This document shows, in pieces, positions 1-64,000 of a stretch of DNA of 64,000 bases. This DNA comes from Paenarthrobacter aurescens. GTDB lineage: Bacteria; Actinomycetota; Actinomycetes; Actinomycetales; Micrococcaceae. Below the pieces are notes generated by a model. The model was not told the DNA's origin. It did no database searches and worked only from the letters and a program-made list of their open reading frames with translations. Every line of letters begins with the position of its first letter. Position 1 is the first letter of the stretch. The position numbers and the translations under genes are program-made. The stretch lies in assembly GCF_041549525.1 (NCBI RefSeq), contig NZ_CP157456.1:1426001-1490000 (forward strand). The letters run 5' to 3'.

Positions 1-1
1 G

Positions 2-3000
2 GTCAGCTATGGCTCCACCGTGCTTTCGGTCACCGATCCTGCCCGCGGCAAAGTCTGGGCTTTGTCCCCTTCCACCGTTAACGGCTTCGACGAAGAAGGA
101 ACCGAGCCTGTTCTGACCGGCTCGCCGGGCATGGTGTCGGCGGTGGGTTCTGATAACAGGATCTACACGGCGGATCCCGGAAAGGGCGAAATTACCGTCA
201 CCACGGTGGACCCGAACGGCGAACGGACCGACTCGCAGATCACCAAAGTGGACGAGCTCAAAGGTGCCGGTGATCTTCAAATAACGGTGGTGGGCGATAA
301 GCCCGTAGTCCTGGACGCCGCCTCAGGTAACCTTTTCCTGCCCGGTGGCCGCAAGCTGCAACTGGCCGATGCCCGCGAAGCCAAGCTCCAGCAGAGCAGC
401 GAAGAGAGCAGCTTCGTGGCCATTGCCACGCAGAAGGCCCTCCTGAAGCAGCCCCTTGATGGCTCCACCGCAGCAACGGTTAATGCCGACGGCGAAGGCG
501 TCCCCGCGGCGCCCGTCCAGGTCAGCAAGTGTGTCCACTCGGCCTGGTCCGGTGCCAACAAATATGTCCGCGACTGCGAAAACGACGCCGACGACAAGAA
601 GAACGACGTCCCCAAGGCCAGTGCCTCCCCAAGCTACGTTTTCCGTGTGAACCGGGACCTGGTGGTCCTTAACGACGTCAACTCCGGCAGCGTGTGGCTG
701 GTCAACCAGAACATGCAGCTGGTGAACAACTGGGACGATGTTGTTCCGCCCAAGAACCAGTCCGATGACCAGGACCAGGAGTCCGCGGACAACAACACCA
801 TCAACGTCCTCCCGGACCGCACCAAGCCCAACCGTCCGCCTGAGACCAAACCGGACGAGCACGGTGTCCGGCCCGGCCGGACCTCCATCCTGAGTGTCCT
901 GGACAACGATTCGGACCCCGACGGCGATGTCCTCACCGCTTCAGTGGGTGCCAATGGCCCCAAGATGGGTGCGCTGGAAAATATCTATGGAGGCTCGGCC
1001 TTCCAAATCAAGGTTCCGGCTGATGCCAAGCCGGGAACTGAAGTCTTTGACTACAACGCCGCCGATGGCCGTGATTTGTCCGCGGGCGGCAAGGTCACCC
1101 TTCGCGTAGTAGCTCCCGAGGAGAACAAGCCGCCGCTCTTCAAGCGTGGTGAGCCCACCACCATGCTGGTGGAGCAGGGCAAGTCCGTCAGCCAGAACAT
1201 TTTGACCGACTGGATGGATCCTGACGGCGATGACCTGGTCCTTCTGGACGCGAAGTCGGACAACGATCAGGACCAGGTGAAGGTTCGCCGCGATGGTCTG
1301 CTCACTTACCAGGATTCCGGTGCCGCACCGGGCAAGAAAAACGTCACCATCACCGTGTGGGACGGCCGCGCCACCACCACCGGACGCATCGTGGTCAATG
1401 TGCAACCGCCCGGTGCCCTCGCGCCCGTAGTCAACGCGGACCACGTTACTGCCGTGGTTGGCCAGGACCTGGTGATCGCACCGTTGAAGAATGATGTCGA
1501 TCCCAACGGTGGTGCCCTTCGCGTGGCTCACGTTGAGGCGGCTGGCCCGGCGGAGCTGGGTCCAGTGACCGACGGCGGTACCTTCACCTTCCGGAGCGCC
1601 ACTCCCGGCCCGATTTACCTCACTTACATCGCCAGCAACGGGCCCCAAAGCAGCCAGGGGCTGATCCGTGTGGACGTGGAATCGGGCAAGGATGCAGGGG
1701 CCCCGGTTGCCGTTCACGACGTTGCCCTGCTCCCTGTGGGCGGCAGCGTTCTGGTTGATCCGTTGGCCAATGACTCTGATCCCTCGGGTGGGGTGCTGGT
1801 CCTTCAATCCGTCACGGTGCAAGACGGCTCTTCGGCCTCGGTGAGCGTGATCGACCACAGTGTCCTTCGCGTCACGGACGTCCTTGGCGCCAAGGAACCT
1901 TTCGTCTTCAGCTACACCATGTCCAACGGCCGTGCCTCGGCCACCGGGACAGTGGGCGTCGTCCCGGTGCCGGCGCCCGCCGTCGTGGAGGCTCCCCAGC
2001 CCAAACCCGACGAAGTCAACGTGCGCGTGAACGACGTCGTGACCATTCCTGTCCTGGACAATGACACCCACCCGCAGGGTGAGGAACTGTCCGTTGACCC
2101 GGTGCTGGCACAGAGCATTCCGGAAGAGGACGGCAAGGCGTTCATTTCCGAGAAGACACTTCGCTTCATCGCAGGCCCCACGCCGAAAACCGTGCGGGCC
2201 ATCTACAACGCGGTTGATCCGCAGGGCCAGAAGAGCGCCGCAGCGGTCACCATCCATATCCTCCCGCTCGAGGGCACCCAGAATTCGCGTCCGCAGCCGC
2301 AAAACCTGACGGCCCGGGTAGTGGCCGGTGGCAGCGTCAGGATTCCGGTCCCGTTGGACGGCATAGACCCCGACGGCGACTCCGTGCAGCTCACCGGAAT
2401 CGACAGCACACCCACCATGGGTACCGCGACGGCGGGCAGCAGCTTCATCGATTTCGTTGCGGCCGGTGACGGCGCAGGTACGGACACGTTCCGGTACAAG
2501 GTGATTGACCGGCAGGGCGCGGTAAACACAGGAACGGTAACGGTAGGCGTAGCTCCACGTGGCGAGGATAACCAAAAGCCTGCTCCAGTGGATGACGAGG
2601 TGAAGGTCCGTCCGGGCCGTCAGATCGCAATTGATGCGACCGCGAACGACACCGACCCCGACGGCGACATCATCCGTATCCTCACAGACAGCATTGAAGC
2701 GGATGCCGGACTTGATGCCAAGGTCAGTCAGACCAGCGGGCGGATCCTGGTGACCGCTCCGGCAGCGGAGGGCACGGTGAATGTCCGTTACTCCGTGGCC
2801 GATGACCGCGATGCGGTGGGCCAAGCCAGTATCCGCGTGGTGGTCCAGAACGATCTGCCCTTGCAGGCGCCGATTGCCCGCGATGACCGCGTGACGTCGG
2901 CACAGACGCTGGGCAAGACGGCCGTGGACGTTCCTGTCCTGAAGAACGACGAGGATCCGGACGGCGTGGGGGAGAACCTCAAGGTCGCCACCGGTTTGGA

Positions 3001-5737
3001 CACCGCACGTCCCGGACCTGAAGGCAACGTCATTGTTGACCTCACCGAGCAGCCTCAACTGGTGCCGTACACGGTGGAGGACGTGGATGGACAGAAGTCC
3101 ACGGCCATCATCTGGGTGCCCGGAATTGGGCAGCAGCTTCCCACGCTCGCCAAGGACGAGGTGGTGGAACTCGTCTCAGGCCAGTCCGTGACGGTAAACC
3201 TCTCCGAATGGGTGAAGGTCCGCGAGGGACGCTCACCGCGGTTGACCCAGACTGACCGCATCAAGCTGATCGGAGCCGACGGCAGTGACCCCATAGCCAA
3301 TGGTGGCACTGCGTTGAAGTACACCGCCGGCGCGGAATACGTTGGTCCGGGTTCCATCAGCTTCGAAGTTACAGACGGAACGGGTCCGGATGACCCCAAT
3401 GGCCTGAAATCCACGCTGAGCATTCGCACCAAAGTGCTGCCCGATCCCAACAAGAACAACCCCCCGGTCCTCCTGGGCAGCGAGGTGGAAGTTCCCAAGG
3501 GTGACTCTGCAAGCCTGGACCTGGAAAAGCTGACGTCAGATCCGGACTCGGATGACGTACAGAACATGAGCTACGAGCTGGCAGGTGACGCCCAAGGCGG
3601 CTTCAAGGCGAACGTGGATGGCAAGACGCTCAAAGTCTCCGCGGACGATTCCGTGCAGATCGGGCAGTCGGGCACCGTCCAGGTGAAGGCCAAGGACCGG
3701 CGCGGACTTGAAGCCGTGGCAACCTACAAGCTGTCCTTGTCGGCCTCCAACAGGCCCAAACCTGTGGCCAACGACGATGCTGAGCCGGATGCCCAATCGG
3801 GGAAGCCAGTAACAGTCAACGTGCTGGCAAATGACTCCAATCCGTTCCCGGATACTGCGCTGAAGATCGTCTCGGCTGTGACCGAAACGGGCCAGGGAAC
3901 GGCTGATGTTGGGGGAGACAGTGTTACCGTCACCCCTGCAGGCGGTTTCACCGGAACCATGGTGGTGGCCTACACCGTGCAGGACAAGACCGGCGAGATT
4001 TCCCGGTATGCCACTGCCCGCATCCGTTTGACCGTCAAGGACAAGCCGGCCGCACCCACCACGCCTCTGGCTCAAAGCGTGGGGGACCAGACTGCGTTGC
4101 TGACGTGGAACGCGCCGCCGGACCGCGGCTCACCGATCACCAAGTACACCGTGTACGGGGAGAACGGCTTCACCCAGGACTGCCCCGCCAACACGTGTAC
4201 GTTGACCGGGTTGACCAACAACGTGAAGTACCACTTCGCCGTCACCGCAACCAACGCGATCGACGAGTCAGACCGCTCTCCGCTGTCCGCCGAGGTCCGT
4301 CCGGACGTCAAGCCGGACACTCCAGTGGCGCCGACGCTGAAGTTCGGTGACAAGCAGCTTTCCGTGGCGTGGGTTCCTCCTGCAAGCAAGGGCTCGCCCA
4401 TTAAGTCCTACGATCTTGAGATCTCGCCTGCTCCGGCAGGCCAGAACCCGCAGATCCAGAACCTCACGGGCAACAGCCATGTGTGGACCGGACTGACCAA
4501 CGGCGTGGCCTACAAGGTCCGTGTCCTGGCACGCAACGACGCTAAAGAACCGTCCGAGTGGAGCACTTACTCCGCCGCGGAGATTCCTGCAGGCGTGCCG
4601 GCTACTCCTGCGGCTCCTTCAGTTGCGGGTGCCGGATCCGTAGGTACGCAGAGCCAGCTGCAGGTCAGCTGGGCAGCGCCGAACAACAACGGTGACGCCG
4701 TCTCCGCCTACACGCTTACCACCTACATGGGCGGTGCCGTGGTGGCTACCCAGTCCGTGGCGGCTACCTCGCAAAATGTCACCGTGGCGAACTCCGAAGC
4801 GGATTACACGTTCACGGTCTCGGCTACCAACAAGGCCGGCGTCAGTGGTGTCAGCCAACAATCGGCTCCCATCCGGGCTGCGGGCAAGCCCGGGATGGTG
4901 GGTGCGCCCTCGGCTGCCCTGGTTGAGACCAACGCTGATGGCGGCAAAATCCAGGTGACGTTCAATCCCTTGACAGCTGCGGAGCGAAACGGAGCCAATG
5001 TCAACGAGATCAGCTACCGGTATGCTCTGACGTCCGGTGGCGGCAGCGGTGCGATTCCCTCCGGCGGAGCTGTTGTAGCGGCCGCGAACGGAACCGACAC
5101 CGCCGTAGTGGTGTGGGCAGTCTCCTCACGAAACCCTACGCCTGGTGACAGAAGCCCCGCATCAAACACTGTCAAACCCTATGGACTGGCAGCTGCGCCG
5201 GTGGTGACCGGTAGCAAGAGCAGCGGCGTCGGCGACAAGACGGTGTCCTGGACCTGGACCGCCCCCAGCGGCAACGGGCGCCCTGTGACGGGGTACCAGT
5301 ACAGCCTTGACGGCGGAGCATGGACAAACACGGATCAGAGGTCGCTCTCAAGAAGTGTGGGTTACAGCCAGACCGTTACGCTTCAGGTCCGTGCGATCAG
5401 TGGCGGCCAAGCTGGCCGGGTGGGCAGCGATACATCCCGCAGTGGAGCCGAACCGCCTCCGCCGCCACCGCCCAACCCGCCGGCGCCATCGCAGATCATT
5501 GCGCACAACAGCACGTGCCCCGGAAAGCCCGGTCAAACGGACTCGTACAACCCGAGCGGCCCCACGTGTGGAGTCGGCTGGGTAGAGCGGTCCTGGGGCT
5601 GGATTGATGTCACCTGCAGGCAGGACATCTACCGCAACGGGACGCCTTGGTACAAGCTCAGCGGCTCCCCGAAGGATGGCTGGTTCGTGAAGTCAACCAC
5701 CGTGGACGTGCGCAACGGCGTGCCACCGCCCTGCTGA
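2..5737 (+). CDS. giant Ig-like/fibronectin type III surface protein (5' end missing)
   Basis: The frame is open from the first bases of the window, so the true start and any signal peptide lie upstream; about 1,911 residues are visible. The first ~250 residues have repeated short beta-strand blocks ending in VW or IY pairs, which suggests a beta-propeller. Roughly ten Ig-like/cadherin-like modules follow, each with a variant of VLDNDSDPDGD (near nt 896, 1490, 1766, 2053, 2638, 2935, 3820), a likely Ca-binding turn. Fibronectin type III modules follow from about nt 4046 to 5450 (W-x-P-P...G-S-P-I-x-x-Y pattern), then a Pro-rich linker and a ~75-residue C-terminal domain with four Cys. No LPXTG or C-terminal membrane segment is seen. 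It is first in a co-directional block of MoxR, DUF58, kinase and FtsK-like genes. I infer a secreted or cell-wall adhesin or sensor; the ligand is unknown. Confidence 0.85.
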   Translation, partial: VSYGSTVLSVTDPARGKVWALSPSTVNGFDEEGTEPVLTGSPGMVSAVGSDNRIYTADPGKGEITVTTVDPNGERTDSQITKVDELKGAGDLQITVVGDKPVVLDAASGNLFLPGGRKLQLADAREAKLQQSSEESSFVAIATQKALLKQPLDGSTAATVNADGEGVPAAPVQVSKCVHSAWSGANKYVRDCENDADDKKNDVPKASASPSYVFRVNRDLVVLNDVNSGSVWLVNQNMQLVNNWDDVVPPKNQSDDQDQESADNNTINVLPDRTKPNRPPETKPDEHGVRPGRTSILSVLDNDSDPDGDVLTASVGANGPKMGALENIYGGSAFQIKVPADAKPGTEVFDYNAADGRDLSAGGKVTLRVVAPEENKPPLFKRGEPTTMLVEQGKSVSQNILTDWMDPDGDDLVLLDAKSDNDQDQVKVRRDGLLTYQDSGAAPGKKNVTITVWDGRATTTGRIVVNVQPPGALAPVVNADHVTAVVGQDLVIAPLKNDVDPNGGALRVAHVEAAGPAELGPVTDGGTFTFRSATPGPIYLTYIASNGPQSSQGLIRVDVESGKDAGAPVAVHDVALLPVGGSVLVDPLANDSDPSGGVLVLQSVTVQDGSSASVSVIDHSVLRVTDVLGAKEPFVFSYTMSNGRASATGTVGVVPVPAPAVVEAPQPKPDEVNVRVNDVVTIPVLDNDTHPQGEELSVDPVLAQSIPEEDGKAFISEKTLRFIAGPTPKTVRAIYNAVDPQGQKSAAAVTIHILPLEGTQNSRPQPQNLTARVVAGGSVRIPVPLDGIDPDGDSVQLTGIDSTPTMGTATAGSSFIDFVAAGDGAGTDTFRYKVIDRQGAVNTGTVTVGVAPRGEDNQKPAPVDDEVKVRPGRQIAIDATANDTDPDGDIIRILTDSIEADAGLDAKVSQTSGRILVTAPAAEGTVNVRYSVADDRDAVGQASIRVVVQNDLPLQAPIARDDRVTSAQTLGKTAVDVPVLKNDEDPDGVGENLKVATGLDTARPGPEGNVIVDLTEQPQLVPYTVEDVDGQKSTAIIWVPGIGQQLPTLAKDEVVELVSGQSVTVNLSEWVKVREGRSPRLTQTDRIKLIGADGSDPIANGGTALKYTAGAEYVGPGSISFEVTDGTGPDDPNGLKSTLSIRTKVLPDPNKNNPPVLLGSEVEVPKGDSASLDLEKLTSDPDSDDVQNMSYELAGDAQGGFKANVDGKTLKVSADDSVQIGQSGTVQVKAKDRRGLEAVATYKLSLSASNRPKPVANDDAEPDAQSGKPVTVNVLANDSNPFPDTALKIVSAVTETGQGTADVGGDSVTVTPAGGFTGTMVVAYTVQDKTGEISRYATARIRLTVKDKPAAPTTPLAQSVGDQTALLTWNAPPDRGSPITKYTVYGENGFTQDCPANTCTLTGLTNNVKYHFAVTATNAIDESDRSPLSAEVRPDVKPDTPVAPTLKFGDKQLSVAWVPPASKGSPIKSYDLEISPAPAGQNPQIQNLTGNSHVWTGLTNGVAYKVRVLARNDAKEPSEWSTYSAAEIPAGVPATPAAPSVAGAGSVGTQSQLQVSWAAPNNNGDAVSAYTLTTYMGGAVVATQSVAATSQNVTVANSEADYTFTVSATNKAGVSGVSQQSAPIRAAGKPGMVGAPSAALVETNADGGKIQVTFNPLTAAERNGANVNEISYRYALTSGGGSGAIPSGGAVVAAANGTDTAVVVWAVSSRNPTPGDRSPASNTVKPYGLAAAPVVTGSKSSGVGDKTVSWTWTAPSGNGRPVTGYQYSLDGGAWTNTDQRSLSRSVGYSQTVTLQVRAISGGQAGRVGSDTSRSGAEPPPPPPPNPPAPSQIIAHNSTCPGKPGQTDSYNPSGPTCGVGWVERSWGWIDVTCRQDIYRNGTPWYKLSGSPKDGWFVKSTTVDVRNGVPPPC

Positions 5738-5814
5738 CTCCTGGCCGGCCAACCAACCAGCTCAAGCAACAACTACAACCCAACACCTCCATACCCAAGG
5801 AACAGGATCTACCG

Positions 5815-6786
5815 ATGACCATGACAAACGAGCAGGCCGCGTGGTTTGCAGAAACGTTCGAGAAGCTCGTTGCCAACGTGGGCAAGGCCGTGTTGGGCAA
5901 GGAACACGTCATCCGGCTGACCTTCACCGCCATGATGGCCGAAGGTCACGTCTTGTTTGAAGACGCACCGGGCACGGGCAAGACCTCCCTTGCCCGCGCC
6001 TTGGCCGCGACGGTCCAGGGTTCGCACAACCGTATCCAGTTCACGCCTGACCTTCTGCCTTCTGACGTGACGGGTGTGACCATTTACGATCAGAAGACGC
6101 AGAAGTTCGAGTTCCACAAGGGCCCGGTGTTCAACAACATCGTCCTTGCTGACGAAATCAACCGTGCTTCCCCCAAGACGCAGTCCGCGCTGCTGGAGGT
6201 CATGGAGGAATCCCGTGTGACCGTGGACGGCACCACGTACGAGGCAGGCCGCCCGTTCATGGTTCTGGCTACCCAGAACCCCATTGAACAGGCCGGCACC
6301 TACCGTCTACCCGAGGCCCAGCTGGACCGCTTCCTCATCAAGACCTCCATCGGCTACCCGGACCACGCTTCCACCGTCCGGCTGCTGGGCGGGGCCAACT
6401 TGAAGGACCGCTCAAAGGACCTCACGCCGTTGATCACCACCCAGGCTGTGGCTGACATGGCGGACCTGGCAGCCACAACCCACGTGGATACTGCAGTGCT
6501 GGAGTACATTTCGCGCCTCTGCGAAGAGACCCGCAATGCCGGAGAAACCCGTCTTGGTGTTTCTGTTCGTGGCGCTCTTGCCATGGTCCGCGCTGCGAAG
6601 GTGTGGGCAGCCAGCCAGGGCAGGAACTTCGTTTTGCCCGATGACATCAAGGAGCTCGCTCCCGTGGTGTGGACGCACCGTTTGGTGATGGACCCTGAAG
6701 CTGAATTCTCCGGGGCAACCCCTGAGGTGGTCCTTGGCCGTGTCCTGGCCGACGTCGCTGCCCCGCAGCAACGCGCCAGCGCCTAA
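5815..6786 (+). CDS. MoxR-family AAA+ ATPase
   Basis: 323 residues, the normal size for MoxR. Walker A APGTGKTS lies near residues 50-57, Walker B with LADEINRASPKTQ near 110, sensor 1 as LATQNP, and the family signature NPIEQAGTYRLPEAQLDRF follows it. MoxR ATPases act as chaperones that activate or insert cofactors in partner proteins, usually encoded with DUF58 and VWA genes. The frame is open further upstream, but the ATG at 5815 is preceded by AAGGAACAGG at a proper distance and begins the conserved part, so I chose it. It lies 77 bases after the giant Ig/Fn3 gene and 48 bases before the DUF58 gene, and is probably co-transcribed. The client is unknown; the neighbouring DUF58 and transglutaminase-fold proteins are the obvious candidates. 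Confidence 0.95.
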   Translation: MTMTNEQAAWFAETFEKLVANVGKAVLGKEHVIRLTFTAMMAEGHVLFEDAPGTGKTSLARALAATVQGSHNRIQFTPDLLPSDVTGVTIYDQKTQKFEFHKGPVFNNIVLADEINRASPKTQSALLEVMEESRVTVDGTTYEAGRPFMVLATQNPIEQAGTYRLPEAQLDRFLIKTSIGYPDHASTVRLLGGANLKDRSKDLTPLITTQAVADMADLAATTHVDTAVLEYISRLCEETRNAGETRLGVSVRGALAMVRAAKVWAASQGRNFVLPDDIKELAPVVWTHRLVMDPEAEFSGATPEVVLGRVLADVAAPQQRASA

Positions 6787-6834
6787 GCACCCCCCAAGCA
6801 CTCTCCGAACCCCAGCTCGAACAAAGGTCCCCAT

Positions 6835-8259
6835 ATGTCCTCCAGCACACCCCTGAACAGGGCTGCTGACTCGCTCAAGCGCGCGAAGTCCGCTCTTGGC
6901 GGCAAAATACGGTCCCTGCGTGGCTCCGCGAATGACCCGCGCGGTTCCGGGAACGATTCAGGGCGCCGTCCCGGCCAGGCACGCAAAGTGGGGAAGCCCG
7001 GCAAGCTCCACCCCGCCGCGGTATGGGCCGAAGCTGCAGGTACGGCGGGTGATTTCCTCTCCCCGGCGTGGACCAAGGTCCGGGACGTGTGGCTGAGGTA
7101 TGTCTGGCCGGTCCTCGCTGTGGTGAGCCTGTTGGGCTGGGTTGTGTTGGCTGCGGCAATCGGGCTCTGGTGGGCAGGGCAGGCGTGGGGCTGGCAGGAA
7201 GCCAAGTCCGCTGCGATGGTGGCGTTCCTGCTGTTCCTCCTGGCCATCGGCTTCATTGTGGGACGCTCGGCGTATGGTGTGGTCCTGGACCTTGCCCGTA
7301 CACGCGTGGCAGTAGGAGATGACGCAGTGGGCAGCATTGCTGTGTCCAACGTTTCCACGAGGCCTTTGTTGCCTGCTGCTTTGGAGCTCCCCGTGGGTTC
7401 CAATACTGCTGTGTTCCATTTGCCCCGTATGAAGCCGGCGCAGGTTCACGAGGACCTTTTCACCATTCCCACGGCCCGGCGTGCAGTGATTGTGGTGGGT
7501 CCGGTCCGCTCTGTGCGCGCCGACCCCCTCCACTTGCTGCGTCGTCGCGTCATGTGGACCGATCCGGTGGATCTGTTCGTACATCCCCGCACCGTTTCCT
7601 TGGGCAGCTCCGCGGCCGGCTTTATCCGTGACCTTGAGGGCATGCCCACCACGGAACTCTCCAGTGCGGATGTGTCCTTCCACGCCTTGCGCGATTACGT
7701 CCCCGGCGATGATCGGCGCCATATCCATTGGAAGACCACGGCCCGCACCAATAAGCTCATGGTCCGCCAGTTCGAGGAAACCCGACGCGCGCACCTTGCC
7801 ATCTCCTTGTCCATCAACACTGATGAGTACGAGTCCGAGGCGGAGTTCGAAATGGCCATCTCGGTGGCTGCCTCCATTGGCCGTCAGGCCATCAGTGAAC
7901 AGCGGGACCTGGACGTGCTGACCCAGAAGGGGCCGCTCCGCTGCGAAACGGGCCGAAACCTGCTGGACGATATGACCAGGGTTGTGGGGGCACCCATGCG
8001 GAAAACCGCCGTCGACCTCGCACGGAACCTGTCAGACGCCGTCCCGAATGCCTCCGTGGTGTTCTTCGTCGTAGGCAGCCACGTGACGGCAACCCAGCTG
8101 CGCACCTGCGCTGCCTCCGTTCCTCCCGGCGTGCGGAGCCTGGCAGTGCGGGTCCAACCCGGTGCGGCGCCGTCGAGAGCCAACATCGCGGACCTGACGG
8201 TCCTCACGGTGGGCGACCTTGACGATCTCGCCATTGTTCTTCGAAAGGCGGCAGCATGA
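6835..8259 (+). CDS. DUF58 domain-containing membrane protein
   Basis: 474 residues. A basic, Ser/Gly-rich cytoplasmic N-terminus of ~80 residues is followed by two hydrophobic segments (about 85-115 and 123-143) and then the DUF58 core, including the hallmark DYVPGDDRRHIHWKTTART near residues 287-305. The C-terminal part has a VWA-like fold in this family. DUF58 proteins are regularly encoded next to MoxR ATPases and are thought to be their partners in envelope assembly or stress. The stop overlaps the start of the next gene by ATGA, so translation is coupled to the TgpA-like protein. The biochemical function is not known for the family. Confidence 0.93.
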   Translation: MSSSTPLNRAADSLKRAKSALGGKIRSLRGSANDPRGSGNDSGRRPGQARKVGKPGKLHPAAVWAEAAGTAGDFLSPAWTKVRDVWLRYVWPVLAVVSLLGWVVLAAAIGLWWAGQAWGWQEAKSAAMVAFLLFLLAIGFIVGRSAYGVVLDLARTRVAVGDDAVGSIAVSNVSTRPLLPAALELPVGSNTAVFHLPRMKPAQVHEDLFTIPTARRAVIVVGPVRSVRADPLHLLRRRVMWTDPVDLFVHPRTVSLGSSAAGFIRDLEGMPTTELSSADVSFHALRDYVPGDDRRHIHWKTTARTNKLMVRQFEETRRAHLAISLSINTDEYESEAEFEMAISVAASIGRQAISEQRDLDVLTQKGPLRCETGRNLLDDMTRVVGAPMRKTAVDLARNLSDAVPNASVVFFVVGSHVTATQLRTCAASVPPGVRSLAVRVQPGAAPSRANIADLTVLTVGDLDDLAIVLRKAAA

Positions 8260-10769
8260 GCACCGCGCCCAATCTCCGTCCCCGCGTGAAGGAAACCCGG
8301 GCAGCCAAGGGTACCCGCGCTGCCCAAGGCTCCAGGTCCGCTTTACGCGCCACGGGCGCATCCATTTTCAGCGAAGGCCGGCCGTTGTGGCATTTTGCTG
8401 TGGACTGCGGTGCGCTTCTGGTGCTGCTGTTCCTTGGCGTCCTCGGGTTCACTTTGAGCTTTGGGGGAGACCCCCATTACCTCATCGCAGGTATGGGCGG
8501 TGTGCTGCTGGGCTTGGGCATCGCTGTGGTGAATGCGCATTTCCGGCTCGGGTTGCTGATCACCACTGCGGTGGCCTTCGGTGCCTATATGGTCTTCGGA
8601 TCGGCTTTGGCGGTGCCGGATTCGGCAGTTTTCGGTTTCCTTCCCAGCCTTGACTCCTTGCGCACGTTGCTGCTGGGCATTGTTTTCGCCTGGAAGGACA
8701 TGCTGACTGTAGGCGTGCCGGTGGGGACCGCCAACGGCATGCTCATTGTGCCATTCCTGAGTTCCCTGGTCACCGCGCTGGCCGCCGGTCTGCTCACATG
8801 GCGTCTGAAGAGCCCTTATTGGCCGTTGTTTCCGGTGCTTGTTCTCTTTGTTACCGGCATTGCTTTCAGTACCAGTGCGGGCTTCCTTAACGTGGAGCGC
8901 GGCGTCTCCTTGACCATTGTCTCCATTGTGTGGGCTACGTTCCGCCGTGACGTTCTGCGCCGAAACAGCACCAAAGCGGTATCGGCCAACAGGCCGGATT
9001 CCGACGCCGCCACCGCCCGCCGCGGGCAGCTCCGCCGTCTGGGAACAGCCGCAGCCGTGATTGCTGTGGCGGTGGGCGTCACCGCAATCGCCTCACCCTT
9101 GGTCACGGCCAGCGATGACCGCAAGGTTCTGCGCAACACGATTGTTCCGCCTTTCGATCCGCGGGATTACATCACGCCGCTGGCGAGCTTCCGCAGCTTC
9201 GTCAAGGATGAGAAGGACACCACGCTGTTCACCGTTAAGGGGCTGCCCAAAGATGCCCGCGTCCGGCTGGCAGCGCTGGATGCCTTCAACGGCCTGAACT
9301 ACACCATGGATCCCAACAGTTCCGGCAACTTCAGCAAGGTGGGCGACGCCCGTTCGCTGAACACGCTGGCGGACTCCGGGAGCCCGGTGCAGGGCACCAA
9401 CTACACGCTGGACATCACCGTGGAGGACTACCAGGGCTACTTTGTCCCGGGAGGCCGGCACACCACGGGAATGAGCTTCGCCGATACTTCCGGTGCGGCT
9501 TCAGGGCTGTACTTCAACGCCGGCACGGATACCGCCGTCACCACCAAGGGCCTGGCGAAGGGCGAGAACTACACCGTGCAGGTCTCGGACCCAGGGACGC
9601 TGGAGCACGGACAGCTGACGCAATACGACTTCGCCAAGCTCACGCTGCCTGAGGCCCAGGAAGTGCCGCCGATTGTTGCCTCGCAGGCGAACCAGCTTTC
9701 GGAGGACGCACCCACCGCCATTGACCGTGTCCGCCAGATTGAGGCGCATTTCCAAAAGAGCGGTGCTTTCAGCAACGGACTGGTGGCCGAGGGCCAGCTC
9801 CCCAGCCTCCCCGGTCACAGCGCTGCCCGCGTCCGTAATATGCTCTCCGCCAAGCAGATGTTGGGTGATGACGAACAGTACGCGGTGTCCATGTCCCTCA
9901 TGCTCCGCCACCTTGGCATCCCGTCCCGCGTGGTGATGGGTTTCTATCCGGACCCCAAGAGCCCCGAGAACGGAGCGGGCGACATCAAGATCACAGGCAA
10001 GGACGTCCACGCCTGGGTTGAAGTGGCGTTCGACCGCGTGGGATGGGTTGCCTTCGATCCCACCCCGCCCAAGGACAATGTGCCCATCCCGCCGGACCCG
10101 GAGAACAAGTCCAAGCCCAAGCCGCAGGTTCTTCAGCCGCCGCCTCCGCCACAGGAACCAGCGGACCTCCCGCCGGATTCCACACCGGATGCCCTGGACG
10201 CTGACGAGAAGAAGAACAACCCCTGGCTTTTCTGGGGTCCGTTGCTCGCGGCCATTGGCATGGCCCTGATTCCCTTGGGGATCCTTGCCTTGCCGCTGTT
10301 GCTGATTCTGCTGCTGAAATCACGACGCCGGAAGGCACGTTTCCGTGATGGCCACCCCGCCCAGCGGGTTGGCGCGGGTTGGAATGAGGTGTTGAGCCTG
10401 GTGACTGACATGGGTGCCTCGATCGACACCAAGTCCACCAGGCGCGAATCTGCCACGGTCATCGCTGATGCCTTCCCCACCACAGGAACCACCACCACCC
10501 TGCTTGCCCACCGGGCCGACGCCGCAGTGTTTGGTGCGGGCCAGCCCAGCGAGGACGAGGTCAAGGAGTACTGGGAGATTGTTGATACCTCGCTGACCGA
10601 CATCACCGGAAGCGTGGGTTTCTGGAAGCGTCAGCAGGCACGGTTCTCACCGCGTTCGCTGCTGTCCGATGGCCGCGCGGCCCTGCGTCGCCGGCAGCAG
10701 GGCAGCACCGAGCCTGCCAAGCGCCTCTTCACGAAGCCGTTCAGGAAGGACACCAGCGATGAGCAGTGA
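8256..10769 (+). CDS. TgpA-like membrane protein with transglutaminase fold, catalytic Cys absent
   Basis: 837 residues. Several N-terminal transmembrane segments (within about residues 45-270) precede an extracytoplasmic region with a transglutaminase-like core, a Pro-rich stretch, one more transmembrane segment near 670-690 and a cytoplasmic tail. In the core, the His (VHAWVEV, H585) and Asp (FDPTPP, D601) of the usual triad are present, but the position where active enzymes have Cys (G-x-C-E) reads GDDEQYA, with Asp at 539. It is therefore probably a pseudoenzyme or a binding domain. The start ATG overlaps the DUF58 stop by four bases, and the 3' end overlaps the next gene by 11 bases. MoxR/DUF58/TgpA triplets are a known arrangement. 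Confidence 0.9.
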   Translation: MSTAPNLRPRVKETRAAKGTRAAQGSRSALRATGASIFSEGRPLWHFAVDCGALLVLLFLGVLGFTLSFGGDPHYLIAGMGGVLLGLGIAVVNAHFRLGLLITTAVAFGAYMVFGSALAVPDSAVFGFLPSLDSLRTLLLGIVFAWKDMLTVGVPVGTANGMLIVPFLSSLVTALAAGLLTWRLKSPYWPLFPVLVLFVTGIAFSTSAGFLNVERGVSLTIVSIVWATFRRDVLRRNSTKAVSANRPDSDAATARRGQLRRLGTAAAVIAVAVGVTAIASPLVTASDDRKVLRNTIVPPFDPRDYITPLASFRSFVKDEKDTTLFTVKGLPKDARVRLAALDAFNGLNYTMDPNSSGNFSKVGDARSLNTLADSGSPVQGTNYTLDITVEDYQGYFVPGGRHTTGMSFADTSGAASGLYFNAGTDTAVTTKGLAKGENYTVQVSDPGTLEHGQLTQYDFAKLTLPEAQEVPPIVASQANQLSEDAPTAIDRVRQIEAHFQKSGAFSNGLVAEGQLPSLPGHSAARVRNMLSAKQMLGDDEQYAVSMSLMLRHLGIPSRVVMGFYPDPKSPENGAGDIKITGKDVHAWVEVAFDRVGWVAFDPTPPKDNVPIPPDPENKSKPKPQVLQPPPPPQEPADLPPDSTPDALDADEKKNNPWLFWGPLLAAIGMALIPLGILALPLLLILLLKSRRRKARFRDGHPAQRVGAGWNEVLSLVTDMGASIDTKSTRRESATVIADAFPTTGTTTTLLAHRADAAVFGAGQPSEDEVKEYWEIVDTSLTDITGSVGFWKRQQARFSPRSLLSDGRAALRRRQQGSTEPAKRLFTKPFRKDTSDEQ

Positions 10770-12384
10770 CACGGAACTTTGCCCGGCCTGCCGGCACGGG
10801 GTCCGCCCGGGCGCCACGTTCTGCACCCAATGCGGCTCACCCCTGAATAACCGTGGAGCCCGCAAAGAAGGCAACATCAACCATGCCCGGAAGGAGGCGT
10901 TGGAGTTCGCCAACCGGCATGGCTCCGCCGATCCCGGTAGTATCTCGGTAGTGTCGGCGCCGGCGTCGCCGATGCAGCACGGAACAAAGACCATGCCGGA
11001 TCGTATGCCTGGGCCAGGGGGAGGGACCACCATGACCACCAAGCTCGAATTGGCGCCCGCTTCTGCGGGGAAGCGCCTGGGCGCAGCTGTGTTGGACTGG
11101 CTGGGGCCCTTTGCTGTGCTTGCCACTACTTTTGCCATTGGTATTGCCGGGATCACGCAAACGCGCAGGAACGGCTTCATTGTCTATGACACAGGCCTGC
11201 TGGTTCTTCTGGGAAGCATCGGCCTGGGCGTGACCGTGGTGTACACCTTTGTCCTTCTCGGTCTTGAGGCAAAGTCCGGAAACACCATAGGCAACCAGCT
11301 CATGGGCATTCGAAGCGCCGACTCTGATGGCTATGCGCCGGGTGCCGGCGTCGTTTTTGTCCGCGGGATCCTCACAGGGGGTCTGTTGCTGCTGGGATCC
11401 ATTGTTGCCGTTATTTTCTCGGCGCTCGGACTGATCGGGCTACTCCTGTGGATTGCTCTTCCGCTGATGTTCCTCGGAGTTGTGTGGGCTGTGCTTGTGG
11501 TTGTCTCCAGCGCCTGGGACAAGAACGGCAAGCTGCGGGGCTGGCAGGATAAAGCGGCGAAGTCGTTGGTGTTTGATGTCAACGCAGGGCGCAACCCGGT
11601 GACAACCGGCGGCATCCAGGGTCCTTACAGTTTTGCTCCCATGGACCTGCCGCCCGTTCAACCCGTGGCTTCCCCGGTACCGTCGAGCCAAGCGCCCGGC
11701 GTCCCGCACGAGTCGAAGGTACAGGTTCCCGGACAGACCACCGCGGCGCATGCCTCGCCCGCGCCGGCCGTTCAGCCTTCCCATGATCCCAACCAATGGC
11801 GGCCGCCGTCGGCGCCTTTCGCACCGACCTCGGCACAGGCACCGTCCGGCTCACCTTCACCGGCACCGGCCCCGGCACCATCACCCGCACCGCCCAGCAC
11901 GGTCATACCGCAGGCCCCGGTGGCGCACGCTCAAGCACCGGCAGCTTCTCCACAACCAGTGACCATCGCACCCCAGGACACTCTTGCGGCTACCGCCCAT
12001 CCGGACGACGACGTGGAACGCACCCAGATGCGCCCCGGCGTTGCCCGTGCCCAGGCAGTCCTGCGCATCCGGATTGACGATGGCCAGGACGTCCAGTTGG
12101 GTGGCTCGGTACTTCTGGGACGTAACCCGGCGCCGCAGCCGGGGGAGTTCGTGGAGCAATTGCTTCCCGTAGCTGATCCCGGCCGGTCCATCTCCAAGAC
12201 GCATTTGCATCTGCGCGTCGATGGCGATGGCGTGTGGGTCACAGACCGCAATTCCACCAACGGCAGCGCTGTCACCACCCCGGACGGCTTGCAGACCAGA
12301 CTCAATCCGGGCGAAGCAAGCTTTGTCCGTCCCGGTTCCACCGTTCACTTCGGGGACCGCTCATTTCACCTAGGACAAGCATGA
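10759..12384 (+). CDS. zinc-ribbon, RDD-type membrane and FHA domain protein
   Basis: 541 residues from the ATG at 10759. Residues 8-27 carry a zinc ribbon (CPAC...CTQCG). After a ~60-residue spacer comes an RDD-type membrane region (KRLGAAVLDWLGPF, then hydrophobic stretches to about residue 255), a long Pro/Ala-rich linker, and a C-terminal FHA domain with LLGRNP, SKTHL and DRNSTNGS, the phosphothreonine-binding signature. A second possible start is ATG 11032, preceded by the very strong Shine-Dalgarno AGGGGGAGGG at 11016-11025; it would give a form without the zinc ribbon. The gene overlaps the TgpA-like gene by 11 bases and the phosphatase gene by ATGA. The FHA domain is a likely reader of the nearby kinase's phosphorylation. 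Confidence 0.85.
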   Translation: MSSDTELCPACRHGVRPGATFCTQCGSPLNNRGARKEGNINHARKEALEFANRHGSADPGSISVVSAPASPMQHGTKTMPDRMPGPGGGTTMTTKLELAPASAGKRLGAAVLDWLGPFAVLATTFAIGIAGITQTRRNGFIVYDTGLLVLLGSIGLGVTVVYTFVLLGLEAKSGNTIGNQLMGIRSADSDGYAPGAGVVFVRGILTGGLLLLGSIVAVIFSALGLIGLLLWIALPLMFLGVVWAVLVVVSSAWDKNGKLRGWQDKAAKSLVFDVNAGRNPVTTGGIQGPYSFAPMDLPPVQPVASPVPSSQAPGVPHESKVQVPGQTTAAHASPAPAVQPSHDPNQWRPPSAPFAPTSAQAPSGSPSPAPAPAPSPAPPSTVIPQAPVAHAQAPAASPQPVTIAPQDTLAATAHPDDDVERTQMRPGVARAQAVLRIRIDDGQDVQLGGSVLLGRNPAPQPGEFVEQLLPVADPGRSISKTHLHLRVDGDGVWVTDRNSTNGSAVTTPDGLQTRLNPGEASFVRPGSTVHFGDRSFHLGQA

Positions 12385-13307
12385 ACTCACAGCCTGCCAC
12401 GCCCGCCGACGCCGAAGCGGGACCCGCTGCGGGGGGATCGGCTTTTCGACTCAGCTACGGGTACGGGACGGACCGCGGGTTGCGGCGCGAACTGAACGAA
12501 GACTCGTTCATCGCCTCAGACCCGGTTTTCGCTGTTGCTGACGGCATGGGCGGGCACGAGGCAGGGGAGATCGCAAGCGGCATGTGCGTACGGGCCCTGG
12601 GTAGTGCCCCTGAACTGGCCACAGGCGTCCGCACGGCAACAGCGGCAGATCTTCAGTCGTGCCTGTTGAAGGCCGATGCCGCTATCCGCGATGCCACGGG
12701 CGCCCGCGCAGGGACCACGCTCTCCGGAGTTGTTGTGGTGGAACAAATGGGCTTGCCGTACTGGCTGGTCATGAATATCGGCGATTCCAGGACGTACCGT
12801 CTTAGCCAAGGCGAGTTCGCGCAGGTCAGCGTGGATCATTCCGAGGTGCAGGAACTGGTGGATTCCGGGGATATCACCGCCGAGCAGGCAACGGTCCACC
12901 CCCGCCGCCACGTGGTGACCCGTGCCCTGGGTACCGGAGATGAGACCGAGGCCGATTTCTGGCTGCTTCCCATCCAGGAAGGCGACCGGATCATGATCTG
13001 CTCGGATGGTCTCAACGGTGAACTGGGCGATGACCACATGTTCCGCATCCTGAGCACGGTTGCCCATCCGCAGGATGCCGTGGATGCACTGATTCAGGCT
13101 GCTTTGCGGAGCGGCGGCAGGGACAACGTCACGGTCATTGTGGTGGACGCCAAGAACGTATTGAACGACGCCGGCATCGCCATCACTGCGCCGCGACCCG
13201 AGGCTGCTTCCGAGGTTGAGGAAGACACCCTTCCCCGTGCCTGGGTGAACGGCACCGACGAGGTTTCCGGGGCTGATCGGGAGGAAGGCGCCGATGGCAA
13301 GCAGTAA
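12381..13307 (+). CDS. PP2C-family Ser/Thr protein phosphatase
   Basis: 308 residues. All main PP2C metal-binding and catalytic motifs are visible: RRELNEDSF near residue 36, VADGMGGHEAGE near 53, NIGDSRTYRL, MICSDGLNGEL and GGRDNVTVIVV. It is a soluble cytoplasmic enzyme with a ~40-residue acidic tail. The start ATG overlaps the preceding stop (ATGA), and its own 3' end overlaps the next gene by 14 bases. Being in the same transcription unit as the receptor kinase, it is very likely the counter-enzyme that removes phosphate from the kinase and its FHA-bound targets, as PstP does for PknB; that pairing is inferred from context. Confidence 0.95.
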   Translation: MNSQPATPADAEAGPAAGGSAFRLSYGYGTDRGLRRELNEDSFIASDPVFAVADGMGGHEAGEIASGMCVRALGSAPELATGVRTATAADLQSCLLKADAAIRDATGARAGTTLSGVVVVEQMGLPYWLVMNIGDSRTYRLSQGEFAQVSVDHSEVQELVDSGDITAEQATVHPRRHVVTRALGTGDETEADFWLLPIQEGDRIMICSDGLNGELGDDHMFRILSTVAHPQDAVDALIQAALRSGGRDNVTVIVVDAKNVLNDAGIAITAPRPEAASEVEEDTLPRAWVNGTDEVSGADREEGADGKQ

Positions 13308-15336
13308 CCGCCTTTCGCTGACCCGCTACCAGCAGGGTGAGTGGTTCGGTGTTGTGCGGAACGGAACCGTGGTGCTTCTTGGCCCCGACACTCCGCACGC
13401 ATTGATCGATACCGTTTGGGAGCTGTTGGCATCGGCACCTGAGGCGCACGAAGTTCTCCACGAGGTGACCGAGGCTTTTGGTGTTTCCCTCAGCCGTATT
13501 CCACCGTTTGGGATTATTGATTCCAAAGACGCTCTTCGAGTGTTCCTGCGCGGAGATCTTGAACTGGTGGTGCAGTTGGCCGGGGGGACGCATTCGGGCG
13601 GCGGCGAGGAACGCCTCACGGGCCGGGACGTGACCACATGGACCGAACGCCGGCTCGCGGATGCCACAGGCTACAGCGTAAGGATCGGACACGGTACGGC
13701 CGTTTCCGCGGCGATTCCGACGGCGGGTGGGAGCCTGCCGCTGAAGAGCTCACCGTTGAACGACTCGTTAAATAGTCTCCCCTTGGGAGAGGGCGTGGTC
13801 CTGCTTTCATCGATCGACGCTTCGGCCGGAACATCCGGCCGCTCTGAGATCGAGGCGGAGCCCCGGTCCGCCACCGTATCTGACGAGACCATGATCGGCT
13901 ACACGGAGACGGACCTCGGTCTGACCATCGCGCCCGGCCACATGATCAGCTCCATAGGTTCTTCCACCACCGCGGACGATGCTGGTGCCCAAGGGCCCGG
14001 GACCCCCGAAGTACATGCCATGGCCCACCCAGATGCTCCTGAGGAAGCGGAGATGCTGGATGAAGCGAAGCTGCCGCCGGCGGCAGCTCCAGTGGATTCT
14101 GTAGCCGAAAAGGCTGCCGATGAAGGGGAACCGGCTGAAGGGGAACCGGTTGCTGACGAGAAACCGGCGGAGTCTGAATACCCCAAAGCATCCGACGAAC
14201 CCGCAGCTTTCTCCGAATCAGCAGAGTCTGAAGAGCCGGCCGCGGAGCAGCAATCGGCCCCTGCGACGGAGCCGGACTCGTTGGGCGTTCCGGTCCACAC
14301 GAGCACCACTGATCCTTTGCTTCCCTCGCTGGAAAACACCACCAATTACGATCATTTGTGGGACAAAACGGTGATGCGGAACATTGAGGATGCCGCTGTC
14401 CGCACTGATGACGGCTCTGACGACCACGACGCACCTGCTTCGGTGGCCCAGGAAGCCCAAACACCTCAAGCCCAAACACCTCAAGCCCAAACACCCCCGA
14501 CACCCCCGACCCCACCGGCGCCGCCGGGCCATGAAGGAAACGTTCCCGCAGCAGCGCCTTCCACGGGGTTGATTGACGCTGTTCCCCTGATCGACTCTGT
14601 TCCGTGGATGCGCAGCGGTTCGTCCAGTCCCGGTTCGTCCACTTCAGGTTCGTCCACTTCCGGTTCAGGCCATGACCAGCAGCTTGCCCAGCCAGGTCCT
14701 GCTGGAGCGCCGGCACCCCAAGTACCGGCAGCCTGGAAACCGGCTCCAGTGAACACTCCCGTGGACGAGGACTCTGATCATGACGGCCAGACCATCATGA
14801 AGAGCAGTCTTCCCACGGCACAGGACCAAGGTGCCAAAGCGACTGCTTCCGGTGGTGTCGAAACCTCACCTGTTCAAGGACCGAGCGTTCTGGCGCGTAT
14901 GTGCTCCCAAGGGCACGCCAACCCGCCCACTTATCCGCAGTGTTCAGTGTGCGGGGTACCCGTTACAGGTGACGCCGTCCATGTGGCTCGTCCACGCCTG
15001 GGCCGAATGCGGCTTTCCACAGGTGAGTTGATTGACCTGGACCAGTCGCTGATCATTGGCCGGCAGCCTTCGGTTTCCCGGGTCCAAGGCGGAACCATGC
15101 CGCGTTTGGTCCAGGTGGACAGCCCTGGCGGGGACATTTCCCGCTCCCATGTGGAAGTCCGGCTGGAGGGGTGGCACGTCATGCTGTGCGATCTGAAGGC
15201 CACCAACGGCACCGTGCTCATTCGGGAGGGCCAAGCACCACGCCGGCTTGCCCAAAACGAGATGGCTATCCTGCTGGACGGCGATATCGCCGAGCTGGGT
15301 GACAACATTTCATTGCGTTTCGAGGAGATTCTTTGA
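13294..15336 (+). CDS. FHA domain protein with zinc ribbon and long acidic linker
   Basis: 680 residues. The N-terminal ~150 residues form a globular region that I do not recognise. A long low-complexity linker rich in Glu, Ala, Pro and Thr follows, including a 15-bp triplicate encoding AQTPQ repeats near nt 14456-14500. Then comes a zinc ribbon (CSQGHANPPTYPQCSVCG) and a C-terminal FHA domain with LIIGRQP, ISRSHVEV and DLKATNGT. No signal peptide or membrane segment is seen, so it is probably cytosolic. A good Shine-Dalgarno, GGGAGGAAGG, lies just before the ATG inside the end of the phosphatase gene. The Thr-rich linker is a possible kinase substrate; this is inference. Confidence 0.85.
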   Translation: MASSNRLSLTRYQQGEWFGVVRNGTVVLLGPDTPHALIDTVWELLASAPEAHEVLHEVTEAFGVSLSRIPPFGIIDSKDALRVFLRGDLELVVQLAGGTHSGGGEERLTGRDVTTWTERRLADATGYSVRIGHGTAVSAAIPTAGGSLPLKSSPLNDSLNSLPLGEGVVLLSSIDASAGTSGRSEIEAEPRSATVSDETMIGYTETDLGLTIAPGHMISSIGSSTTADDAGAQGPGTPEVHAMAHPDAPEEAEMLDEAKLPPAAAPVDSVAEKAADEGEPAEGEPVADEKPAESEYPKASDEPAAFSESAESEEPAAEQQSAPATEPDSLGVPVHTSTTDPLLPSLENTTNYDHLWDKTVMRNIEDAAVRTDDGSDDHDAPASVAQEAQTPQAQTPQAQTPPTPPTPPAPPGHEGNVPAAAPSTGLIDAVPLIDSVPWMRSGSSSPGSSTSGSSTSGSGHDQQLAQPGPAGAPAPQVPAAWKPAPVNTPVDEDSDHDGQTIMKSSLPTAQDQGAKATASGGVETSPVQGPSVLARMCSQGHANPPTYPQCSVCGVPVTGDAVHVARPRLGRMRLSTGELIDLDQSLIIGRQPSVSRVQGGTMPRLVQVDSPGGDISRSHVEVRLEGWHVMLCDLKATNGTVLIREGQAPRRLAQNEMAILLDGDIAELGDNISLRFEEIL

Positions 15337-17117
15337 GTTCCAAGAGGCCCCCCGCGCCGCCTCCACCCATCCCTGGGTTCAAGTACATCAGCCTGCTCGG
15401 TTCCGGTGGTTTCTCGGATGTTTACCTTTATGAGCAGGACCGCCCGCGCCGAAAAGTAGCGGTCAAGGTGCTGTTGTCCGATCTGAAGACCGAAGGGGCT
15501 CGCCGCCGTTTCGAGTCCGAAGCGAACCTCATGGCCCAGTTGTCGTCGCATCCTTACATCGTGACGATCTTCGAAGCCGAGATCACCGAAAACGGCCACT
15601 CGTACCTGGCCATGGAGTACTGCTCCAGGCCAAGCTTGGACGTCCGTTACCGTCGCCAGCGGTTCAGCGTGGACGAGGTCCTGGCGGTCGGCATTCAGGT
15701 GGCTTCCGCCGTCGAAACCGCCCACCGGGCCGGTATTGTGCACCGGGACATCAAGCCCGCCAATATCCTGGTTACCGACTACAACCGGCCAGCCCTGACG
15801 GACTTCGGTATTTCCGGCACCATAGGCGCTGACACCGAGGATGATGCCGGAATGTCCATCCCGTGGTCTCCGCCGGAGCAGTTCCGCGGTGGCGCCGTGG
15901 ACGGTGTTCCCGTGGATATCTGGGCCCTGGGCGCAACGCTGTACACGCTTCTGGCTGGTCGCTCACCGTTTGTCCTTCCGGGACAGGACAACTCGCAGCG
16001 GGAGCTGATCTCCCGCATCACCAACTCGCCGCTGCCCAGGCTTGGCCGTGCAGATGTTCCTGAGTCTTTGGAATTGGTCCTGGCCACGTCCATGGCGAAA
16101 TCGCCGGAATCCCGCTATTCGTCGGCCCACGCCTTCGCGTTGGCGTTGCAGAGGATCCAGGCCGAACTGAACCTGTCCGTCACGCCCTTCGAGGTGCTCG
16201 AAGAACCCGGGCACGGTGACGATCAGCATCCGGACGACAACTTCGAGGAAACCCGGGTCCGGAGCATCGCCTCGATCGATCCCGACGCTTCTGGAACAGC
16301 CACTACGGGCTCGGCACCCACGTTCCCGGCGCGTACATTTCCTTCCACGGTCCCGGGCGGTACTCAACCTCCAGCCCAGCGGCCGTCACAGCAACCCACT
16401 GAGCTGCCAGCTCAGCCCGGTAAACCTCCGCAGCCGGTCCAGTCGCAGGCCGGGCCCGCCGCCCCGCCTCAGTTCCATGCCCCGGCAGGTCCTGCCTACA
16501 CGGCTCCTGGAGCATACACGGCGTCTGGACCATACACGGTTCCTGGCGAGCCTGACACGGCGGAGTCAACGGTCCTTCGCGGCTGGCAGCCCTCGCAGCC
16601 ACAGGACGATCTAGGGGCAACAGTCAGCCGATCTGCCACAGGCACCTCAGCCGTGGCTCAGGATGACGTTCCGCCGGCGGATCACAGCAAGCGAAATCTG
16701 TGGCTTTCAGTATCGGGCGCGGCCGTACTTGTTGTGGCAATCGTGATTGGTGTGGTGTTGGGCGCCCAAGCACAACCCAAGGTGGCGCCGACGGAGACTT
16801 CCAGCAAACCGCCAGCCGACGCTCTGAGCGACGGCAGCGTTCCGGAAGTGGAAGGCCTCTTCGCGGAGCGTCACCCAGGAGACCCCGATCTTGTTGATTT
16901 CCATTGGAAGAACCCGCAGCCGCAGCCGGGCGATACCTACAAGTACCGGTATAAGTCAGCGAAACTGGACGGCGAGTACAAAAACACCATTGACGGTGAA
17001 ACGACCACTACCGTGTGGGGCTTGGAATTGCCCGTTTGCGTGCAGGTCATCATTGTGCGCGCCGACGGCTCCGCGTCGCCCGGCGGGCCGGATTCCATCG
17101 CCTGCTTGGAAAAATAG
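15333..17117 (+). CDS. receptor-type Ser/Thr protein kinase with Fn3-like ectodomain
   Basis: 594 residues, starting at a TTG that overlaps the previous stop (TTGA). The kinase domain (about 15-280) is complete: Gly loop LGSGGFSDVY, VAVKVL with K45, HRDIKPANIL with D139, DFG at 157-159 and the PPEQ activation-segment end. A ~170-residue Pro/Thr-rich juxtamembrane stretch precedes one transmembrane helix (about 455-478). The ~115-residue extracellular part has the W-x-N-P...Y-x-Y-x-x-x pattern of a single Fn3-like module and two Cys. There are no PASTA repeats, so this is not a PknB/StkP-type peptidoglycan sensor. The ectodomain may contact the giant Fn3 protein encoded in the same block; that is a guess. 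Confidence 0.93.
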   Translation: MSSKRPPAPPPPIPGFKYISLLGSGGFSDVYLYEQDRPRRKVAVKVLLSDLKTEGARRRFESEANLMAQLSSHPYIVTIFEAEITENGHSYLAMEYCSRPSLDVRYRRQRFSVDEVLAVGIQVASAVETAHRAGIVHRDIKPANILVTDYNRPALTDFGISGTIGADTEDDAGMSIPWSPPEQFRGGAVDGVPVDIWALGATLYTLLAGRSPFVLPGQDNSQRELISRITNSPLPRLGRADVPESLELVLATSMAKSPESRYSSAHAFALALQRIQAELNLSVTPFEVLEEPGHGDDQHPDDNFEETRVRSIASIDPDASGTATTGSAPTFPARTFPSTVPGGTQPPAQRPSQQPTELPAQPGKPPQPVQSQAGPAAPPQFHAPAGPAYTAPGAYTASGPYTVPGEPDTAESTVLRGWQPSQPQDDLGATVSRSATGTSAVAQDDVPPADHSKRNLWLSVSGAAVLVVAIVIGVVLGAQAQPKVAPTETSSKPPADALSDGSVPEVEGLFAERHPGDPDLVDFHWKNPQPQPGDTYKYRYKSAKLDGEYKNTIDGETTTTVWGLELPVCVQVIIVRADGSASPGGPDSIACLEK

Positions 17118-17162
17118 CCGGCACATGAGACATACTTACCGCCGACCTAGGAGGCACAGATC

Positions 17163-17867
17163 ATGGGGGATCTAGCAATAGATTTCTGTGGTGAATGGTA
17201 CGAACCATCCGACGAGGACATCTTCGATATTGGGCGCGAAGGTGACTTGGAAGTCGATGACAACCCGTACCTCCACCGCCGCTTCCTGCAAATAGCCCGT
17301 TACGACGGCATGTGGTGGCTCAGTAACGTGGGCAGCATGCTCTCCGCCACCGTCGCTGATGGTTCCGGCGGGATGCAGGCGTGGCTGGCGCCCGGGGCGA
17401 GGATCCCGTTGGTGTTCAGCCATACCAACGTGATTTTCACGGCCGGACCCACCACCTATGAGTTCGCTGTTCATTTGAAGACGCCCTCCTTCCGGCACGA
17501 GGCACGTGATGAGGACCAGGCGGGGGACACCACCATAGGCCCGGTGGTCTTCACGGATTCTCAAAAGGCGCTCATTGTGGCCTTGGCCGAGCCCATGCTG
17601 CGGCGTGACGGCACCGGCTTCAGCGCCATCCCGTCATCTGCCGAAGCAGCCAAGCGGCTGGGCTGGGCCTTGACCCGTTTCAACCGGAAACTGGATAACG
17701 TCTGCGACAAACTGGACCGCGTGGGTGTCGTGGGCCTCCGCGGCGGCGTGGGCAAACTTGCCACCAACCGCCGGGCTCGCCTGGTGGAACACGCCGTAAC
17801 GTCGCATTTGGTGACCCCGGCGGACCTGCATCTTCTTGAAAAAATGAGTGGAGTCGACGAAGGATGA
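17163..17867 (+). CDS. degenerate FHA-like protein with helical C-terminal domain
   Basis: 234 residues. The N-terminal ~110 residues follow the FHA pattern (DIGREGDLEVDD, then LHRRFLQI, then WWLSNVGS), but the usual S-x-x-H and N-G residues are altered. The C-terminal ~110 residues (from about residue 123) are helical and resemble a winged-helix or other DNA/protein-binding module: SSAEAAKRLGW is followed by NRKLDNVCDKL. I do not know a named family. It has its own strong Shine-Dalgarno (TAGGAGG near 17149) after a 45-base gap from the kinase gene, and its stop overlaps the start of the FtsK-like gene (ATGA), so it is translated together with the motor protein. Confidence 0.8.
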   Translation: MGDLAIDFCGEWYEPSDEDIFDIGREGDLEVDDNPYLHRRFLQIARYDGMWWLSNVGSMLSATVADGSGGMQAWLAPGARIPLVFSHTNVIFTAGPTTYEFAVHLKTPSFRHEARDEDQAGDTTIGPVVFTDSQKALIVALAEPMLRRDGTGFSAIPSSAEAAKRLGWALTRFNRKLDNVCDKLDRVGVVGLRGGVGKLATNRRARLVEHAVTSHLVTPADLHLLEKMSGVDEG

Positions 17868-20800
17868 AGTTCCGCCTGACCTTGCGGCGTGACCCTGCCG
17901 AGGCAAAGGACCTCGCCGTAACGGTGGATGGTCGAGCCACCGTGGCTGACATTGCTACGGAGCTGTGGGCAGCTGACCCCGCACGAAAAGGGACCGAACC
18001 GCCGTCGAACCTGTCCATCAGCGTGGACGAAGCCTTCGTTGGGGGAGGTTTGTCCGGGCACGTCCTGCGGCCCACGGACAACCTGCTGGAATCCGGGCTC
18101 AGGCCAGGGTCCAAAGTCTCCCTCGCCCAAGTCAGCGAGCAGTTCGCGTCCAACGGCCACGCGGCCGGAACCAACAGGGGACCGGCAGCGGCGACCCTGC
18201 GCGTGATGTCAGGGCCCGACGTCGGACGCGAATTTTCGCTGCCGTTCGGCACCAGCTACATCGGCCGGGACCGGGACGCCGACATCCGGTTATCGGACCC
18301 GCTGACCTCCAAGCGCCACGCCCGCATCACGGTGGGCGAAACCGTGGAGATCGTGGATACGAACTCTGCCAACGGCCTGCTCATGGATGGTCTGCCGGTA
18401 ACCCGGGCAACCCTTGAGTCCTCCGACACCGTGACATTGGGCGATACTTCCGTGGGCGTGGTGGCTTTGTCCCGAAACCACGGTGGCGGTCCGTCGTCAC
18501 CGCTGGTGGACTTCAACCGTTCGCCGCGGGTGCTGCCCAGGTTTGAGTCGCCCAAGCGGGTACCCCCGGCCGGTCCCAAGCGCCCGGAACACCAGCCTTT
18601 CCCGTACATCATGCTGATTGCGCCGCTCCTGATGGGCGGCGTGCTCTTCGCGTTCACGCAGAACCTGCTGTCCGTGATTTTCATGGCCATGATGCCGTTG
18701 TTCATTGTGGGGCACTATGTGGACCACAAGATGCAGAGCAAACGGCAAGCCAAGGAAGGCCACAAGCAGTTCAAAGCCGCCATGCTGGCCTTCCGGGAAG
18801 ACATTGATAAGCAGCAGAACATTGAGCGCGCTGTCAGGCTCCAGGAAGCGCCATCGGTGAGCGATACCGTTGACGCCATTTACAAACTTGGGCCACTGCT
18901 CTGGACCCACAGGCCGGAGCACCAGCACTTCCTGGGGGTTCGCTTTGGCCTCGGCTCGGCGCCGTCGCGCATCCAGTTCGAGGAACCCGGTGCCAACGAA
19001 ACCGAACCGCAGTACATGCGTGAAATTCAGGAATGCCTCTCCCAGGTCCGCGTCATTGAAGGCGTGCCTGTAGTCTCGCAGCTGCGCACTTCCGGCTCAT
19101 TCGGCGTGGCCGGTGACCGCAGCGTGGTGGACGATGTTGCCCGCGGCATGGTCCTGCAACTGGTGGGGCTTCATTCCCCGGCCGAAGTTGTCCTCACAGC
19201 ACTGACATCTGCACGTTCGCGTGAGCGCTGGGACTGGCTGCAATGGCTCCCGCACGTCGGTTCAGGCCACAGCCCCATCTCAGGTGATCATTTGGCTGCC
19301 GGTCCCGGTGCCGGTGCCGCCTTGTTGTCCCGGCTCGAAAGCCTCGTGGAAGAGCGTGAATCCATGGCAAAGGAGCCCGGACCGCAGCCGCGGCCCGGAC
19401 TCAAGAACGAACACGAGGAAATTCCCGGTCCCGTGGTTCCGGCCGTCCTGCTGATCGTTGAGGACGATGCCCCCGTGGACCGCGGGCGGCTGACGCGTTT
19501 GGTGGAACGTGGACCCGACTACGGGGTGCACATCATGTGGGTGGCCGCCAATGTGCAGTCCCTTCCGGCGGCGTGCCGTGACTTCCTCTCCGTTGATGGT
19601 GACCACGGAACCACCACGGGCCAGGTCCGTTTGGGCCGCCACACCTACCCCGTGAGCTGCGAAAGCCTCGATGCGGAGCTTGCCACCCAGTTGGCCCGGA
19701 TGATGTCGCCGCTGGTGGACGTTGGAAACCCGCTCGACGACGATTCCGACCTCCCGCGCGCCGTTTCCTACGCCACGTTGATCGGCAAGGAACTGATGGA
19801 CAACCCCCAGGCTGTGGCGGAACGCTGGCAGGAGAACAACTCCGTCCACGCCACAGCCGTGCCCAACCGGAAGGACAACGGCAGCCTCCGCGCGCTGGTT
19901 GGTTCCAAAGGCGTGGAGCCGTTTTACCTCGACCTCAAGAACGAAGGTCCGCACGCGTTGGTGGGCGGAACCACCGGTGCCGGCAAGTCCGAGTTCCTGC
20001 AATCCTGGGTGATGGGCATGGCCGCGGCGTACAGCCCGGACCGTGTGAGCTTCCTGTTCGTGGACTACAAGGGCGGTGCCGCCTTTGCCGACTGCCTGCA
20101 CCTGCCGCACACCGTTGGACTGGTAACGGACTTGTCTCCGCACCTGGTGCGCCGGGCCCTGACCTCACTCCGCGCCGAGCTTCACTACCGTGAGCGTCTC
20201 CTGAACCGGAAGAAAGCCAAGGACCTGCTGGCGTTGCAGCGCGAAGCCGATCCTGAGGCGCCTCCCTACCTCATCATCATCGTTGACGAATTCGCGGCGC
20301 TCGCCACGGAAGTTCCCGAGTTCGTCGATGGTGTGGTGGATGTCGCTGCCCGTGGCCGGTCCTTGGGACTGCACTTGATTCTGGCCACGCAACGGCCCGC
20401 CGGTGTCATCAAGGACAACCTGCGCGCCAACACCAACCTTCGTGTCGCCTTGCGCATGGCCGACGAAGTGGATGCCACGGACATTTTGGGCGTTCCCACT
20501 GCGGCGTACTTTGATCCGTCCATTCCGGGCCGTGGTGCTGCGAAGACAGGCCCGGGCCGTATCCAGGGTTTCCAAACCGGCTATGCCGGAGGTTGGACCA
20601 CCGAAAAGCCTCAGCGTCCCAGGATCGACATCGTAGAGATGGCCTTCGGATCCGGCCCCACGTGGGAACCGCCATTGGTCTCGCAGGTGGAAGAAGAACC
20701 CGCCGGTCCCAACGACATTGCAAGGATGACCGGAAACATCATTAGGGCAGCTGACATTCTGTCCATTGAACCTCCCCGGAAGCCTTGGCTGAACGAGCTC

Positions 20801-22318
20801 GCCACCACCTACGACTTCTCAAAGCTGCCCAATCCGCGGACCGATGAGCGGCTCCTGCTGGGCGTGGCGGACGATCCCGCGCACCAGGACCAGCCCACCG
20901 TGTTCTACGAGCCGGACAAGGACGGCAATATGGCCGTTTACGGCACGGGTGGATCCGGTAAGTCGGCGGCCCTGCGCGGCATTGCCATCGCAGCGGCCGT
21001 GACTCCGCGTGGCGGTCCCGTGCACGTCTACGGCGTCGACTGTGGTTCCTCAGGACTGAAAATGCTTGACGGCTTGCCTCACGTTGGTGAAATCATCAAC
21101 GGGGACGACGTCGAGCGTGTTGGCCGGTTGCTTCGCTGGCTCAAGGAAGTGGCGGATGACCGCGCTGCACGGTTTGCCGAGGTCCGGGCCTCCACCATTG
21201 TGGAGTACCGCCAGCTCGCCAACAGGCCGGATGAAAAGCGCATCTTCATCCTGGTGGACGGTATGTCCTCCTTCCGTGAATCCTACGAGTACAGCAACTT
21301 GTCTGCGTTGTGGGACATCTTCCTGACACTTGCCACTGACGGGCGGCCCCTGGGCATCCATCTGGTTGTCAGCGGTGACCGAACCAACTCCGTTCCTGCC
21401 TCGCTCCTTGCGTCCATTCAAAAGCGGCTGGTCCTGCGTTTGAGTTCCGAAGACGACTACATGACCCTTGATGTTCCCAAGGATGTCCTCAACGCCGCAT
21501 CGCCGCCGGGGCGTGGCCTGCTGGACGGGCTCGAAGTTCAACTCGCCGTACTGGGAGGAAACTCGAACCTTGCCCTCCAAGCCCGTGAAGTGGTCAAGCT
21601 CAGCCAGGCGATGCTGCGCCAAGGCCTCGAACAGGCACCCCAAATTCAGCGGCTGCCGGAGCTCGTGGACCTGGACATCCTGCCCACCGGTGCCCCGGAC
21701 AACCCCGTCATTGGTGTCGACGACGAGACACTGGGTTCGGCGGCCATCGCGGCCAAGGGATCCCTCCTGCTGGCAGGTCCTCCGGGTGCCGGACGCACCG
21801 TGGCACTTGTCACCCTGGCCTACGCCTTGCGGCGCTCCAACCCGCGCACTGACCTGATCTACATTGGTTCCCGGCGATCGGCCGTGGCATCGCTGAACAT
21901 CTGGAGCAGGTCATTGGTGGGACCTGACGAAGTCTCGGACGTGGTGGATGACCTGATCGACAAAGCCGCGGATAACCCCGGCACCATGGCGATCTTCATC
22001 GAGGGCCTGACAGAGTTCACGGATACCTTGGCGGAATCCGGGGTAGGACGTCTGGTGACGGCGGCCATCAAGGCTGACCAGTGGGTGGTTGGTGAGTCCG
22101 AGACCTCCACCTGGTCCCAGGCATGGTCACTTGCCCAGCCGTTCAAATCCGGACGCCGCGGACTCCTGCTCAACCCCGGGGACGTTGAAGGTGACACCCT
22201 CCTCAACACCTCCCTGGGCCGGATCAGCAAGGACTTCATCCCGGGCCGCGGGTACATTGTGGGACGTGGAAAGGTACGCAAGCTCCAAATCGCCATGCCG
22301 CCTGAAAACCGAAGCTAG
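17864..22318 (+). CDS. EssC/EccC-like FtsK-SpoIIIE ATPase with ubiquitin-like and FHA domains
   Basis: 1,484 residues. Residues 1-95 look like a ubiquitin-like YukD/EsaB-type domain. An FHA domain follows (about 115-205: YIGRDRDADIRL, SKRHARI, DTNSANGL), then two transmembrane helices (about 245-290) and three FtsK/SpoIIIE-type ATPase modules. Module 1 has Walker A GGTTGAGKSE (K708) and Walker B VDEF (D808, E809). Module 2 has GTGGSGKS (K1033) but VDG instead of DE (1132-1133). Module 3 has GPPGAGRT with Arg 1311 where Lys is expected. The order FHA-TM-TM-ATPases matches the type VII secretion motor EssC. I found no WXG100 substrate, EccB, EccD or mycosin gene in the window, so the exported cargo is unknown. 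Confidence 0.9.
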   Translation: MKFRLTLRRDPAEAKDLAVTVDGRATVADIATELWAADPARKGTEPPSNLSISVDEAFVGGGLSGHVLRPTDNLLESGLRPGSKVSLAQVSEQFASNGHAAGTNRGPAAATLRVMSGPDVGREFSLPFGTSYIGRDRDADIRLSDPLTSKRHARITVGETVEIVDTNSANGLLMDGLPVTRATLESSDTVTLGDTSVGVVALSRNHGGGPSSPLVDFNRSPRVLPRFESPKRVPPAGPKRPEHQPFPYIMLIAPLLMGGVLFAFTQNLLSVIFMAMMPLFIVGHYVDHKMQSKRQAKEGHKQFKAAMLAFREDIDKQQNIERAVRLQEAPSVSDTVDAIYKLGPLLWTHRPEHQHFLGVRFGLGSAPSRIQFEEPGANETEPQYMREIQECLSQVRVIEGVPVVSQLRTSGSFGVAGDRSVVDDVARGMVLQLVGLHSPAEVVLTALTSARSRERWDWLQWLPHVGSGHSPISGDHLAAGPGAGAALLSRLESLVEERESMAKEPGPQPRPGLKNEHEEIPGPVVPAVLLIVEDDAPVDRGRLTRLVERGPDYGVHIMWVAANVQSLPAACRDFLSVDGDHGTTTGQVRLGRHTYPVSCESLDAELATQLARMMSPLVDVGNPLDDDSDLPRAVSYATLIGKELMDNPQAVAERWQENNSVHATAVPNRKDNGSLRALVGSKGVEPFYLDLKNEGPHALVGGTTGAGKSEFLQSWVMGMAAAYSPDRVSFLFVDYKGGAAFADCLHLPHTVGLVTDLSPHLVRRALTSLRAELHYRERLLNRKKAKDLLALQREADPEAPPYLIIIVDEFAALATEVPEFVDGVVDVAARGRSLGLHLILATQRPAGVIKDNLRANTNLRVALRMADEVDATDILGVPTAAYFDPSIPGRGAAKTGPGRIQGFQTGYAGGWTTEKPQRPRIDIVEMAFGSGPTWEPPLVSQVEEEPAGPNDIARMTGNIIRAADILSIEPPRKPWLNELATTYDFSKLPNPRTDERLLLGVADDPAHQDQPTVFYEPDKDGNMAVYGTGGSGKSAALRGIAIAAAVTPRGGPVHVYGVDCGSSGLKMLDGLPHVGEIINGDDVERVGRLLRWLKEVADDRAARFAEVRASTIVEYRQLANRPDEKRIFILVDGMSSFRESYEYSNLSALWDIFLTLATDGRPLGIHLVVSGDRTNSVPASLLASIQKRLVLRLSSEDDYMTLDVPKDVLNAASPPGRGLLDGLEVQLAVLGGNSNLALQAREVVKLSQAMLRQGLEQAPQIQRLPELVDLDILPTGAPDNPVIGVDDETLGSAAIAAKGSLLLAGPPGAGRTVALVTLAYALRRSNPRTDLIYIGSRRSAVASLNIWSRSLVGPDEVSDVVDDLIDKAADNPGTMAIFIEGLTEFTDTLAESGVGRLVTAAIKADQWVVGESETSTWSQAWSLAQPFKSGRRGLLLNPGDVEGDTLLNTSLGRISKDFIPGRGYIVGRGKVRKLQIAMPPENRS

Positions 22319-22353
22319 GATGCTCTGAAAAACGTAGCTAGGAGGCTACATAC

Positions 22354-23016
22354 ATGCGTCAATCCCTCGTTCCAGCTGCGCTGCTCGCTGTTGGATTGCT
22401 GCTGGCACCCGTTACAGCCGCCCACGCCGGGCCTTGCGATGGTCGCTTCTCCTGCGCTCCCACTGAGGGAACCGAGGATCCGACGCCCACGCAGCCCGGG
22501 CTGGCTCCGGAGGAGGGCAATAAGCCCTTGCCCAATCCGGAGCCGGGCAGGGACCGGGAAACGCAGCAAGCGCCGGTACCTCCCATCCAAGCGCCTCCTG
22601 TGCAGGCACCTGCTCTGCCGGCTCCCGACGTTCAGCCCCAACAGCCGCCAGTCCAGGTTCCACAGCAACCCGCGGTGCCCCAGACGGTCACCGTGGCACC
22701 CCAGGTGCCCAATCCGGCGTCGAACTCTGCCAGCCCCACCGCAAGCGAGGGGGAAGCCTCGGCGTCGGCCACTGCGTCCCCAACGGCGTCGGCTTCACCC
22801 CCCGTAAGTCACAGCTCAAGTAGCGCAAGTCCTTCCTCCAATTGGAATGTGCCGGTGGACAAGGACAAGGAAACCCAAGCGGCCACCATGACCTCCAGCT
22901 CATTCACAGGTCCGAACATGCTGGGTCTTTTCGGGCTTCTGGGCGCTGTTCTGGTGGTGGGTCTGGGAGGGCTGGCCTTTGCGCTGTGGAGCAAGAACAG
23001 GCTCTCGTCGCACTAA
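22354..23016 (+). CDS. secreted Pro-rich protein with C-terminal membrane anchor
   Basis: 220 residues. A signal peptide (about 1-26, cleavage after AHA) is followed by ~150 residues rich in Pro, Gln, Ala and Ser with almost no predicted fold. A transmembrane helix (about 187-212) and a short basic tail WSKNRLSSH complete it. The architecture is like that of a sortase substrate, but no LPXTG motif precedes the helix. The Shine-Dalgarno AGGAGG (22340-22345) lies within a short inverted repeat GTAGC-TAGGAG-GCTAC (22334-22349), which could partly mask it. It is 35 bases after the FtsK-like gene and is probably the last member of that block. Function unknown; a wall-spanning stalk is one possibility. 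Confidence 0.8.
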   Translation: MRQSLVPAALLAVGLLLAPVTAAHAGPCDGRFSCAPTEGTEDPTPTQPGLAPEEGNKPLPNPEPGRDRETQQAPVPPIQAPPVQAPALPAPDVQPQQPPVQVPQQPAVPQTVTVAPQVPNPASNSASPTASEGEASASATASPTASASPPVSHSSSSASPSSNWNVPVDKDKETQAATMTSSSFTGPNMLGLFGLLGAVLVVGLGGLAFALWSKNRLSSH

Positions 23017-26147
<3,131 letters not shown>

Positions 26148-26189
26148 TCATCAGTCAGCCACTGACTCACAACCGGTGAGCATCCGGCA

Positions 26190-27398
26190 ATGATCAAAGC
26201 ACTCGCCATCGCCAACTACCGTTCCATCCGGGACCTCGCAATGGAACTGCATGGCTTGGACATCGTGACCGGGGCCAATGGCAGCGGGAAGTCCTCCCTC
26301 TACCGGGCACTGAGGCTGTTGGCCGAGTGTGCCGGGGGAGATTCCGGAAACGTGGTGGGCTCCTTGGCCCGGGATGGCGGGCTGGCGTCCACCTTGTGGG
26401 CCGGGCCGGAGTCCATCAGCGAGGCAATGCGCCGTGGCGAAGTGCCCGTCCAGGGAACAGTGCGCCGGGAGTCCGTGAACTTGAAACTGGGCTACTCCGG
26501 CGATGACTTCGGATACTTGGTGGACCTTGGCATGCCGGTATCCAGCGGTGCCGGTTTTGACCCCGAAACGGGCCGTTCCCGGCCCTCGGCGTTCAGCTTG
26601 GATCCGGAGATCAAACGGGAGCAGATCTTTTCCGGCCCGGTGGCACGCCCCGGTTCGTTGTTGGTGGACCGCAGGGGCAGCCTGGCCAAGCTGCGTGGAC
26701 CGGATGGCGAATGGGCCGAGCTCTCCCGGCGTTTGGACACTTTTCAGAGCCTGCTAACAGAGGTCTCGGACCAGGACCGGGCTCCGGAAGTCCTGCGGGT
26801 CCGGGACTCGGTACGGTCATGGCGGTTTTACGATCACTTCCGCACAGATGCCGAGGCTCCCGCCCGGCAAGAACAGATCGGGACCCGCACGCCCGTGCTG
26901 CACCATACGGGCAGGGACTTGGCGGCGGCTCTGCAGACACTGCGTGAGGTGGGCTTTGAGCGGCAACTCGATGCCGCCGTCGATCACGCTTTTCCCGGAA
27001 GCCGGCTGGAAATTGCCATCAGCGACGGACGGTTCAGTGTGGAGCTGCGTCAACCCGGCATGCTGCGGCCCATGAAAGCTGCTGAGCTCTCGGACGGGAC
27101 CTTGCGCTTTCTGCTGCTCACCGCTGCGTTGCTGACGCCGCGGCCCCCGGAGCTCATGGTGCTGAATGAACCCGAGACCAGCCTCCACGTTGATCTGATG
27201 CCGGCACTGGCCGGACTGATTGTCCAAGCCAGTGCCAACAGCCAGATGATTGTGGTGACCCACTCCGAAGCCCTGCTCAAAGCTCTCCGGGACAGTGGGT
27301 CCGCCCATGAGCATGAGCTGTATAAGGACCTCGGTGAGACCCGGATCAAGGGCCTGGGAGCGTTGGAAGGCCCGTCGTGGAGCTGGCCGAAACGCTAA
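26190..27398 (+). CDS. RecF/OLD-like AAA family ATPase
   Basis: 402 residues. The N-terminus begins in the SMC/RecF style, with ANYRSIRDL followed by Walker A GANGSGKS at 28-35. The C-terminal half has an ABC-type signature region (ELSDGTLRFLLL), Walker B LMVLNEPETSLH and the H-loop region IVVTHSEALL. There is no coiled-coil arm long enough for SMC and no TOPRIM domain as in OLD nucleases. It stands alone: downstream is the convergent LLM gene, and upstream is the phosphatase 42 bases away. Related solitary ATPases occur in many bacteria with no settled role; DNA repair or defence are the usual guesses. Confidence 0.88.
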   Translation: MIKALAIANYRSIRDLAMELHGLDIVTGANGSGKSSLYRALRLLAECAGGDSGNVVGSLARDGGLASTLWAGPESISEAMRRGEVPVQGTVRRESVNLKLGYSGDDFGYLVDLGMPVSSGAGFDPETGRSRPSAFSLDPEIKREQIFSGPVARPGSLLVDRRGSLAKLRGPDGEWAELSRRLDTFQSLLTEVSDQDRAPEVLRVRDSVRSWRFYDHFRTDAEAPARQEQIGTRTPVLHHTGRDLAAALQTLREVGFERQLDAAVDHAFPGSRLEIAISDGRFSVELRQPGMLRPMKAAELSDGTLRFLLLTAALLTPRPPELMVLNEPETSLHVDLMPALAGLIVQASANSQMIVVTHSEALLKALRDSGSAHEHELYKDLGETRIKGLGALEGPSWSWPKR

Positions 27399-27443
27399 GC
27401 AGCCGCTAACGCAGAGCCGCTACGTCAGAAACCACCGCGCACG

Positions 27444-28811
27444 TCAGAACGCAGAACCGATGGACGTGAGTTCCCTCGGGGCGTTCCCGGCGTAACGGTT
27501 CTCCGGGCGCGCCAAACCGTAGTGCCCCCGCAAGGTGGTTGCTGTGTATTCGGTGCGGAACAGTCCACGCTGCTGAAGGATGGGCACCACCTGGTCCACG
27601 AAGATTTCCAAACCTGAGGGGAGCACCGGAGGCATGATGTTGAAGCCATCGGCTGCTCCGGCATAAAACCATTCCTGGATGGCGTCGGCAACCTGTTCCG
27701 GCGTACCGGAGAAGGTCCGGTGGCCACGTCCGCCACCGAGGCGACCAATCAGCTGCCGGACGGTGAGCTGTTCACGCCTGGCCAGTTCCACAATGAGCGT
27801 ATAGCGGCTCTTGGCCCCCTCGATTTCATCCTCAGAGGGCAGGTCCGCAGGCAGCTGGCGGTCCAGGGGAAGGTCCTCAGGAGCCAAACGAAGGGTCTTG
27901 GCCAGCTGTTCACGGGCGTACTCGGGCTTGATGAGGTGGTCCAGTTCGCGCTCCAGTTTGAGGGCCTCAGCTTCGGTTGAACCGATCACCGGGACGATTC
28001 CCGGCAGGATTTTGATGCCTTCCGGGTCCCGGCCCACGGCTGCGGTGCGTGCCTTCAGGTCTGCATAGAACGCCTGGGCATCTTTGAGGGTCTGGTGGGC
28101 GGTGAACACGGCTTCGGCATACTGTGCTGCCAGGTTCTTGCCGTTTTCCGATGACCCGGCCTGCACAATCAGCGGATGACCTTGGGGGGAGCGGGGGACG
28201 TTCAGTGGGCCGCGGACCCGGAAGTGCTTACCCTCGTGGTCCACCGTGCGGATCTTTGTGTCATCACCCCAGACTCCGTCGGCTTTGTCGGCCAGGATGG
28301 CGTCGTCGTCCCAGCTGTCCCAGAGCTTTTGGGCGACCTCAATGAATTCTGCTGCCCGTTCATACCGCACTGCGTGTGCCGGCTGGTCATCTACGCCGAA
28401 GTTCCGCGCGGCATCGGGCCCGGCGGTGGTCACAACGTTCCAACCGGCGCGGCCTCCGCTGACCCAGTCAACGGATGCGAAGCGGCGGGCGAGGTTGAAG
28501 GGGTCGTTATAGGTGGTGGACGCGGTGGCAATCAGGCCGATCTTCTGCGTTGCTGCGGCGATGGCCGTCAGCAGCACGGTGGGCTCCAGCTTCCCGGCCG
28601 GGCGGCGGCCCACTTCACCGAAAAGGACGGGGGAGTCCGCGAAGAAGATGGAGTCCAGTTTTCCCCGTTCGGCTGTGCGGGCCAAGTGCTGGTAGTGCTC
28701 CACCTTGGTGGATGCGAGGGGGTCACTCTCCGGTAGGCGCCATGATGCTTCGTGATGTCCGGTGCTCATCAGGAAGGCGTTGAGGTGAAGGTGGCGGGCT
28801 GGCGGGGTCAT
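27444..28811 (-). CDS. LLM-class flavin-dependent monooxygenase (NtaA/SnaA/DszA type)
   Basis: 455 residues, TIM-barrel luciferase-like enzyme that uses FMNH2 from a separate reductase. Typical NtaA/SnaA features are present: HLNAFLMSTGHHEASWR at the start, SIFFADS, the ATASTTYNDPFNLARRFASV segment, SGGRAGWNVVTT, and PLIVQAGSS in the C-terminal half. Members attack sulfonates, dimethyl sulfide/sulfone, EDTA-type chelates or dibenzothiophene sulfone; the substrate here is not fixed by sequence. The start has a clear Shine-Dalgarno (AGAGGAG seven bases before ATG). A sulfur role would fit the possible Cys-rich leader in the upstream gap. No flavin reductase or sulfonate transporter is adjacent. 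Confidence 0.93.
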   Translation of the reverse strand: MTPPARHLHLNAFLMSTGHHEASWRLPESDPLASTKVEHYQHLARTAERGKLDSIFFADSPVLFGEVGRRPAGKLEPTVLLTAIAAATQKIGLIATASTTYNDPFNLARRFASVDWVSGGRAGWNVVTTAGPDAARNFGVDDQPAHAVRYERAAEFIEVAQKLWDSWDDDAILADKADGVWGDDTKIRTVDHEGKHFRVRGPLNVPRSPQGHPLIVQAGSSENGKNLAAQYAEAVFTAHQTLKDAQAFYADLKARTAAVGRDPEGIKILPGIVPVIGSTEAEALKLERELDHLIKPEYAREQLAKTLRLAPEDLPLDRQLPADLPSEDEIEGAKSRYTLIVELARREQLTVRQLIGRLGGGRGHRTFSGTPEQVADAIQEWFYAGAADGFNIMPPVLPSGLEIFVDQVVPILQQRGLFRTEYTATTLRGHYGLARPENRYAGNAPRELTSIGSAF

Positions 28812-29109
28812 GGTTGCTCCTCTGGTCAGGACGTTTGGCGGCTGCTGTGTGGCAACTCAAGCACGGGCCCAAAGGCCTTTGCCAGCAGCCCGACATGTCT
28901 GCGCAACAGCAGGAAACCGGGGTTCACCGCACGCAACGGAACTCAATTCGACGCCACGCGAGGCAACACAAAAGCAGCCCATCGAACCTTGGGCGGCGCA
29001 GCGCGCGGCCACCAATCCGGCGTCGTGCGTTCCTTGATTGACTGATAGTTCCATCACGGAAAGGGGCATATAGCGCCTTTGGCGGGTGAAGCCCCACTAC
29101 CATTGGTAG
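28812..29109 (-). promoter_or_regulatory. intergenic region with possible Cys-rich leader peptide for the LLM gene
   Basis: This 298-base gap separates the divergent monooxygenase and acetyltransferase genes. On the minus strand, a 15-codon frame from TTG 28971 to TGA 28924 would encode MCCLAWRRIEFRCVR, which has three Cys and the R-R-x-[ED]-[LF] core seen in actinobacterial leader peptides before sulfur genes. It ends about 110 bases before the monooxygenase ATG. An overlapping frame, ATG 28982 to 28857, also starts with two Cys. Neither has a strong Shine-Dalgarno. I record this as a possible attenuation region only. Confidence 0.3.
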
Positions 29110-29622
29110 GTGCTTTCCACGATTACCGTCCGTCCCGCCCTGCCCGAAGACTACGACGCCGTTGCCCGCATTACGCAGGAGTCCTACGTCACCGCGGGGT
29201 ACTACGGCGACGCCGATCACCCGTACCTGAAGAAGCTTCAGGACGTGGCCGGACGCGCGGAACACGCAAAGATCCTGGTGGCGGAGCGCAACGGCGAGGT
29301 CATCGGCTCGGTAACGGCGGCACCGGCAGGTGGCGGTTTTTCCGACATCGGCCTCGAGGACGAGCTGGAACTCCGCACGCTTGTGGTGGATCCGGCAGTC
29401 CAGCGTTCGGGGGCAGGCCGTGCGTTGGTGCAGGCCGTCGTCGAACAAGCCAAGTCCATGGATGGGATCAACGCTGTTTCCCTGACCACGGGCGCCACGT
29501 GGGAAAGCGCCAACGCCCTCTATGCGCGCACCGGCTTTGACCGTGCACCTCACCGTGACTGGTTTGTTCCCGGCACCGACATAAAGCTGTTCGTTTACCG
29601 GCTGGACCTGCCGCAGTCATAA
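29110..29622 (+). CDS. GNAT family N-acetyltransferase
   Basis: 170 residues with the GNAT fold: TVRPALPEDYDAVARI at the start, the acetyl-CoA-binding segment LRTLVVDPAVQRSGAGRAL near residues 90-108, and the NALYARTGF motif close to the end. The acceptor substrate cannot be named. The GTG start at 29110 follows TACCAT (29098-29103) by only six bases and lacks a Shine-Dalgarno; since TACCAT fits the actinobacterial -10 pattern TANNNT, a leaderless mRNA is likely. The ridA-like gene follows after 57 bases. Confidence 0.9.
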   Translation: MLSTITVRPALPEDYDAVARITQESYVTAGYYGDADHPYLKKLQDVAGRAEHAKILVAERNGEVIGSVTAAPAGGGFSDIGLEDELELRTLVVDPAVQRSGAGRALVQAVVEQAKSMDGINAVSLTTGATWESANALYARTGFDRAPHRDWFVPGTDIKLFVYRLDLPQS

Positions 29623-29679
29623 AGTTTCCTTCGTAAACGCCGGTCAACGGACCGTGCGAACCGACAGGAAAGGCGCGGC

Positions 29680-30060
29680 ATGCGCAAGACATTCGGCACG
29701 GGCTCGGTCTGGGAGCAGACCCTGGGTTACTCCCGCGCAGTCCAGGTGGATAACACTCTCTTCATTTCGGCCACGGCTGCTTCCGGGGCTGAGGGCATAG
29801 TTGGCGATGATTTCTACTCGCAAACCAAGTACATCCTGGAGAAGCTCGGCACTGTTTTGGAGGACGCCGGCTTCTCTTACGAGGATGTTGTCCAGTCCAA
29901 GCTGTACCTGACGGACATCAGCAAATGGGAAGAAGCCGGCCGGGCCCACGGTGAGGTGTTCGGCGAGATCCGCCCCACGCTGGCCCTGGTGCACGTGCTG
30001 CCGTTCCTCGATCCCGAAATGCTCGTGGAGATTGAACTCGTGGCGCAAAAGTCCGCCTAA
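29680..30060 (+). CDS. RidA family protein (enamine/imine deaminase)
   Basis: 126 residues, the usual size for RidA/YjgF. These trimeric proteins hydrolyse reactive enamine or imine intermediates such as 2-aminoacrylate made by PLP enzymes. The conserved blocks are present: TLFISATAA, then YEDVVQSKLYLTDIS, then RPTLALVHVLPFLDPEMLVEIELVA. The Arg of RPTLALV aligns with the substrate-binding Arg of the family. The start has AGGAAAGG upstream. It is co-directional with the acetyltransferase gene and ends just before a bidirectional hairpin terminator. Confidence 0.93.
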   Translation: MRKTFGTGSVWEQTLGYSRAVQVDNTLFISATAASGAEGIVGDDFYSQTKYILEKLGTVLEDAGFSYEDVVQSKLYLTDISKWEEAGRAHGEVFGEIRPTLALVHVLPFLDPEMLVEIELVAQKSA

Positions 30061-30077
30061 ACACCCAACCAAGTGTC

Positions 30078-30113
30078 AGTTCAGGTCGTTTGGCGTTCAT
30101 AACGGCCTGAACT
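30078..30113. terminator. bidirectional hairpin terminator between convergent genes
   Basis: A 13-bp stem, AGTTCAGGTCGTT against AACGGCCTGAACT (one G-U type mismatch), with a 10-base loop, lies between the end of the ridA-like gene and the end of the convergent response regulator gene. There is no long T-run, which is common in high-GC actinobacteria. Confidence 0.75.
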
Positions 30114-30136
30114 GCTGCTCAGTCGGGACAGTCGGG

Positions 30137-30796
30137 TCAGCCGGGGATGCCGTAGCGGTGTTCCGGACGGCCGGTGGTTCCGTAGCGCAGTTGAATCTCG
30201 ACTGCGCCATCGTCCGCGAGCGAGGACAGGTACCTTTGCGCTGTGGCGCGGGAAACGCCAACCCTCTCAGCGACCTCGGCGGCTGAATACTGCTCGCCGG
30301 GAAGCAACGATTCCAGGACTGCAGCTTCCGTGGCTGAACGAGGTTTGGCTGACGGTGTGACGTCGCCTGGAATCAGGGAGCGTTTGGCGCGCTCAATGGT
30401 GACTTGGTCAACGGCTGTTTGTTGACCGAGGATGCGGCGATACCGCGCATAGGACCTCAGCTGTTGGGAGAGGGACTCGGCGGTGAAGGGCTTCAACATG
30501 TAGCCCAGGGCGCCGCGCCGCAAGGCAACTCTGATGGACTGGGCGTCCGAGGCGGCCGTCAGCATCACCGCGTCCACGTCCAACTGGCCCAGCAGGTCCA
30601 AGCCGGAGCCATCGGGCAAATAGACGTCCAACAGCACCAGATCCGGGCGAAGGCTGTGAATGGCCTGTAATGCCTGGGAGACGGAGCCCGCCGGCGCCAA
30701 GGCCATGAAACCGGCCACGGAATCCACATAAGCTGCGTGGAGCCTTGCCACGTGGAAGTCATCGTCCACAATCAAAACCCGCAAATCTTCAGCCAT
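30137..30796 (-). CDS. CitB/DcuR-type response regulator
   Basis: 219 residues. The N-terminal receiver domain starts LRVLIVDDDFHVARLH, with phospho-acceptor Asp in LVLLDVYLPDGSG and the conserved Lys in GYMLKPF. The C-terminal half carries a helix-turn-helix (YSAAEVAERVGVSRATAQRYL) of the DcuR/CitB type. The frame is open upstream, but ATG 30796 begins exactly at the receiver domain and overlaps the end of the kinase gene by eight bases, so it is the likely start. It probably activates the divergent CitMHS transporter gene in response to citrate or a C4-dicarboxylate. Confidence 0.93.
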   Translation of the reverse strand: MAEDLRVLIVDDDFHVARLHAAYVDSVAGFMALAPAGSVSQALQAIHSLRPDLVLLDVYLPDGSGLDLLGQLDVDAVMLTAASDAQSIRVALRRGALGYMLKPFTAESLSQQLRSYARYRRILGQQTAVDQVTIERAKRSLIPGDVTPSAKPRSATEAAVLESLLPGEQYSAAEVAERVGVSRATAQRYLSSLADDGAVEIQLRYGTTGRPEHRYGIPG

Positions 30797-32489
30797 TGCT
30801 GTCCTCCCGCACCGTCGAGTCGGTTTCCATGCTTGCGTGCTCTGCGGAATCCATGACCCCAGGGATGGTGGCCATGAACACTGCGCCCGGACCGCCCTTG
30901 GCTCCGGGCTCCAGGACCCGGACGTCACCGCCGCGTCGCCGCGCAAGCTGCCGCACCAGCGCCAACCCCAAACCTTGGCCAGCCCCCGGGCGTACCGGTT
31001 GATCCGACGTCGTAAATCCTTCGGCGAAGACCTCTTCCGGTTCCAGGCTCCCCAAACCGTCCCCTGAATCTCCCACCACAATATGCAAGGTCCCGCCGGT
31101 TTGGGTGGCATCGTCCAGCAGTTCAACCTCCACCCAGCGCTCCTCTGAGGAGCCGGCGACGGCGGCGCTCACCGCGTTGTCGATCAGGTTGCCGAGCACT
31201 GTGGTCACGTCCTGGGGATCGGCCACGTGACCACGGACCAGTGTTTCGGGCCCGATGCGGAGGGCCACACCACGCTCTGATGCCTCCACGCCTTTGGCAC
31301 CGATGAACGCCTGAAGGTAGGTGTCCTGGAGCAACTGAGCCTGTTCCAAAGGGAACTTCAAAGGCCCCGTGGCCGAGATCCTGGCCAGGTACTCTTTGGC
31401 GGCGTTGTGCTGGCCTATGCTCATGAACCCGGCGATGGTGTGGAGTTGGTTGGCGAACTCGTGGCGTTGGGCACGGAGGGCAGCGGACATGGTCCCCACG
31501 GCGTCGAGTTGGCGGGTAAGTTGCTGCAATTCCGTGCGGTCCCGCAACATGACCACCCAGCCCAGGTCCTCTTGCCGGTGCCAGGCTTTGCGCGCGCTGG
31601 CCACCAGAACACGGCCGCCGGCCACTATTTCAACGGCTTCGGCATCACGGGCGGCCGGCCGGGTGAGCTGTTTGAGCTGTTCGGGGACGGGCGCTGATGC
31701 CCAGTCCTGACCAGTGGCGTCCGGCATGTCCAGGAGTCGCGCGGCGGCGGCGTTGAATACCGAGATGCGCCCGTCCGCGGCGATGCCGATCACGCCATCA
31801 TCCACTCCTTGGAGCACTGCAACCTGGTCGTGGACCAAGGTGCTGATTTCTTCCGGTTCCAAACCCAGGGTGAGCCGCTGCAGCCTGCGCCGGAGCAGGA
31901 AGGAGGCCAGGGCGCCTGCAAGGAGCGCGCCGCCAGCGGTGAGCGCAATGGGCACAATGTCCCGGGCCAGGCTGTTGCTTAGCGACTCAATGGAATAGCC
32001 AACGCTGACTTCGCCCACAATGCCTCCTGCGCCCTCCGGCGCGTACACCGGCACCTTTGCCCCCGCTGATGGGCCCAGCGTTCCTGTATTCCGGGTAGTA
32101 ATTTCCTGCCCGCCCAAGGCAACGGAAGGGTCCGTGCTGACGCGTTCACCGAGTCGGGCGGTTTCCGGATGTGCCAGCCTCAGCCCGGTTTCGTCCGTGA
32201 TGACCACGAACAAGGCACCGGTCCGGGCCCTGATAGCTTCGGCCGCAGCTTGGAGCTCACCGGCAGCCAGAACGTCCGGTGGAGGTGTTCCTTCTTCTTT
32301 GCTGATGGTTTGGACACCGGATCTGATATCAGGATCAGCGGCCACTGTCCTGGCAAGGGTGAGTGCCTGGTTCTCAGCCTCGGTACCGATCCGTTCGTAC
32401 ACCAGCCAGGCGTGGACTGTGCCACTGAGCAGGACCACCAGCAGAACCACCCCCAGCTGGAGGAGGAGGGTTTGGGTGGAGAAACGCAT
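30789..32489 (-). CDS. DcuS/CitA-type sensor histidine kinase
   Basis: 566 residues. An N-terminal transmembrane helix (about 7-28) and a second one (about 175-200) enclose an extracytoplasmic sensor domain like the citrate/fumarate-binding domain of CitA/DcuS. A cytoplasmic PAS domain follows (VDDGVIGIAADGRISVFN), then the SpoOB-type phospho-acceptor helix LRAQRHEFANQLHTI and an HATPase with NLIDNAVSAA and GDSGDGLG. I chose ATG 32489, which begins MRFSTQTLLLQL, rather than the further upstream ATG 32531, because the membrane segment starts there; no strong Shine-Dalgarno decides it. It forms an operon with the regulator gene and diverges from the citrate transporter gene. Confidence 0.92.
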   Translation of the reverse strand: MRFSTQTLLLQLGVVLLVVLLSGTVHAWLVYERIGTEAENQALTLARTVAADPDIRSGVQTISKEEGTPPPDVLAAGELQAAAEAIRARTGALFVVITDETGLRLAHPETARLGERVSTDPSVALGGQEITTRNTGTLGPSAGAKVPVYAPEGAGGIVGEVSVGYSIESLSNSLARDIVPIALTAGGALLAGALASFLLRRRLQRLTLGLEPEEISTLVHDQVAVLQGVDDGVIGIAADGRISVFNAAAARLLDMPDATGQDWASAPVPEQLKQLTRPAARDAEAVEIVAGGRVLVASARKAWHRQEDLGWVVMLRDRTELQQLTRQLDAVGTMSAALRAQRHEFANQLHTIAGFMSIGQHNAAKEYLARISATGPLKFPLEQAQLLQDTYLQAFIGAKGVEASERGVALRIGPETLVRGHVADPQDVTTVLGNLIDNAVSAAVAGSSEERWVEVELLDDATQTGGTLHIVVGDSGDGLGSLEPEEVFAEGFTTSDQPVRPGAGQGLGLALVRQLARRRGGDVRVLEPGAKGGPGAVFMATIPGVMDSAEHASMETDSTVREDSNG

Positions 32490-32645
32490 GATCCATTGAA
32501 TCACTGAGCACAATGCGCAAAACGTTCGCAACGAGCAGTATTCCCAACAAATCCACGAAACCCCCGCCCGTGACGGGCGCCACCATATCGTCTGTAGTGC
32601 GCATCACACCGACGTGGCGCCATTCACAGTAGTAAGGAGCCGGCC

Positions 32646-34154
32646 GTGCTGGTTTTGCTTGGATTCGCAATGATTGCGGTATTCATGGTCCTGATCATGA
32701 CCAAAAAATTGACGCCTGTCCTGGCGCTGATCATCGTTCCCACCGTCTTTGGCCTGTTTGCCGGGGCGGGCCTGGGCATTGGCGACATGGTGATGGACTC
32801 AATGAAGTTCATGACATCCACGGCCGCGCTCCTCATGTTCGCCATCATCTACTTCGGCCTGATGATCGACGTCGGACTCTTTGACCCCCTGGTGAAGTTC
32901 ATCCTCCGCAAGCTCGGCAACGACCCCGCCAAGGTAGTCCTCGGCACGGCAATCCTTGCAGCGGCCGTTTCCCTGGATGGCGACGGCTCTACCACGTTCA
33001 TCCTCACCACGGCCGCCATGCTCCCGGTCTACCTGCGCCTGAAAATGAGCCCCGTGGTCCTCACCTGCGTGGCAGGCCTGGCCAACGGCACCATGAACAT
33101 CCTGCCGTGGGGCGGACCCACAGCCCGTGCAGCCACCGCGCTGAACCTCGATGTCAACGACGTCTTCGTGCCCATGGTTCCCTCGCTCATCGTCGGCCTG
33201 ATCGTGGTCATGGTCTTCGCTTGGTTGCTCGGCCTGCAGGAACGCAACCGCCTCCGCACCACCGCACCGGAAATCTGGGGCGAGGTTGCGGACCCTTCAG
33301 AGGCGTTCGACGGCGGTACGGGCCGCGACGGTTCGGTTGCCGCCGGTTCGGATTCAGGTTCAGGCTTTGGCGCAGGCCGTTTCAGCTTCGGCCGCAACGG
33401 TTCAGGTTCAACTGCAGGCAAGCCGGTCACCGGGGGAGGATCCGGCGTCGCGGTTCTCGAAGACCCGGCCACGCTGGTTGACGATCATGACACCGCCATG
33501 GCGGACACCGCACTGGACCCCAACCGCTCCACACTGCGTCCCAAGCTGTTCTGGTTCAACCTCGGCCTGACAGTCGCTGTCATGGTTGTCCTGGTGGCCA
33601 ACATCGTTCCGCTGCCGTTCGTCTTCATGGTGGGCTCCGCGATCGCCCTGCTGGTGAACTTCCCCAAGGTCAAGGACCAGGGCGCTCAGCTGATCGCCCA
33701 CGCACCGTCCATCGTCGCCGTCGTCAGCATGGTCATGGCCGCCGCAGTCCTCACCGGCGTCCTCAACGGCACGGGCATGGTCAAAGCAATGTCAGAGTGG
33801 CTCGTCCAGATCATTCCGGCAGACATGGGCCCCTTCATGGCCATCATCACCGGTCTGCTGAGCATCCCCATGACCTTCTTCATGAGCAACGACGCCTTCT
33901 ACTTCGGCGTGCTGCCGGTTCTCTCCGAAACCGCCGCGCACTATGGCGTGGATGCCGTGGATATGGCCCGCGCCTCCATCACCGGGCAGCCGTTCCACCT
34001 GCAAAGCCCCCTGGTCCCCGCCATCCTGCTGTTGGTCTCCCTGGCCAAGGTAGACCTGGGCGATCACCACAAGAAGGTCCTCTGGCGCACGGCAGTGATC
34101 TCGGTGGTCATGCTGGCAGTAGGTGTCCTGACCGGAGCCATCGGCATCGGCTAA
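32646..34154 (+). CDS. CitMHS-family citrate/metal-citrate transporter
   Basis: 502 residues, about twelve hydrophobic segments. Family features include KKLTPVLALIIVPTVFGL, DGDGSTTFILTTAAMLPVY (near 115-133), LPWGGPTARAATAL and, in the second half, MSNDAFYFGVLPVL. CitM/CitH members import citrate complexed with Mg or Ca in symport with protons. A ~45-residue Gly/Ser-rich insert (about nt 33315-33465) lies in the central cytoplasmic loop. The start is GTG 32646 with AAGGAG upstream. The gene is divergent from the citrate-type two-component system, which most likely controls it. Confidence 0.93.
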   Translation: MLVLLGFAMIAVFMVLIMTKKLTPVLALIIVPTVFGLFAGAGLGIGDMVMDSMKFMTSTAALLMFAIIYFGLMIDVGLFDPLVKFILRKLGNDPAKVVLGTAILAAAVSLDGDGSTTFILTTAAMLPVYLRLKMSPVVLTCVAGLANGTMNILPWGGPTARAATALNLDVNDVFVPMVPSLIVGLIVVMVFAWLLGLQERNRLRTTAPEIWGEVADPSEAFDGGTGRDGSVAAGSDSGSGFGAGRFSFGRNGSGSTAGKPVTGGGSGVAVLEDPATLVDDHDTAMADTALDPNRSTLRPKLFWFNLGLTVAVMVVLVANIVPLPFVFMVGSAIALLVNFPKVKDQGAQLIAHAPSIVAVVSMVMAAAVLTGVLNGTGMVKAMSEWLVQIIPADMGPFMAIITGLLSIPMTFFMSNDAFYFGVLPVLSETAAHYGVDAVDMARASITGQPFHLQSPLVPAILLLVSLAKVDLGDHHKKVLWRTAVISVVMLAVGVLTGAIGIG

Positions 34155-34190
34155 CCCGCGGGGCCGCGCCACAACCCGAGTGCCCGTGGG

Positions 34191-34272
34191 CGCGAATCGG
34201 GCCAGACATCCTCCGCTTGCTCGCTCGTTCCTCGCTTAGACGCAAGCTTCCGGATGCCTGGCCCGATTCGCG
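34191..34272. repeat. long imperfect palindrome downstream of the citrate transporter gene
   Basis: Arms at 34191-34211 and 34252-34272 pair over 21 bases with one mismatch, and an inner pair GCTTGC (34215-34220) with GCAAGC (34242-34247) extends the hairpin. The transcript could fold into a structure of about 80 bases. It lies in the 402-base gap between the transporter gene and gatC. Confidence 0.7.
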
Positions 34273-34353
34273 TCGAGGGCCCACCGGCCGCTTCGGGTCG
34301 GCACCCAGATAGACGCCGCAAGTCCTCCCAGCCCCTAACCCAACAAAACAAAC

Positions 34354-34390
34354 GAGACAGCAAAGTGCGAATGGTCCGCTTTGCTGTCTC
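34354..34390. terminator. hairpin terminator between citrate transporter gene and gatC
   Basis: A perfect 12-bp stem, GAGACAGCAAAG (34354-34365) with CTTTGCTGTCTC (34379-34390), 13-base loop, followed by GCTGTTGTT and preceded by an A-rich run, so it could act on both strands. It separates the transporter unit from gatCAB. Confidence 0.8.
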
Positions 34391-34513
34391 GCTGTTGTTA
34401 AGGGCCCGAAGTGGGGTGGGAGGCGACCAAAAGGATCGTCTGCGGGCAGCCGCCGAAGGCGAGCACTTTCCACATAGCTCACCCCGGCCGTCCGTGGGCA
34501 CACCCAACCCAAG

Positions 34514-34519
34514 TAGACT
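34514..34519 (+). promoter_or_regulatory. candidate -10 box of the gatCAB promoter
   Basis: TAGACT fits the actinobacterial -10 pattern TANNNT and lies 37 bases before gatC, downstream of the hairpin terminator. No convincing -35 box is seen at the usual spacing. Confidence 0.4.
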
Positions 34520-34556
34520 GGTTCGGAAAACCATTTGAACTTTGCAGGGGAGATCC

Positions 34557-34853
34557 ATGGCTGCGATCAACCGTGACGACGTCGCGCATCTTGCGCGTCT
34601 GGCTCACATTGAAATGAGTGCCGAAGAACTGGACAGGATGGCTGTTGAGCTTGCTGTCATTGTGGATTCGGTGAAGAGCGTGAGTGAAGCTGCGGGGGAG
34701 GACGTCCCGGCGACGTCACACCCGATTCCGTTGACCAACGTGTTCCGTGAGGACGTTGTGGGCCACACGTTCACAGCCGAGCAGGCGCTGTCCGGCGCCC
34801 CGGATGCTTTCGAGAACCGTTTCAAGGTCCCGGCAATTTTGGATGAGGACTAA
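34557..34853 (+). CDS. gatC: Asp-tRNA(Asn)/Glu-tRNA(Gln) amidotransferase subunit C
   Basis: 98 residues. Starts [19 protein letters not shown], the typical GatC opening, and ends in the conserved EDVVGHTF...[10 protein letters not shown] segment. GatC is the small subunit that wraps and stabilises GatA with GatB. The ATG at 34557 has GCAGGGGAG upstream; an in-frame start five codons earlier is possible but has no such site. It is the first gene of gatCAB, five bases before gatA. Confidence 0.97.
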
Positions 34854-34858
34854 TTACT

Positions 34859-36436
34859 ATGACTGAGCTGAAAAACGAACTCATCCGCCACTCCGCTGCC
34901 GATCTCGCTGCGAAGCTGGCTGCCCGCGAGGTGACCGCCGTCGAGGTGACGCAGGCGCACCTTGACCGGATCGCCCTTGTTGATGGCGGAGCCGATGGTA
35001 TCCACGCATTTTTGCACGTCAACAGCGAAGAAGCCTTGGCTGTTGCAGCCGAGGTTGACGCTGCACGCGCCGCCGGCGGTTCCGCTGCTGAGGAACTGCA
35101 TGCCCTCGCCGGTGTGCCCATCGCCGTCAAGGACCTTATTGTCACCATCGGCCAGCCCACCACCGCTGGTTCGAAGATCCTTGAGGGCTGGCACAGCCCG
35201 TACGACGCCACCGTGGTGAAGAAGCTGCGTGCGGCGAAGATGCCCATCCTGGGTAAGACCAACCTGGACGAATTCGCCATGGGTTCCTCCACCGAGCACT
35301 CGGCCTACGGACCTACCCGCAACCCGTGGGACCTGGACCGTATTCCCGGCGGTTCGGGCGGTGGCTCCGCTGCCGCCGTCGCCGCTTTCGAAGCACCGCT
35401 GGCACTGGGCACGGACACCGGTGGTTCCATCCGCCAGCCGGGTGCCGTCACCGGAACCGTTGGCGTGAAACCGACCTATGGTGCTGTTTCGCGCTACGGC
35501 GCCATTGCCATGGCGTCCTCGCTGGATCAGATCGGGCCGGTTTCCCGTACCGTGCTGGACTCGGCGCTGCTGCAGGAAGTCATCGGCGGGCACGATCCCT
35601 TTGACTCCACGTCACTGACGGATCCCTTCAATGATCTTGTTGCCGCCGCCCGCGTGGGCAATGTGGCCGGCATGAAGATCGGCATCGTGAAGGAACTTCA
35701 CGGCGAGGGCTACCAGGCCGGCGTCGAGAACCGTTTCAACGAGTCATTGCAGCTGCTCAAGGATGCCGGCGCTGAAATCGTTGAGGTTTCCTGCCCCAAC
35801 CTGAAGTACGCCCTGGGCGCCTACTACCTGATCATGCCGTCTGAGGTCTCCAGCAATTTGGCAAAGTTCGACGGCGTCCGCTTCGGTATGCGCGTGCTGC
35901 CCAAGGATGGCCCCATGACCATTGAGCGTGTCATGGGTGCTACCCGTGCCGCCGGGTTCGGCGACGAAGTGAAGCGACGCATCATCCTGGGCACGTACGC
36001 CTTGAGCGCTGGCTACTATGACGCCTACTACGGCTCGGCGCAGAAGGTCCGTACGCTGATCCAGCGTGACTTTGACGCCGCATTTGCCAAGGCTGACGTC
36101 CTTATTTCGCCCACCGCTCCCACCACGGCGTTCAAGCTGGGGGAGAAGCTGGACGATCCCCTGGCGATGTACCTGAACGACGTCGCCACCATCCCCGCCA
36201 ACCTTGCCGGCATCCCGGGCCTGTCCCTGCCCGGCGGGCTGGCTGACGAGGACGGTCTGCCTGTTGGCATCCAGCTGCTGGCTCCGGCCCGCCAGGATGC
36301 CCGCCTCTACCGCGTTGGCGCAGTCCTCGAATCCATGCTTGAAGAGAAATGGGGCGGCCCGATTCTTGCGCAGGCGCCTGATCTGAAAAATGCTGTCCTT
36401 GGTGCAGTATCCAACACCGCCGGAGGTTCCAACTAA
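34859..36436 (+). CDS. gatA: Asp-tRNA(Asn)/Glu-tRNA(Gln) amidotransferase subunit A
   Basis: 525 residues. Glutaminase subunit of the transamidosome, of the amidase-signature family. The Ser-rich signature is visible as [17 protein letters not shown] followed by [12 protein letters not shown], supplying the Ser-cis-Ser part of the Ser-cisSer-Lys triad; the catalytic Lys lies earlier in VPIAVKDLI. It releases ammonia from glutamine, which passes to GatB. The stop overlaps the gatB start by one base (TAATG). Confidence 0.98.
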
Positions 36437-37944
36437 TGTCCGTCGATGCAACCCTGAGCTTCGAAGAAGCCATGGAGAAGTACGATCCTGTTCTGGGTTT
36501 CGAGGTCCACGTGGAGCTCAATACCAAGACCAAGATGTTCTCCTCCGCGCCGAACGTTTTCGGCGACGAGCCCAACACCAACGTCAACGAGGTTGACCTT
36601 GGCATGCCCGGCGTCCTGCCCGTGGTGAACAAGACTGCGGTGGAGTCTTCCATCAAGATCGGCCTTGCCCTGAACTGCAAGATTGCCGAGTCCTGCCGGT
36701 TCGCCCGGAAGAACTACTTCTACCCGGATACCCCCAAGAACTTCCAGACCTCCCAGTACGACGAGCCGATCGCCTACGACGGTTACCTCGACATTGAATT
36801 GGAGGACGGCACGGTGTTCCGCGTGGAGATTGAGCGCGCCCACATGGAAGAGGACGCCGGCAAACTGACCCACATGGGTGGCGCCGCGGGCCGCATCCAG
36901 GGTGCCGACTACTCGTTGGTGGACTACAACCGTTCCGGCGTTCCGCTGGTGGAAATTGTCACCAAGCCCATTGAGGGTGCCGGTAGCCGCGCACCGGAAC
37001 TGGCCAAGGCCTACGTTGCTGCAGTGCGCGAAATCGTGAAAAACCTTGGTGTTTCGGATGCCAAGATGGAGCGCGGTAACGTCCGGTGCGACGCCAACGT
37101 TTCCTTGCGCCCGCACGGCCGGGAAAGGTTCGGAATCCGTTCGGAGACCAAGAATGTGAACTCGCTTCGGGCAGTAGAGCACGCCGTCCGTTACGAAATC
37201 CAGCGCCATGCTGCTGTCCTTGAGTCCGGCGAGCCGGTCATCCAGGAGACGCGTCACTGGCATGAGGACACACGCTCGACGACGTCGGGCCGGCCCAAGT
37301 CCGACGCCGACGATTACCGCTACTTCCCGGAGCCGGACTTGGTTCCCGTCGTCGCCTCCCGTGAGTGGGTGGAGGAACTCCGCGCCACCCTTCCCGAACC
37401 GCCGGCCGAACGCCGCAAGCGCCTCAAGGAAGCTTGGGGATACTCGGATCTGGAATTCCGCGATGTAGTGAACGCTGGCGTCATGGACTCCATCGAGGAA
37501 ACCATCGCAGCTGGTGCATCTGCAGATGTTGCCCGCAAGTGGTGGATGGGCGAGATCGTGGGCCGTGCCAAGGTTGCCGACGTCGATCCTTCCGAACTCG
37601 GCGTTACACCGCAGGTCATCGTCGAGCTGAACAAGCTGGTTGAAGACGGCAAGATCAACAACAAGATGGCAACCCAGGTCCTGGACGGCGTGCTCGCCGG
37701 CGAAGGTACTCCGGCTGAAATCGTTGAGAAGCGCGGCCTCGCGGTTGTTTCCGACGACGGTCCGCTCCTCGAAGCGATCGACGCCGCACTGGCAGCACAG
37801 CCGGATGTCGCGGAGAAGATCCGTGGCGGCAAGGTTCAGGCTATTGGCGCGATTGTTGGCGGCGTCATGAAGGCCACCCGTGGCCAGGCAGACGCAGGAC
37901 GTGTCCGCGAGCTCATTCTGGAGAAGCTCGGAGTCCAGGGCTAA
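36436..37944 (+). CDS. gatB: Asp-tRNA(Asn)/Glu-tRNA(Gln) amidotransferase subunit B
   Basis: 502 residues. Kinase-like subunit that activates and amidates misacylated tRNA. The signature [17 protein letters not shown], the zinc/ATP region, the [16 protein letters not shown] block, [10 protein letters not shown] and the C-terminal YqeY-like helical domain are all present. Together with GatC and GatA it allows Gln-tRNA (and often Asn-tRNA) synthesis without a dedicated GlnRS. The gene is followed directly by a hairpin terminator. Confidence 0.98.
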
Positions 37945-37964
37945 ACGCCAATTTCTTTCCCCTC

Positions 37965-37998
37965 AAAGTAGGTCGCAGTTATTACTGCGGCCTACTTT
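37965..37998 (+). terminator. hairpin terminator after gatB
   Basis: A 14-bp stem, AAAGTAGGTCGCAG (37965-37978) with CTGCGGCCTACTTT (37985-37998), one mismatch, 6-base loop TTATTA. It starts 20 bases after the gatB stop and ends 22 bases before the next gene. Confidence 0.85.
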
Positions 37999-38020
37999 GC
38001 TTTGGGCGCACAATGGATGC

Positions 38021-38578
38021 ATGGCCACTCTCAAACCAAGCCTTCGCCAGGGCCTTCTGGCCGCTGCGATCGCCGTCGCACTGACCGGTGGCGGTGCCGC
38101 CGCTGTATGGGCGGGCACCCAACCCAGCCCTTCGCCGTCGAGCGCTTCCGCATCGCCCAGCCCGTCGGCGTCCGCCAAAGCAAAGTCCGCCGATGGCCGC
38201 GGGCAGGCGATTCACGGTGAGCACGTCGTGAAGCAGCAAGACGGGAGCTACCGGACTGTCCTTACGCAAACCGGAACCCTTGAGGCCGTCAGCGAAACCG
38301 AGATAACCGTGAAGAGCGAAGACGGCTTTACCCAGGGCTATGCGATCAATGCAGAGACCAGCATCGCGAAAGTCCCTGCCAACCTCTCGGAGCTCCGGAA
38401 CGGCAAAGGCAAGCCGTCATTGCCGTCGGCCACGGCTGATGATCTCAAGGCGGGCGACACAGTGCGGGTCAGTGGCACCAAGAACGGCGACACCGTGACG
38501 GCCACGAAGGTTGTGTCCGGGGAACTGCCCGCCGGGGTCAAAGGGCATGGGCATAAGCGTGGGCCCGGCCCTCAGTAA
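38021..38578 (+). CDS. small secreted protein with a DUF5666-like beta domain
   Basis: 185 residues. A signal peptide or membrane anchor (about 12-32, GLLAAAIAVALTGGGAAAVWAG) is followed by a Pro/Ser/Ala-rich stretch and a ~95-residue beta domain (TGTLEAVSETEITVKSEDG ... DDLKAGDTVRVSG) similar in pattern to DUF5666/OB-like secreted domains. The tail is rich in Gly, His and Lys. I chose ATG 38021 because it begins the basic n-region of the signal sequence; the longer open frame overlaps gatB and its terminator. Its stop codon lies in the first copy of an 18-bp tandem repeat. Function unknown. Confidence 0.78.
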   Translation: MATLKPSLRQGLLAAAIAVALTGGGAAAVWAGTQPSPSPSSASASPSPSASAKAKSADGRGQAIHGEHVVKQQDGSYRTVLTQTGTLEAVSETEITVKSEDGFTQGYAINAETSIAKVPANLSELRNGKGKPSLPSATADDLKAGDTVRVSGTKNGDTVTATKVVSGELPAGVKGHGHKRGPGPQ

Positions 38579-38617
38579 TACACCGGCCCTCAGTAATACA
38601 CCGGCCCTCAGTAATAC
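38565..38617. repeat. 18-bp tandem triplicate in a convergent gene gap
   Basis: Three copies of CCGGCCCTCAGTAATACA (the last imperfect at its end) run from the stop of the secreted-protein gene to the base before the stop of the convergent sulfatase-modifying enzyme gene. The unit is six codons long and carries TAA in the plus-strand frame, so each copy repeats the same in-frame stop. Confidence 0.9.
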
Positions 38618-39649
38618 CTAGAGCGCCACTGTCCGGAAGCCCAGGTTGCCGCTGGCAGATTCGGGCGAGTTCGAGCTCCGTGCTGCCAGGCGGTAGCGGT
38701 TGCAGTAGGTATCGTGGCAAAGATATGAGCCGCCACGCATCACCCTGCCGCGTCCGATGGTGGGGCCTTGTGGGTCTTCCACGGTGCCTTGGGTCAGACA
38801 TGTCTTGTAGTACTTGGGCAGGAACCAGTCGCTGCACCACTCCCAGACGTTCCCGCTGGTCTGATAAAGCCCGTAGCCGTTGGGGCGAAAGGACATGGCC
38901 GGTGCTGTGGTGAGGTAGCCGTCGTCCACCGTGTTGCGGGAAGGGAATTCGCCTTGCCAAATGTTGCAGTTGTGGGCGGCTGCGCCTGGCTGGTCGTTGT
39001 GCAGGTGGTTGCCCCAGGGGTAGCGCTGCCCGGACAACCCGCCGCGGGCGGCGTATTCCCATTCGGCTTCCGTGGGCAAACGGCGGCCAGCCCAAGCGCA
39101 GTATGCCAAAGCGTCGTTGTACGACACGTGGGTGACCGGGTGATCCGGTATGTCCGTCCAGTGGGAGAGGGGCCCGGCCGGGTGCGCCCAATCCGCTCCA
39201 CGGACGTTTAGCCACCACGGGACGTTGTTGACCCGGTTGAGGATCTGGTTCTTTTCGGCCTTGACCGCCAAGTGGAACACCGCTGATGTTCCGTAAATTT
39301 CCGACTCGGTGCGGTGCCCGGTGGCATCAACGAACTCCGCAAACTGCTGATTCGTCACGGTGGTGGCGCTGATCCTGAAGCCGCTGACCCGCACCTCGTG
39401 CACTGGTGACTCGCCGTCGCCCTCGTAGCCCTCGTCGAAGGGATCACCCATGCCGAACGTTCCGGCGGGAATCGAGACGTCGCCGCGTTCGATGCCTGCT
39501 TCCTGCGTCGTCCCGGAAGACCCGGCCCTCGCGGACAAGTCGACGACGGTACTCGCCTGACTCTTTCCGCCCACCCCGCGTAAAGGGAGCGTCAGCCGCG
39601 GCTCCTCGTGCGCCCTGGCGTCGGCGCCCGGGCTACAGCAATCTGCCAT
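38618..39649 (-). CDS. formylglycine-generating enzyme (sulfatase-modifying factor)
   Basis: 343 residues. Oxidises the Cys of the C-x-P-x-R motif in type I sulfatases to formylglycine. The FGE core starts PAGTFGMGDPFDEGY; the blocks RLPTEAEWEYAARGG and NVWEWCSDWF are typical, and the C-terminal active-site pair is intact in RGGSYLCHDTYCNRYR (Cys 311 and Cys 316, the copper-binding pair). An N-terminal ~50-residue extension starts MADCCSPG. It is presumably cytoplasmic, as no signal peptide is seen. No sulfatase gene lies in the window. The convergent upstream neighbour is separated only by the 18-bp triplicate. Confidence 0.95.
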   Translation of the reverse strand: MADCCSPGADARAHEEPRLTLPLRGVGGKSQASTVVDLSARAGSSGTTQEAGIERGDVSIPAGTFGMGDPFDEGYEGDGESPVHEVRVSGFRISATTVTNQQFAEFVDATGHRTESEIYGTSAVFHLAVKAEKNQILNRVNNVPWWLNVRGADWAHPAGPLSHWTDIPDHPVTHVSYNDALAYCAWAGRRLPTEAEWEYAARGGLSGQRYPWGNHLHNDQPGAAAHNCNIWQGEFPSRNTVDDGYLTTAPAMSFRPNGYGLYQTSGNVWEWCSDWFLPKYYKTCLTQGTVEDPQGPTIGRGRVMRGGSYLCHDTYCNRYRLAARSSNSPESASGNLGFRTVAL

Positions 39650-39730
39650 GTCAACCTTCTGTCAAAGTTCCAACCGCTTGTACTTTATCGGCGGACCGTT
39701 GCCCGTCAAAGGCACCACTGTGCTTGCCCG

Positions 39731-40007
39731 GCGCATCACTTTCCGCCGTGCGCACCATTCGTACACCGGGGGCGCACCTCTTTCCGCGGTGCGCACCCGC
39801 TGTTACGGGTGCGAAGGGCGGCAACGGGTGCGGGGGCCTCGTAGCGAATCCCGCGACATCGGGCGCACCTCTTTCCGCCGTGCGCACCATTCGTACCCTG
39901 GCGGCGCACCTCTTTCCGCCGCACGCACCGCTCGTACCCCGGGGGCGCACCTCTTTCCGCCGTGCGCACCCGCTGTTACGGGTGCGAGGGGCGGCAACGG
40001 GTGCGGG
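39731..40007. repeat. 41-bp-period array of small hairpin repeats
   Basis: Five copies of a 26-bp core, roughly GCGCACCTCTTTCCGCCGTG plus CGCACC, start at 39731, 39772, 39863, 39904 and 39945. The period is 41 bases except for one interval of 91. Each core has GCGCAC and GTGCGC as inverted arms (one copy altered). Two copies are followed by a related GC-rich block containing CGCTGTTACGGGTGCG. The array lies in the 554-base gap between the FGE gene start and the sugar ABC operon, and no gene is seen in it. Confidence 0.85.
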
Positions 40008-40104
40008 CAGCAAGCAGGAAGCACCCAACGGACCTCAGCTATTCATGGTCAAGGACCGCAAGAGTGACGAAAAGTGATTTCTCAGATCAGTTTCGATCAT
40101 CTTC

Positions 40105-40149
40105 TTGCAAAGTGAGACCCCGGTCACTTATGGTTTGTTAAACGGTTAA
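40105..40149 (+). promoter_or_regulatory. promoter and LacI-type operator of the sugar ABC operon
   Basis: TTGCAA (40105-40110) and TATGGT (40129-40134) are spaced by 18 bases and make a fair -35/-10 pair. TTAAACGGTTAA (40138-40149), a near palindrome with a central CG as in LacI-family operators, follows at the expected transcription start. The first ABC gene starts 55 bases later. A LacI-family regulator is encoded in the same operon, so autoregulation through this site is likely. Confidence 0.6.
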
Positions 40150-40203
40150 TCATCGTGGCGTGAATCACATGGGTGACTCAGGCTCAGCACTTGAGGAGAC
40201 AGC

Positions 40204-41238
40204 ATGAACTCGACGACGGAACAGGCTCCGGCGTTGCCCGAAGCTCGCCGAGTCCCGGGCCCACCAGGAGGAAAGGTGCCCGGAGGCGGTCAAAAGAAGC
40301 GGAAGAGAAGCAAAGCACCTCAGCAGAGTTTCCGGTCCCGTTTGCGGCGTGACAAGCAGATGCTGCTCATGATGGTGCCGGGCGTGGCCTTCCTGCTGCT
40401 CTTCTTTTACATCCCCATTCTTGGCAACGTCATCGCATTCCAGGACTACCAGCCGTATCTGGGCATCGGCGACAGTCTCTGGGTGGGCTGGCAGAACTTC
40501 GTGGACCTGTTCGGCAACCCGGACTTTGTGCACGCTTTCTGGAACACGCTCTACCTGGCGGCGTGGCAACTGGTCTTCCTCTTCCCAGTGCCTCTGGTGC
40601 TGGCGCTGATCGTGGACTCACTGATCAGCACGCGGGTCCGCCGGATCTTTCAAAGCATTGCCTACCTGCCGCACTTCCTGTCCTGGGTGTTGGTGATCGC
40701 GTTCTTCCAGCAAATGTTGGGCGGCGCGGGCTTCGTCAACAACCTTCTGAGGGACTGGGGCATGGAGCCCATTCCCTTCATGACCAACCCGGAAACATTT
40801 CCGGTGATGGTAGTGGTGCAGATGATTTGGAAGGACGCCGGCTGGGCCATGATCATCTTCCTGGCCGCCCTTGCAAGCATTGACAACTCGCTCTACGAAG
40901 CCGCAGCGGCTGACGGCGCCGGACGCTGGCGCCGGATGTGGCACATTACGCTTCCCGGGCTGCGGCCCGTCATTGTCCTTCTCCTGATCCTACGTATCGG
41001 AGACATCCTCTCGGTGGGCTTTGAGCAGTTCATCCTTCAACGGGATGCAGTGGGAGCGGGTGCGGCCGAAGTGCTCGATACCTTCACCTACTACACCGGT
41101 GTAGTAGGAGGCGGGTGGAGCTCCGGCGCAGCAGCAGGCCTTGCCAAAGGCGTGGTCAGCGCCTTGCTGATCTACGGCGCCAACAAACTTGCCCACCGCT
41201 TCGGCGAAGACGGAATCTTCGCAAAACAAGTGCGCTGA
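40204..41238 (+). CDS. carbohydrate ABC transporter permease (LplB type)
   Basis: 344 residues. A basic ~50-residue N-terminus precedes six transmembrane segments. The EAA loop that contacts the ATPase is present as EAAAADGAGRWRRMWHITLPGL near residue 235. The sequence is of the LplB/YtcO kind, which pairs with an LplC/YtcP permease and a large solute-binding lipoprotein. TTGAGGAGACAGC provides the ribosome-binding site. No ATPase gene is in the operon, as is common for actinobacterial sugar importers that share one MsiK-type ATPase. The sugar is unknown. Confidence 0.93.
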   Translation: MNSTTEQAPALPEARRVPGPPGGKVPGGGQKKRKRSKAPQQSFRSRLRRDKQMLLMMVPGVAFLLLFFYIPILGNVIAFQDYQPYLGIGDSLWVGWQNFVDLFGNPDFVHAFWNTLYLAAWQLVFLFPVPLVLALIVDSLISTRVRRIFQSIAYLPHFLSWVLVIAFFQQMLGGAGFVNNLLRDWGMEPIPFMTNPETFPVMVVVQMIWKDAGWAMIIFLAALASIDNSLYEAAAADGAGRWRRMWHITLPGLRPVIVLLLILRIGDILSVGFEQFILQRDAVGAGAAEVLDTFTYYTGVVGGGWSSGAAAGLAKGVVSALLIYGANKLAHRFGEDGIFAKQVR

Positions 41239-41274
41239 AAGCCAAACCCGCGCCTGCCGCGCAAGGAGAACCTC

Positions 41275-42198
41275 ATGGCAACAACTTTTTTCACCAGGAA
41301 ACCCCGGGAGCTTAGCTACAACCCCAAGCGCCCGGTATGGAAGGAAAAGCCTTCCGCGCTGTATCAAACGGTCAAGGCAGTGGTCCTGATCGTGTTCAGC
41401 CTGTCCATCCTGACTCCTATCCTGTTGGTGGTTTCCACCTCCCTTGCTGATACGGAACAACTCGTGAAAGCCGGCGGTTTTGTGCTCTGGCCGGAACGCC
41501 CCACCCTGGAGGCCTACGCCACGATTTTCAAAGGCCCCATGGTGTTGCAATCGTTGGGGGTCAGCGTGCTTGTCACCGCAGTGGGAACCATCCTGGCGCT
41601 GTTCGTCACCATCACCATGGCCTATGCCACCAGCCGCACGGTGCTCTTTGGGCGGCCTGTGATCCTCGCGGTACTGTTCACGCTCCTGTTTGCGCCGGGC
41701 CTCATCCCGTCCTTCCTCATGATCCGCCAACTGGGTCTGCTGGACTCATTGTGGTCGCTGATCCTGCCGGGAATCTTCGGAGCCTTCAATTTTGTGGTCA
41801 TGAGGTCCTTCTTCATGAATATCCCCGGCGAACTGATTGAGAGTGCCAGGATCGACGGCGCCAACGACTGGCAAATCCTGTGGCGCATTGTGATGCCGCT
41901 GTCCAAAGCCGTGATCGCCGTCGTCGGGCTGTTCTACGCGGTGGGTTTCTGGAACTCCTTCTTCAACGCCTTGCTTTACATCAACGATCACAGCAAATGG
42001 CCCATTCAGTTATTACTCCGGAACTTCGTTGTTCAGGGCAGCGGCGCAGCGGACCAGTTGGGAATCACCACCACCCCGCCGCCGCAGTCCATACAGATGG
42101 CAGTTGTTGTGGTGGCCCTCGTTCCCATCCTCATGGTCTACCCGTTCCTCCAAAAGCACTTTGCCAAGGGCGTCATCACCGGCGCCGTCAAGGGCTAG
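41275..42198 (+). CDS. carbohydrate ABC transporter permease (LplC/YtcP type)
   Basis: 307 residues, six transmembrane segments. The second permease of the importer; the ATPase-contact loop reads ESARIDGANDWQILWRIVMPLSKA near residue 190, a typical YtcP form. It starts 36 bases after the first permease gene with AAGGAG upstream, and is followed after 57 bases by the solute-binding protein gene. Confidence 0.94.
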   Translation: MATTFFTRKPRELSYNPKRPVWKEKPSALYQTVKAVVLIVFSLSILTPILLVVSTSLADTEQLVKAGGFVLWPERPTLEAYATIFKGPMVLQSLGVSVLVTAVGTILALFVTITMAYATSRTVLFGRPVILAVLFTLLFAPGLIPSFLMIRQLGLLDSLWSLILPGIFGAFNFVVMRSFFMNIPGELIESARIDGANDWQILWRIVMPLSKAVIAVVGLFYAVGFWNSFFNALLYINDHSKWPIQLLLRNFVVQGSGAADQLGITTTPPPQSIQMAVVVVALVPILMVYPFLQKHFAKGVITGAVKG

Positions 42199-42255
42199 TC
42201 CCGCACAGAACACCCAAGAACTCACAAAAAGCAAGTAACCAGAAAGGGTTATGCC

Positions 42256-43914
42256 ATGACGAGCACTACCTCTCAGGCTGCATTCAGCCGCCGCGGTTTC
42301 CTTGGACTCGCCGGCCTGGCAGTGACCGCTGCAGGTCTGTCCGCCTGCGGTGGCGGCGGATCCGCGAACAATGGTGGCGCCGCTGCCTCCGCTTCGGTCA
42401 AACTGCCCACGTACAAGGAATTCACCGGCGTCACCCCGGACATCGCGGTCAACGCCAAGGGCCTCCAGGCCGGCTACTTCAAACTGCCCGCCGCTGTGCA
42501 GTCCGTGAAGACGCCGCCGCTCAAGGGCAAAGTGACCGGCCTGACCGAAACCTTCGAAACCATGAGCCCGGGCATGAAGGACAACCCGTTCTGGCAGCGC
42601 CTCAACGCGAAACTCGGCGGAGACCTGGAACTGCAGATCGCCGAAGACATCGGAGACGGGTACCCGGCCAAGTTCGCAACTGTGCTGGCCAGTAACGACC
42701 TTCCGGACATGATGTGGGTTCCGCCCAACCAGGGCATTCCCAACGTCGGTCCCATGCTCGAAGCCAAGTTCCAGGACCTGACGCCGTACCTCTCCGGCGA
42801 CGCCGTCCTTGAGTACCCCAACTTGGCTGCACTGAAGCCCGATTCCTGGAAGACCGCCGTCGTGAACGGCAAGATTTGGGGAGCCCCTATCCCCAGTACC
42901 CCGTTCGGGCAGGTATATCTTGGCAACCACGATATGTGGGCCAAGGTGGGCGGCTTCGAAGCAGCCAATGCCGAGGAATTTTTGGAGAAGGCAAAGGAAC
43001 TGACCCGGCCCGGTGACCAGCAGTACGCGCTGGAACCTGCCTATATCAATGCCCTGCACATGGTCACGGAATGGTTCGGCGCCCCCAACAGCTGGGCCGT
43101 CAACAAGGACCGCAGCCTCACCCACCTCTACGAAACCGATGAGTACATGGCCGGTGTGGAGTTCACGGCCAAAATGTTCGCAGCAGGGGTCTTCTACCCG
43201 GATTCGAAGGCCACTGACATCCGTTCCCGCGTAGCCAACGGCAGTGTGGCAGCCCAGGTTGTCTCCGGGCCCCATGACATCCGGAGTTACCGCAGCCTCA
43301 ATAAGGACGTCCAGTTCGACATCCTCATTCCGTTCAGCGCAGACGGCAAGGTCAAGCCCGTCTACGACATGGGCTACGGAACCGTGGGCTTCACGCCGTT
43401 CAAGAAGGCTGAAGAGGGCAAGATCCGCGAACTGCTCTCTCTCATCAATTACTTGTCGGCTCCGTTCGGCACGGTGGAGTACATGCAGAAGAACTTCGGC
43501 GAGCTCGGCCAGGACTACACCGTTGACGGCTCAGGCAATCCCGCACGCACCGAGACCGGCACAGTCAACGCCCCGGGCTTGGTCTCGGCGTTGAACATCA
43601 TGTCCAGCCCGGAAAACGTGATCTTCAACCCCGGATTCGATGACGACACCCGTTATGTCAGCCAGCAGGAAGAGAAGCTCCTGGAGTTCGCGTGGCGCAA
43701 CCCCACCAATGGTTCCTACTCGGACACCAACGCAAAGGTGGGCGCCAAGATCACCAAGCAACTGCGGGACAAAGTGGTGGACATCATTACCGGGCGCGCC
43801 AAGATCGACGAACTCAAGGACGCCGTCAAACGCTGGAAGAGCGAAGGCGGGGACAAGATGCGTGACGAATACCAGGCCGCGTTGGACCCCAACGTGCCAG
43901 TCTTCAGGAGCTAG
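42256..43914 (+). CDS. Tat-exported solute-binding lipoprotein (LplA type)
   Basis: 552 residues. The N-terminus has a twin-arginine motif SRRGFLGL followed by a lipobox LSAC with Cys 31, so it is predicted to be folded before export by Tat and anchored as a lipoprotein. The body is of the large (about 520-560 residue) LplA class that goes with LplB/LplC permeases, often for oligosaccharides or polysaccharide fragments. A Gly/Ala/Ser spacer follows the lipid-bearing Cys. AGAAAGGG lies before the ATG. Confidence 0.93.
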   Translation: MTSTTSQAAFSRRGFLGLAGLAVTAAGLSACGGGGSANNGGAAASASVKLPTYKEFTGVTPDIAVNAKGLQAGYFKLPAAVQSVKTPPLKGKVTGLTETFETMSPGMKDNPFWQRLNAKLGGDLELQIAEDIGDGYPAKFATVLASNDLPDMMWVPPNQGIPNVGPMLEAKFQDLTPYLSGDAVLEYPNLAALKPDSWKTAVVNGKIWGAPIPSTPFGQVYLGNHDMWAKVGGFEAANAEEFLEKAKELTRPGDQQYALEPAYINALHMVTEWFGAPNSWAVNKDRSLTHLYETDEYMAGVEFTAKMFAAGVFYPDSKATDIRSRVANGSVAAQVVSGPHDIRSYRSLNKDVQFDILIPFSADGKVKPVYDMGYGTVGFTPFKKAEEGKIRELLSLINYLSAPFGTVEYMQKNFGELGQDYTVDGSGNPARTETGTVNAPGLVSALNIMSSPENVIFNPGFDDDTRYVSQQEEKLLEFAWRNPTNGSYSDTNAKVGAKITKQLRDKVVDIITGRAKIDELKDAVKRWKSEGGDKMRDEYQAALDPNVPVFRS

Positions 43915-43967
43915 CCTCAAACCAACAACGAACCACGCGAATACACGAAAACACAGCAGGGGGAACC

Positions 43968-45020
43968 ATGGCCAAAACGAGCAGCACCGGAGTCAGACCA
44001 ACCATCCGCATGGTGGCCGAACTGGCCGGCGTCTCCACTGCCACGGTTTCCTACGTCCTCTCAGGTCGCCGCGGCGATGGCGGACCTGGGGTGTCGGATC
44101 CGACGGCGGAGAAGGTCAAGGCCGCTGCGGAGCGGCTCGGCTACCGCCCCAACCAGGCGGCCCGGGCCATCCGGACAGGCCGGACCAACACCGTGATCCT
44201 GTCCTTGACCATGCTCTCCGATCCCTGGTCCTTGTCCGTCATTGAGGCGGTGCAAAAGGCGGCAGTTCCGCTGGGCATCACCCCCATGATTCTTGGTGAC
44301 GCGGACTGGGTCAAAGTACTCGGCACGCACAATGCCGATGCTGTGTTTGTGGACGCCGTCCGCCCTGACCAGAGGGATGCCCTGCGCAAGCTCGCCGAGC
44401 ACGGAACCACGCTGGTGGTTTTTGACGAAGAGGTACAGGCCGAGGGCTTTGACGTGATTCGTTCCATCGCCGGACCGGGTTGCCGCATGGCCGTGGAGCA
44501 CCTGCTCCACGGCCACCGCCGGATTGCGTGCTTGACCCCGGCCACGGCGTCCGGCACGTCCGGCGGAACCAGGTACCGGGCCTATGCCGAGGCTTTGGAG
44601 CATGCCGGCATTGAAGAACGAGAGGATTTTGTGGGCTTGTTCGATGGCACCAGCGCGGGTGCGTACGCCGCGGCAACCCGGCTTCTCAGCATGCCGGACC
44701 GTCCAACAGCCATTTACGCCACCACGGATTACGCAGCAGTCAGTGCCGTCAACGCAGCCCAGCGCCTGGGCCTGGCTGTGGGTACGGATGTGGACGTCAT
44801 CGGTGTGGGCAACACGGTGGAAGGCGAACGGATGTCCCCTTCTTTGAGCACCGTGGGTCCCGTTGACTTCTTCGACAAACTCGCCCAGTTGCTGCTGCGG
44901 AGGGCAACCGCACCGGCCGGGCCAAGCGCGGTTGAGGACCCTGGCGTCCTTGACTTCCCCTGGCATTTGTTCGTGCGCGAATCGGCACCGCACCGCAGCG
45001 CCGCAACCAGACTCTACTAA
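43968..45020 (+). CDS. LacI-family transcriptional regulator
   Basis: 350 residues. The N-terminal helix-turn-helix and hinge helix are typical (TIRMVAELAGVSTATVSYVL ... GYRPNQAARAIRTGRTNTV), followed by a periplasmic-binding-protein-like effector domain. It is the fourth gene of the sugar ABC operon, so it probably senses the imported sugar or a derivative and represses the promoter at 40105-40149. Confidence 0.94.
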   Translation: MAKTSSTGVRPTIRMVAELAGVSTATVSYVLSGRRGDGGPGVSDPTAEKVKAAAERLGYRPNQAARAIRTGRTNTVILSLTMLSDPWSLSVIEAVQKAAVPLGITPMILGDADWVKVLGTHNADAVFVDAVRPDQRDALRKLAEHGTTLVVFDEEVQAEGFDVIRSIAGPGCRMAVEHLLHGHRRIACLTPATASGTSGGTRYRAYAEALEHAGIEEREDFVGLFDGTSAGAYAAATRLLSMPDRPTAIYATTDYAAVSAVNAAQRLGLAVGTDVDVIGVGNTVEGERMSPSLSTVGPVDFFDKLAQLLLRRATAPAGPSAVEDPGVLDFPWHLFVRESAPHRSAATRLY

Positions 45021-45045
45021 GAACAGCAGAAGGATATTGCACACC

Positions 45046-46230
45046 ATGGAAAAGGATTTGAAGGTCGGGATCGTAGGTTTCGGCCTGCGGTCGGGGCTGT
45101 GGAAGCACGCCCACAAGCCGGGCCAAGGCTCGGAGGTCACCATTGTCTGTGACCTGAGTGAACGTGGACGGGCGGACGCCGCTGAACGCATCCCGTCCGC
45201 TCGCGTCACCGGGGACCTTGAGGAACTGTTGAGCAGCGGGATTGACGCAGTCCTGGTCCTGACCCCCGATAACCAGCACGCTGCCGTCGCCGTTCGAACG
45301 CTCAAGGCGGGGATCCCCACCTTCTGTGAGAAGCCCCTGGACATCACCATTGAGGCCGCGGACCGGATTCTGACGACGGCCTACGAAAGCGGAACACGCC
45401 TGTACGTTGGCCACAACATGCGGCACATGCCGGTTGTAGTACAGATGCGCCAACTCATCGAAGACGGCAGGATCGGCGAGGTCAAGGCAGTCTGGTGCCG
45501 ACACTTTGTGGGCCACGGCGGCGACTACTACTTCAAGGATTGGCATGCCCAGCGTGCCAACGTTACCTCGCTCCTGCTCCAGAAAGGTGCCCACGACATC
45601 GACGTGATCCACTGGCTTGCCGGTGGCTACACCAAGCGGGTTGCCGCCGTCGGCGATCTCGCCGTCTACGGGAACGTTGCCAATCGGAGCAACAACGCGG
45701 GCAAGCGCATGGGGGACTGGTTCTCCATGGATAACTGGCCGCCCACGGAGCAAAAGGACCTGGCAGAGGTGATCGATGTGGAGGACATCTCCATGATGAA
45801 TATGGTGCTGGATAACGGTGTGCTCGCCTCTTACCAGCAGTGTCACTTCACACCGGACTATTGGCGCAACTACACCGTCATCGGGACCAAGGGACGCATC
45901 GAGAACCTCGGCGATGGGCCCGGCGAAACCATCAACATCTGGACGAGCAGGAGCTCCGGCTATGCCGCACCGGATGAGGTCATCGCCATCAAGGACGGGG
46001 AAGGGGGCCACGGAGGTGCTGATCCGCGCCTGATCGAGGAGTTCCTGCATTTCGCCTCGTCTGGCGGGGCGACCCAGACCAGCCCGGTGGCGGCCCGTCA
46101 GGCAGTGGTGGCCGGCATCCTGGCTGCCGAATCCCTCCGTGGTGACGGTTCTGCCCGCGAGGTACCGGAGCTCCCTGCCGAACTGGTGGAGTATTTCGAC
46201 GCCGGCCAACCCGCCGTGGTCCGTCACTGA
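45046..46230 (+). CDS. Gfo/Idh/MocA-family oxidoreductase
   Basis: 394 residues from ATG 45046. The Rossmann opening KVGIVGFGLRSGLWKHAH, the VLTPDNQHA block and CEKPLDIT (catalytic Lys of the EKP motif, near residue 94) identify an NAD(P)-dependent sugar or cyclitol dehydrogenase. A second conserved region, KGAHDIDVIHWLAGG, supplies the active-site His/Asp. I chose 45046 because it starts at the Rossmann fold and has GAAGGA upstream; the frame is open further back into the LacI gene. It is the last gene of the importer operon and likely oxidises the imported sugar. Confidence 0.93.
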   Translation: MEKDLKVGIVGFGLRSGLWKHAHKPGQGSEVTIVCDLSERGRADAAERIPSARVTGDLEELLSSGIDAVLVLTPDNQHAAVAVRTLKAGIPTFCEKPLDITIEAADRILTTAYESGTRLYVGHNMRHMPVVVQMRQLIEDGRIGEVKAVWCRHFVGHGGDYYFKDWHAQRANVTSLLLQKGAHDIDVIHWLAGGYTKRVAAVGDLAVYGNVANRSNNAGKRMGDWFSMDNWPPTEQKDLAEVIDVEDISMMNMVLDNGVLASYQQCHFTPDYWRNYTVIGTKGRIENLGDGPGETINIWTSRSSGYAAPDEVIAIKDGEGGHGGADPRLIEEFLHFASSGGATQTSPVAARQAVVAGILAAESLRGDGSAREVPELPAELVEYFDAGQPAVVRH

Positions 46231-46245
46231 CGCGACCCCCTTGGC

Positions 46246-47184
46246 TTAGCCAGGACTGGATAGCTCCACGAGCTCGGTCATGACGGTTTGAAGTGACTCG
46301 CAAACCGTCATGACCGATTTCCGTTTGAGCGTCTCGGGCCGGGCCAGGATGTCGATCTTGCGCACTGAATTCACCCCGGACAGTGGACGCAGCACCACCC
46401 CGGCGTCCAACACCCGGCGCGCGGTGATGCGCGGGAGCAGCCCGATCGCGCCGCCTGCGGACACCAGCGCGGCGACGGTGGAGTAGTCATTGATACGGTG
46501 CAGGACTTCGGCCGGGCGCCCGCTCACGGCAACGACGGCGGCCAGGACGTCCGCGGGAGAGTAACCATCGCGGCTGGTCACCCAGGGTTCATCCACGACG
46601 TCGGATGGCTCAAGTTCGCGGTGGGATGCAAGCGGGTGATCCGCCGGGAGTGCAATGTCCAACGGTTCGTCGGCCAGCGGAATGACCGCCACTTTGTCCT
46701 CGGGCCACTGTGGGCTGTTGTCCATCCTGTGCGCCAAAACCAGGTCGTATCGGGCAGCCAACCCCGGGAAATCCTCCTGGGCCACATCCTCATCGGAGAG
46801 TCGCAGGCGCGGCGACTTGCCGCCGTCGGACGCTGTTCCGGATGCCAGATGCACCGCCAGCGGTGCGAACAATGCCTGGCCTGCACTGTGAAAAGCGCTC
46901 ACGCTCACCGGTGCGTCGGGAGCATCGTGATAGGCGCCGATAGCGGCGCGCGCATCTGCCATGGCATTCACGACGGCGGCACCCGCCTCCGCGAGGACAC
47001 GGCCCGCGTCGGTGAGCACCAGGGCCCGGCCTTCTTTGCGCGTCAACGGCACGTCCACGGACTTCTGGAGCAGAGCCAGCTGTTGTGAAACTGCGGAGGG
47101 AGTCACCATCAGCGTCTCGGCGACAGCCTTGACACTTCCCAGGTCCCCCAGCTCACGAAGCATCTGCAACTGATGAATTTCCAT
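46246..47184 (-). CDS. LysR-family transcriptional regulator
   Basis: 312 residues. N-terminal winged helix (LQMLRELGDLGSVKAVAETL, then TPSAVSQQLALLQKSV), followed by a two-lobe effector domain. I chose ATG 47184; a TTG two codons upstream is possible. The gene is divergent from tdh-kbl, and the 107-base gap has LysR-type repeat sites, so control of threonine catabolism is likely. The 3' end of the coding sequence contains a perfect 16-bp inverted repeat that probably ends the convergent sugar operon. Confidence 0.93.
   Translation of the reverse strand: MEIHQLQMLRELGDLGSVKAVAETLMVTPSAVSQQLALLQKSVDVPLTRKEGRALVLTDAGRVLAEAGAAVVNAMADARAAIGAYHDAPDAPVSVSAFHSAGQALFAPLAVHLASGTASDGGKSPRLRLSDEDVAQEDFPGLAARYDLVLAHRMDNSPQWPEDKVAVIPLADEPLDIALPADHPLASHRELEPSDVVDEPWVTSRDGYSPADVLAAVVAVSGRPAEVLHRINDYSTVAALVSAGGAIGLLPRITARRVLDAGVVLRPLSGVNSVRKIDILARPETLKRKSVMTVCESLQTVMTELVELSSPG
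46275..46316 (+). terminator. hairpin terminator of the sugar operon inside the LysR coding region
   Basis: CGGTCATGACGGTTTG (46275-46290) and CAAACCGTCATGACCG (46301-46316) form a perfect 16-bp stem with a 10-base loop, 45 bases after the Gfo/Idh stop and followed by ATTTCCGTTT. It lies within the last 25 codons of the convergent LysR-family gene. Confidence 0.75.
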
Positions 47185-47193
47185 TAGCAAATC

Positions 47194-47238
47194 CTAAATC
47201 GTTGATTGAGAAGAATCTAGTTGTGCTAAATCGTTAGC
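47194..47238. promoter_or_regulatory. LysR-type operator sites between lysR and tdh
   Basis: CTAAATCGTT occurs twice as a direct repeat at 47194-47203 and 47226-47235, 32 bases (three helical turns) apart. The second copy is part of the perfect palindrome GCTAA-ATCG-TTAGC (47225-47238). GATT-N6-AATC (47204-47217) lies between them. The arrangement fits a recognition site plus an activation site for the divergent LysR regulator. Confidence 0.55.
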
Positions 47239-47291
47239 GGCGCTCTAATGGACTCAGCAGCAGCGAAGCAGCCCCGGCAGTGAGGAATCCC

Positions 47292-48338
47292 ATGAAGGCT
47301 CTCTACAAATCCGGACCCCACGCAGGGTTCGAACTCGTCGAACGTCCCGAGCCCGAAGCAGGCTCCGGCGACGTCAAGATCCGTGTGATGACCACCGGTA
47401 TCTGCGGCACCGACCTCCACATTCAAAGCTGGGACGCCTGGGCGCAGGGCATCATCGAAACGCCCCTCATTGCCGGCCACGAGTTCTATGGCGAAGTAGT
47501 GGAAATCGGCGAGGACGTCCGGGATGTCAAGGTAGGGGACAGGGTCTCCGGCGAAGGCCACGTAGTGTGCGGAATCTGCCGCAACTGCCGTGCCGGTCGC
47601 CGCCAGATGTGCATCCACACGGTGTCCGTTGGCGTGCAGCGCGATGGTGCGTTCGCCGAATACGTGGTGATCCCCGAAACCAACGTCTGGGTCCACCAGG
47701 ACGAATCCGTCACCCCTGAGCTCGGCGCCATCTTCGATCCCTTTGGCAACGCCGTCCACACTGCCCTCAGCTTCCCGCTGGTGGGCGAAGACGTGCTCAT
47801 CACCGGTGCCGGACCCATTGGGCTGATGGCCATCGCCGTCGCCCGCCACGCAGGTGCCCGCAAGATTGCCATCACTGACGTCTCGGCCCCGCGACTGGAA
47901 CTGGCCCGCCAGATGGGCGTGGACCTCGCCGTGGACGTCTCCAAAATGCGCGTCCGCGAAGCACAGCAGGAACTGGGTATGCGCGAAGGCTTCGACATCG
48001 GTCTGGAAATGTCGGGACACCCCACGGCCCTGCCTGAGATGATCGACAACATGAACCACGGCGGTCGCATCGCCATGCTCGGCCTTCCCAGCCAGTCCAT
48101 CGACATCGACTGGGGCAAGGTGGTTACCCACATGCTCACGCTCAAAGGCATCTACGGCCGCGAAATGTTCGAGACCTGGTACGCCATGAGCGCCATGCTG
48201 TCCTCCAACCCCGTGCTGCACCGCAGCATTTCCGCAGTGGTCACGGACAAGCTATCCGCAAAGGACTGGGAAAAGGGCTTCGAGATCGCCCGCAACGGCA
48301 CGGGCGGCAAAGTGGTCCTGGACTGGACCGAACTCTAG
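47292..48338 (+). CDS. tdh: L-threonine 3-dehydrogenase
   Basis: 348 residues, zinc-dependent medium-chain dehydrogenase. Oxidises threonine to 2-amino-3-ketobutyrate with NAD. Catalytic zinc ligands are in GICGTDLH and AGHEFYGE; the structural zinc site is a four-Cys cluster [15 protein letters not shown]; the NAD-binding fold follows at [16 protein letters not shown]. The start ATG 47292 is preceded by GAGGA at 47282-47286; an upstream GTG at 47280 would overlap that site. It is followed by kbl, which is the diagnostic partner. Confidence 0.96.
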
Positions 48339-48385
48339 CCGGCCTGACCAAACCACACCGGACCCCACAAGACTTAGGAGCACCC

Positions 48386-49579
48386 ATGTACTCAGCCATC
48401 AAAGACCAGCTGCAGGGCGAACTGGACGAGATCCGCACTGCTGGACTCTTCAAGACCGAACGCCACATCGATTCCCCACAGGCAAGCCACATCGCCGCCG
48501 GCCAGCTCGGCCAGCCGGCCAACAAGGTCCTGAACTTTTGCGCCAATAACTACCTCGGCCTTGCCGACCACCCGGACATCATCGCCGCAGCCAAGTCCGC
48601 CATGGACGAGCGCGGTTTCGGGATGGCGTCCGTGCGCTTCATCTGCGGCACCCAGGACCTCCACTTGGAGCTCGAGACCCGTGTCTCTGCGTTCCTGGGC
48701 ACCGAGGACACCATCCTGTTCTCCAGCTGCTTCGACGCCAACGGTGGCGTGTTCGAGTCCCTGTTTGGCGCCGAAGACGCCATCATTTCTGATTCCTTGA
48801 ACCACGCCTCCATCATTGATGGCATCCGCCTGAGCAAGGCCAAGCGCTTCCGGTACGCCAACCAGAACATGGCGGATCTCGAAGCCAAGCTTCTGGAGGC
48901 TGAAGGCTCCCGCCGCAAGATCATCGTCACGGACGGCGTGTTCTCCATGGATGGCTTCCTCGCGCCCCTCGAAGCGATCTGCGACCTCGCCGAAAAGCAC
49001 GACGCCTTGGTCATGGTGGACGACTCCCATGCCGTCGGCTTCATGGGCCCCACCGGCGCCGGCACCCCCGAGCACGCCGGTGTGTCCGATCGCGTGGACA
49101 TCTACACCGGCACCTTCGGCAAGGCACTCGGCGGCGCCTCGGGTGGTTATGTTTCCGGCCGCGGCGAGATCGTGGCAATGCTCCGCCAGAAGGCCCGCCC
49201 GTACCTTTTCTCCAACTCCCTCGCCCCGGCCATCGTTGCCGCCACCATCAAGGCGATTGAGCTGGTGCAGGAATCAGGCGAACTCCGCACACGCCTCTTC
49301 GAGAACGCGGCACTGTTCCGCCGCCGCATGAGCGAGGAAGGCTTCGAACTCCTCGACGGCGAACACGCCATCATCCCCGTGATGTTCGGTGATGCCGTCA
49401 TGGCGGCAAAGGTGGCTGACGAGATGCTCAACAACGGCGTCTTCGTCACGGCTTTTAGCTTCCCCGTGGTGCCCAAGGGCGTGGCCCGGATTCGCGTCCA
49501 GCTTTCCGCAGCGCACCGCACGGACGACGTCGAAGCGTGCGTTCAGGCGTTCGTCAAGAGTCGCGCCGCGGTCGCCTAA
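48386..49579 (+). CDS. kbl: glycine C-acetyltransferase (2-amino-3-ketobutyrate CoA ligase)
   Basis: 397 residues, PLP enzyme of the alpha-oxoamine synthase family. Cleaves 2-amino-3-ketobutyrate with CoA to glycine and acetyl-CoA, completing the two-step threonine route begun by Tdh. Family features include [12 protein letters not shown] at the start, the [10 protein letters not shown] segment and the PLP-binding Lys in [14 protein letters not shown] (near residue 245). Size and order match tdh-kbl operons in other bacteria. The gene ends just before the 32-bp repeat array. Confidence 0.97.
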
Positions 49580-49581
49580 AA

Positions 49582-49871
49582 CGCTCTCTCACGTCCCGCG
49601 GGTTAGGGCCGGTCGCTCTCTCACGTCCCGCGTGTTTGGGCCGGTCGCTCTCTCACGTCCCGCGGGTTTGGGCCGCACGCTCTCTCACGTCCCGCGTGTT
49701 TGGGCCGTTCGCTCTCTCACTTCCCGCGTGTTTGGGCCGGTCGCTCGCTCACGTCCCGTGGGGTTCCGGTGGGCGCTCTATCACTTCCTTGTGGGAGGTG
49801 AGAGAGGGACCGGATTTAGGGGCTGTTATGTGAGCGGGCGTTGGTCTTAAGGGCTGGGGATGTGAGAGAGG
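49582..49871. repeat. 32-bp-period tandem repeat array after kbl
   Basis: Seven copies of a 32-bp unit beginning CGCTCTCTCACGTCCCGCG start at 49582, 49614, 49646, 49678, 49710, 49742 and 49774; the last two are degraded. Two copies of the inverse, GTGAGAGAGG, follow at 49798-49807 and 49862-49871, so the transcript could fold several copies against them. The array fills most of the 315-base gap between kbl and the FAD oxidoreductase gene. No gene is seen in it. Confidence 0.88.
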
Positions 49872-49894
49872 ATCGGGTCTGACAGGATGGTGCC

Positions 49895-50992
49895 ATGGCT
49901 TCGAACTATGACGTGGTAATCGTTGGCGGCGGCATCGGGGGACTCTCCTTGGCTGCGGCACTGGCAGGCAAGTGCACTGTTGCCTTGGTTGAGGCAGAGC
50001 AGTCCTTGGCGTTCCACACTTCCTCACGCTCGGCCCGGCAACTGATCCCCAGCTATGGTCCGGCGGTGGTTCAGGACCTGACTGTTCGGACGCTGGAGAT
50101 GCTGGCGGAAAGGGATGCCCAAGCAGCGGAGCCGATCCTCACTCCGAGGGGTTTCATGCTGGTGGGCGATGAAGCTGCGGTAGAGGCCGAGGCCAGTGGC
50201 AACATGCACTCCATCACTCACGACGAAGCGATGCGGCTCTGCCCTGCCCTCATCCCTGATTCCTTCACAGCCGCAGGGTTGGACAACGGGTCCTTCGGCT
50301 GCAACGCCCCTTTGTTGCTGGAGGAACACCGGAGGACTGCAGAAGCCGCAGGGGTGGACATCATCACCGGAGCCAAAGTGCACTCTGCCCAGCGGTTGGG
50401 GAGTGGCTGGCAGCTGGGCGCGGGCACGGAAGGTTTCCAGTCCGGCGTCGTGGTTAATGCGGCGGGTGCCTGGGCAGATGAGCTGGCCGTTATCAGTGGC
50501 GTGGAGAAGCTGGGGCTTCAGCCATACCGGCGGACCGCCGCGATCGTGAACGTGGAGAACCCGTTGACGCCTGAAACGCCTATGGTGTGCGCAGCCGACG
50601 ACACCTTCTATTTCCGCGCCGAGGGTCATCAGGTGCTGATTTCGCCGTCGGAATCCGTGCCCAGCGGCGCCGAGGATGCCAAGCCCTACCCGGGGGACGT
50701 GAAGGCATTGATCAACAGACTCAACACCGTAACGTCCATGGGCATCCGCTCCGTGGACCGTGCGTGGACCGGCCTCCGGACCGAAGCCGCGGATGGGATC
50801 CCGGTGGTGGGTTTCGATGCCGAAGCACCCGGCTTCTTCTGGCTCGCCGGCCAAGGGGGTTACGGGTTCCAGACGTCCTCGGCGATCGCCGAACTGGCGG
50901 CAGCACTGATTCTTGGCCAGGTAAGCGGTGATAGTCCGGAATCCCGGACAGCTGAGCAGCTTTCAGCGGTCCGCTGGTCAATCAGGCGCTGA
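49895..50992 (+). CDS. FAD-dependent amino acid oxidase/dehydrogenase family protein
   Basis: 365 residues of the DAO (D-amino acid oxidase/glycine oxidase) family. The FAD-binding motif VVIVGGGIGGLSLAAAL opens the protein; VVNAAGAWADELA and the C-terminal DGIPVVGFDAEAPGFFWLAGQGGYG are typical. The substrate is an amine or 2-hydroxy acid that cannot be fixed from sequence. hutI starts 12 bases after its stop, so the pair is probably co-transcribed. Confidence 0.92.
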   Translation: MASNYDVVIVGGGIGGLSLAAALAGKCTVALVEAEQSLAFHTSSRSARQLIPSYGPAVVQDLTVRTLEMLAERDAQAAEPILTPRGFMLVGDEAAVEAEASGNMHSITHDEAMRLCPALIPDSFTAAGLDNGSFGCNAPLLLEEHRRTAEAAGVDIITGAKVHSAQRLGSGWQLGAGTEGFQSGVVVNAAGAWADELAVISGVEKLGLQPYRRTAAIVNVENPLTPETPMVCAADDTFYFRAEGHQVLISPSESVPSGAEDAKPYPGDVKALINRLNTVTSMGIRSVDRAWTGLRTEAADGIPVVGFDAEAPGFFWLAGQGGYGFQTSSAIAELAAALILGQVSGDSPESRTAEQLSAVRWSIRR

Positions 50993-51003
50993 ACAATAGG
51001 CTC

Positions 51004-52242
51004 ATGAGCGGAATCACCACGGGGAACAACACAAGCACGGTTATCACCAACATCGGCGAGCTGATGACCCAAGACCTGGAGCACAGGGTCCTCAAGGATG
51101 CCGCCGTAGTGATCGAAGGCGAGCGCATCGCGTGGATGGGGTCCAGCGCTGACGCCCCGTCTGCTGATGAAAAGATCGACGCCGGGGGCCGCGCCGTCCT
51201 GCCGGGTTGGGTGGATTCACATTCCCATCTTGTTTTCGCCGGTGACCGCACGGCCGAGTTCGAGGCCCGCATGGCCGGGGAAAGCTACAGTGCCGGCGGG
51301 ATCGCGGTGACCACCGGTGCTACGCGCAGCGTCAGCGATGAGGAGTTGACGCGCCTTGTCCGCGAACGTGTGGCTGAGGCGGTGTCCCAAGGGACTACCT
51401 ATCTGGAGAGCAAGACTGGCTACGGCCTGGATGTGGAGAACGAGGCCAGGAGTGCACGGATCGCCGCGGCGGAAGTGGATGAGGTCACCTACCTTGGCGC
51501 GCACTTGGTCCCCGCCGGCGCGGACGCTGAGGAGTACACGGACTTGGTCTGTGGACCCATGCTGGACGCCGTCTTGCCGCACGTCCGTTGGGCCGATGTC
51601 TTCTGCGAGCGCGGTGCCTTCACGGAGGATCAGTCGCGCCGGGTCCTCACTGCGGCCCGCAACGCCGGCTTGGGCTTGAGGGTTCACGGCAACCAGCTGG
51701 GCGAAGGACCAGGGGTTGCGTTGGCGGTGGAGTTCGCGGCCGCGAGCGTGGACCACGTCAATTACCTTTCGGACAAGGACGTCGCAGCGCTCGCGGAAAC
51801 GTGGGCTGGCTGGGATCCTGCAACGGGGGCCGGCACTAAAGGCACCGTGGCAACCTGCCTTCCGGCCTGCGACCTGTCCACCCGCCAGCCCCTGGCGCCT
51901 GGCCGTGAACTGATCGATGCCGGCGTGCAGATCGCGCTGGCCGCCAACTGCAACCCCGGTACTTCCTACACCAGCTCCATGGCGTTCTGCGTCACCACAG
52001 CTGTCCTCCAGATGCACTTGAGCGTCCATGAGGCCGTCCGCGCGGCGACGTACGGCGGCGCCTTGGCGTTGGGCAGGGAGTCGGGGAACGACGTCGACGG
52101 CGAACGGGCGGTGGGTTCGCTCGCGGTGGGGCATCGCGCGGACCTGCATATGTTGAAGGCGCCATCGGCCACGCACCTTGCCTACCGTCCCGGGATTCCG
52201 TTGACGCATTCGGTGTGGCGCGCGGGCGTGCGGGTCGTCTAA
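51004..52242 (+). CDS. hutI: imidazolonepropionase
   Basis: 412 residues, amidohydrolase superfamily. Third enzyme of histidine degradation, hydrolysing imidazolonepropionate to formiminoglutamate. The metal-binding H-S-H of WVDSHSHLVFAGDRTAEF, a substrate-binding Arg, LESKTGYGLD, the VHGNQLGEGPG segment with a metal His, and ANCNPGTSYTSSMAF, a characteristic HutI block, are all present. No hutU, hutH or hutF/G gene lies in the window. A strong hairpin terminator follows. Confidence 0.96.
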   Translation: MSGITTGNNTSTVITNIGELMTQDLEHRVLKDAAVVIEGERIAWMGSSADAPSADEKIDAGGRAVLPGWVDSHSHLVFAGDRTAEFEARMAGESYSAGGIAVTTGATRSVSDEELTRLVRERVAEAVSQGTTYLESKTGYGLDVENEARSARIAAAEVDEVTYLGAHLVPAGADAEEYTDLVCGPMLDAVLPHVRWADVFCERGAFTEDQSRRVLTAARNAGLGLRVHGNQLGEGPGVALAVEFAAASVDHVNYLSDKDVAALAETWAGWDPATGAGTKGTVATCLPACDLSTRQPLAPGRELIDAGVQIALAANCNPGTSYTSSMAFCVTTAVLQMHLSVHEAVRAATYGGALALGRESGNDVDGERAVGSLAVGHRADLHMLKAPSATHLAYRPGIPLTHSVWRAGVRVV

Positions 52243-52268
52243 CAACAAACTCGCCGACTAACAACAAA

Positions 52269-52302
52269 CAGGGGCGGTGTTCCGGTAAGAACACCGCCCC
52301 TG
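52269..52302. terminator. strong bidirectional terminator between hutI and the GH101 gene
   Basis: CAGGGGCGGTGTTC (52269-52282) and GAACACCGCCCCTG (52289-52302) make a perfect 14-bp stem with a 6-base loop, flanked by ACAACAAA on the left and TTGTTG on the right. It can serve both convergent genes. Confidence 0.9.
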
Positions 52303-52321
52303 TTGTTGGGGATGAAGGGGT

Positions 52322-55300
52322 TTAGGCGCAGTTGAACTTCGCGTCCGCCCAATCGCCCCAGTCATCGCCGGCGTCGTCACCGTTCTTGTCGGCGATCAGC
52401 TCGACGTTCTGGACACCGGTGATGTCCACGTTGAGGGGGAGTGCCGTGGAGTCGGCGCTGAGGACGGGAGTCCTCAACAGTTCGCGTCCATCACCCCTGA
52501 CGATGAACACCACGGATCCGTGCAGACCCTTGTTCAGCTTGGCGTCGTCCACTCCCACCGTGGCGGTGAAGGCGTTGCATTTGGCCTCGGTGGCGATGCT
52601 GATCTTTGAGTCGGCGTGGACGCCGATCCCCTTCGGATACACGACGCCGTCGAGCCGCAATGCGGGTCCGTCACCGGCGTTCTGCTCACCGTTGGCGCGG
52701 TCCCGTTCTGCCGGTCCCCAACCGTTGGTGCTGCCGATCCAGGGGAGGTCGGAGGCGAACACTATTCCAGTCAGCACGGGTGCCGGCGGTTCCTGCGAGG
52801 TGGAGGAACAGGTGAACTTGGCGTCGGCCCAGTCTGCGTGGTCGTTGCCATTGGAGTCGCCGGAGTCGTTGGCTACCAACTCCACATACTGGGCGCCGGT
52901 GACGTCCACGGTCAGCGGCAGGGGAGCGCTGGTGGCGCCCAGGACCGGGGTGGTGACCTTGGTGGTGCCGTCCGCTACCACGGAGAATTTCACGCTTCCC
53001 CGCGTTGGCTGGGCGTCGTCGATGCCTACCGTTGCGGTGAAGGCAGTGCAGTAGCCGCCGAGGTAGTACCGGACGTTGCCGTTGGCGTGGGCTCCCAGGC
53101 CCTTGGCATAGACCGTGCCGTTCAGTGTGAGCGGCGTGCCATCGCCGGCCCCGGTTCCGCCGTTGGATTGGTCCTTCTCAACAGGACCCCAGCCGTTGGT
53201 GGCGCTGACCCAGGGGTGGTCGCTGGCGAACACGGTGGCCTGCGGCGGCTTGGGCAGAGTCCGCACAGTGGTGGTGGTGTTAATGGTGCGGCTACCCGCG
53301 GGATCGGCGCCTGAAGCAGCAACGGTGTAGCCGGCCTTGGCTGTGATGGGGTAGTCGCCGTCAGCTGACGCCGGCGCCGTGATCTTCCACGCGGTGGTGA
53401 GGGATCCTCCGGCCGGGAGGGTTGCAGCCGTGGCAGGCGTGGACGGGGTGGCTGTCCACCCCTCGGGCAGTGCAAGGGTGACGGCGAGGTCGCTGATGGC
53501 TGCCGGTTCGTCGGACACGAACGTGGTGACGAAGTCCTGCGCTTTGCCCTGCTGAACCACGTCGCCCTGGAGCGCAGCCGAGAGTTGCGCACAGGCCGGG
53601 ACGGCTTCGGAGGCGCCGAGATCTTCCACCAGGAAGTTGTCCAAGGTGAAATCCGAACCGTTCGAGCTTCCCGTGCGCTGCAATCCCACGAAGTAGTCCC
53701 CGCAGAAGCCGGTATCGAGGATCTGCTCGAACCGCGTGGTGGACGTCTTGGCGTCGATGGGCTGGCTGGCCGTCACCGCGGGGCCTGCCTGCGAGTCATA
53801 ACCGGACACCCAGGAGTACTGTCCGGCTTTGGAGTTCTGGTAGTCGAAGGACACCTTGTACTTGCGGCCTGCCTGGAATGGCACGGTTGCCTCCGTGGTG
53901 CGGTACACCATGCCGGGTCCGCCATTGGGGGCAAGGTTTTCGTCGTGCGCGATCAGTGACCAGGTGCCGTCCAGCACTTCGTCAATCACGTTGGTGTCCC
54001 AGCCCTTTTGGGTGAAGGGTTCGTGGCGTTCGGTGATGTGCGTCCGGGGGTCCGTTGAGCCACCGGCGTCGCCTTTCACGAACGGTCCCCAGCCTTGGTC
54101 CACGTTTTCGAAGTCCTCGCTGAGCACCCCGGTGGTGGCGACCCGGACGGTCTTCACCGCCCGGAAGTCATCCACGCGTACTGTGGCATCGCCGTCGGCC
54201 GCTGTGAGCGAAACGGTGGCTTTGGCATTGTTCCGCGGGACGTCCACCAGCACACGGATGCGCTGGAAGCCTGTGCCGTGCTTCTCGTCGCCAGCTACGA
54301 AGTTTTCGGCGTTGGACGAATCGATGGTGACGCTTTCGGTCTTGCCGTCCATGTCCACCGAGAACGTGGTGGGCCGGGCCTTTCCAGGTTCGATTTCAAC
54401 CCAGGCGCTCACGGACTGGGTTCCGGCGTCCAGCTTCACTTCCTGGCTGATGGACGACGGCGTTGCCCCCAGTTCGGCGTAGCGGCGGCCTTTGTCGTCG
54501 CGGACGTGGTTGACGCTTCCGGCAGGGTTCCAAGAGGAGAGATCAAGGCCGTTGAAGCCGGGATCATTGAAGGCTGTGCCTTCGCCGAAGTCGGCCTTTT
54601 TGGGCAGCTCAGCCATGGTGTTTCTCGGAGCAAGAACGTAGGGCTGTTTGGCGTCGGCCGTGATGGTGACGTGACCGTTGACCACGGGAACGTCGGCGAC
54701 CTTCACGCGGCCGTTGTCGGTCAGCTTGAAGAGTTCAAGTGAGCTGGACTTGGAGAACTCTTTGGTGAGGGTCCAGGTGCTGGCGCCACCGGCAGGGTTG
54801 TAGTGGTAGAGCTTGTCGGGCTTGCCGTTTTCCTTGGAGGACCATGGCAGCAGATACGTGCCGCCCTGCAACACGGAAGTCCCGGCCACCGTGATGTTGC
54901 GTTCTTCGGCGGTGTTTCCGGTGACGGCTACGCCGTCGGCGAGGTCGATGCGGTCAGCCGTCCACTTGGTGATCTGGTGGTGCTGAAGGAACTTGGCGGG
55001 CAGGTTGGCTGTCCACACGTTCTCGCTGAAGGCATTGAAGTCGTTCTGCCCGGTCCAGCCTTCGAACTCCACGATGTGGCTCACGCCGAGCTTGGGGTCC
55101 GGGTTCCAGACGTCCGACTGGGTGTTGTTGATGAAGCGCAGGATCTGGGAGTTGATGCCCTTGTTGGTGGATCCACCGTACTTTTCATCGTTCGCCCAGT
55201 GGGACCAGGTGTTGTTCCGGGAGAGGTGGTCTGCCCATTCGGAGCCCACACGGAAGCCGTTCTTGACCAGTTCCTGCTGCAGGCGTTCGGCCAGCCAGCC

Positions 55301-56737
55301 AAATTCGTAGTAAACATCTACGTAAACGAAGTCCAGGTTCTTGTCCGTGGCCTCACGGAGTTCCTTGATGCGCTGGGCGAGCTTCCCGGAATTGATGTCC
55401 TCACGCTGGTTCATGTAGTAGGACTGGTCCAACCAGTTCCAGCCCAGGCCCTTGTCAGCACGCAACAGGTCTTCGCTGAAGGACTTGGCTTCAGGATAGA
55501 TCTCCGTGGCGTTGATGTGGACGCCGAAGCTGGCATTCCAGTCCTTACCTTCCTTGACCAGCTTGTTGAGGTCTTCCAAACCACCGGCGCGGCTGTTGAA
55601 GTTGTTGCCGTAGTCCGTGTTCGCCGAGTCGTGTCCCTCGCTGGTGTATCCCTTGAGCATCGCTACCTGTCCCAGGCCGTCCGTTGCCAGGGAGATCCGT
55701 TTGACGTCATCCAAGGTACGGAGGAACGGGTGGGTTGCCTGGGAGGCGAAGTTGAACGGGATGTGCGTAATCACGTTATCCGGGGTCTGCTCACCTTTGT
55801 TGGGGCTGACCTGGATGGATCTCATGGCGATTGCCGCGTCCTGCCAGTCCACGCCACCGTCGGAATTTGCGTCAGAGGTGATGGCCACGCGAGTCCAGGG
55901 CAGTTCCTCCGTGGTGGCCGAGCCCTCAGCGCGGTAGAGCCACTGACCACTGGCCAGTCCCATGGACACTCCGCCTGCCCCGTCACTGACGGCTTGGCGC
56001 CAGAAACGCCCCCGGTCTTTGGCGCCGGGTCCAGAGGAGGTGTCATACAGTGCGTTGGACTCGACGGCGGCCCCCAGGGCCGCGGTGTTGGCCAGGGCGT
56101 AGGCGGAACTCTTGGCCACTGCATCCAGGGGAGTGGACGGGGTGATCGGAGTGAACTCGTCTCCAGTGACGCTGCGGTCCACGGAAAGGTTGGCTGTGGA
56201 CACTTGGGCTCCAGGCTGCGTGGAGTTCACCGTCACCATGTTCAGCCGGGGGAGCTGAAGTGTTTTCACCGGGTAGTCCGCTGAGTCCTTGATCCCGGTG
56301 ATGTTGAATGAGACAACGTTTTTCTTCACGGACAACCGGGCAGTGATCTCAACGTTGCCGAAGTCCGGGACAGTGAGCACGTAGTCCCTGCCATCTTCTC
56401 CGGAACCGGCAGAGGTGCCGGTGACTCTGTATTCGGTGCCATTGAGCGTGATGGTGCCCACGGGTGACGTTGTGCCGTCAAGGCGGGCCTTGGTGGCGGC
56501 ATGGGTGTAGCTGAGAACCTGGGGAAAGCTTGTGGCGACCTTCACTGTGAGCTGGTTTGAGGCAATGGTGGCGGTACCGGCCTCGCTTACGGCGTCTGTT
56601 GCTTGCTGTGCAGGCAAGGGTTGCGTCAACGGGGCCGCGCTGGCGGGCTGCAGGGAAAGCAGTCCCATAGAGGATGAAACGACGACGCAGGCCAGGCTCA
56701 GCGAGACCAGTCGTTTAGAGGGTGACAAGCCGGGCAT
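52322..56737 (-). CDS. secreted GH101 endo-alpha-N-acetylgalactosaminidase with two NPCBM domains
   Basis: 1,471 residues. Signal peptide (about 1-35, ending ASAAPL). The GH101 catalytic region covers roughly residues 240-640: VYVDVYYEFGW holds the likely nucleophile Asp 474, and GSEWADHL the likely acid/base Glu 500, followed by the family block NNTWSHWANDEKYGGSTNKG and VEFEGWTGQNDF. Galactose-binding-like domains follow, then a C-terminal half with an alpha-galactosidase NEW3-like segment and two NPCBM carbohydrate-binding modules sharing NGWGP (the last ends at the C-terminus). No LPXTG or membrane anchor is seen. GH101 enzymes release Gal-beta-1,3-GalNAc from Ser/Thr of mucin-type O-glycoproteins. 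It is divergent from an aga-type operon. AAGGAG precedes the ATG. Confidence 0.92.
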   Translation of the reverse strand: MPGLSPSKRLVSLSLACVVVSSSMGLLSLQPASAAPLTQPLPAQQATDAVSEAGTATIASNQLTVKVATSFPQVLSYTHAATKARLDGTTSPVGTITLNGTEYRVTGTSAGSGEDGRDYVLTVPDFGNVEITARLSVKKNVVSFNITGIKDSADYPVKTLQLPRLNMVTVNSTQPGAQVSTANLSVDRSVTGDEFTPITPSTPLDAVAKSSAYALANTAALGAAVESNALYDTSSGPGAKDRGRFWRQAVSDGAGGVSMGLASGQWLYRAEGSATTEELPWTRVAITSDANSDGGVDWQDAAIAMRSIQVSPNKGEQTPDNVITHIPFNFASQATHPFLRTLDDVKRISLATDGLGQVAMLKGYTSEGHDSANTDYGNNFNSRAGGLEDLNKLVKEGKDWNASFGVHINATEIYPEAKSFSEDLLRADKGLGWNWLDQSYYMNQREDINSGKLAQRIKELREATDKNLDFVYVDVYYEFGWLAERLQQELVKNGFRVGSEWADHLSRNNTWSHWANDEKYGGSTNKGINSQILRFINNTQSDVWNPDPKLGVSHIVEFEGWTGQNDFNAFSENVWTANLPAKFLQHHQITKWTADRIDLADGVAVTGNTAEERNITVAGTSVLQGGTYLLPWSSKENGKPDKLYHYNPAGGASTWTLTKEFSKSSSLELFKLTDNGRVKVADVPVVNGHVTITADAKQPYVLAPRNTMAELPKKADFGEGTAFNDPGFNGLDLSSWNPAGSVNHVRDDKGRRYAELGATPSSISQEVKLDAGTQSVSAWVEIEPGKARPTTFSVDMDGKTESVTIDSSNAENFVAGDEKHGTGFQRIRVLVDVPRNNAKATVSLTAADGDATVRVDDFRAVKTVRVATTGVLSEDFENVDQGWGPFVKGDAGGSTDPRTHITERHEPFTQKGWDTNVIDEVLDGTWSLIAHDENLAPNGGPGMVYRTTEATVPFQAGRKYKVSFDYQNSKAGQYSWVSGYDSQAGPAVTASQPIDAKTSTTRFEQILDTGFCGDYFVGLQRTGSSNGSDFTLDNFLVEDLGASEAVPACAQLSAALQGDVVQQGKAQDFVTTFVSDEPAAISDLAVTLALPEGWTATPSTPATAATLPAGGSLTTAWKITAPASADGDYPITAKAGYTVAASGADPAGSRTINTTTTVRTLPKPPQATVFASDHPWVSATNGWGPVEKDQSNGGTGAGDGTPLTLNGTVYAKGLGAHANGNVRYYLGGYCTAFTATVGIDDAQPTRGSVKFSVVADGTTKVTTPVLGATSAPLPLTVDVTGAQYVELVANDSGDSNGNDHADWADAKFTCSSTSQEPPAPVLTGIVFASDLPWIGSTNGWGPAERDRANGEQNAGDGPALRLDGVVYPKGIGVHADSKISIATEAKCNAFTATVGVDDAKLNKGLHGSVVFIVRGDGRELLRTPVLSADSTALPLNVDITGVQNVELIADKNGDDAGDDWGDWADAKFNCA

Positions 56738-56825
56738 GATGCTCCTTCTTGATTTTTACGTTCCAGTAATGATCATCTTGTTGCGTGCTCACCCAAGACT
56801 GCTTTACCAAACAGAAGATGACAAG

Positions 56826-56844
56826 AGTTAACAAGCAGTTAACT
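56826..56844. promoter_or_regulatory. palindrome upstream of the GH101 gene
   Basis: AGTTAAC-AAGCA-GTTAACT is a perfect 7-bp inverted repeat with a 5-base centre, 89 bases before the GH101 start in the 275-base gap between the divergent GH101 and agaS-like genes. It may be an operator; the binding protein is unknown. Confidence 0.45.
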
Positions 56845-56934
56845 AAAAAGCACACGGCAGCACAGGGTTTCCCGGTTCGCTGCGCCGTGCAACAAGTGAG
56901 CGGTTATTGAGCGGTCTTGCTGAGCGGATGATCC

Positions 56935-56981
56935 TTGTGAGATCGAAAATGATCGTTTAGTGTTTCTATAGATCAGAAAAC
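56935..56981 (+). promoter_or_regulatory. promoter and candidate operators of the aga-type operon
   Basis: TTGTGA (56935-56940) and TAGTGT (56958-56963) are 17 bases apart. GATCGAAAATGATCGTT fills the spacer, and GTTTCT-N7-AGAAAAC (56962-56981) covers the likely start of transcription. ATGATC also occurs at 56769, 56928 and 56949. These sites could bind the DeoR-type regulator encoded at the end of the operon. agaS starts 31 bases later. Confidence 0.5.
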
Positions 56982-57012
56982 GTCATTAAGCTGAGCGGGA
57001 GCGGAACACACG

Positions 57013-57930
57013 ATGAGCGAGAACACCCTGGGCGCCTTCATGGAAGAAGAGCTCGTTTCCCAGCCCGAGGTTTGGCAGCGCGCTGTGGAGCAGGCCCGTG
57101 CCGAACAATTGCTGCCTGCGGACGGCAAGCGCATTGCCGTGATCGGCTGCGGCACCTCCTGGTTCATGGCTCAAAGCTACGCAGCTGCCCGCGAATCCGC
57201 CGGCAAAGGCGTCACCGACGCGTTCGCAGCTTCTGAAGCTTTCCTGAACAGCAACAGTGCAGATCGCCAGTACGACGCCGTTGTGGCCATCACCCGGTCC
57301 GGTACCACCACTGAGGTGCTTGAGGTTTTGGCGCAGTTGAAGGGGATTGTTCCCACCATTGCGATCATTGGGGACACTTCCTCGCCGATTGTGGAGCTGG
57401 CCGACGTCGTAGTGGGCCTTCCATATGCCGATGAGCGTTCCGTAGTGCAGACCCGCTTCGCCACCACAGCGCTGGTGTACATGCTGACAACCCTTGGCGT
57501 CGATGTGCAGCAGGCAATCGAGGATGCCCGTGGCGCGGTGACAGCTCCCGTTTCCGGGGAACTCCTGGATGCCGAGCAGTTCACGTTCCTCGGCACCGGA
57601 TGGACCATTGGACTGGCCCACGAGGCAGGGTTGAAGATGCGCGAAGCCGTGCAGGGGTGGACCGAGTCCTACCCGGCCAAGGAATACCGTCACGGCCCCA
57701 TTTCCATCGCTGCTCCCGGCCGTGTCACCTGGCTGTTCGGCACCCAGCCTGAAGGCTTGGACACTGACATGGCCGTCACTGGTGCCCTCTACATCCACAC
57801 GGAAAAGCACCCGTTGGCCGAGCTCGCCCGGGTCCACAAAGTCACGCTGGAGCGCGCACGCGTCCGTGGCTTGAATCCGGACCTGCCCCGCAACCTGACG
57901 CGCTCCGTTATTCTCGACGCCTCCGCCTAG
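57013..57930 (+). CDS. AgaS-type SIS domain protein (galactosamine-6-phosphate deaminase/isomerase)
   Basis: 305 residues with two SIS domains. First domain: RIAVIGCGTSWFMAQSYA and VVAITRSGTTTEVLEVLA; second: FTFLGTGWTIGLAHEAGLKMREAVQG with the family block YPAKEYRHGPISI, whose Glu and His are catalytic in aminosugar isomerases. AgaS converts galactosamine-6-phosphate to tagatose-6-phosphate plus ammonia. Assignment as AgaS rather than a glucosamine enzyme rests on the following PfkB-family kinase and class II aldolase genes. First gene of the operon. Confidence 0.85.
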   Translation: MSENTLGAFMEEELVSQPEVWQRAVEQARAEQLLPADGKRIAVIGCGTSWFMAQSYAAARESAGKGVTDAFAASEAFLNSNSADRQYDAVVAITRSGTTTEVLEVLAQLKGIVPTIAIIGDTSSPIVELADVVVGLPYADERSVVQTRFATTALVYMLTTLGVDVQQAIEDARGAVTAPVSGELLDAEQFTFLGTGWTIGLAHEAGLKMREAVQGWTESYPAKEYRHGPISIAAPGRVTWLFGTQPEGLDTDMAVTGALYIHTEKHPLAELARVHKVTLERARVRGLNPDLPRNLTRSVILDASA

Positions 57931-57939
57931 GCTCCGGTC

Positions 57940-58875
57940 ATGGTTCTTGGAGCCGCCCAATCCGCGGTCCTCTCCTTCGACGTCGGCGGGACAGACATCA
58001 AAGCCGGTGTGGTGGATGCCAGCGGTACCGTCCTGGGTATGCGCCGGGTCCCCACGCCTTTGGACCCGGCGCGGCCCGGCGAAGCGGTGCTGGACAGGCT
58101 CGCCGAACTCAAAGCCGAATTGGCCTCCGAGTTTCCCCAGGCCCCCGCACAGGCAGCGGGGATCATCGTCCCCGGGATTGTGGACTCCGCGGCCGGCGTG
58201 GGCGTCTATTCCGCCAACCTTGGATGGCGTAACTTTCCGTTCACCGCCGAGGCTGAAAAGCGGCTGGGCATCCCGGTGGCTTTCGATCACGATGTCCGCT
58301 CCGCCGCAGCTGTGGAGCACCACTTTGGCGCGTCCAAAGAGTTCAGTGACGTTGTGGTGATGGTGGTGGGCACCGGCATTGCCGCGGCTGTATTCTCCGG
58401 CGGCAAAGCAGTCACCGCCGGCGGCTTCGCCGGAGAACTGGGCCACGCCCAGGTTCCGGATCCCGACGCCGGCCCAGGCTCAACAGGCTCAACCATTTTG
58501 GAAGCAGTGGGCTCAGCCGGAGCCATTGCCAAGCGGTACCACCGTGCCTCAGGAGTGAGCGTGGACGGTGCACGCGGCGTACTCCTGCGGGCCGGTGAAG
58601 GCGATGCCATCGCATCCCGGATCTGGGCTGATGCCCTTGATGCTCTTGCGTTCACCATCTGCCAATGCGTGAACATCATCGGAACAGAAGCAGTGGTGTT
58701 GGGCGGAGGTCTCGCTGAAGCAGGAGATGATCTCCTCGAACCCTTACGTAAAAGGGTGGACAGGATCCTGGACTTCCAACGCAGGCCCCAACTCATCCGT
58801 GCCCAGCTGGGACAGGACGCCGGCCTGCTGGGCGCGGCCCTGAACGCCCGGGCACTCCTGGAAGGCACACCATGA
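57940..58875 (+). CDS. ROK-family sugar kinase (possible GalNAc kinase)
   Basis: 311 residues. The ROK ATP-binding motif LSFDVGGTDIKAGVVD is at the start; the catalytic Asp is in AFDHDVRSAA, and GELGHAQV follows GGFAGE. The C-x-C-G-x-x-G-C-x-E zinc motif of most ROK kinases is absent. Sugar kinase of glucokinase/NagK type; from context it may phosphorylate GalNAc or galactosamine before AgaS, but this is inference. The start at 57940 is nine bases after the previous stop, and its end overlaps the next gene by ATGA. Confidence 0.85.
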   Translation: MVLGAAQSAVLSFDVGGTDIKAGVVDASGTVLGMRRVPTPLDPARPGEAVLDRLAELKAELASEFPQAPAQAAGIIVPGIVDSAAGVGVYSANLGWRNFPFTAEAEKRLGIPVAFDHDVRSAAAVEHHFGASKEFSDVVVMVVGTGIAAAVFSGGKAVTAGGFAGELGHAQVPDPDAGPGSTGSTILEAVGSAGAIAKRYHRASGVSVDGARGVLLRAGEGDAIASRIWADALDALAFTICQCVNIIGTEAVVLGGGLAEAGDDLLEPLRKRVDRILDFQRRPQLIRAQLGQDAGLLGAALNARALLEGTP

Positions 58876-59840
58876 AGCGAGCCAACGTGAACCGCATCAT
58901 CACCGTCACTGCCAATCCGGCGATCGACATGACGTACACAGTCCATGGCATCACCGAGGGCTCAAGCCACCGCGTGCCCACGCCCCTGAGCCGTGCCGGC
59001 GGCAAGGGCATCAACGTAGCCCGCGTCACCCATCAACTGGGCTATCCCGTCCTGGCCATCGCGCCCACAGGCGGCGCGGCAGGGCAAACCCTCGCGGCCG
59101 AACTGTGGACCAGCGGCGTGCCGCACACCCTGGTGGGAGTGGCAGCCGAGACCAGGCGCAGCATCGCCCTGGTGGACACTGTTGCCGGTGAGACATCCAT
59201 CTTCAACGAAGAAGGCCAGGCACTTTTGCCGGACGATTGGCGCTCCCTCCGGATCGCCATAGTTGAGGCCGTGAGCGGAAACCGGAACCTGCCCGCCTCC
59301 GTTCTGGTCGGTTCGGGCAGCCTTCCGCCCGGAGCGCCCGCAGACTTCTACCCCGAACTGGTGCGCCTGGCCCACGACGCCGGCATCCCGGCCATCATTG
59401 ACACCTCCGGTCCCGGGATCATCGCCGCGGCGAAAGCCGGAGCCGACATCCTCAAACCGAACCATCACGAGCTTGCGGAGGCCACGGGGGAGTCCAGCCT
59501 TGAAGCTGCCGCCCTGGCTCTCATTGACATGGGTGCCCGGACAGTCCTCGTCAGCGCGGGCGCGGAGGGCATGCTTGCCTTCGACCACGCCGCTCCCGGC
59601 GGCTACTGGAGTGCACGCCTGCCCGAAGCCCTTAGCGGCAACCCCACCGGGGCGGGCGACGCCGGTGTGGCAGCTGCCGCCGTCGCCCTCGCCGAAGGCA
59701 TCACTGAGCCGCGGGAAATTCTTCGCCGGGCCACCGCATGGTCCGCCGCGGCCGTGCTCATGCCCGCCGCAGGGGAAATTTCGCCCCGGTACCAGGAACT
59801 TCAGGACCACTTGATCCTGACATGGAAGGAGACCCGGTGA
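58872..59840 (+). CDS. PfkB-family tagatose-6-phosphate/1-phosphofructokinase
   Basis: 322 residues. PfkB motifs: TANPAIDMTYTV, AGGKGINVARV near residue 38-48, and the catalytic GNPTGAGDAGVAAAAVAL with the base Asp of GAGD. LacC, FruK and PfkB kinases share this fold. Placed between an AgaS-like protein and a class II aldolase, phosphorylation of tagatose-6-phosphate to the bisphosphate is most likely. It overlaps the ROK gene by four bases and the aldolase gene by GTGA. Confidence 0.88.
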   Translation: MKRANVNRIITVTANPAIDMTYTVHGITEGSSHRVPTPLSRAGGKGINVARVTHQLGYPVLAIAPTGGAAGQTLAAELWTSGVPHTLVGVAAETRRSIALVDTVAGETSIFNEEGQALLPDDWRSLRIAIVEAVSGNRNLPASVLVGSGSLPPGAPADFYPELVRLAHDAGIPAIIDTSGPGIIAAAKAGADILKPNHHELAEATGESSLEAAALALIDMGARTVLVSAGAEGMLAFDHAAPGGYWSARLPEALSGNPTGAGDAGVAAAAVALAEGITEPREILRRATAWSAAAVLMPAAGEISPRYQELQDHLILTWKETR

Positions 59841-60676
59841 CACTGGTCAACACACGCGAACTCATGGAGCGGGCCGCTGCCGCCGGCACGGGCCAGGGCG
59901 CATTCAACATCATCCACATAGAGACGGCTGAAGGCCTGGTGGCAGGGGCGGAAGCAGCCGGCGTTCCTCTGATCCTGCAAATTTCCGAGAACTGCGCCAA
60001 GTACCATGGCGGACTCGAGCCCATCGCAGCAGCAGCCCTGGGAATCGCCCGCTCCGCCGCTGTTCCCGTTGCCCTTCACCTGGACCACGCAGAATCCGAA
60101 GACCTCGCACTGGCTGCTGTGGACCTTGGCTTCGGATCGGTCATGTATGACGGCGCACATCTGCCATATGAGTCCAATGTGGAAGTCACTGAACGGGTTG
60201 CCAAATACGCCCATGAACGCGGCGTTTACGTGGAGGCCGAGCTCGGAAAAGTCGGAGGCAAGGACGGAGCCCACGCCCCGGGCGTCAGAACGGACCCCGC
60301 TGAGGCCAAGGCCTTCGTTGCGGCAACAGGCGTGGACGCGCTCGCCGTGGCGGTTGGCTCGTCCCATGCCATGACAGAACGCAGTGCGGCCCTGGACCTG
60401 CAGCTGATTACCGGGCTGAAGACCGCAGTGGGAAAACCATTGGTCCTTCACGGCTCCTCGGGTGTCTCAGATGACATGCTCATAGCCGCTATCCGGGCGG
60501 GTATGACTAAGATCAACGTATCCACACATTTGAACGGGTTCTTTACCCGCGCCGTCCGTGAGTACCTCGATGCCAACCCTGCAGTGGTGGATTCCCGGAA
60601 ATACATCAAGGCCGGCCGGGATGCCCTTGTGCTGGAGTCCGCACGTATGCTGACGCTGTTCGCCAAAGCGAATTAG
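59837..60676 (+). CDS. class II (tagatose/fructose-bisphosphate) aldolase
   Basis: 279 residues. Zinc-dependent class II aldolase: LHLDHAES gives the first zinc His and catalytic Asp, VEAELGKVGG is the GatY/KbaY-type block, and VLHGSSGVSDDML and KINVSTHLNG contain the other ligands and the phosphate site. GatY/KbaY/AgaY cleave tagatose-1,6-bisphosphate; FbaA-like enzymes cleave the fructose form. Context favours tagatose. I chose GTG 59837 because AAGGAG (59826-59831) lies five bases upstream; an in-frame ATG at 59822 would leave that site inside the gene. Confidence 0.9.
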   Translation: MTLVNTRELMERAAAAGTGQGAFNIIHIETAEGLVAGAEAAGVPLILQISENCAKYHGGLEPIAAAALGIARSAAVPVALHLDHAESEDLALAAVDLGFGSVMYDGAHLPYESNVEVTERVAKYAHERGVYVEAELGKVGGKDGAHAPGVRTDPAEAKAFVAATGVDALAVAVGSSHAMTERSAALDLQLITGLKTAVGKPLVLHGSSGVSDDMLIAAIRAGMTKINVSTHLNGFFTRAVREYLDANPAVVDSRKYIKAGRDALVLESARMLTLFAKAN

Positions 60677-60701
60677 CGCCGAAACCCGCGAAAGGCTCGT
60701 C

Positions 60702-61493
60702 ATGACCCGCACCGATCGGCTGACCGCCATACTCGACCTCCTGGCCGAGTCCGGCCATGTGGAAGTCGAGGACATCGTGACACGCCTGGGCGTTTCCCCT
60801 GCCACGGCCCGCAGGGATCTTGACAGCCTGGCCAAGCAGCGGTTGCTGAGCCGGACCCGCGGTGGTGCCACCACCGGGTCAGTAGCCTATGACCTTCCCG
60901 GCCGCTACAACCGTGACGATCACGCCGGGGCCAAGCAGGAGATTGCCTTGGCCGCCTCGGCACTGATCCGGCCCGGGGCAGTCATTGGCCTCAGCGGAGG
61001 GACAACCAACACCGCGCTCGCGCAGTTGCTGTCCACCCGCGAGGACCTTAATGCACCCTCAAACCGGCCCACCCTTACCGTGGTGACCAACGCGATCAAC
61101 ATCGCCTCGCAGCTGGCGGTCCGGCCAAACATCAAAATCATGGTCACCGGCGGGATCCTCAACCCGCGCTCGTACGAGCTTGTGGGTCCCTACACGGACG
61201 TCATCATGCAAAAAGTTGCCTTGGACATCGCCTTCATTGGGGTCAACGGTGTGGATCCTGATCTTGGCCCCACCATTACCGATGAAGGCGAAGCAATGGT
61301 TAACACCGTGATGGCGCGCCGGGCCACGGAATCATACGTTGTGGCTGACTCCTCCAAAGTGGGACGCCGCTCCTTCGCCGCAATGGCGGGCTACGATTTC
61401 AGGCACCTCATTACCGACTCCGGCATCAGTGCAGATCATAAAGCCGCCTTCGAAGCCAAGGGAACCGAAGTCATCGTCGCGCCTGCCAGCTGA
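60702..61493 (+). CDS. DeoR/GlpR-family transcriptional regulator
   Basis: 263 residues. The N-terminal helix-turn-helix reads VEVEDIVTRLGVSPATARRDLDSL, then a sugar-phosphate-sensing domain of the DeoR C-terminal type (GLSGGTTNTALAQ, later GVDPDLGPTITDEGEA and VVADSSKVG). DeoR-family regulators usually repress their operon until a phosphorylated intermediate binds. As the last gene of the aga-type operon, it most likely plays the AgaR role here. Confidence 0.94.
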   Translation: MTRTDRLTAILDLLAESGHVEVEDIVTRLGVSPATARRDLDSLAKQRLLSRTRGGATTGSVAYDLPGRYNRDDHAGAKQEIALAASALIRPGAVIGLSGGTTNTALAQLLSTREDLNAPSNRPTLTVVTNAINIASQLAVRPNIKIMVTGGILNPRSYELVGPYTDVIMQKVALDIAFIGVNGVDPDLGPTITDEGEAMVNTVMARRATESYVVADSSKVGRRSFAAMAGYDFRHLITDSGISADHKAAFEAKGTEVIVAPAS

Positions 61494-61514
61494 TAGGGCC
61501 CGGACAGGGAGAAG

Positions 61515-62207
61515 CTAGAAACGCATCCTTGGGGCGTGCAGCACGGAGTCGTCCACTTCCCTGGGTACCCACTGGCTGAACGGTATATCCAGGCTGTACT
61601 GGTCGTCGTCGTTCTTTATCAGTGTGCGAAGCTCTGCGTTTTCCGGGTTGTTCAGCGACTCGAAGTACTCCACCGTCCAGTGGAACCAACGCATGCAGAA
61701 CAGGCGCATGGTCAGCCCGTGCGTCACCAGGAGTGTGTTTGGTACATAGCTGGGCTTTTGCCAATGCCGGTAGAGCGTTTCCATGAAGGATGACACCCGG
61801 TCATAGACATCCGAGCCGGACTCACCCTCACGGAAGCGATAGAAAAAGTGGCCGTAGAGGTTGCGCAGCTCCTTCTGGTCCTCGATCTCCCCGGCAATTT
61901 GGAAGTTTGCCCAGTCCTGTTCGCGAAGCCGGGGCTCCTCTATCACCCTCTCCACCAGGGATCCAAGGTTCATGGCCTCGAGGGTCTGGTAGGCCCGGAG
62001 ATAGGGGGAGACGTACACGCACACTTGCTCGCCGTCGAGCCTGCGGCGCAGCTTCTCCCCGGCAAGCCTCGCTTCCTCCACACCGCGTTCGGTCAAGGGG
62101 ATCCGGTAGTCCGGCACGCGGTTGTAGATGGTGGTGTCGGCATTCGCGGCAGACTGTCCATGCCGGATCATGAAGATTCTCTCAGGGGCGCCCATCCCAC
62201 CAAGCAT
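61515..62207 (-). CDS. histidine phosphatase superfamily protein
   Basis: 230 residues from ATG 62207; ATG 62195 is an equally possible start and neither has a clear Shine-Dalgarno. The catalytic motif is IFMIRHGQSAAN, the second Arg-rich part YVSPYLRAYQTLE, and the second His in LLVTHGLTMRLF. REQDWANFQ supplies the acid residue. It belongs to the phosphoglycerate-mutase-like branch; the substrate is unknown. It converges on the DeoR gene with a 21-base gap. Confidence 0.9.
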   Translation of the reverse strand: MLGGMGAPERIFMIRHGQSAANADTTIYNRVPDYRIPLTERGVEEARLAGEKLRRRLDGEQVCVYVSPYLRAYQTLEAMNLGSLVERVIEEPRLREQDWANFQIAGEIEDQKELRNLYGHFFYRFREGESGSDVYDRVSSFMETLYRHWQKPSYVPNTLLVTHGLTMRLFCMRWFHWTVEYFESLNNPENAELRTLIKNDDDQYSLDIPFSQWVPREVDDSVLHAPRMRF

Positions 62208-62283
62208 AGGGCGCTGCCGCTGCTGGTCCGGCAAGGTGTGCGGTTCACGGCAAAGTGGCAGGGAGTAAGGGCAAGATAGGTAC

Positions 62284-63057
62284 ATGTTCCTTGCTTCCCG
62301 CCGACGGCTGCGAGCCGAAGTACTTATTGTGCTGGGCCTGTCCCTGGGCCAGTCGGCCGTCTACTCCGTGGTGCAGTTGCTGGACAAGATGTCGCGGGCA
62401 CCGTTGGCTGATGCCACATCAACGCTGAACAGGTCCCAAAGCACGCGCGAGTATTTTGATCTCACTTACCAGCTTCTGGACATTGTGTTCGCCCTGGTGC
62501 CCGTGGCGCTGGTGTTCTACTTCCTGTCCACCCATGTGCCCGCGTCCAAGGAGGGAAGCGGCGGCTCGGCATTCGCCCGGCTCGGTTTCAACTTTGCCCG
62601 GCCCGGCAAGGACCTTCTCCAAGGCCTCGGTCTGGCAGCGGCCATAGGCATCCCTTCGTTGGGACTGTACGCCGCCGGCCGCGCCTTGGGGATTACCACG
62701 GCCATTGTGCCCAGCGGCCTGGACGCCTACTGGTGGACGGTGCCGGTGCTGATCCTCTCGGCCATGCGCCACGCGATCGTCGAGGAAGTGATCGTGGTGG
62801 GCTACCTCATGGACCGGTTCGGAAAGTTCGGGTGGAGTGTCCCGGCAGCCATTGTGGTCAGCGCCCTCCTGCGGGGAAGCTACCACCTGTACCAAGGATT
62901 CGGCCCGTTCATAGGGAACGTGGTCATGGGTTTGGTGTTCGCATGGATCTACACAAAAACCAAACGCGTGATGCCCCTGGTGATTGCCCACGCACTATTG
63001 GACATTGTGGCGTTCGTAGGATTCAGCCTGTTCGGCAAGGCCATAGGCCTTGGATAG
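62284..63057 (+). CDS. CPBP family intramembrane metalloprotease
   Basis: 257 residues, about six to eight transmembrane segments. The CPBP/Abi motifs are present: AIVEEVIVVGYLMDRFG (E-E pair near residue 165), RGSYHLYQGFGP with the first His, and VIAHALLDIVAF with the second. The usual Arg of EExxxR is Val here. These proteases are related to CAAX prenyl protease 2 and are often of unknown substrate. The ATG is preceded closely by GATAGGT with no Shine-Dalgarno, so leaderless transcription is possible. Confidence 0.88.
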   Translation: MFLASRRRLRAEVLIVLGLSLGQSAVYSVVQLLDKMSRAPLADATSTLNRSQSTREYFDLTYQLLDIVFALVPVALVFYFLSTHVPASKEGSGGSAFARLGFNFARPGKDLLQGLGLAAAIGIPSLGLYAAGRALGITTAIVPSGLDAYWWTVPVLILSAMRHAIVEEVIVVGYLMDRFGKFGWSVPAAIVVSALLRGSYHLYQGFGPFIGNVVMGLVFAWIYTKTKRVMPLVIAHALLDIVAFVGFSLFGKAIGLG

Positions 63058-63072
63058 GGGCGCTTAAAAGTA

Positions 63073-63124
63073 TTCGGCCGCCATCGGTGGGTGACGTCAT
63101 TGGCACCCGCTGATGGCGGCCGAA
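63073..63124. terminator. hairpin terminator between CPBP and VOC genes
   Basis: TTCGGCCGCCATC (63073-63085) pairs perfectly with GATGGCGGCCGAA (63112-63124), with an imperfect GGTGGG/CCCGC extension and a loop around TGACGTCATTGGCA. It starts 16 bases after the protease stop, in the convergent gap. Confidence 0.8.
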
Positions 63125-63161
63125 GCTATGCCCGGAGCTCAGTCCGGAGGGAGGGAACTTC

Positions 63162-63800
63162 TCAGATGGTGACGGCTCCGGAAGCGGTTTCGAACGTTAC
63201 AGACATGATGCCGGGCGTGCCGTGCGGCGCCATCCACTGGACTGCCACGTCCTCAAGCGGCTTCTCCACGGGCTCACCCAACCACTCGGTGACGCGCTCA
63301 GCCGAGCCTGCAATGGTGAGGCTGGACATCTTGACGTCGCTTTCGTAAATCCTGGACGGGTGCAGTGAGGGGTCGCCCTCCCACTTGAGCAGGTAGGGCA
63401 CCTGGGGATCGGCGATCAGGCCGAGGATGCCAATCTGCTGCCACACCAATTCGCGGCCGTCGGGGAACTTGCGGTTGCCCGGGACAGCGGCGCGGCCGAG
63501 GCGGTCTTCGAAGGGGGCGAGGTCGTCAACGGCGACGCACCAGCCCATCCATCCACCGCCGGCAGCCGAGCGTGCACGGACTGCCTGGCCAAAGGGTGCT
63601 TTGTCAGAAGCGGGGTGGTCCAGGACTTCCACCACTTCCAGGTACTTGTTATCCGCAAGGGGAATGATCATGTTCCGGGTGCCAAAGCGCGGGTGCACTC
63701 CGCCCCGGACAGCGTCCACTCCCAGTGCCGCGGAAATTCGTTCGGTGGTGGCCAAAAGGCCATCTCGTTCACAGGCGTAAGAGACGTGATCCATGCGCAT
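63162..63800 (-). CDS. VOC family (glyoxalase-like) protein
   Basis: 212 residues from ATG 63800 (begins MRMDHVSYACERDGL). The opening His of MDHV, the GTRNMIIPLADNKYLEVVEVLDHP block with the metal Glu, and a second half starting near VKMSSLTIAG match the glyoxalase-like (Glyoxalase_3) fold that binds a divalent metal. The frame stays open 30 codons upstream, but the conserved fold begins here. Substrate unknown. Bases 63801-64000 upstream show no further gene. Confidence 0.88.
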   Translation of the reverse strand: MRMDHVSYACERDGLLATTERISAALGVDAVRGGVHPRFGTRNMIIPLADNKYLEVVEVLDHPASDKAPFGQAVRARSAAGGGWMGWCVAVDDLAPFEDRLGRAAVPGNRKFPDGRELVWQQIGILGLIADPQVPYLLKWEGDPSLHPSRIYESDVKMSSLTIAGSAERVTEWLGEPVEKPLEDVAVQWMAPHGTPGIMSVTFETASGAVTI

Positions 63801-64000
63801 GGCTTCATCTTGGCACTTTGTGATCAGGGTCTCAGCTAAGTCAAGCCTAACCAACATAGGATGTGCGCAACCATCTCCGCTGGACGTCATGGAAGGACGC
63901 TGGGAGACCGAAAGATTCCACCGGCGTCATAAAGCTGTCCCGGCGTCCGGACTGTTCTTAGACTGGCCCCAGCTCAGCTGCTCCACAGCAATTCCAAGGT

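Follow-up and report, generated by a model that had tools for sequence, protein, structure and literature searches.

An FHA-bearing EssC-like motor and its gene block in Paenarthrobacter aurescens: a probable variant of type VII secretion

The window is the whole stretch of DNA analysed here, 64,000 nucleotides long, and corresponds to positions 1,426,001-1,490,000 of a single-contig genome of 4.36 Mb. Its left part holds an EssC-like motor gene amid genes for a kinase, a phosphatase, FHA proteins and envelope proteins. A first-pass annotation found no WXG100 gene in view and took this as the mark of a system apart from type VII secretion. The locus thus raises two questions: what kind of machine the block encodes, and whether that machine truly lacks WXG100 partners.

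The gene block and its motor

ORF and domain analysis of the window confirmed a co-directional block of eleven genes, all on the + strand and in the order previously annotated, with overlaps at six of the ten gene junctions. The genes are as follows.

2..5737, +, FN3b, giant Ig/cadherin/Fn3 surface protein (domain search, hydropathy scan)
5815..6786, +, MoxR-type AAA+ ATPase (AAA_3, 210.9 bits; ORF open from 5647, probable start at 5815)
6835..8259, +, DUF58 protein with two hydrophobic segments (domain search)
8256..10769, +, TgpA-like membrane protein with a transglutaminase core (domain search, hydropathy)
10759..12384, +, FHA1: zinc ribbon, RDD membrane domain and FHA (domain search; probable start)
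12381..13307, +, PP2C Ser/Thr phosphatase (domain search; probable start)
13294..15336, +, FHA2: extended region of low complexity, cysteines resembling a zinc ribbon (by eye) and C-terminal FHA (domain search, hydropathy scan)
15333..17117, +, receptor Ser/Thr kinase, catalytic motifs intact
17163..17867, +, FHA-fold protein whose C-terminal part is helical and, by eye, winged-helix-like
17864..22318, +, type VII motor: N-terminal domain, FHA, two hydrophobic helices and FtsK/SpoIIIE ATPase domains
22354..23016, +, Pro-rich protein with a hydrophobic segment near each terminus (putative signal peptide and membrane anchor)

FN3b starts 371 bases left of the window, is 2035 aa long and has one hydrophobic segment, at its N-terminus. 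A paralogue, FN3a, lies directly upstream in tandem (genome 1,419,170-1,425,379; L005 11170-17379; 2069 aa) and shares 53% identity with FN3b over 2035 aligned columns. The hydropathy scan found no C-terminal membrane helix in either protein. The receptor kinase has one hydrophobic segment (residues 458-476) and a short outside domain, and in the FHA-fold protein the serine of the FHA SxxH motif is replaced. NCBIfam at E 0.01 gave no match for TgpA, FHA2, the FHA-fold protein and the Pro-rich protein. The Pro-rich protein is variable, and in some relatives a WXG100 gene comes next, then ligA. In the window, ligA and an inositol monophosphatase gene follow the block; both were found at 69 of the 80 loci from named relatives. 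ARAGORN called a tRNA-Ala inside the kinase gene (window 16347-16441, - strand), which is probably a false call.

Comparison with profile models and solved chains shows the predicted motor to be a member of the EssC/EccC ATPase superfamily. It scored 538.6 bits against the EssC model, 342.6 against EccCa and 287.0 against EccCb, scores that lie below the curated cut-offs of these subfamily models, and its best solved relatives by sequence were the 4nh0, YukB and EccC5 chains. Key residues of Walker A and B in the first ATPase domain were conserved in 27-28 of 28 motor orthologues, as were the residues of the FHA site (G-R, S..H, N-G), which we take to be the phosphothreonine signature. The FtsK/SpoIIIE domain and the database names of the motor would also suit an FtsK-like pump for DNA or another substrate rather than a protein exporter. 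This is very improbable: the motor has an FHA domain and two hydrophobic helices as in EssC as well as WXG100 neighbours, and the FtsK model gave 52.1 bits against the 538.6 bits of EssC, a difference on which the DNA pump was rejected.

In the predicted structure, motor residues 1-90 (pLDDT about 65-86 there, pTM 0.40) follow what we take to be the strand order of ubiquitin. A Pfam scan with the YukD model gave a weak match in one of 24 motor N-termini (0.013), and a weak match at 0.055 was obtained with one motor N-terminus. Profile comparison of the N-terminus gave E 0.29 with the EccD-like domain of the window's genome, and a further profile comparison gave E 0.006. Fold searches with the motor returned match lists filled by the FHA domain, not by the N-terminal domain. 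Three alignments were used: A1, which leaves out L018, L034, L041, L045 and L046 and covers 25 of 30 motor loci; A3, with 24 loci (the A1 set minus L029); and A2, with 18 sequences, the identical copy from G373 being omitted. The motor of G113 (35% identity) falls outside the 28 orthologues, although the G113 kinase was one of the 20 kinase ORFs used for the motif check.

Conservation and rearrangement of the block

Eighty named loci of Arthrobacter, Paenarthrobacter and Pseudarthrobacter were compared with 10 kb of flank; these are close relatives, and some loci are cut by contig ends. The motor was present in 80, the kinase and the FHA-fold protein in 79 each, FHA1 and FHA2 in 78 each, PP2C in 77, TgpA in 76, DUF58 in 71 and the Pro-rich gene in 40. 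In a class-wide sample, 28 of 393 genomes, the window's included, had a full-length motor orthologue (42-100% identity). FN3, MoxR, DUF58 and TgpA lie upstream of the motor in 18 of the other 27 loci, counting G157, whose FN3 gene is short (about 420 codons). The class sample had a score gap between motor orthologues and other motors, from 1164.6 to 658.8 bits. Since an order-wide sample contained intermediate scores (about 1013-1113, 896-898, 821-832 and 626-633), the border of the motor family is not sharp. The first-pass annotation had staked its reading on conservation of the gene set in homologous loci. The set is conserved across the orthologous loci, which supports, as a reading, an envelope/export machine that is linked to phosphorylation and has an EssC-like motor.

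The order of the parts varies. The submodule PP2C-FHA2-kinase-FHA-fold protein stands before the motor in ten loci, upstream of FN3 in four (G302, G079, G234 and G157), downstream in G366 and inverted in G039. The kinase directly precedes FN3-MoxR-DUF58-TgpA in G298, G218 and G360, and FN3-MoxR-DUF58 in G311, where the retrieved sequence stops at DUF58; in G311, FN3, MoxR and DUF58 are downstream of the motor. No PP2C, FHA2 or FHA-fold protein was found nearby in these four genomes.

Such mobility of the submodule is what would be expected of two independent neighbouring systems, a WXG100-exporting motor with its FHA and kinase genes and an unrelated MoxR-DUF58-TgpA-Fn3 envelope module. In line with this, TgpA is unlinked to the motor in seven of the 28 motor genomes (on other contigs in three of the seven, where distance is undefined), and among the matches listed a TgpA relative lies within 25 kb of a divergent FHA-type motor in only 4 of 122 places. 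However, all 28 motor genomes have a TgpA relative, 21 of them within 17.4 kb of the motor, and the window's gene overlaps also speak against separate systems. We regard this explanation as distinctly improbable; membership of the MoxR-DUF58-TgpA module in the exporter is nevertheless the weakest link of the reading that we prefer, a single type VII variant.

WXG100-type genes and ESX parts

Clustering of the ORFs in orthologous loci showed that, in relatives, small WXG100-type genes follow directly on the motor. Of 27 loci, 18 have a gene of family f0 or f2 that starts no more than 1 kb past the motor end, and 21 have one within 9.5 kb downstream. The six loci without a WXG100-type gene in those 9.5 kb are those of three same-genus genomes and of G183, G218 and G360; that of G183 ends at a contig end, with only 886 bases downstream of the motor. 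An f0 example scored 58.7 bits against Pfam WXG100, above the cut-off of 27.3, and an f2 example 26.1, just below it. Other motor neighbours in relatives include small CFP-10-like and long LXG-like proteins, both named by eye and with no Pfam family above cut-off, and an LpqN-like protein, which scored 50.6 bits against a cut-off of 22.4. A WXG100-less system, as first proposed, was rejected on the 21 loci. The search for WXG100 and LXG genes suggested at that stage was thus positive in homologous loci (LXG-like by eye) and negative beside the window's own motor, where the family is unlinked. By these comparisons, a motor with no adjacent WXG100 gene is a trait of the window's lineage.

In a Micrococcaceae sample of 149 genomes, the WXG100 family was matched in all 30 with a close motor orthologue (the G790 motor, which is spread over two frames, was included) and in one of the other 119 (G850). 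The motor and WXG100 searches used the same settings, and their genome handles agree among the matches listed. In 15 of the 30 motor genomes, 130-239 bp separate the WXG100 gene from the motor. No match was found in five Micrococcaceae genomes with a motor relative of 38-50% identity (G848, G793, G847, G794 and G822). Of the 393 class-sample genomes, 30 matched the window-type WXG100 query. Ten were among the 28 with a motor orthologue and 20 among the 365 others; many motor-orthologue genomes that the query missed carry f0 instead. For 19 of the 30 genomes, a match fell within 5.8 kb of a motor on the list (orthologous in 5, divergent in 14). Since the matches in the 20 others are mostly near divergent FHA motors, the WXG100 tie is not exclusive to this motor and is a property of FHA-type motors more widely. 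These co-occurrence counts are not phylogenetically independent, and a Fisher value for the Micrococcaceae sample, which takes no account of common descent, was not read as a probability; together with gene adjacency, the genetic link between motor and WXG100 is well supported by comparison.

Among the 80 named loci, ten in Arthrobacter or Pseudarthrobacter have, downstream of the motor, a WXG100-type gene that is 49-67% identical to an orphan gene of the window's genome; one partial and two weak matches were found in addition. Of the genes sought, the next after these ten is ligA in nine and an EamA-like gene in one. Arthrobacter sp. SPG23 (L130) has two WXG100 copies: one adjoins the motor and the EamA-like gene, all on a single contig, and the other adjoins ligA at a contig start. 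G536 is arranged likewise, and its two copies (L198 10435-10806 and L199 1-372) share 372 bases at 99.7% identity with swapped flanks. The swapped flanks may reflect recombination or an assembly misjoin; the motor adjoins WXG100 in the SPG23-type genome whether or not the contigs were misjoined. In G274 (L078 1009-3845), the WXG100 gene is separated from ligA by genes for a TPR-AAA ATPase, laid out like EccA, and for a TPR protein that has hydrophobic segments.

The orphan itself is an f2-like gene at 4,237,901-4,238,179, 2.8 Mb from the motor. It has the W-x-G motif and scores under both cut-offs (Pfam 25.4 against 27.3, NCBIfam 28.2 against 44.85). Its site, with P-type-ATPase and EamA-like neighbours (names assigned by eye), is the same in all four genus genomes examined, the window's included. 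Four longer proteins, at about 135.9 kb, 3,618 kb, 3,785 kb and 4,031 kb, share its WXG100 head, with head scores of 16.8 and 17.6 bits or none. One carries a calpain-type protease domain (65.3 bits) and another DUF6973 (105.2 bits), and these two are candidate exported effectors; the others have a hydrophobic tail and a glycine-rich tail, respectively. The protein next to the glycine-tailed one is, by eye, similar to the LpqN-like f9 family, but it has no Pfam match. The calpain- and DUF6973-bearing proteins (L192 4894-5979 and L193 5122-6165) each adjoin a small lipoprotein-looking gene. A lone WXG100 gene (55.7 bits) is also found at genome 1,004,392-1,004,682 (L006 8393-8683), beside a two-component-like system (by eye). 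All nine same-genus genomes listed in the Micrococcaceae sample have the WXG100 family, in 3-6 places each.

Parts of the classical ESX machine were scarce. EccB matched in two of the 28 motor genomes and in none of 14 control genomes, so only these two show that the search works; YukD/EccD was above cut-off in five of the 28, and never within the block. In genome searches, the same-genus genomes G373, G258 and G002 gave no match to EccB or YukD. The window's genome gave no EccB match and has a YukD/EccD-like gene and an FtsK-type, presumably EccC-like, gene at 954-960 kb. The ESX-like locus around them (946-960 kb, L007) also holds small helical-looking proteins and a weak WXG100 match. Most motor genomes thus appear to have no classical ESX machine to borrow from. 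Because EccB was not found in 26 of the 28, the machine is unlikely to borrow ESX parts, and dependence on them was rejected; the first-pass observation that the block has no EccB holds.

The unlinked WXG100 gene in the window's own genome counts against the type VII reading, and the ESX-like locus could carry the orphan substrates there instead. It also favours another explanation, an adhesion and envelope-signalling operon like bifidobacterial PFNA, in which the motor assembles the giant Fn3 protein and WXG100 adjacency is an ancestral trait, unused in this lineage. The PFNA cluster (kinase, fn3, AAA, DUF58, transglutaminase, PP2C, FHA) is, in the texts cited below, described without a motor, and TgpA relatives occur in 34 of the 365 class-sample genomes without a motor orthologue. 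On the other side, the first ATPase domain and the FHA site of the motor have intact motifs, and the nine same-genus genomes have all retained the WXG100 family, although three of them gave no match to EccB or YukD. We consider this explanation unlikely.

Proposed mechanism and described relatives

The block is probably a type VII secretion variant, in which an FHA-bearing motor would be gated by the receptor kinase and PP2C and the giant Ig/Fn3 proteins would form the outer arm. Secretion, phospho-gating and the role of MoxR-DUF58-TgpA are parts that we infer. The receptor kinase would sense an outside signal and phosphorylate threonines on itself or on partners, and PP2C would reverse this. 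The FHA domains of the motor, FHA1 and FHA2 may then dock on phosphothreonine, so that the motor complex assembles or opens in the membrane. The motor would export the small WXG100 protein and the longer WXG100-headed proteins, which are scattered in the window's genome and probably antibacterial or envelope-active. MoxR, DUF58 and TgpA, in the roles usual for such proteins, may mature or stabilise the giant Ig/Fn3 proteins, and the FHA-helical protein may connect phosphorylation state with transcription. The giant proteins would span or decorate the wall as conduit, spacer or adhesin, a role similar to that suggested for TsdI of T7SSd by its authors (PMC11217815).

Among described subtypes, the closest is T7SSd, known from Olsenella and Bifidobacterium (Garrett et al., 2024; PMC11217815), a likeness by gene kinds and published description rather than by sequence alignment. 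As described there, it likewise has an FHA-bearing EssC-like ATPase with a conserved phosphothreonine signature, a membrane Ser/Thr kinase, a giant Ig-like envelope protein and WXG100. All these kinds are present over our orthologous loci, with WXG100 unlinked in the window's genome and displaced in this lineage. In contrast to T7SSd as described, the block also has MoxR, DUF58, TgpA, PP2C and three further FHA proteins. In its two giant proteins the hydropathy scan found no C-terminal membrane helix such as that of TsdI, and its motor N-terminus is predicted to have a ubiquitin-like strand order, whereas that description reports no ubiquitin-like protein for T7SSd. T7SSb (EssC/YukB) and T7SSa (EccC/ESX) share the FtsK-type ATPase and WXG100, and T7SSb also the FHA domain; the relatives' LXG-like proteins, named by eye, are a further likeness. 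The machine differs from T7SSa in the lack of EccB noted above, and from T7SSb in that its kinase has intact motifs, whereas T7SSb has the pseudokinase EssB. Within the block, EssA, EssB and EsaA gave no Pfam match.

The nearest described operon is PFNA of bifidobacteria (PMC8430577, PMC6803598), with kinase, fn3, AAA, DUF58, transglutaminase, PP2C and FHA genes. By gene kinds only, its order pkb2-fn3-aaa-duf58-tgm recurs kinase-first in G298, G218 and G360 (to TgpA) and G311 (to DUF58); in the window the kinase comes later. The occurrence of a PFNA-like kinase-fn3-MoxR-DUF58 order beside the motor in these four relatives suggests that PFNA may belong to the same machinery. Both papers interpret PFNA as host-immune signalling, their main texts do not contain the words FtsK or secretion, and one promotes PFNA as a source of anti-inflammatory protein (PMC8430577). 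Among the matches listed, with most subscription journals outside the scope, no title or abstract opening linked type VII secretion to MoxR, DUF58 or PFNA. PMC5819568 and PMC8191103 contain both DUF58 and type VII secretion. A predicted type VII system was reported as enriched in B. longum strains from younger subjects (PMC5758520), in a text without the words FtsK and fibronectin. More speculatively, and with the odds rather against it, T7SSd and PFNA might be halves of one widespread actinobacterial type VII subtype. An envelope- or contact-sensing kinase would gate an FHA motor with an integral ubiquitin-like domain, MoxR-DUF58-TgpA would build the Ig/Fn3 conduit, and WXG100-headed effectors, encoded at dispersed chromosomal sites, would be delivered to neighbours. 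PFNA would then serve secretion or delivery and not act as an immune receptor.

If the type VII reading is true, common soil actinobacteria have a phospho-gated, ESX-independent type VII subtype. It would suggest what MoxR-DUF58-TgpA-Fn3 operons, PFNA included, may be for, and would single out a few candidate exported proteins for study in tractable, non-pathogenic bacteria. It would also illustrate how a cargo gene drifting from its exporter can leave a system looking cargo-less.
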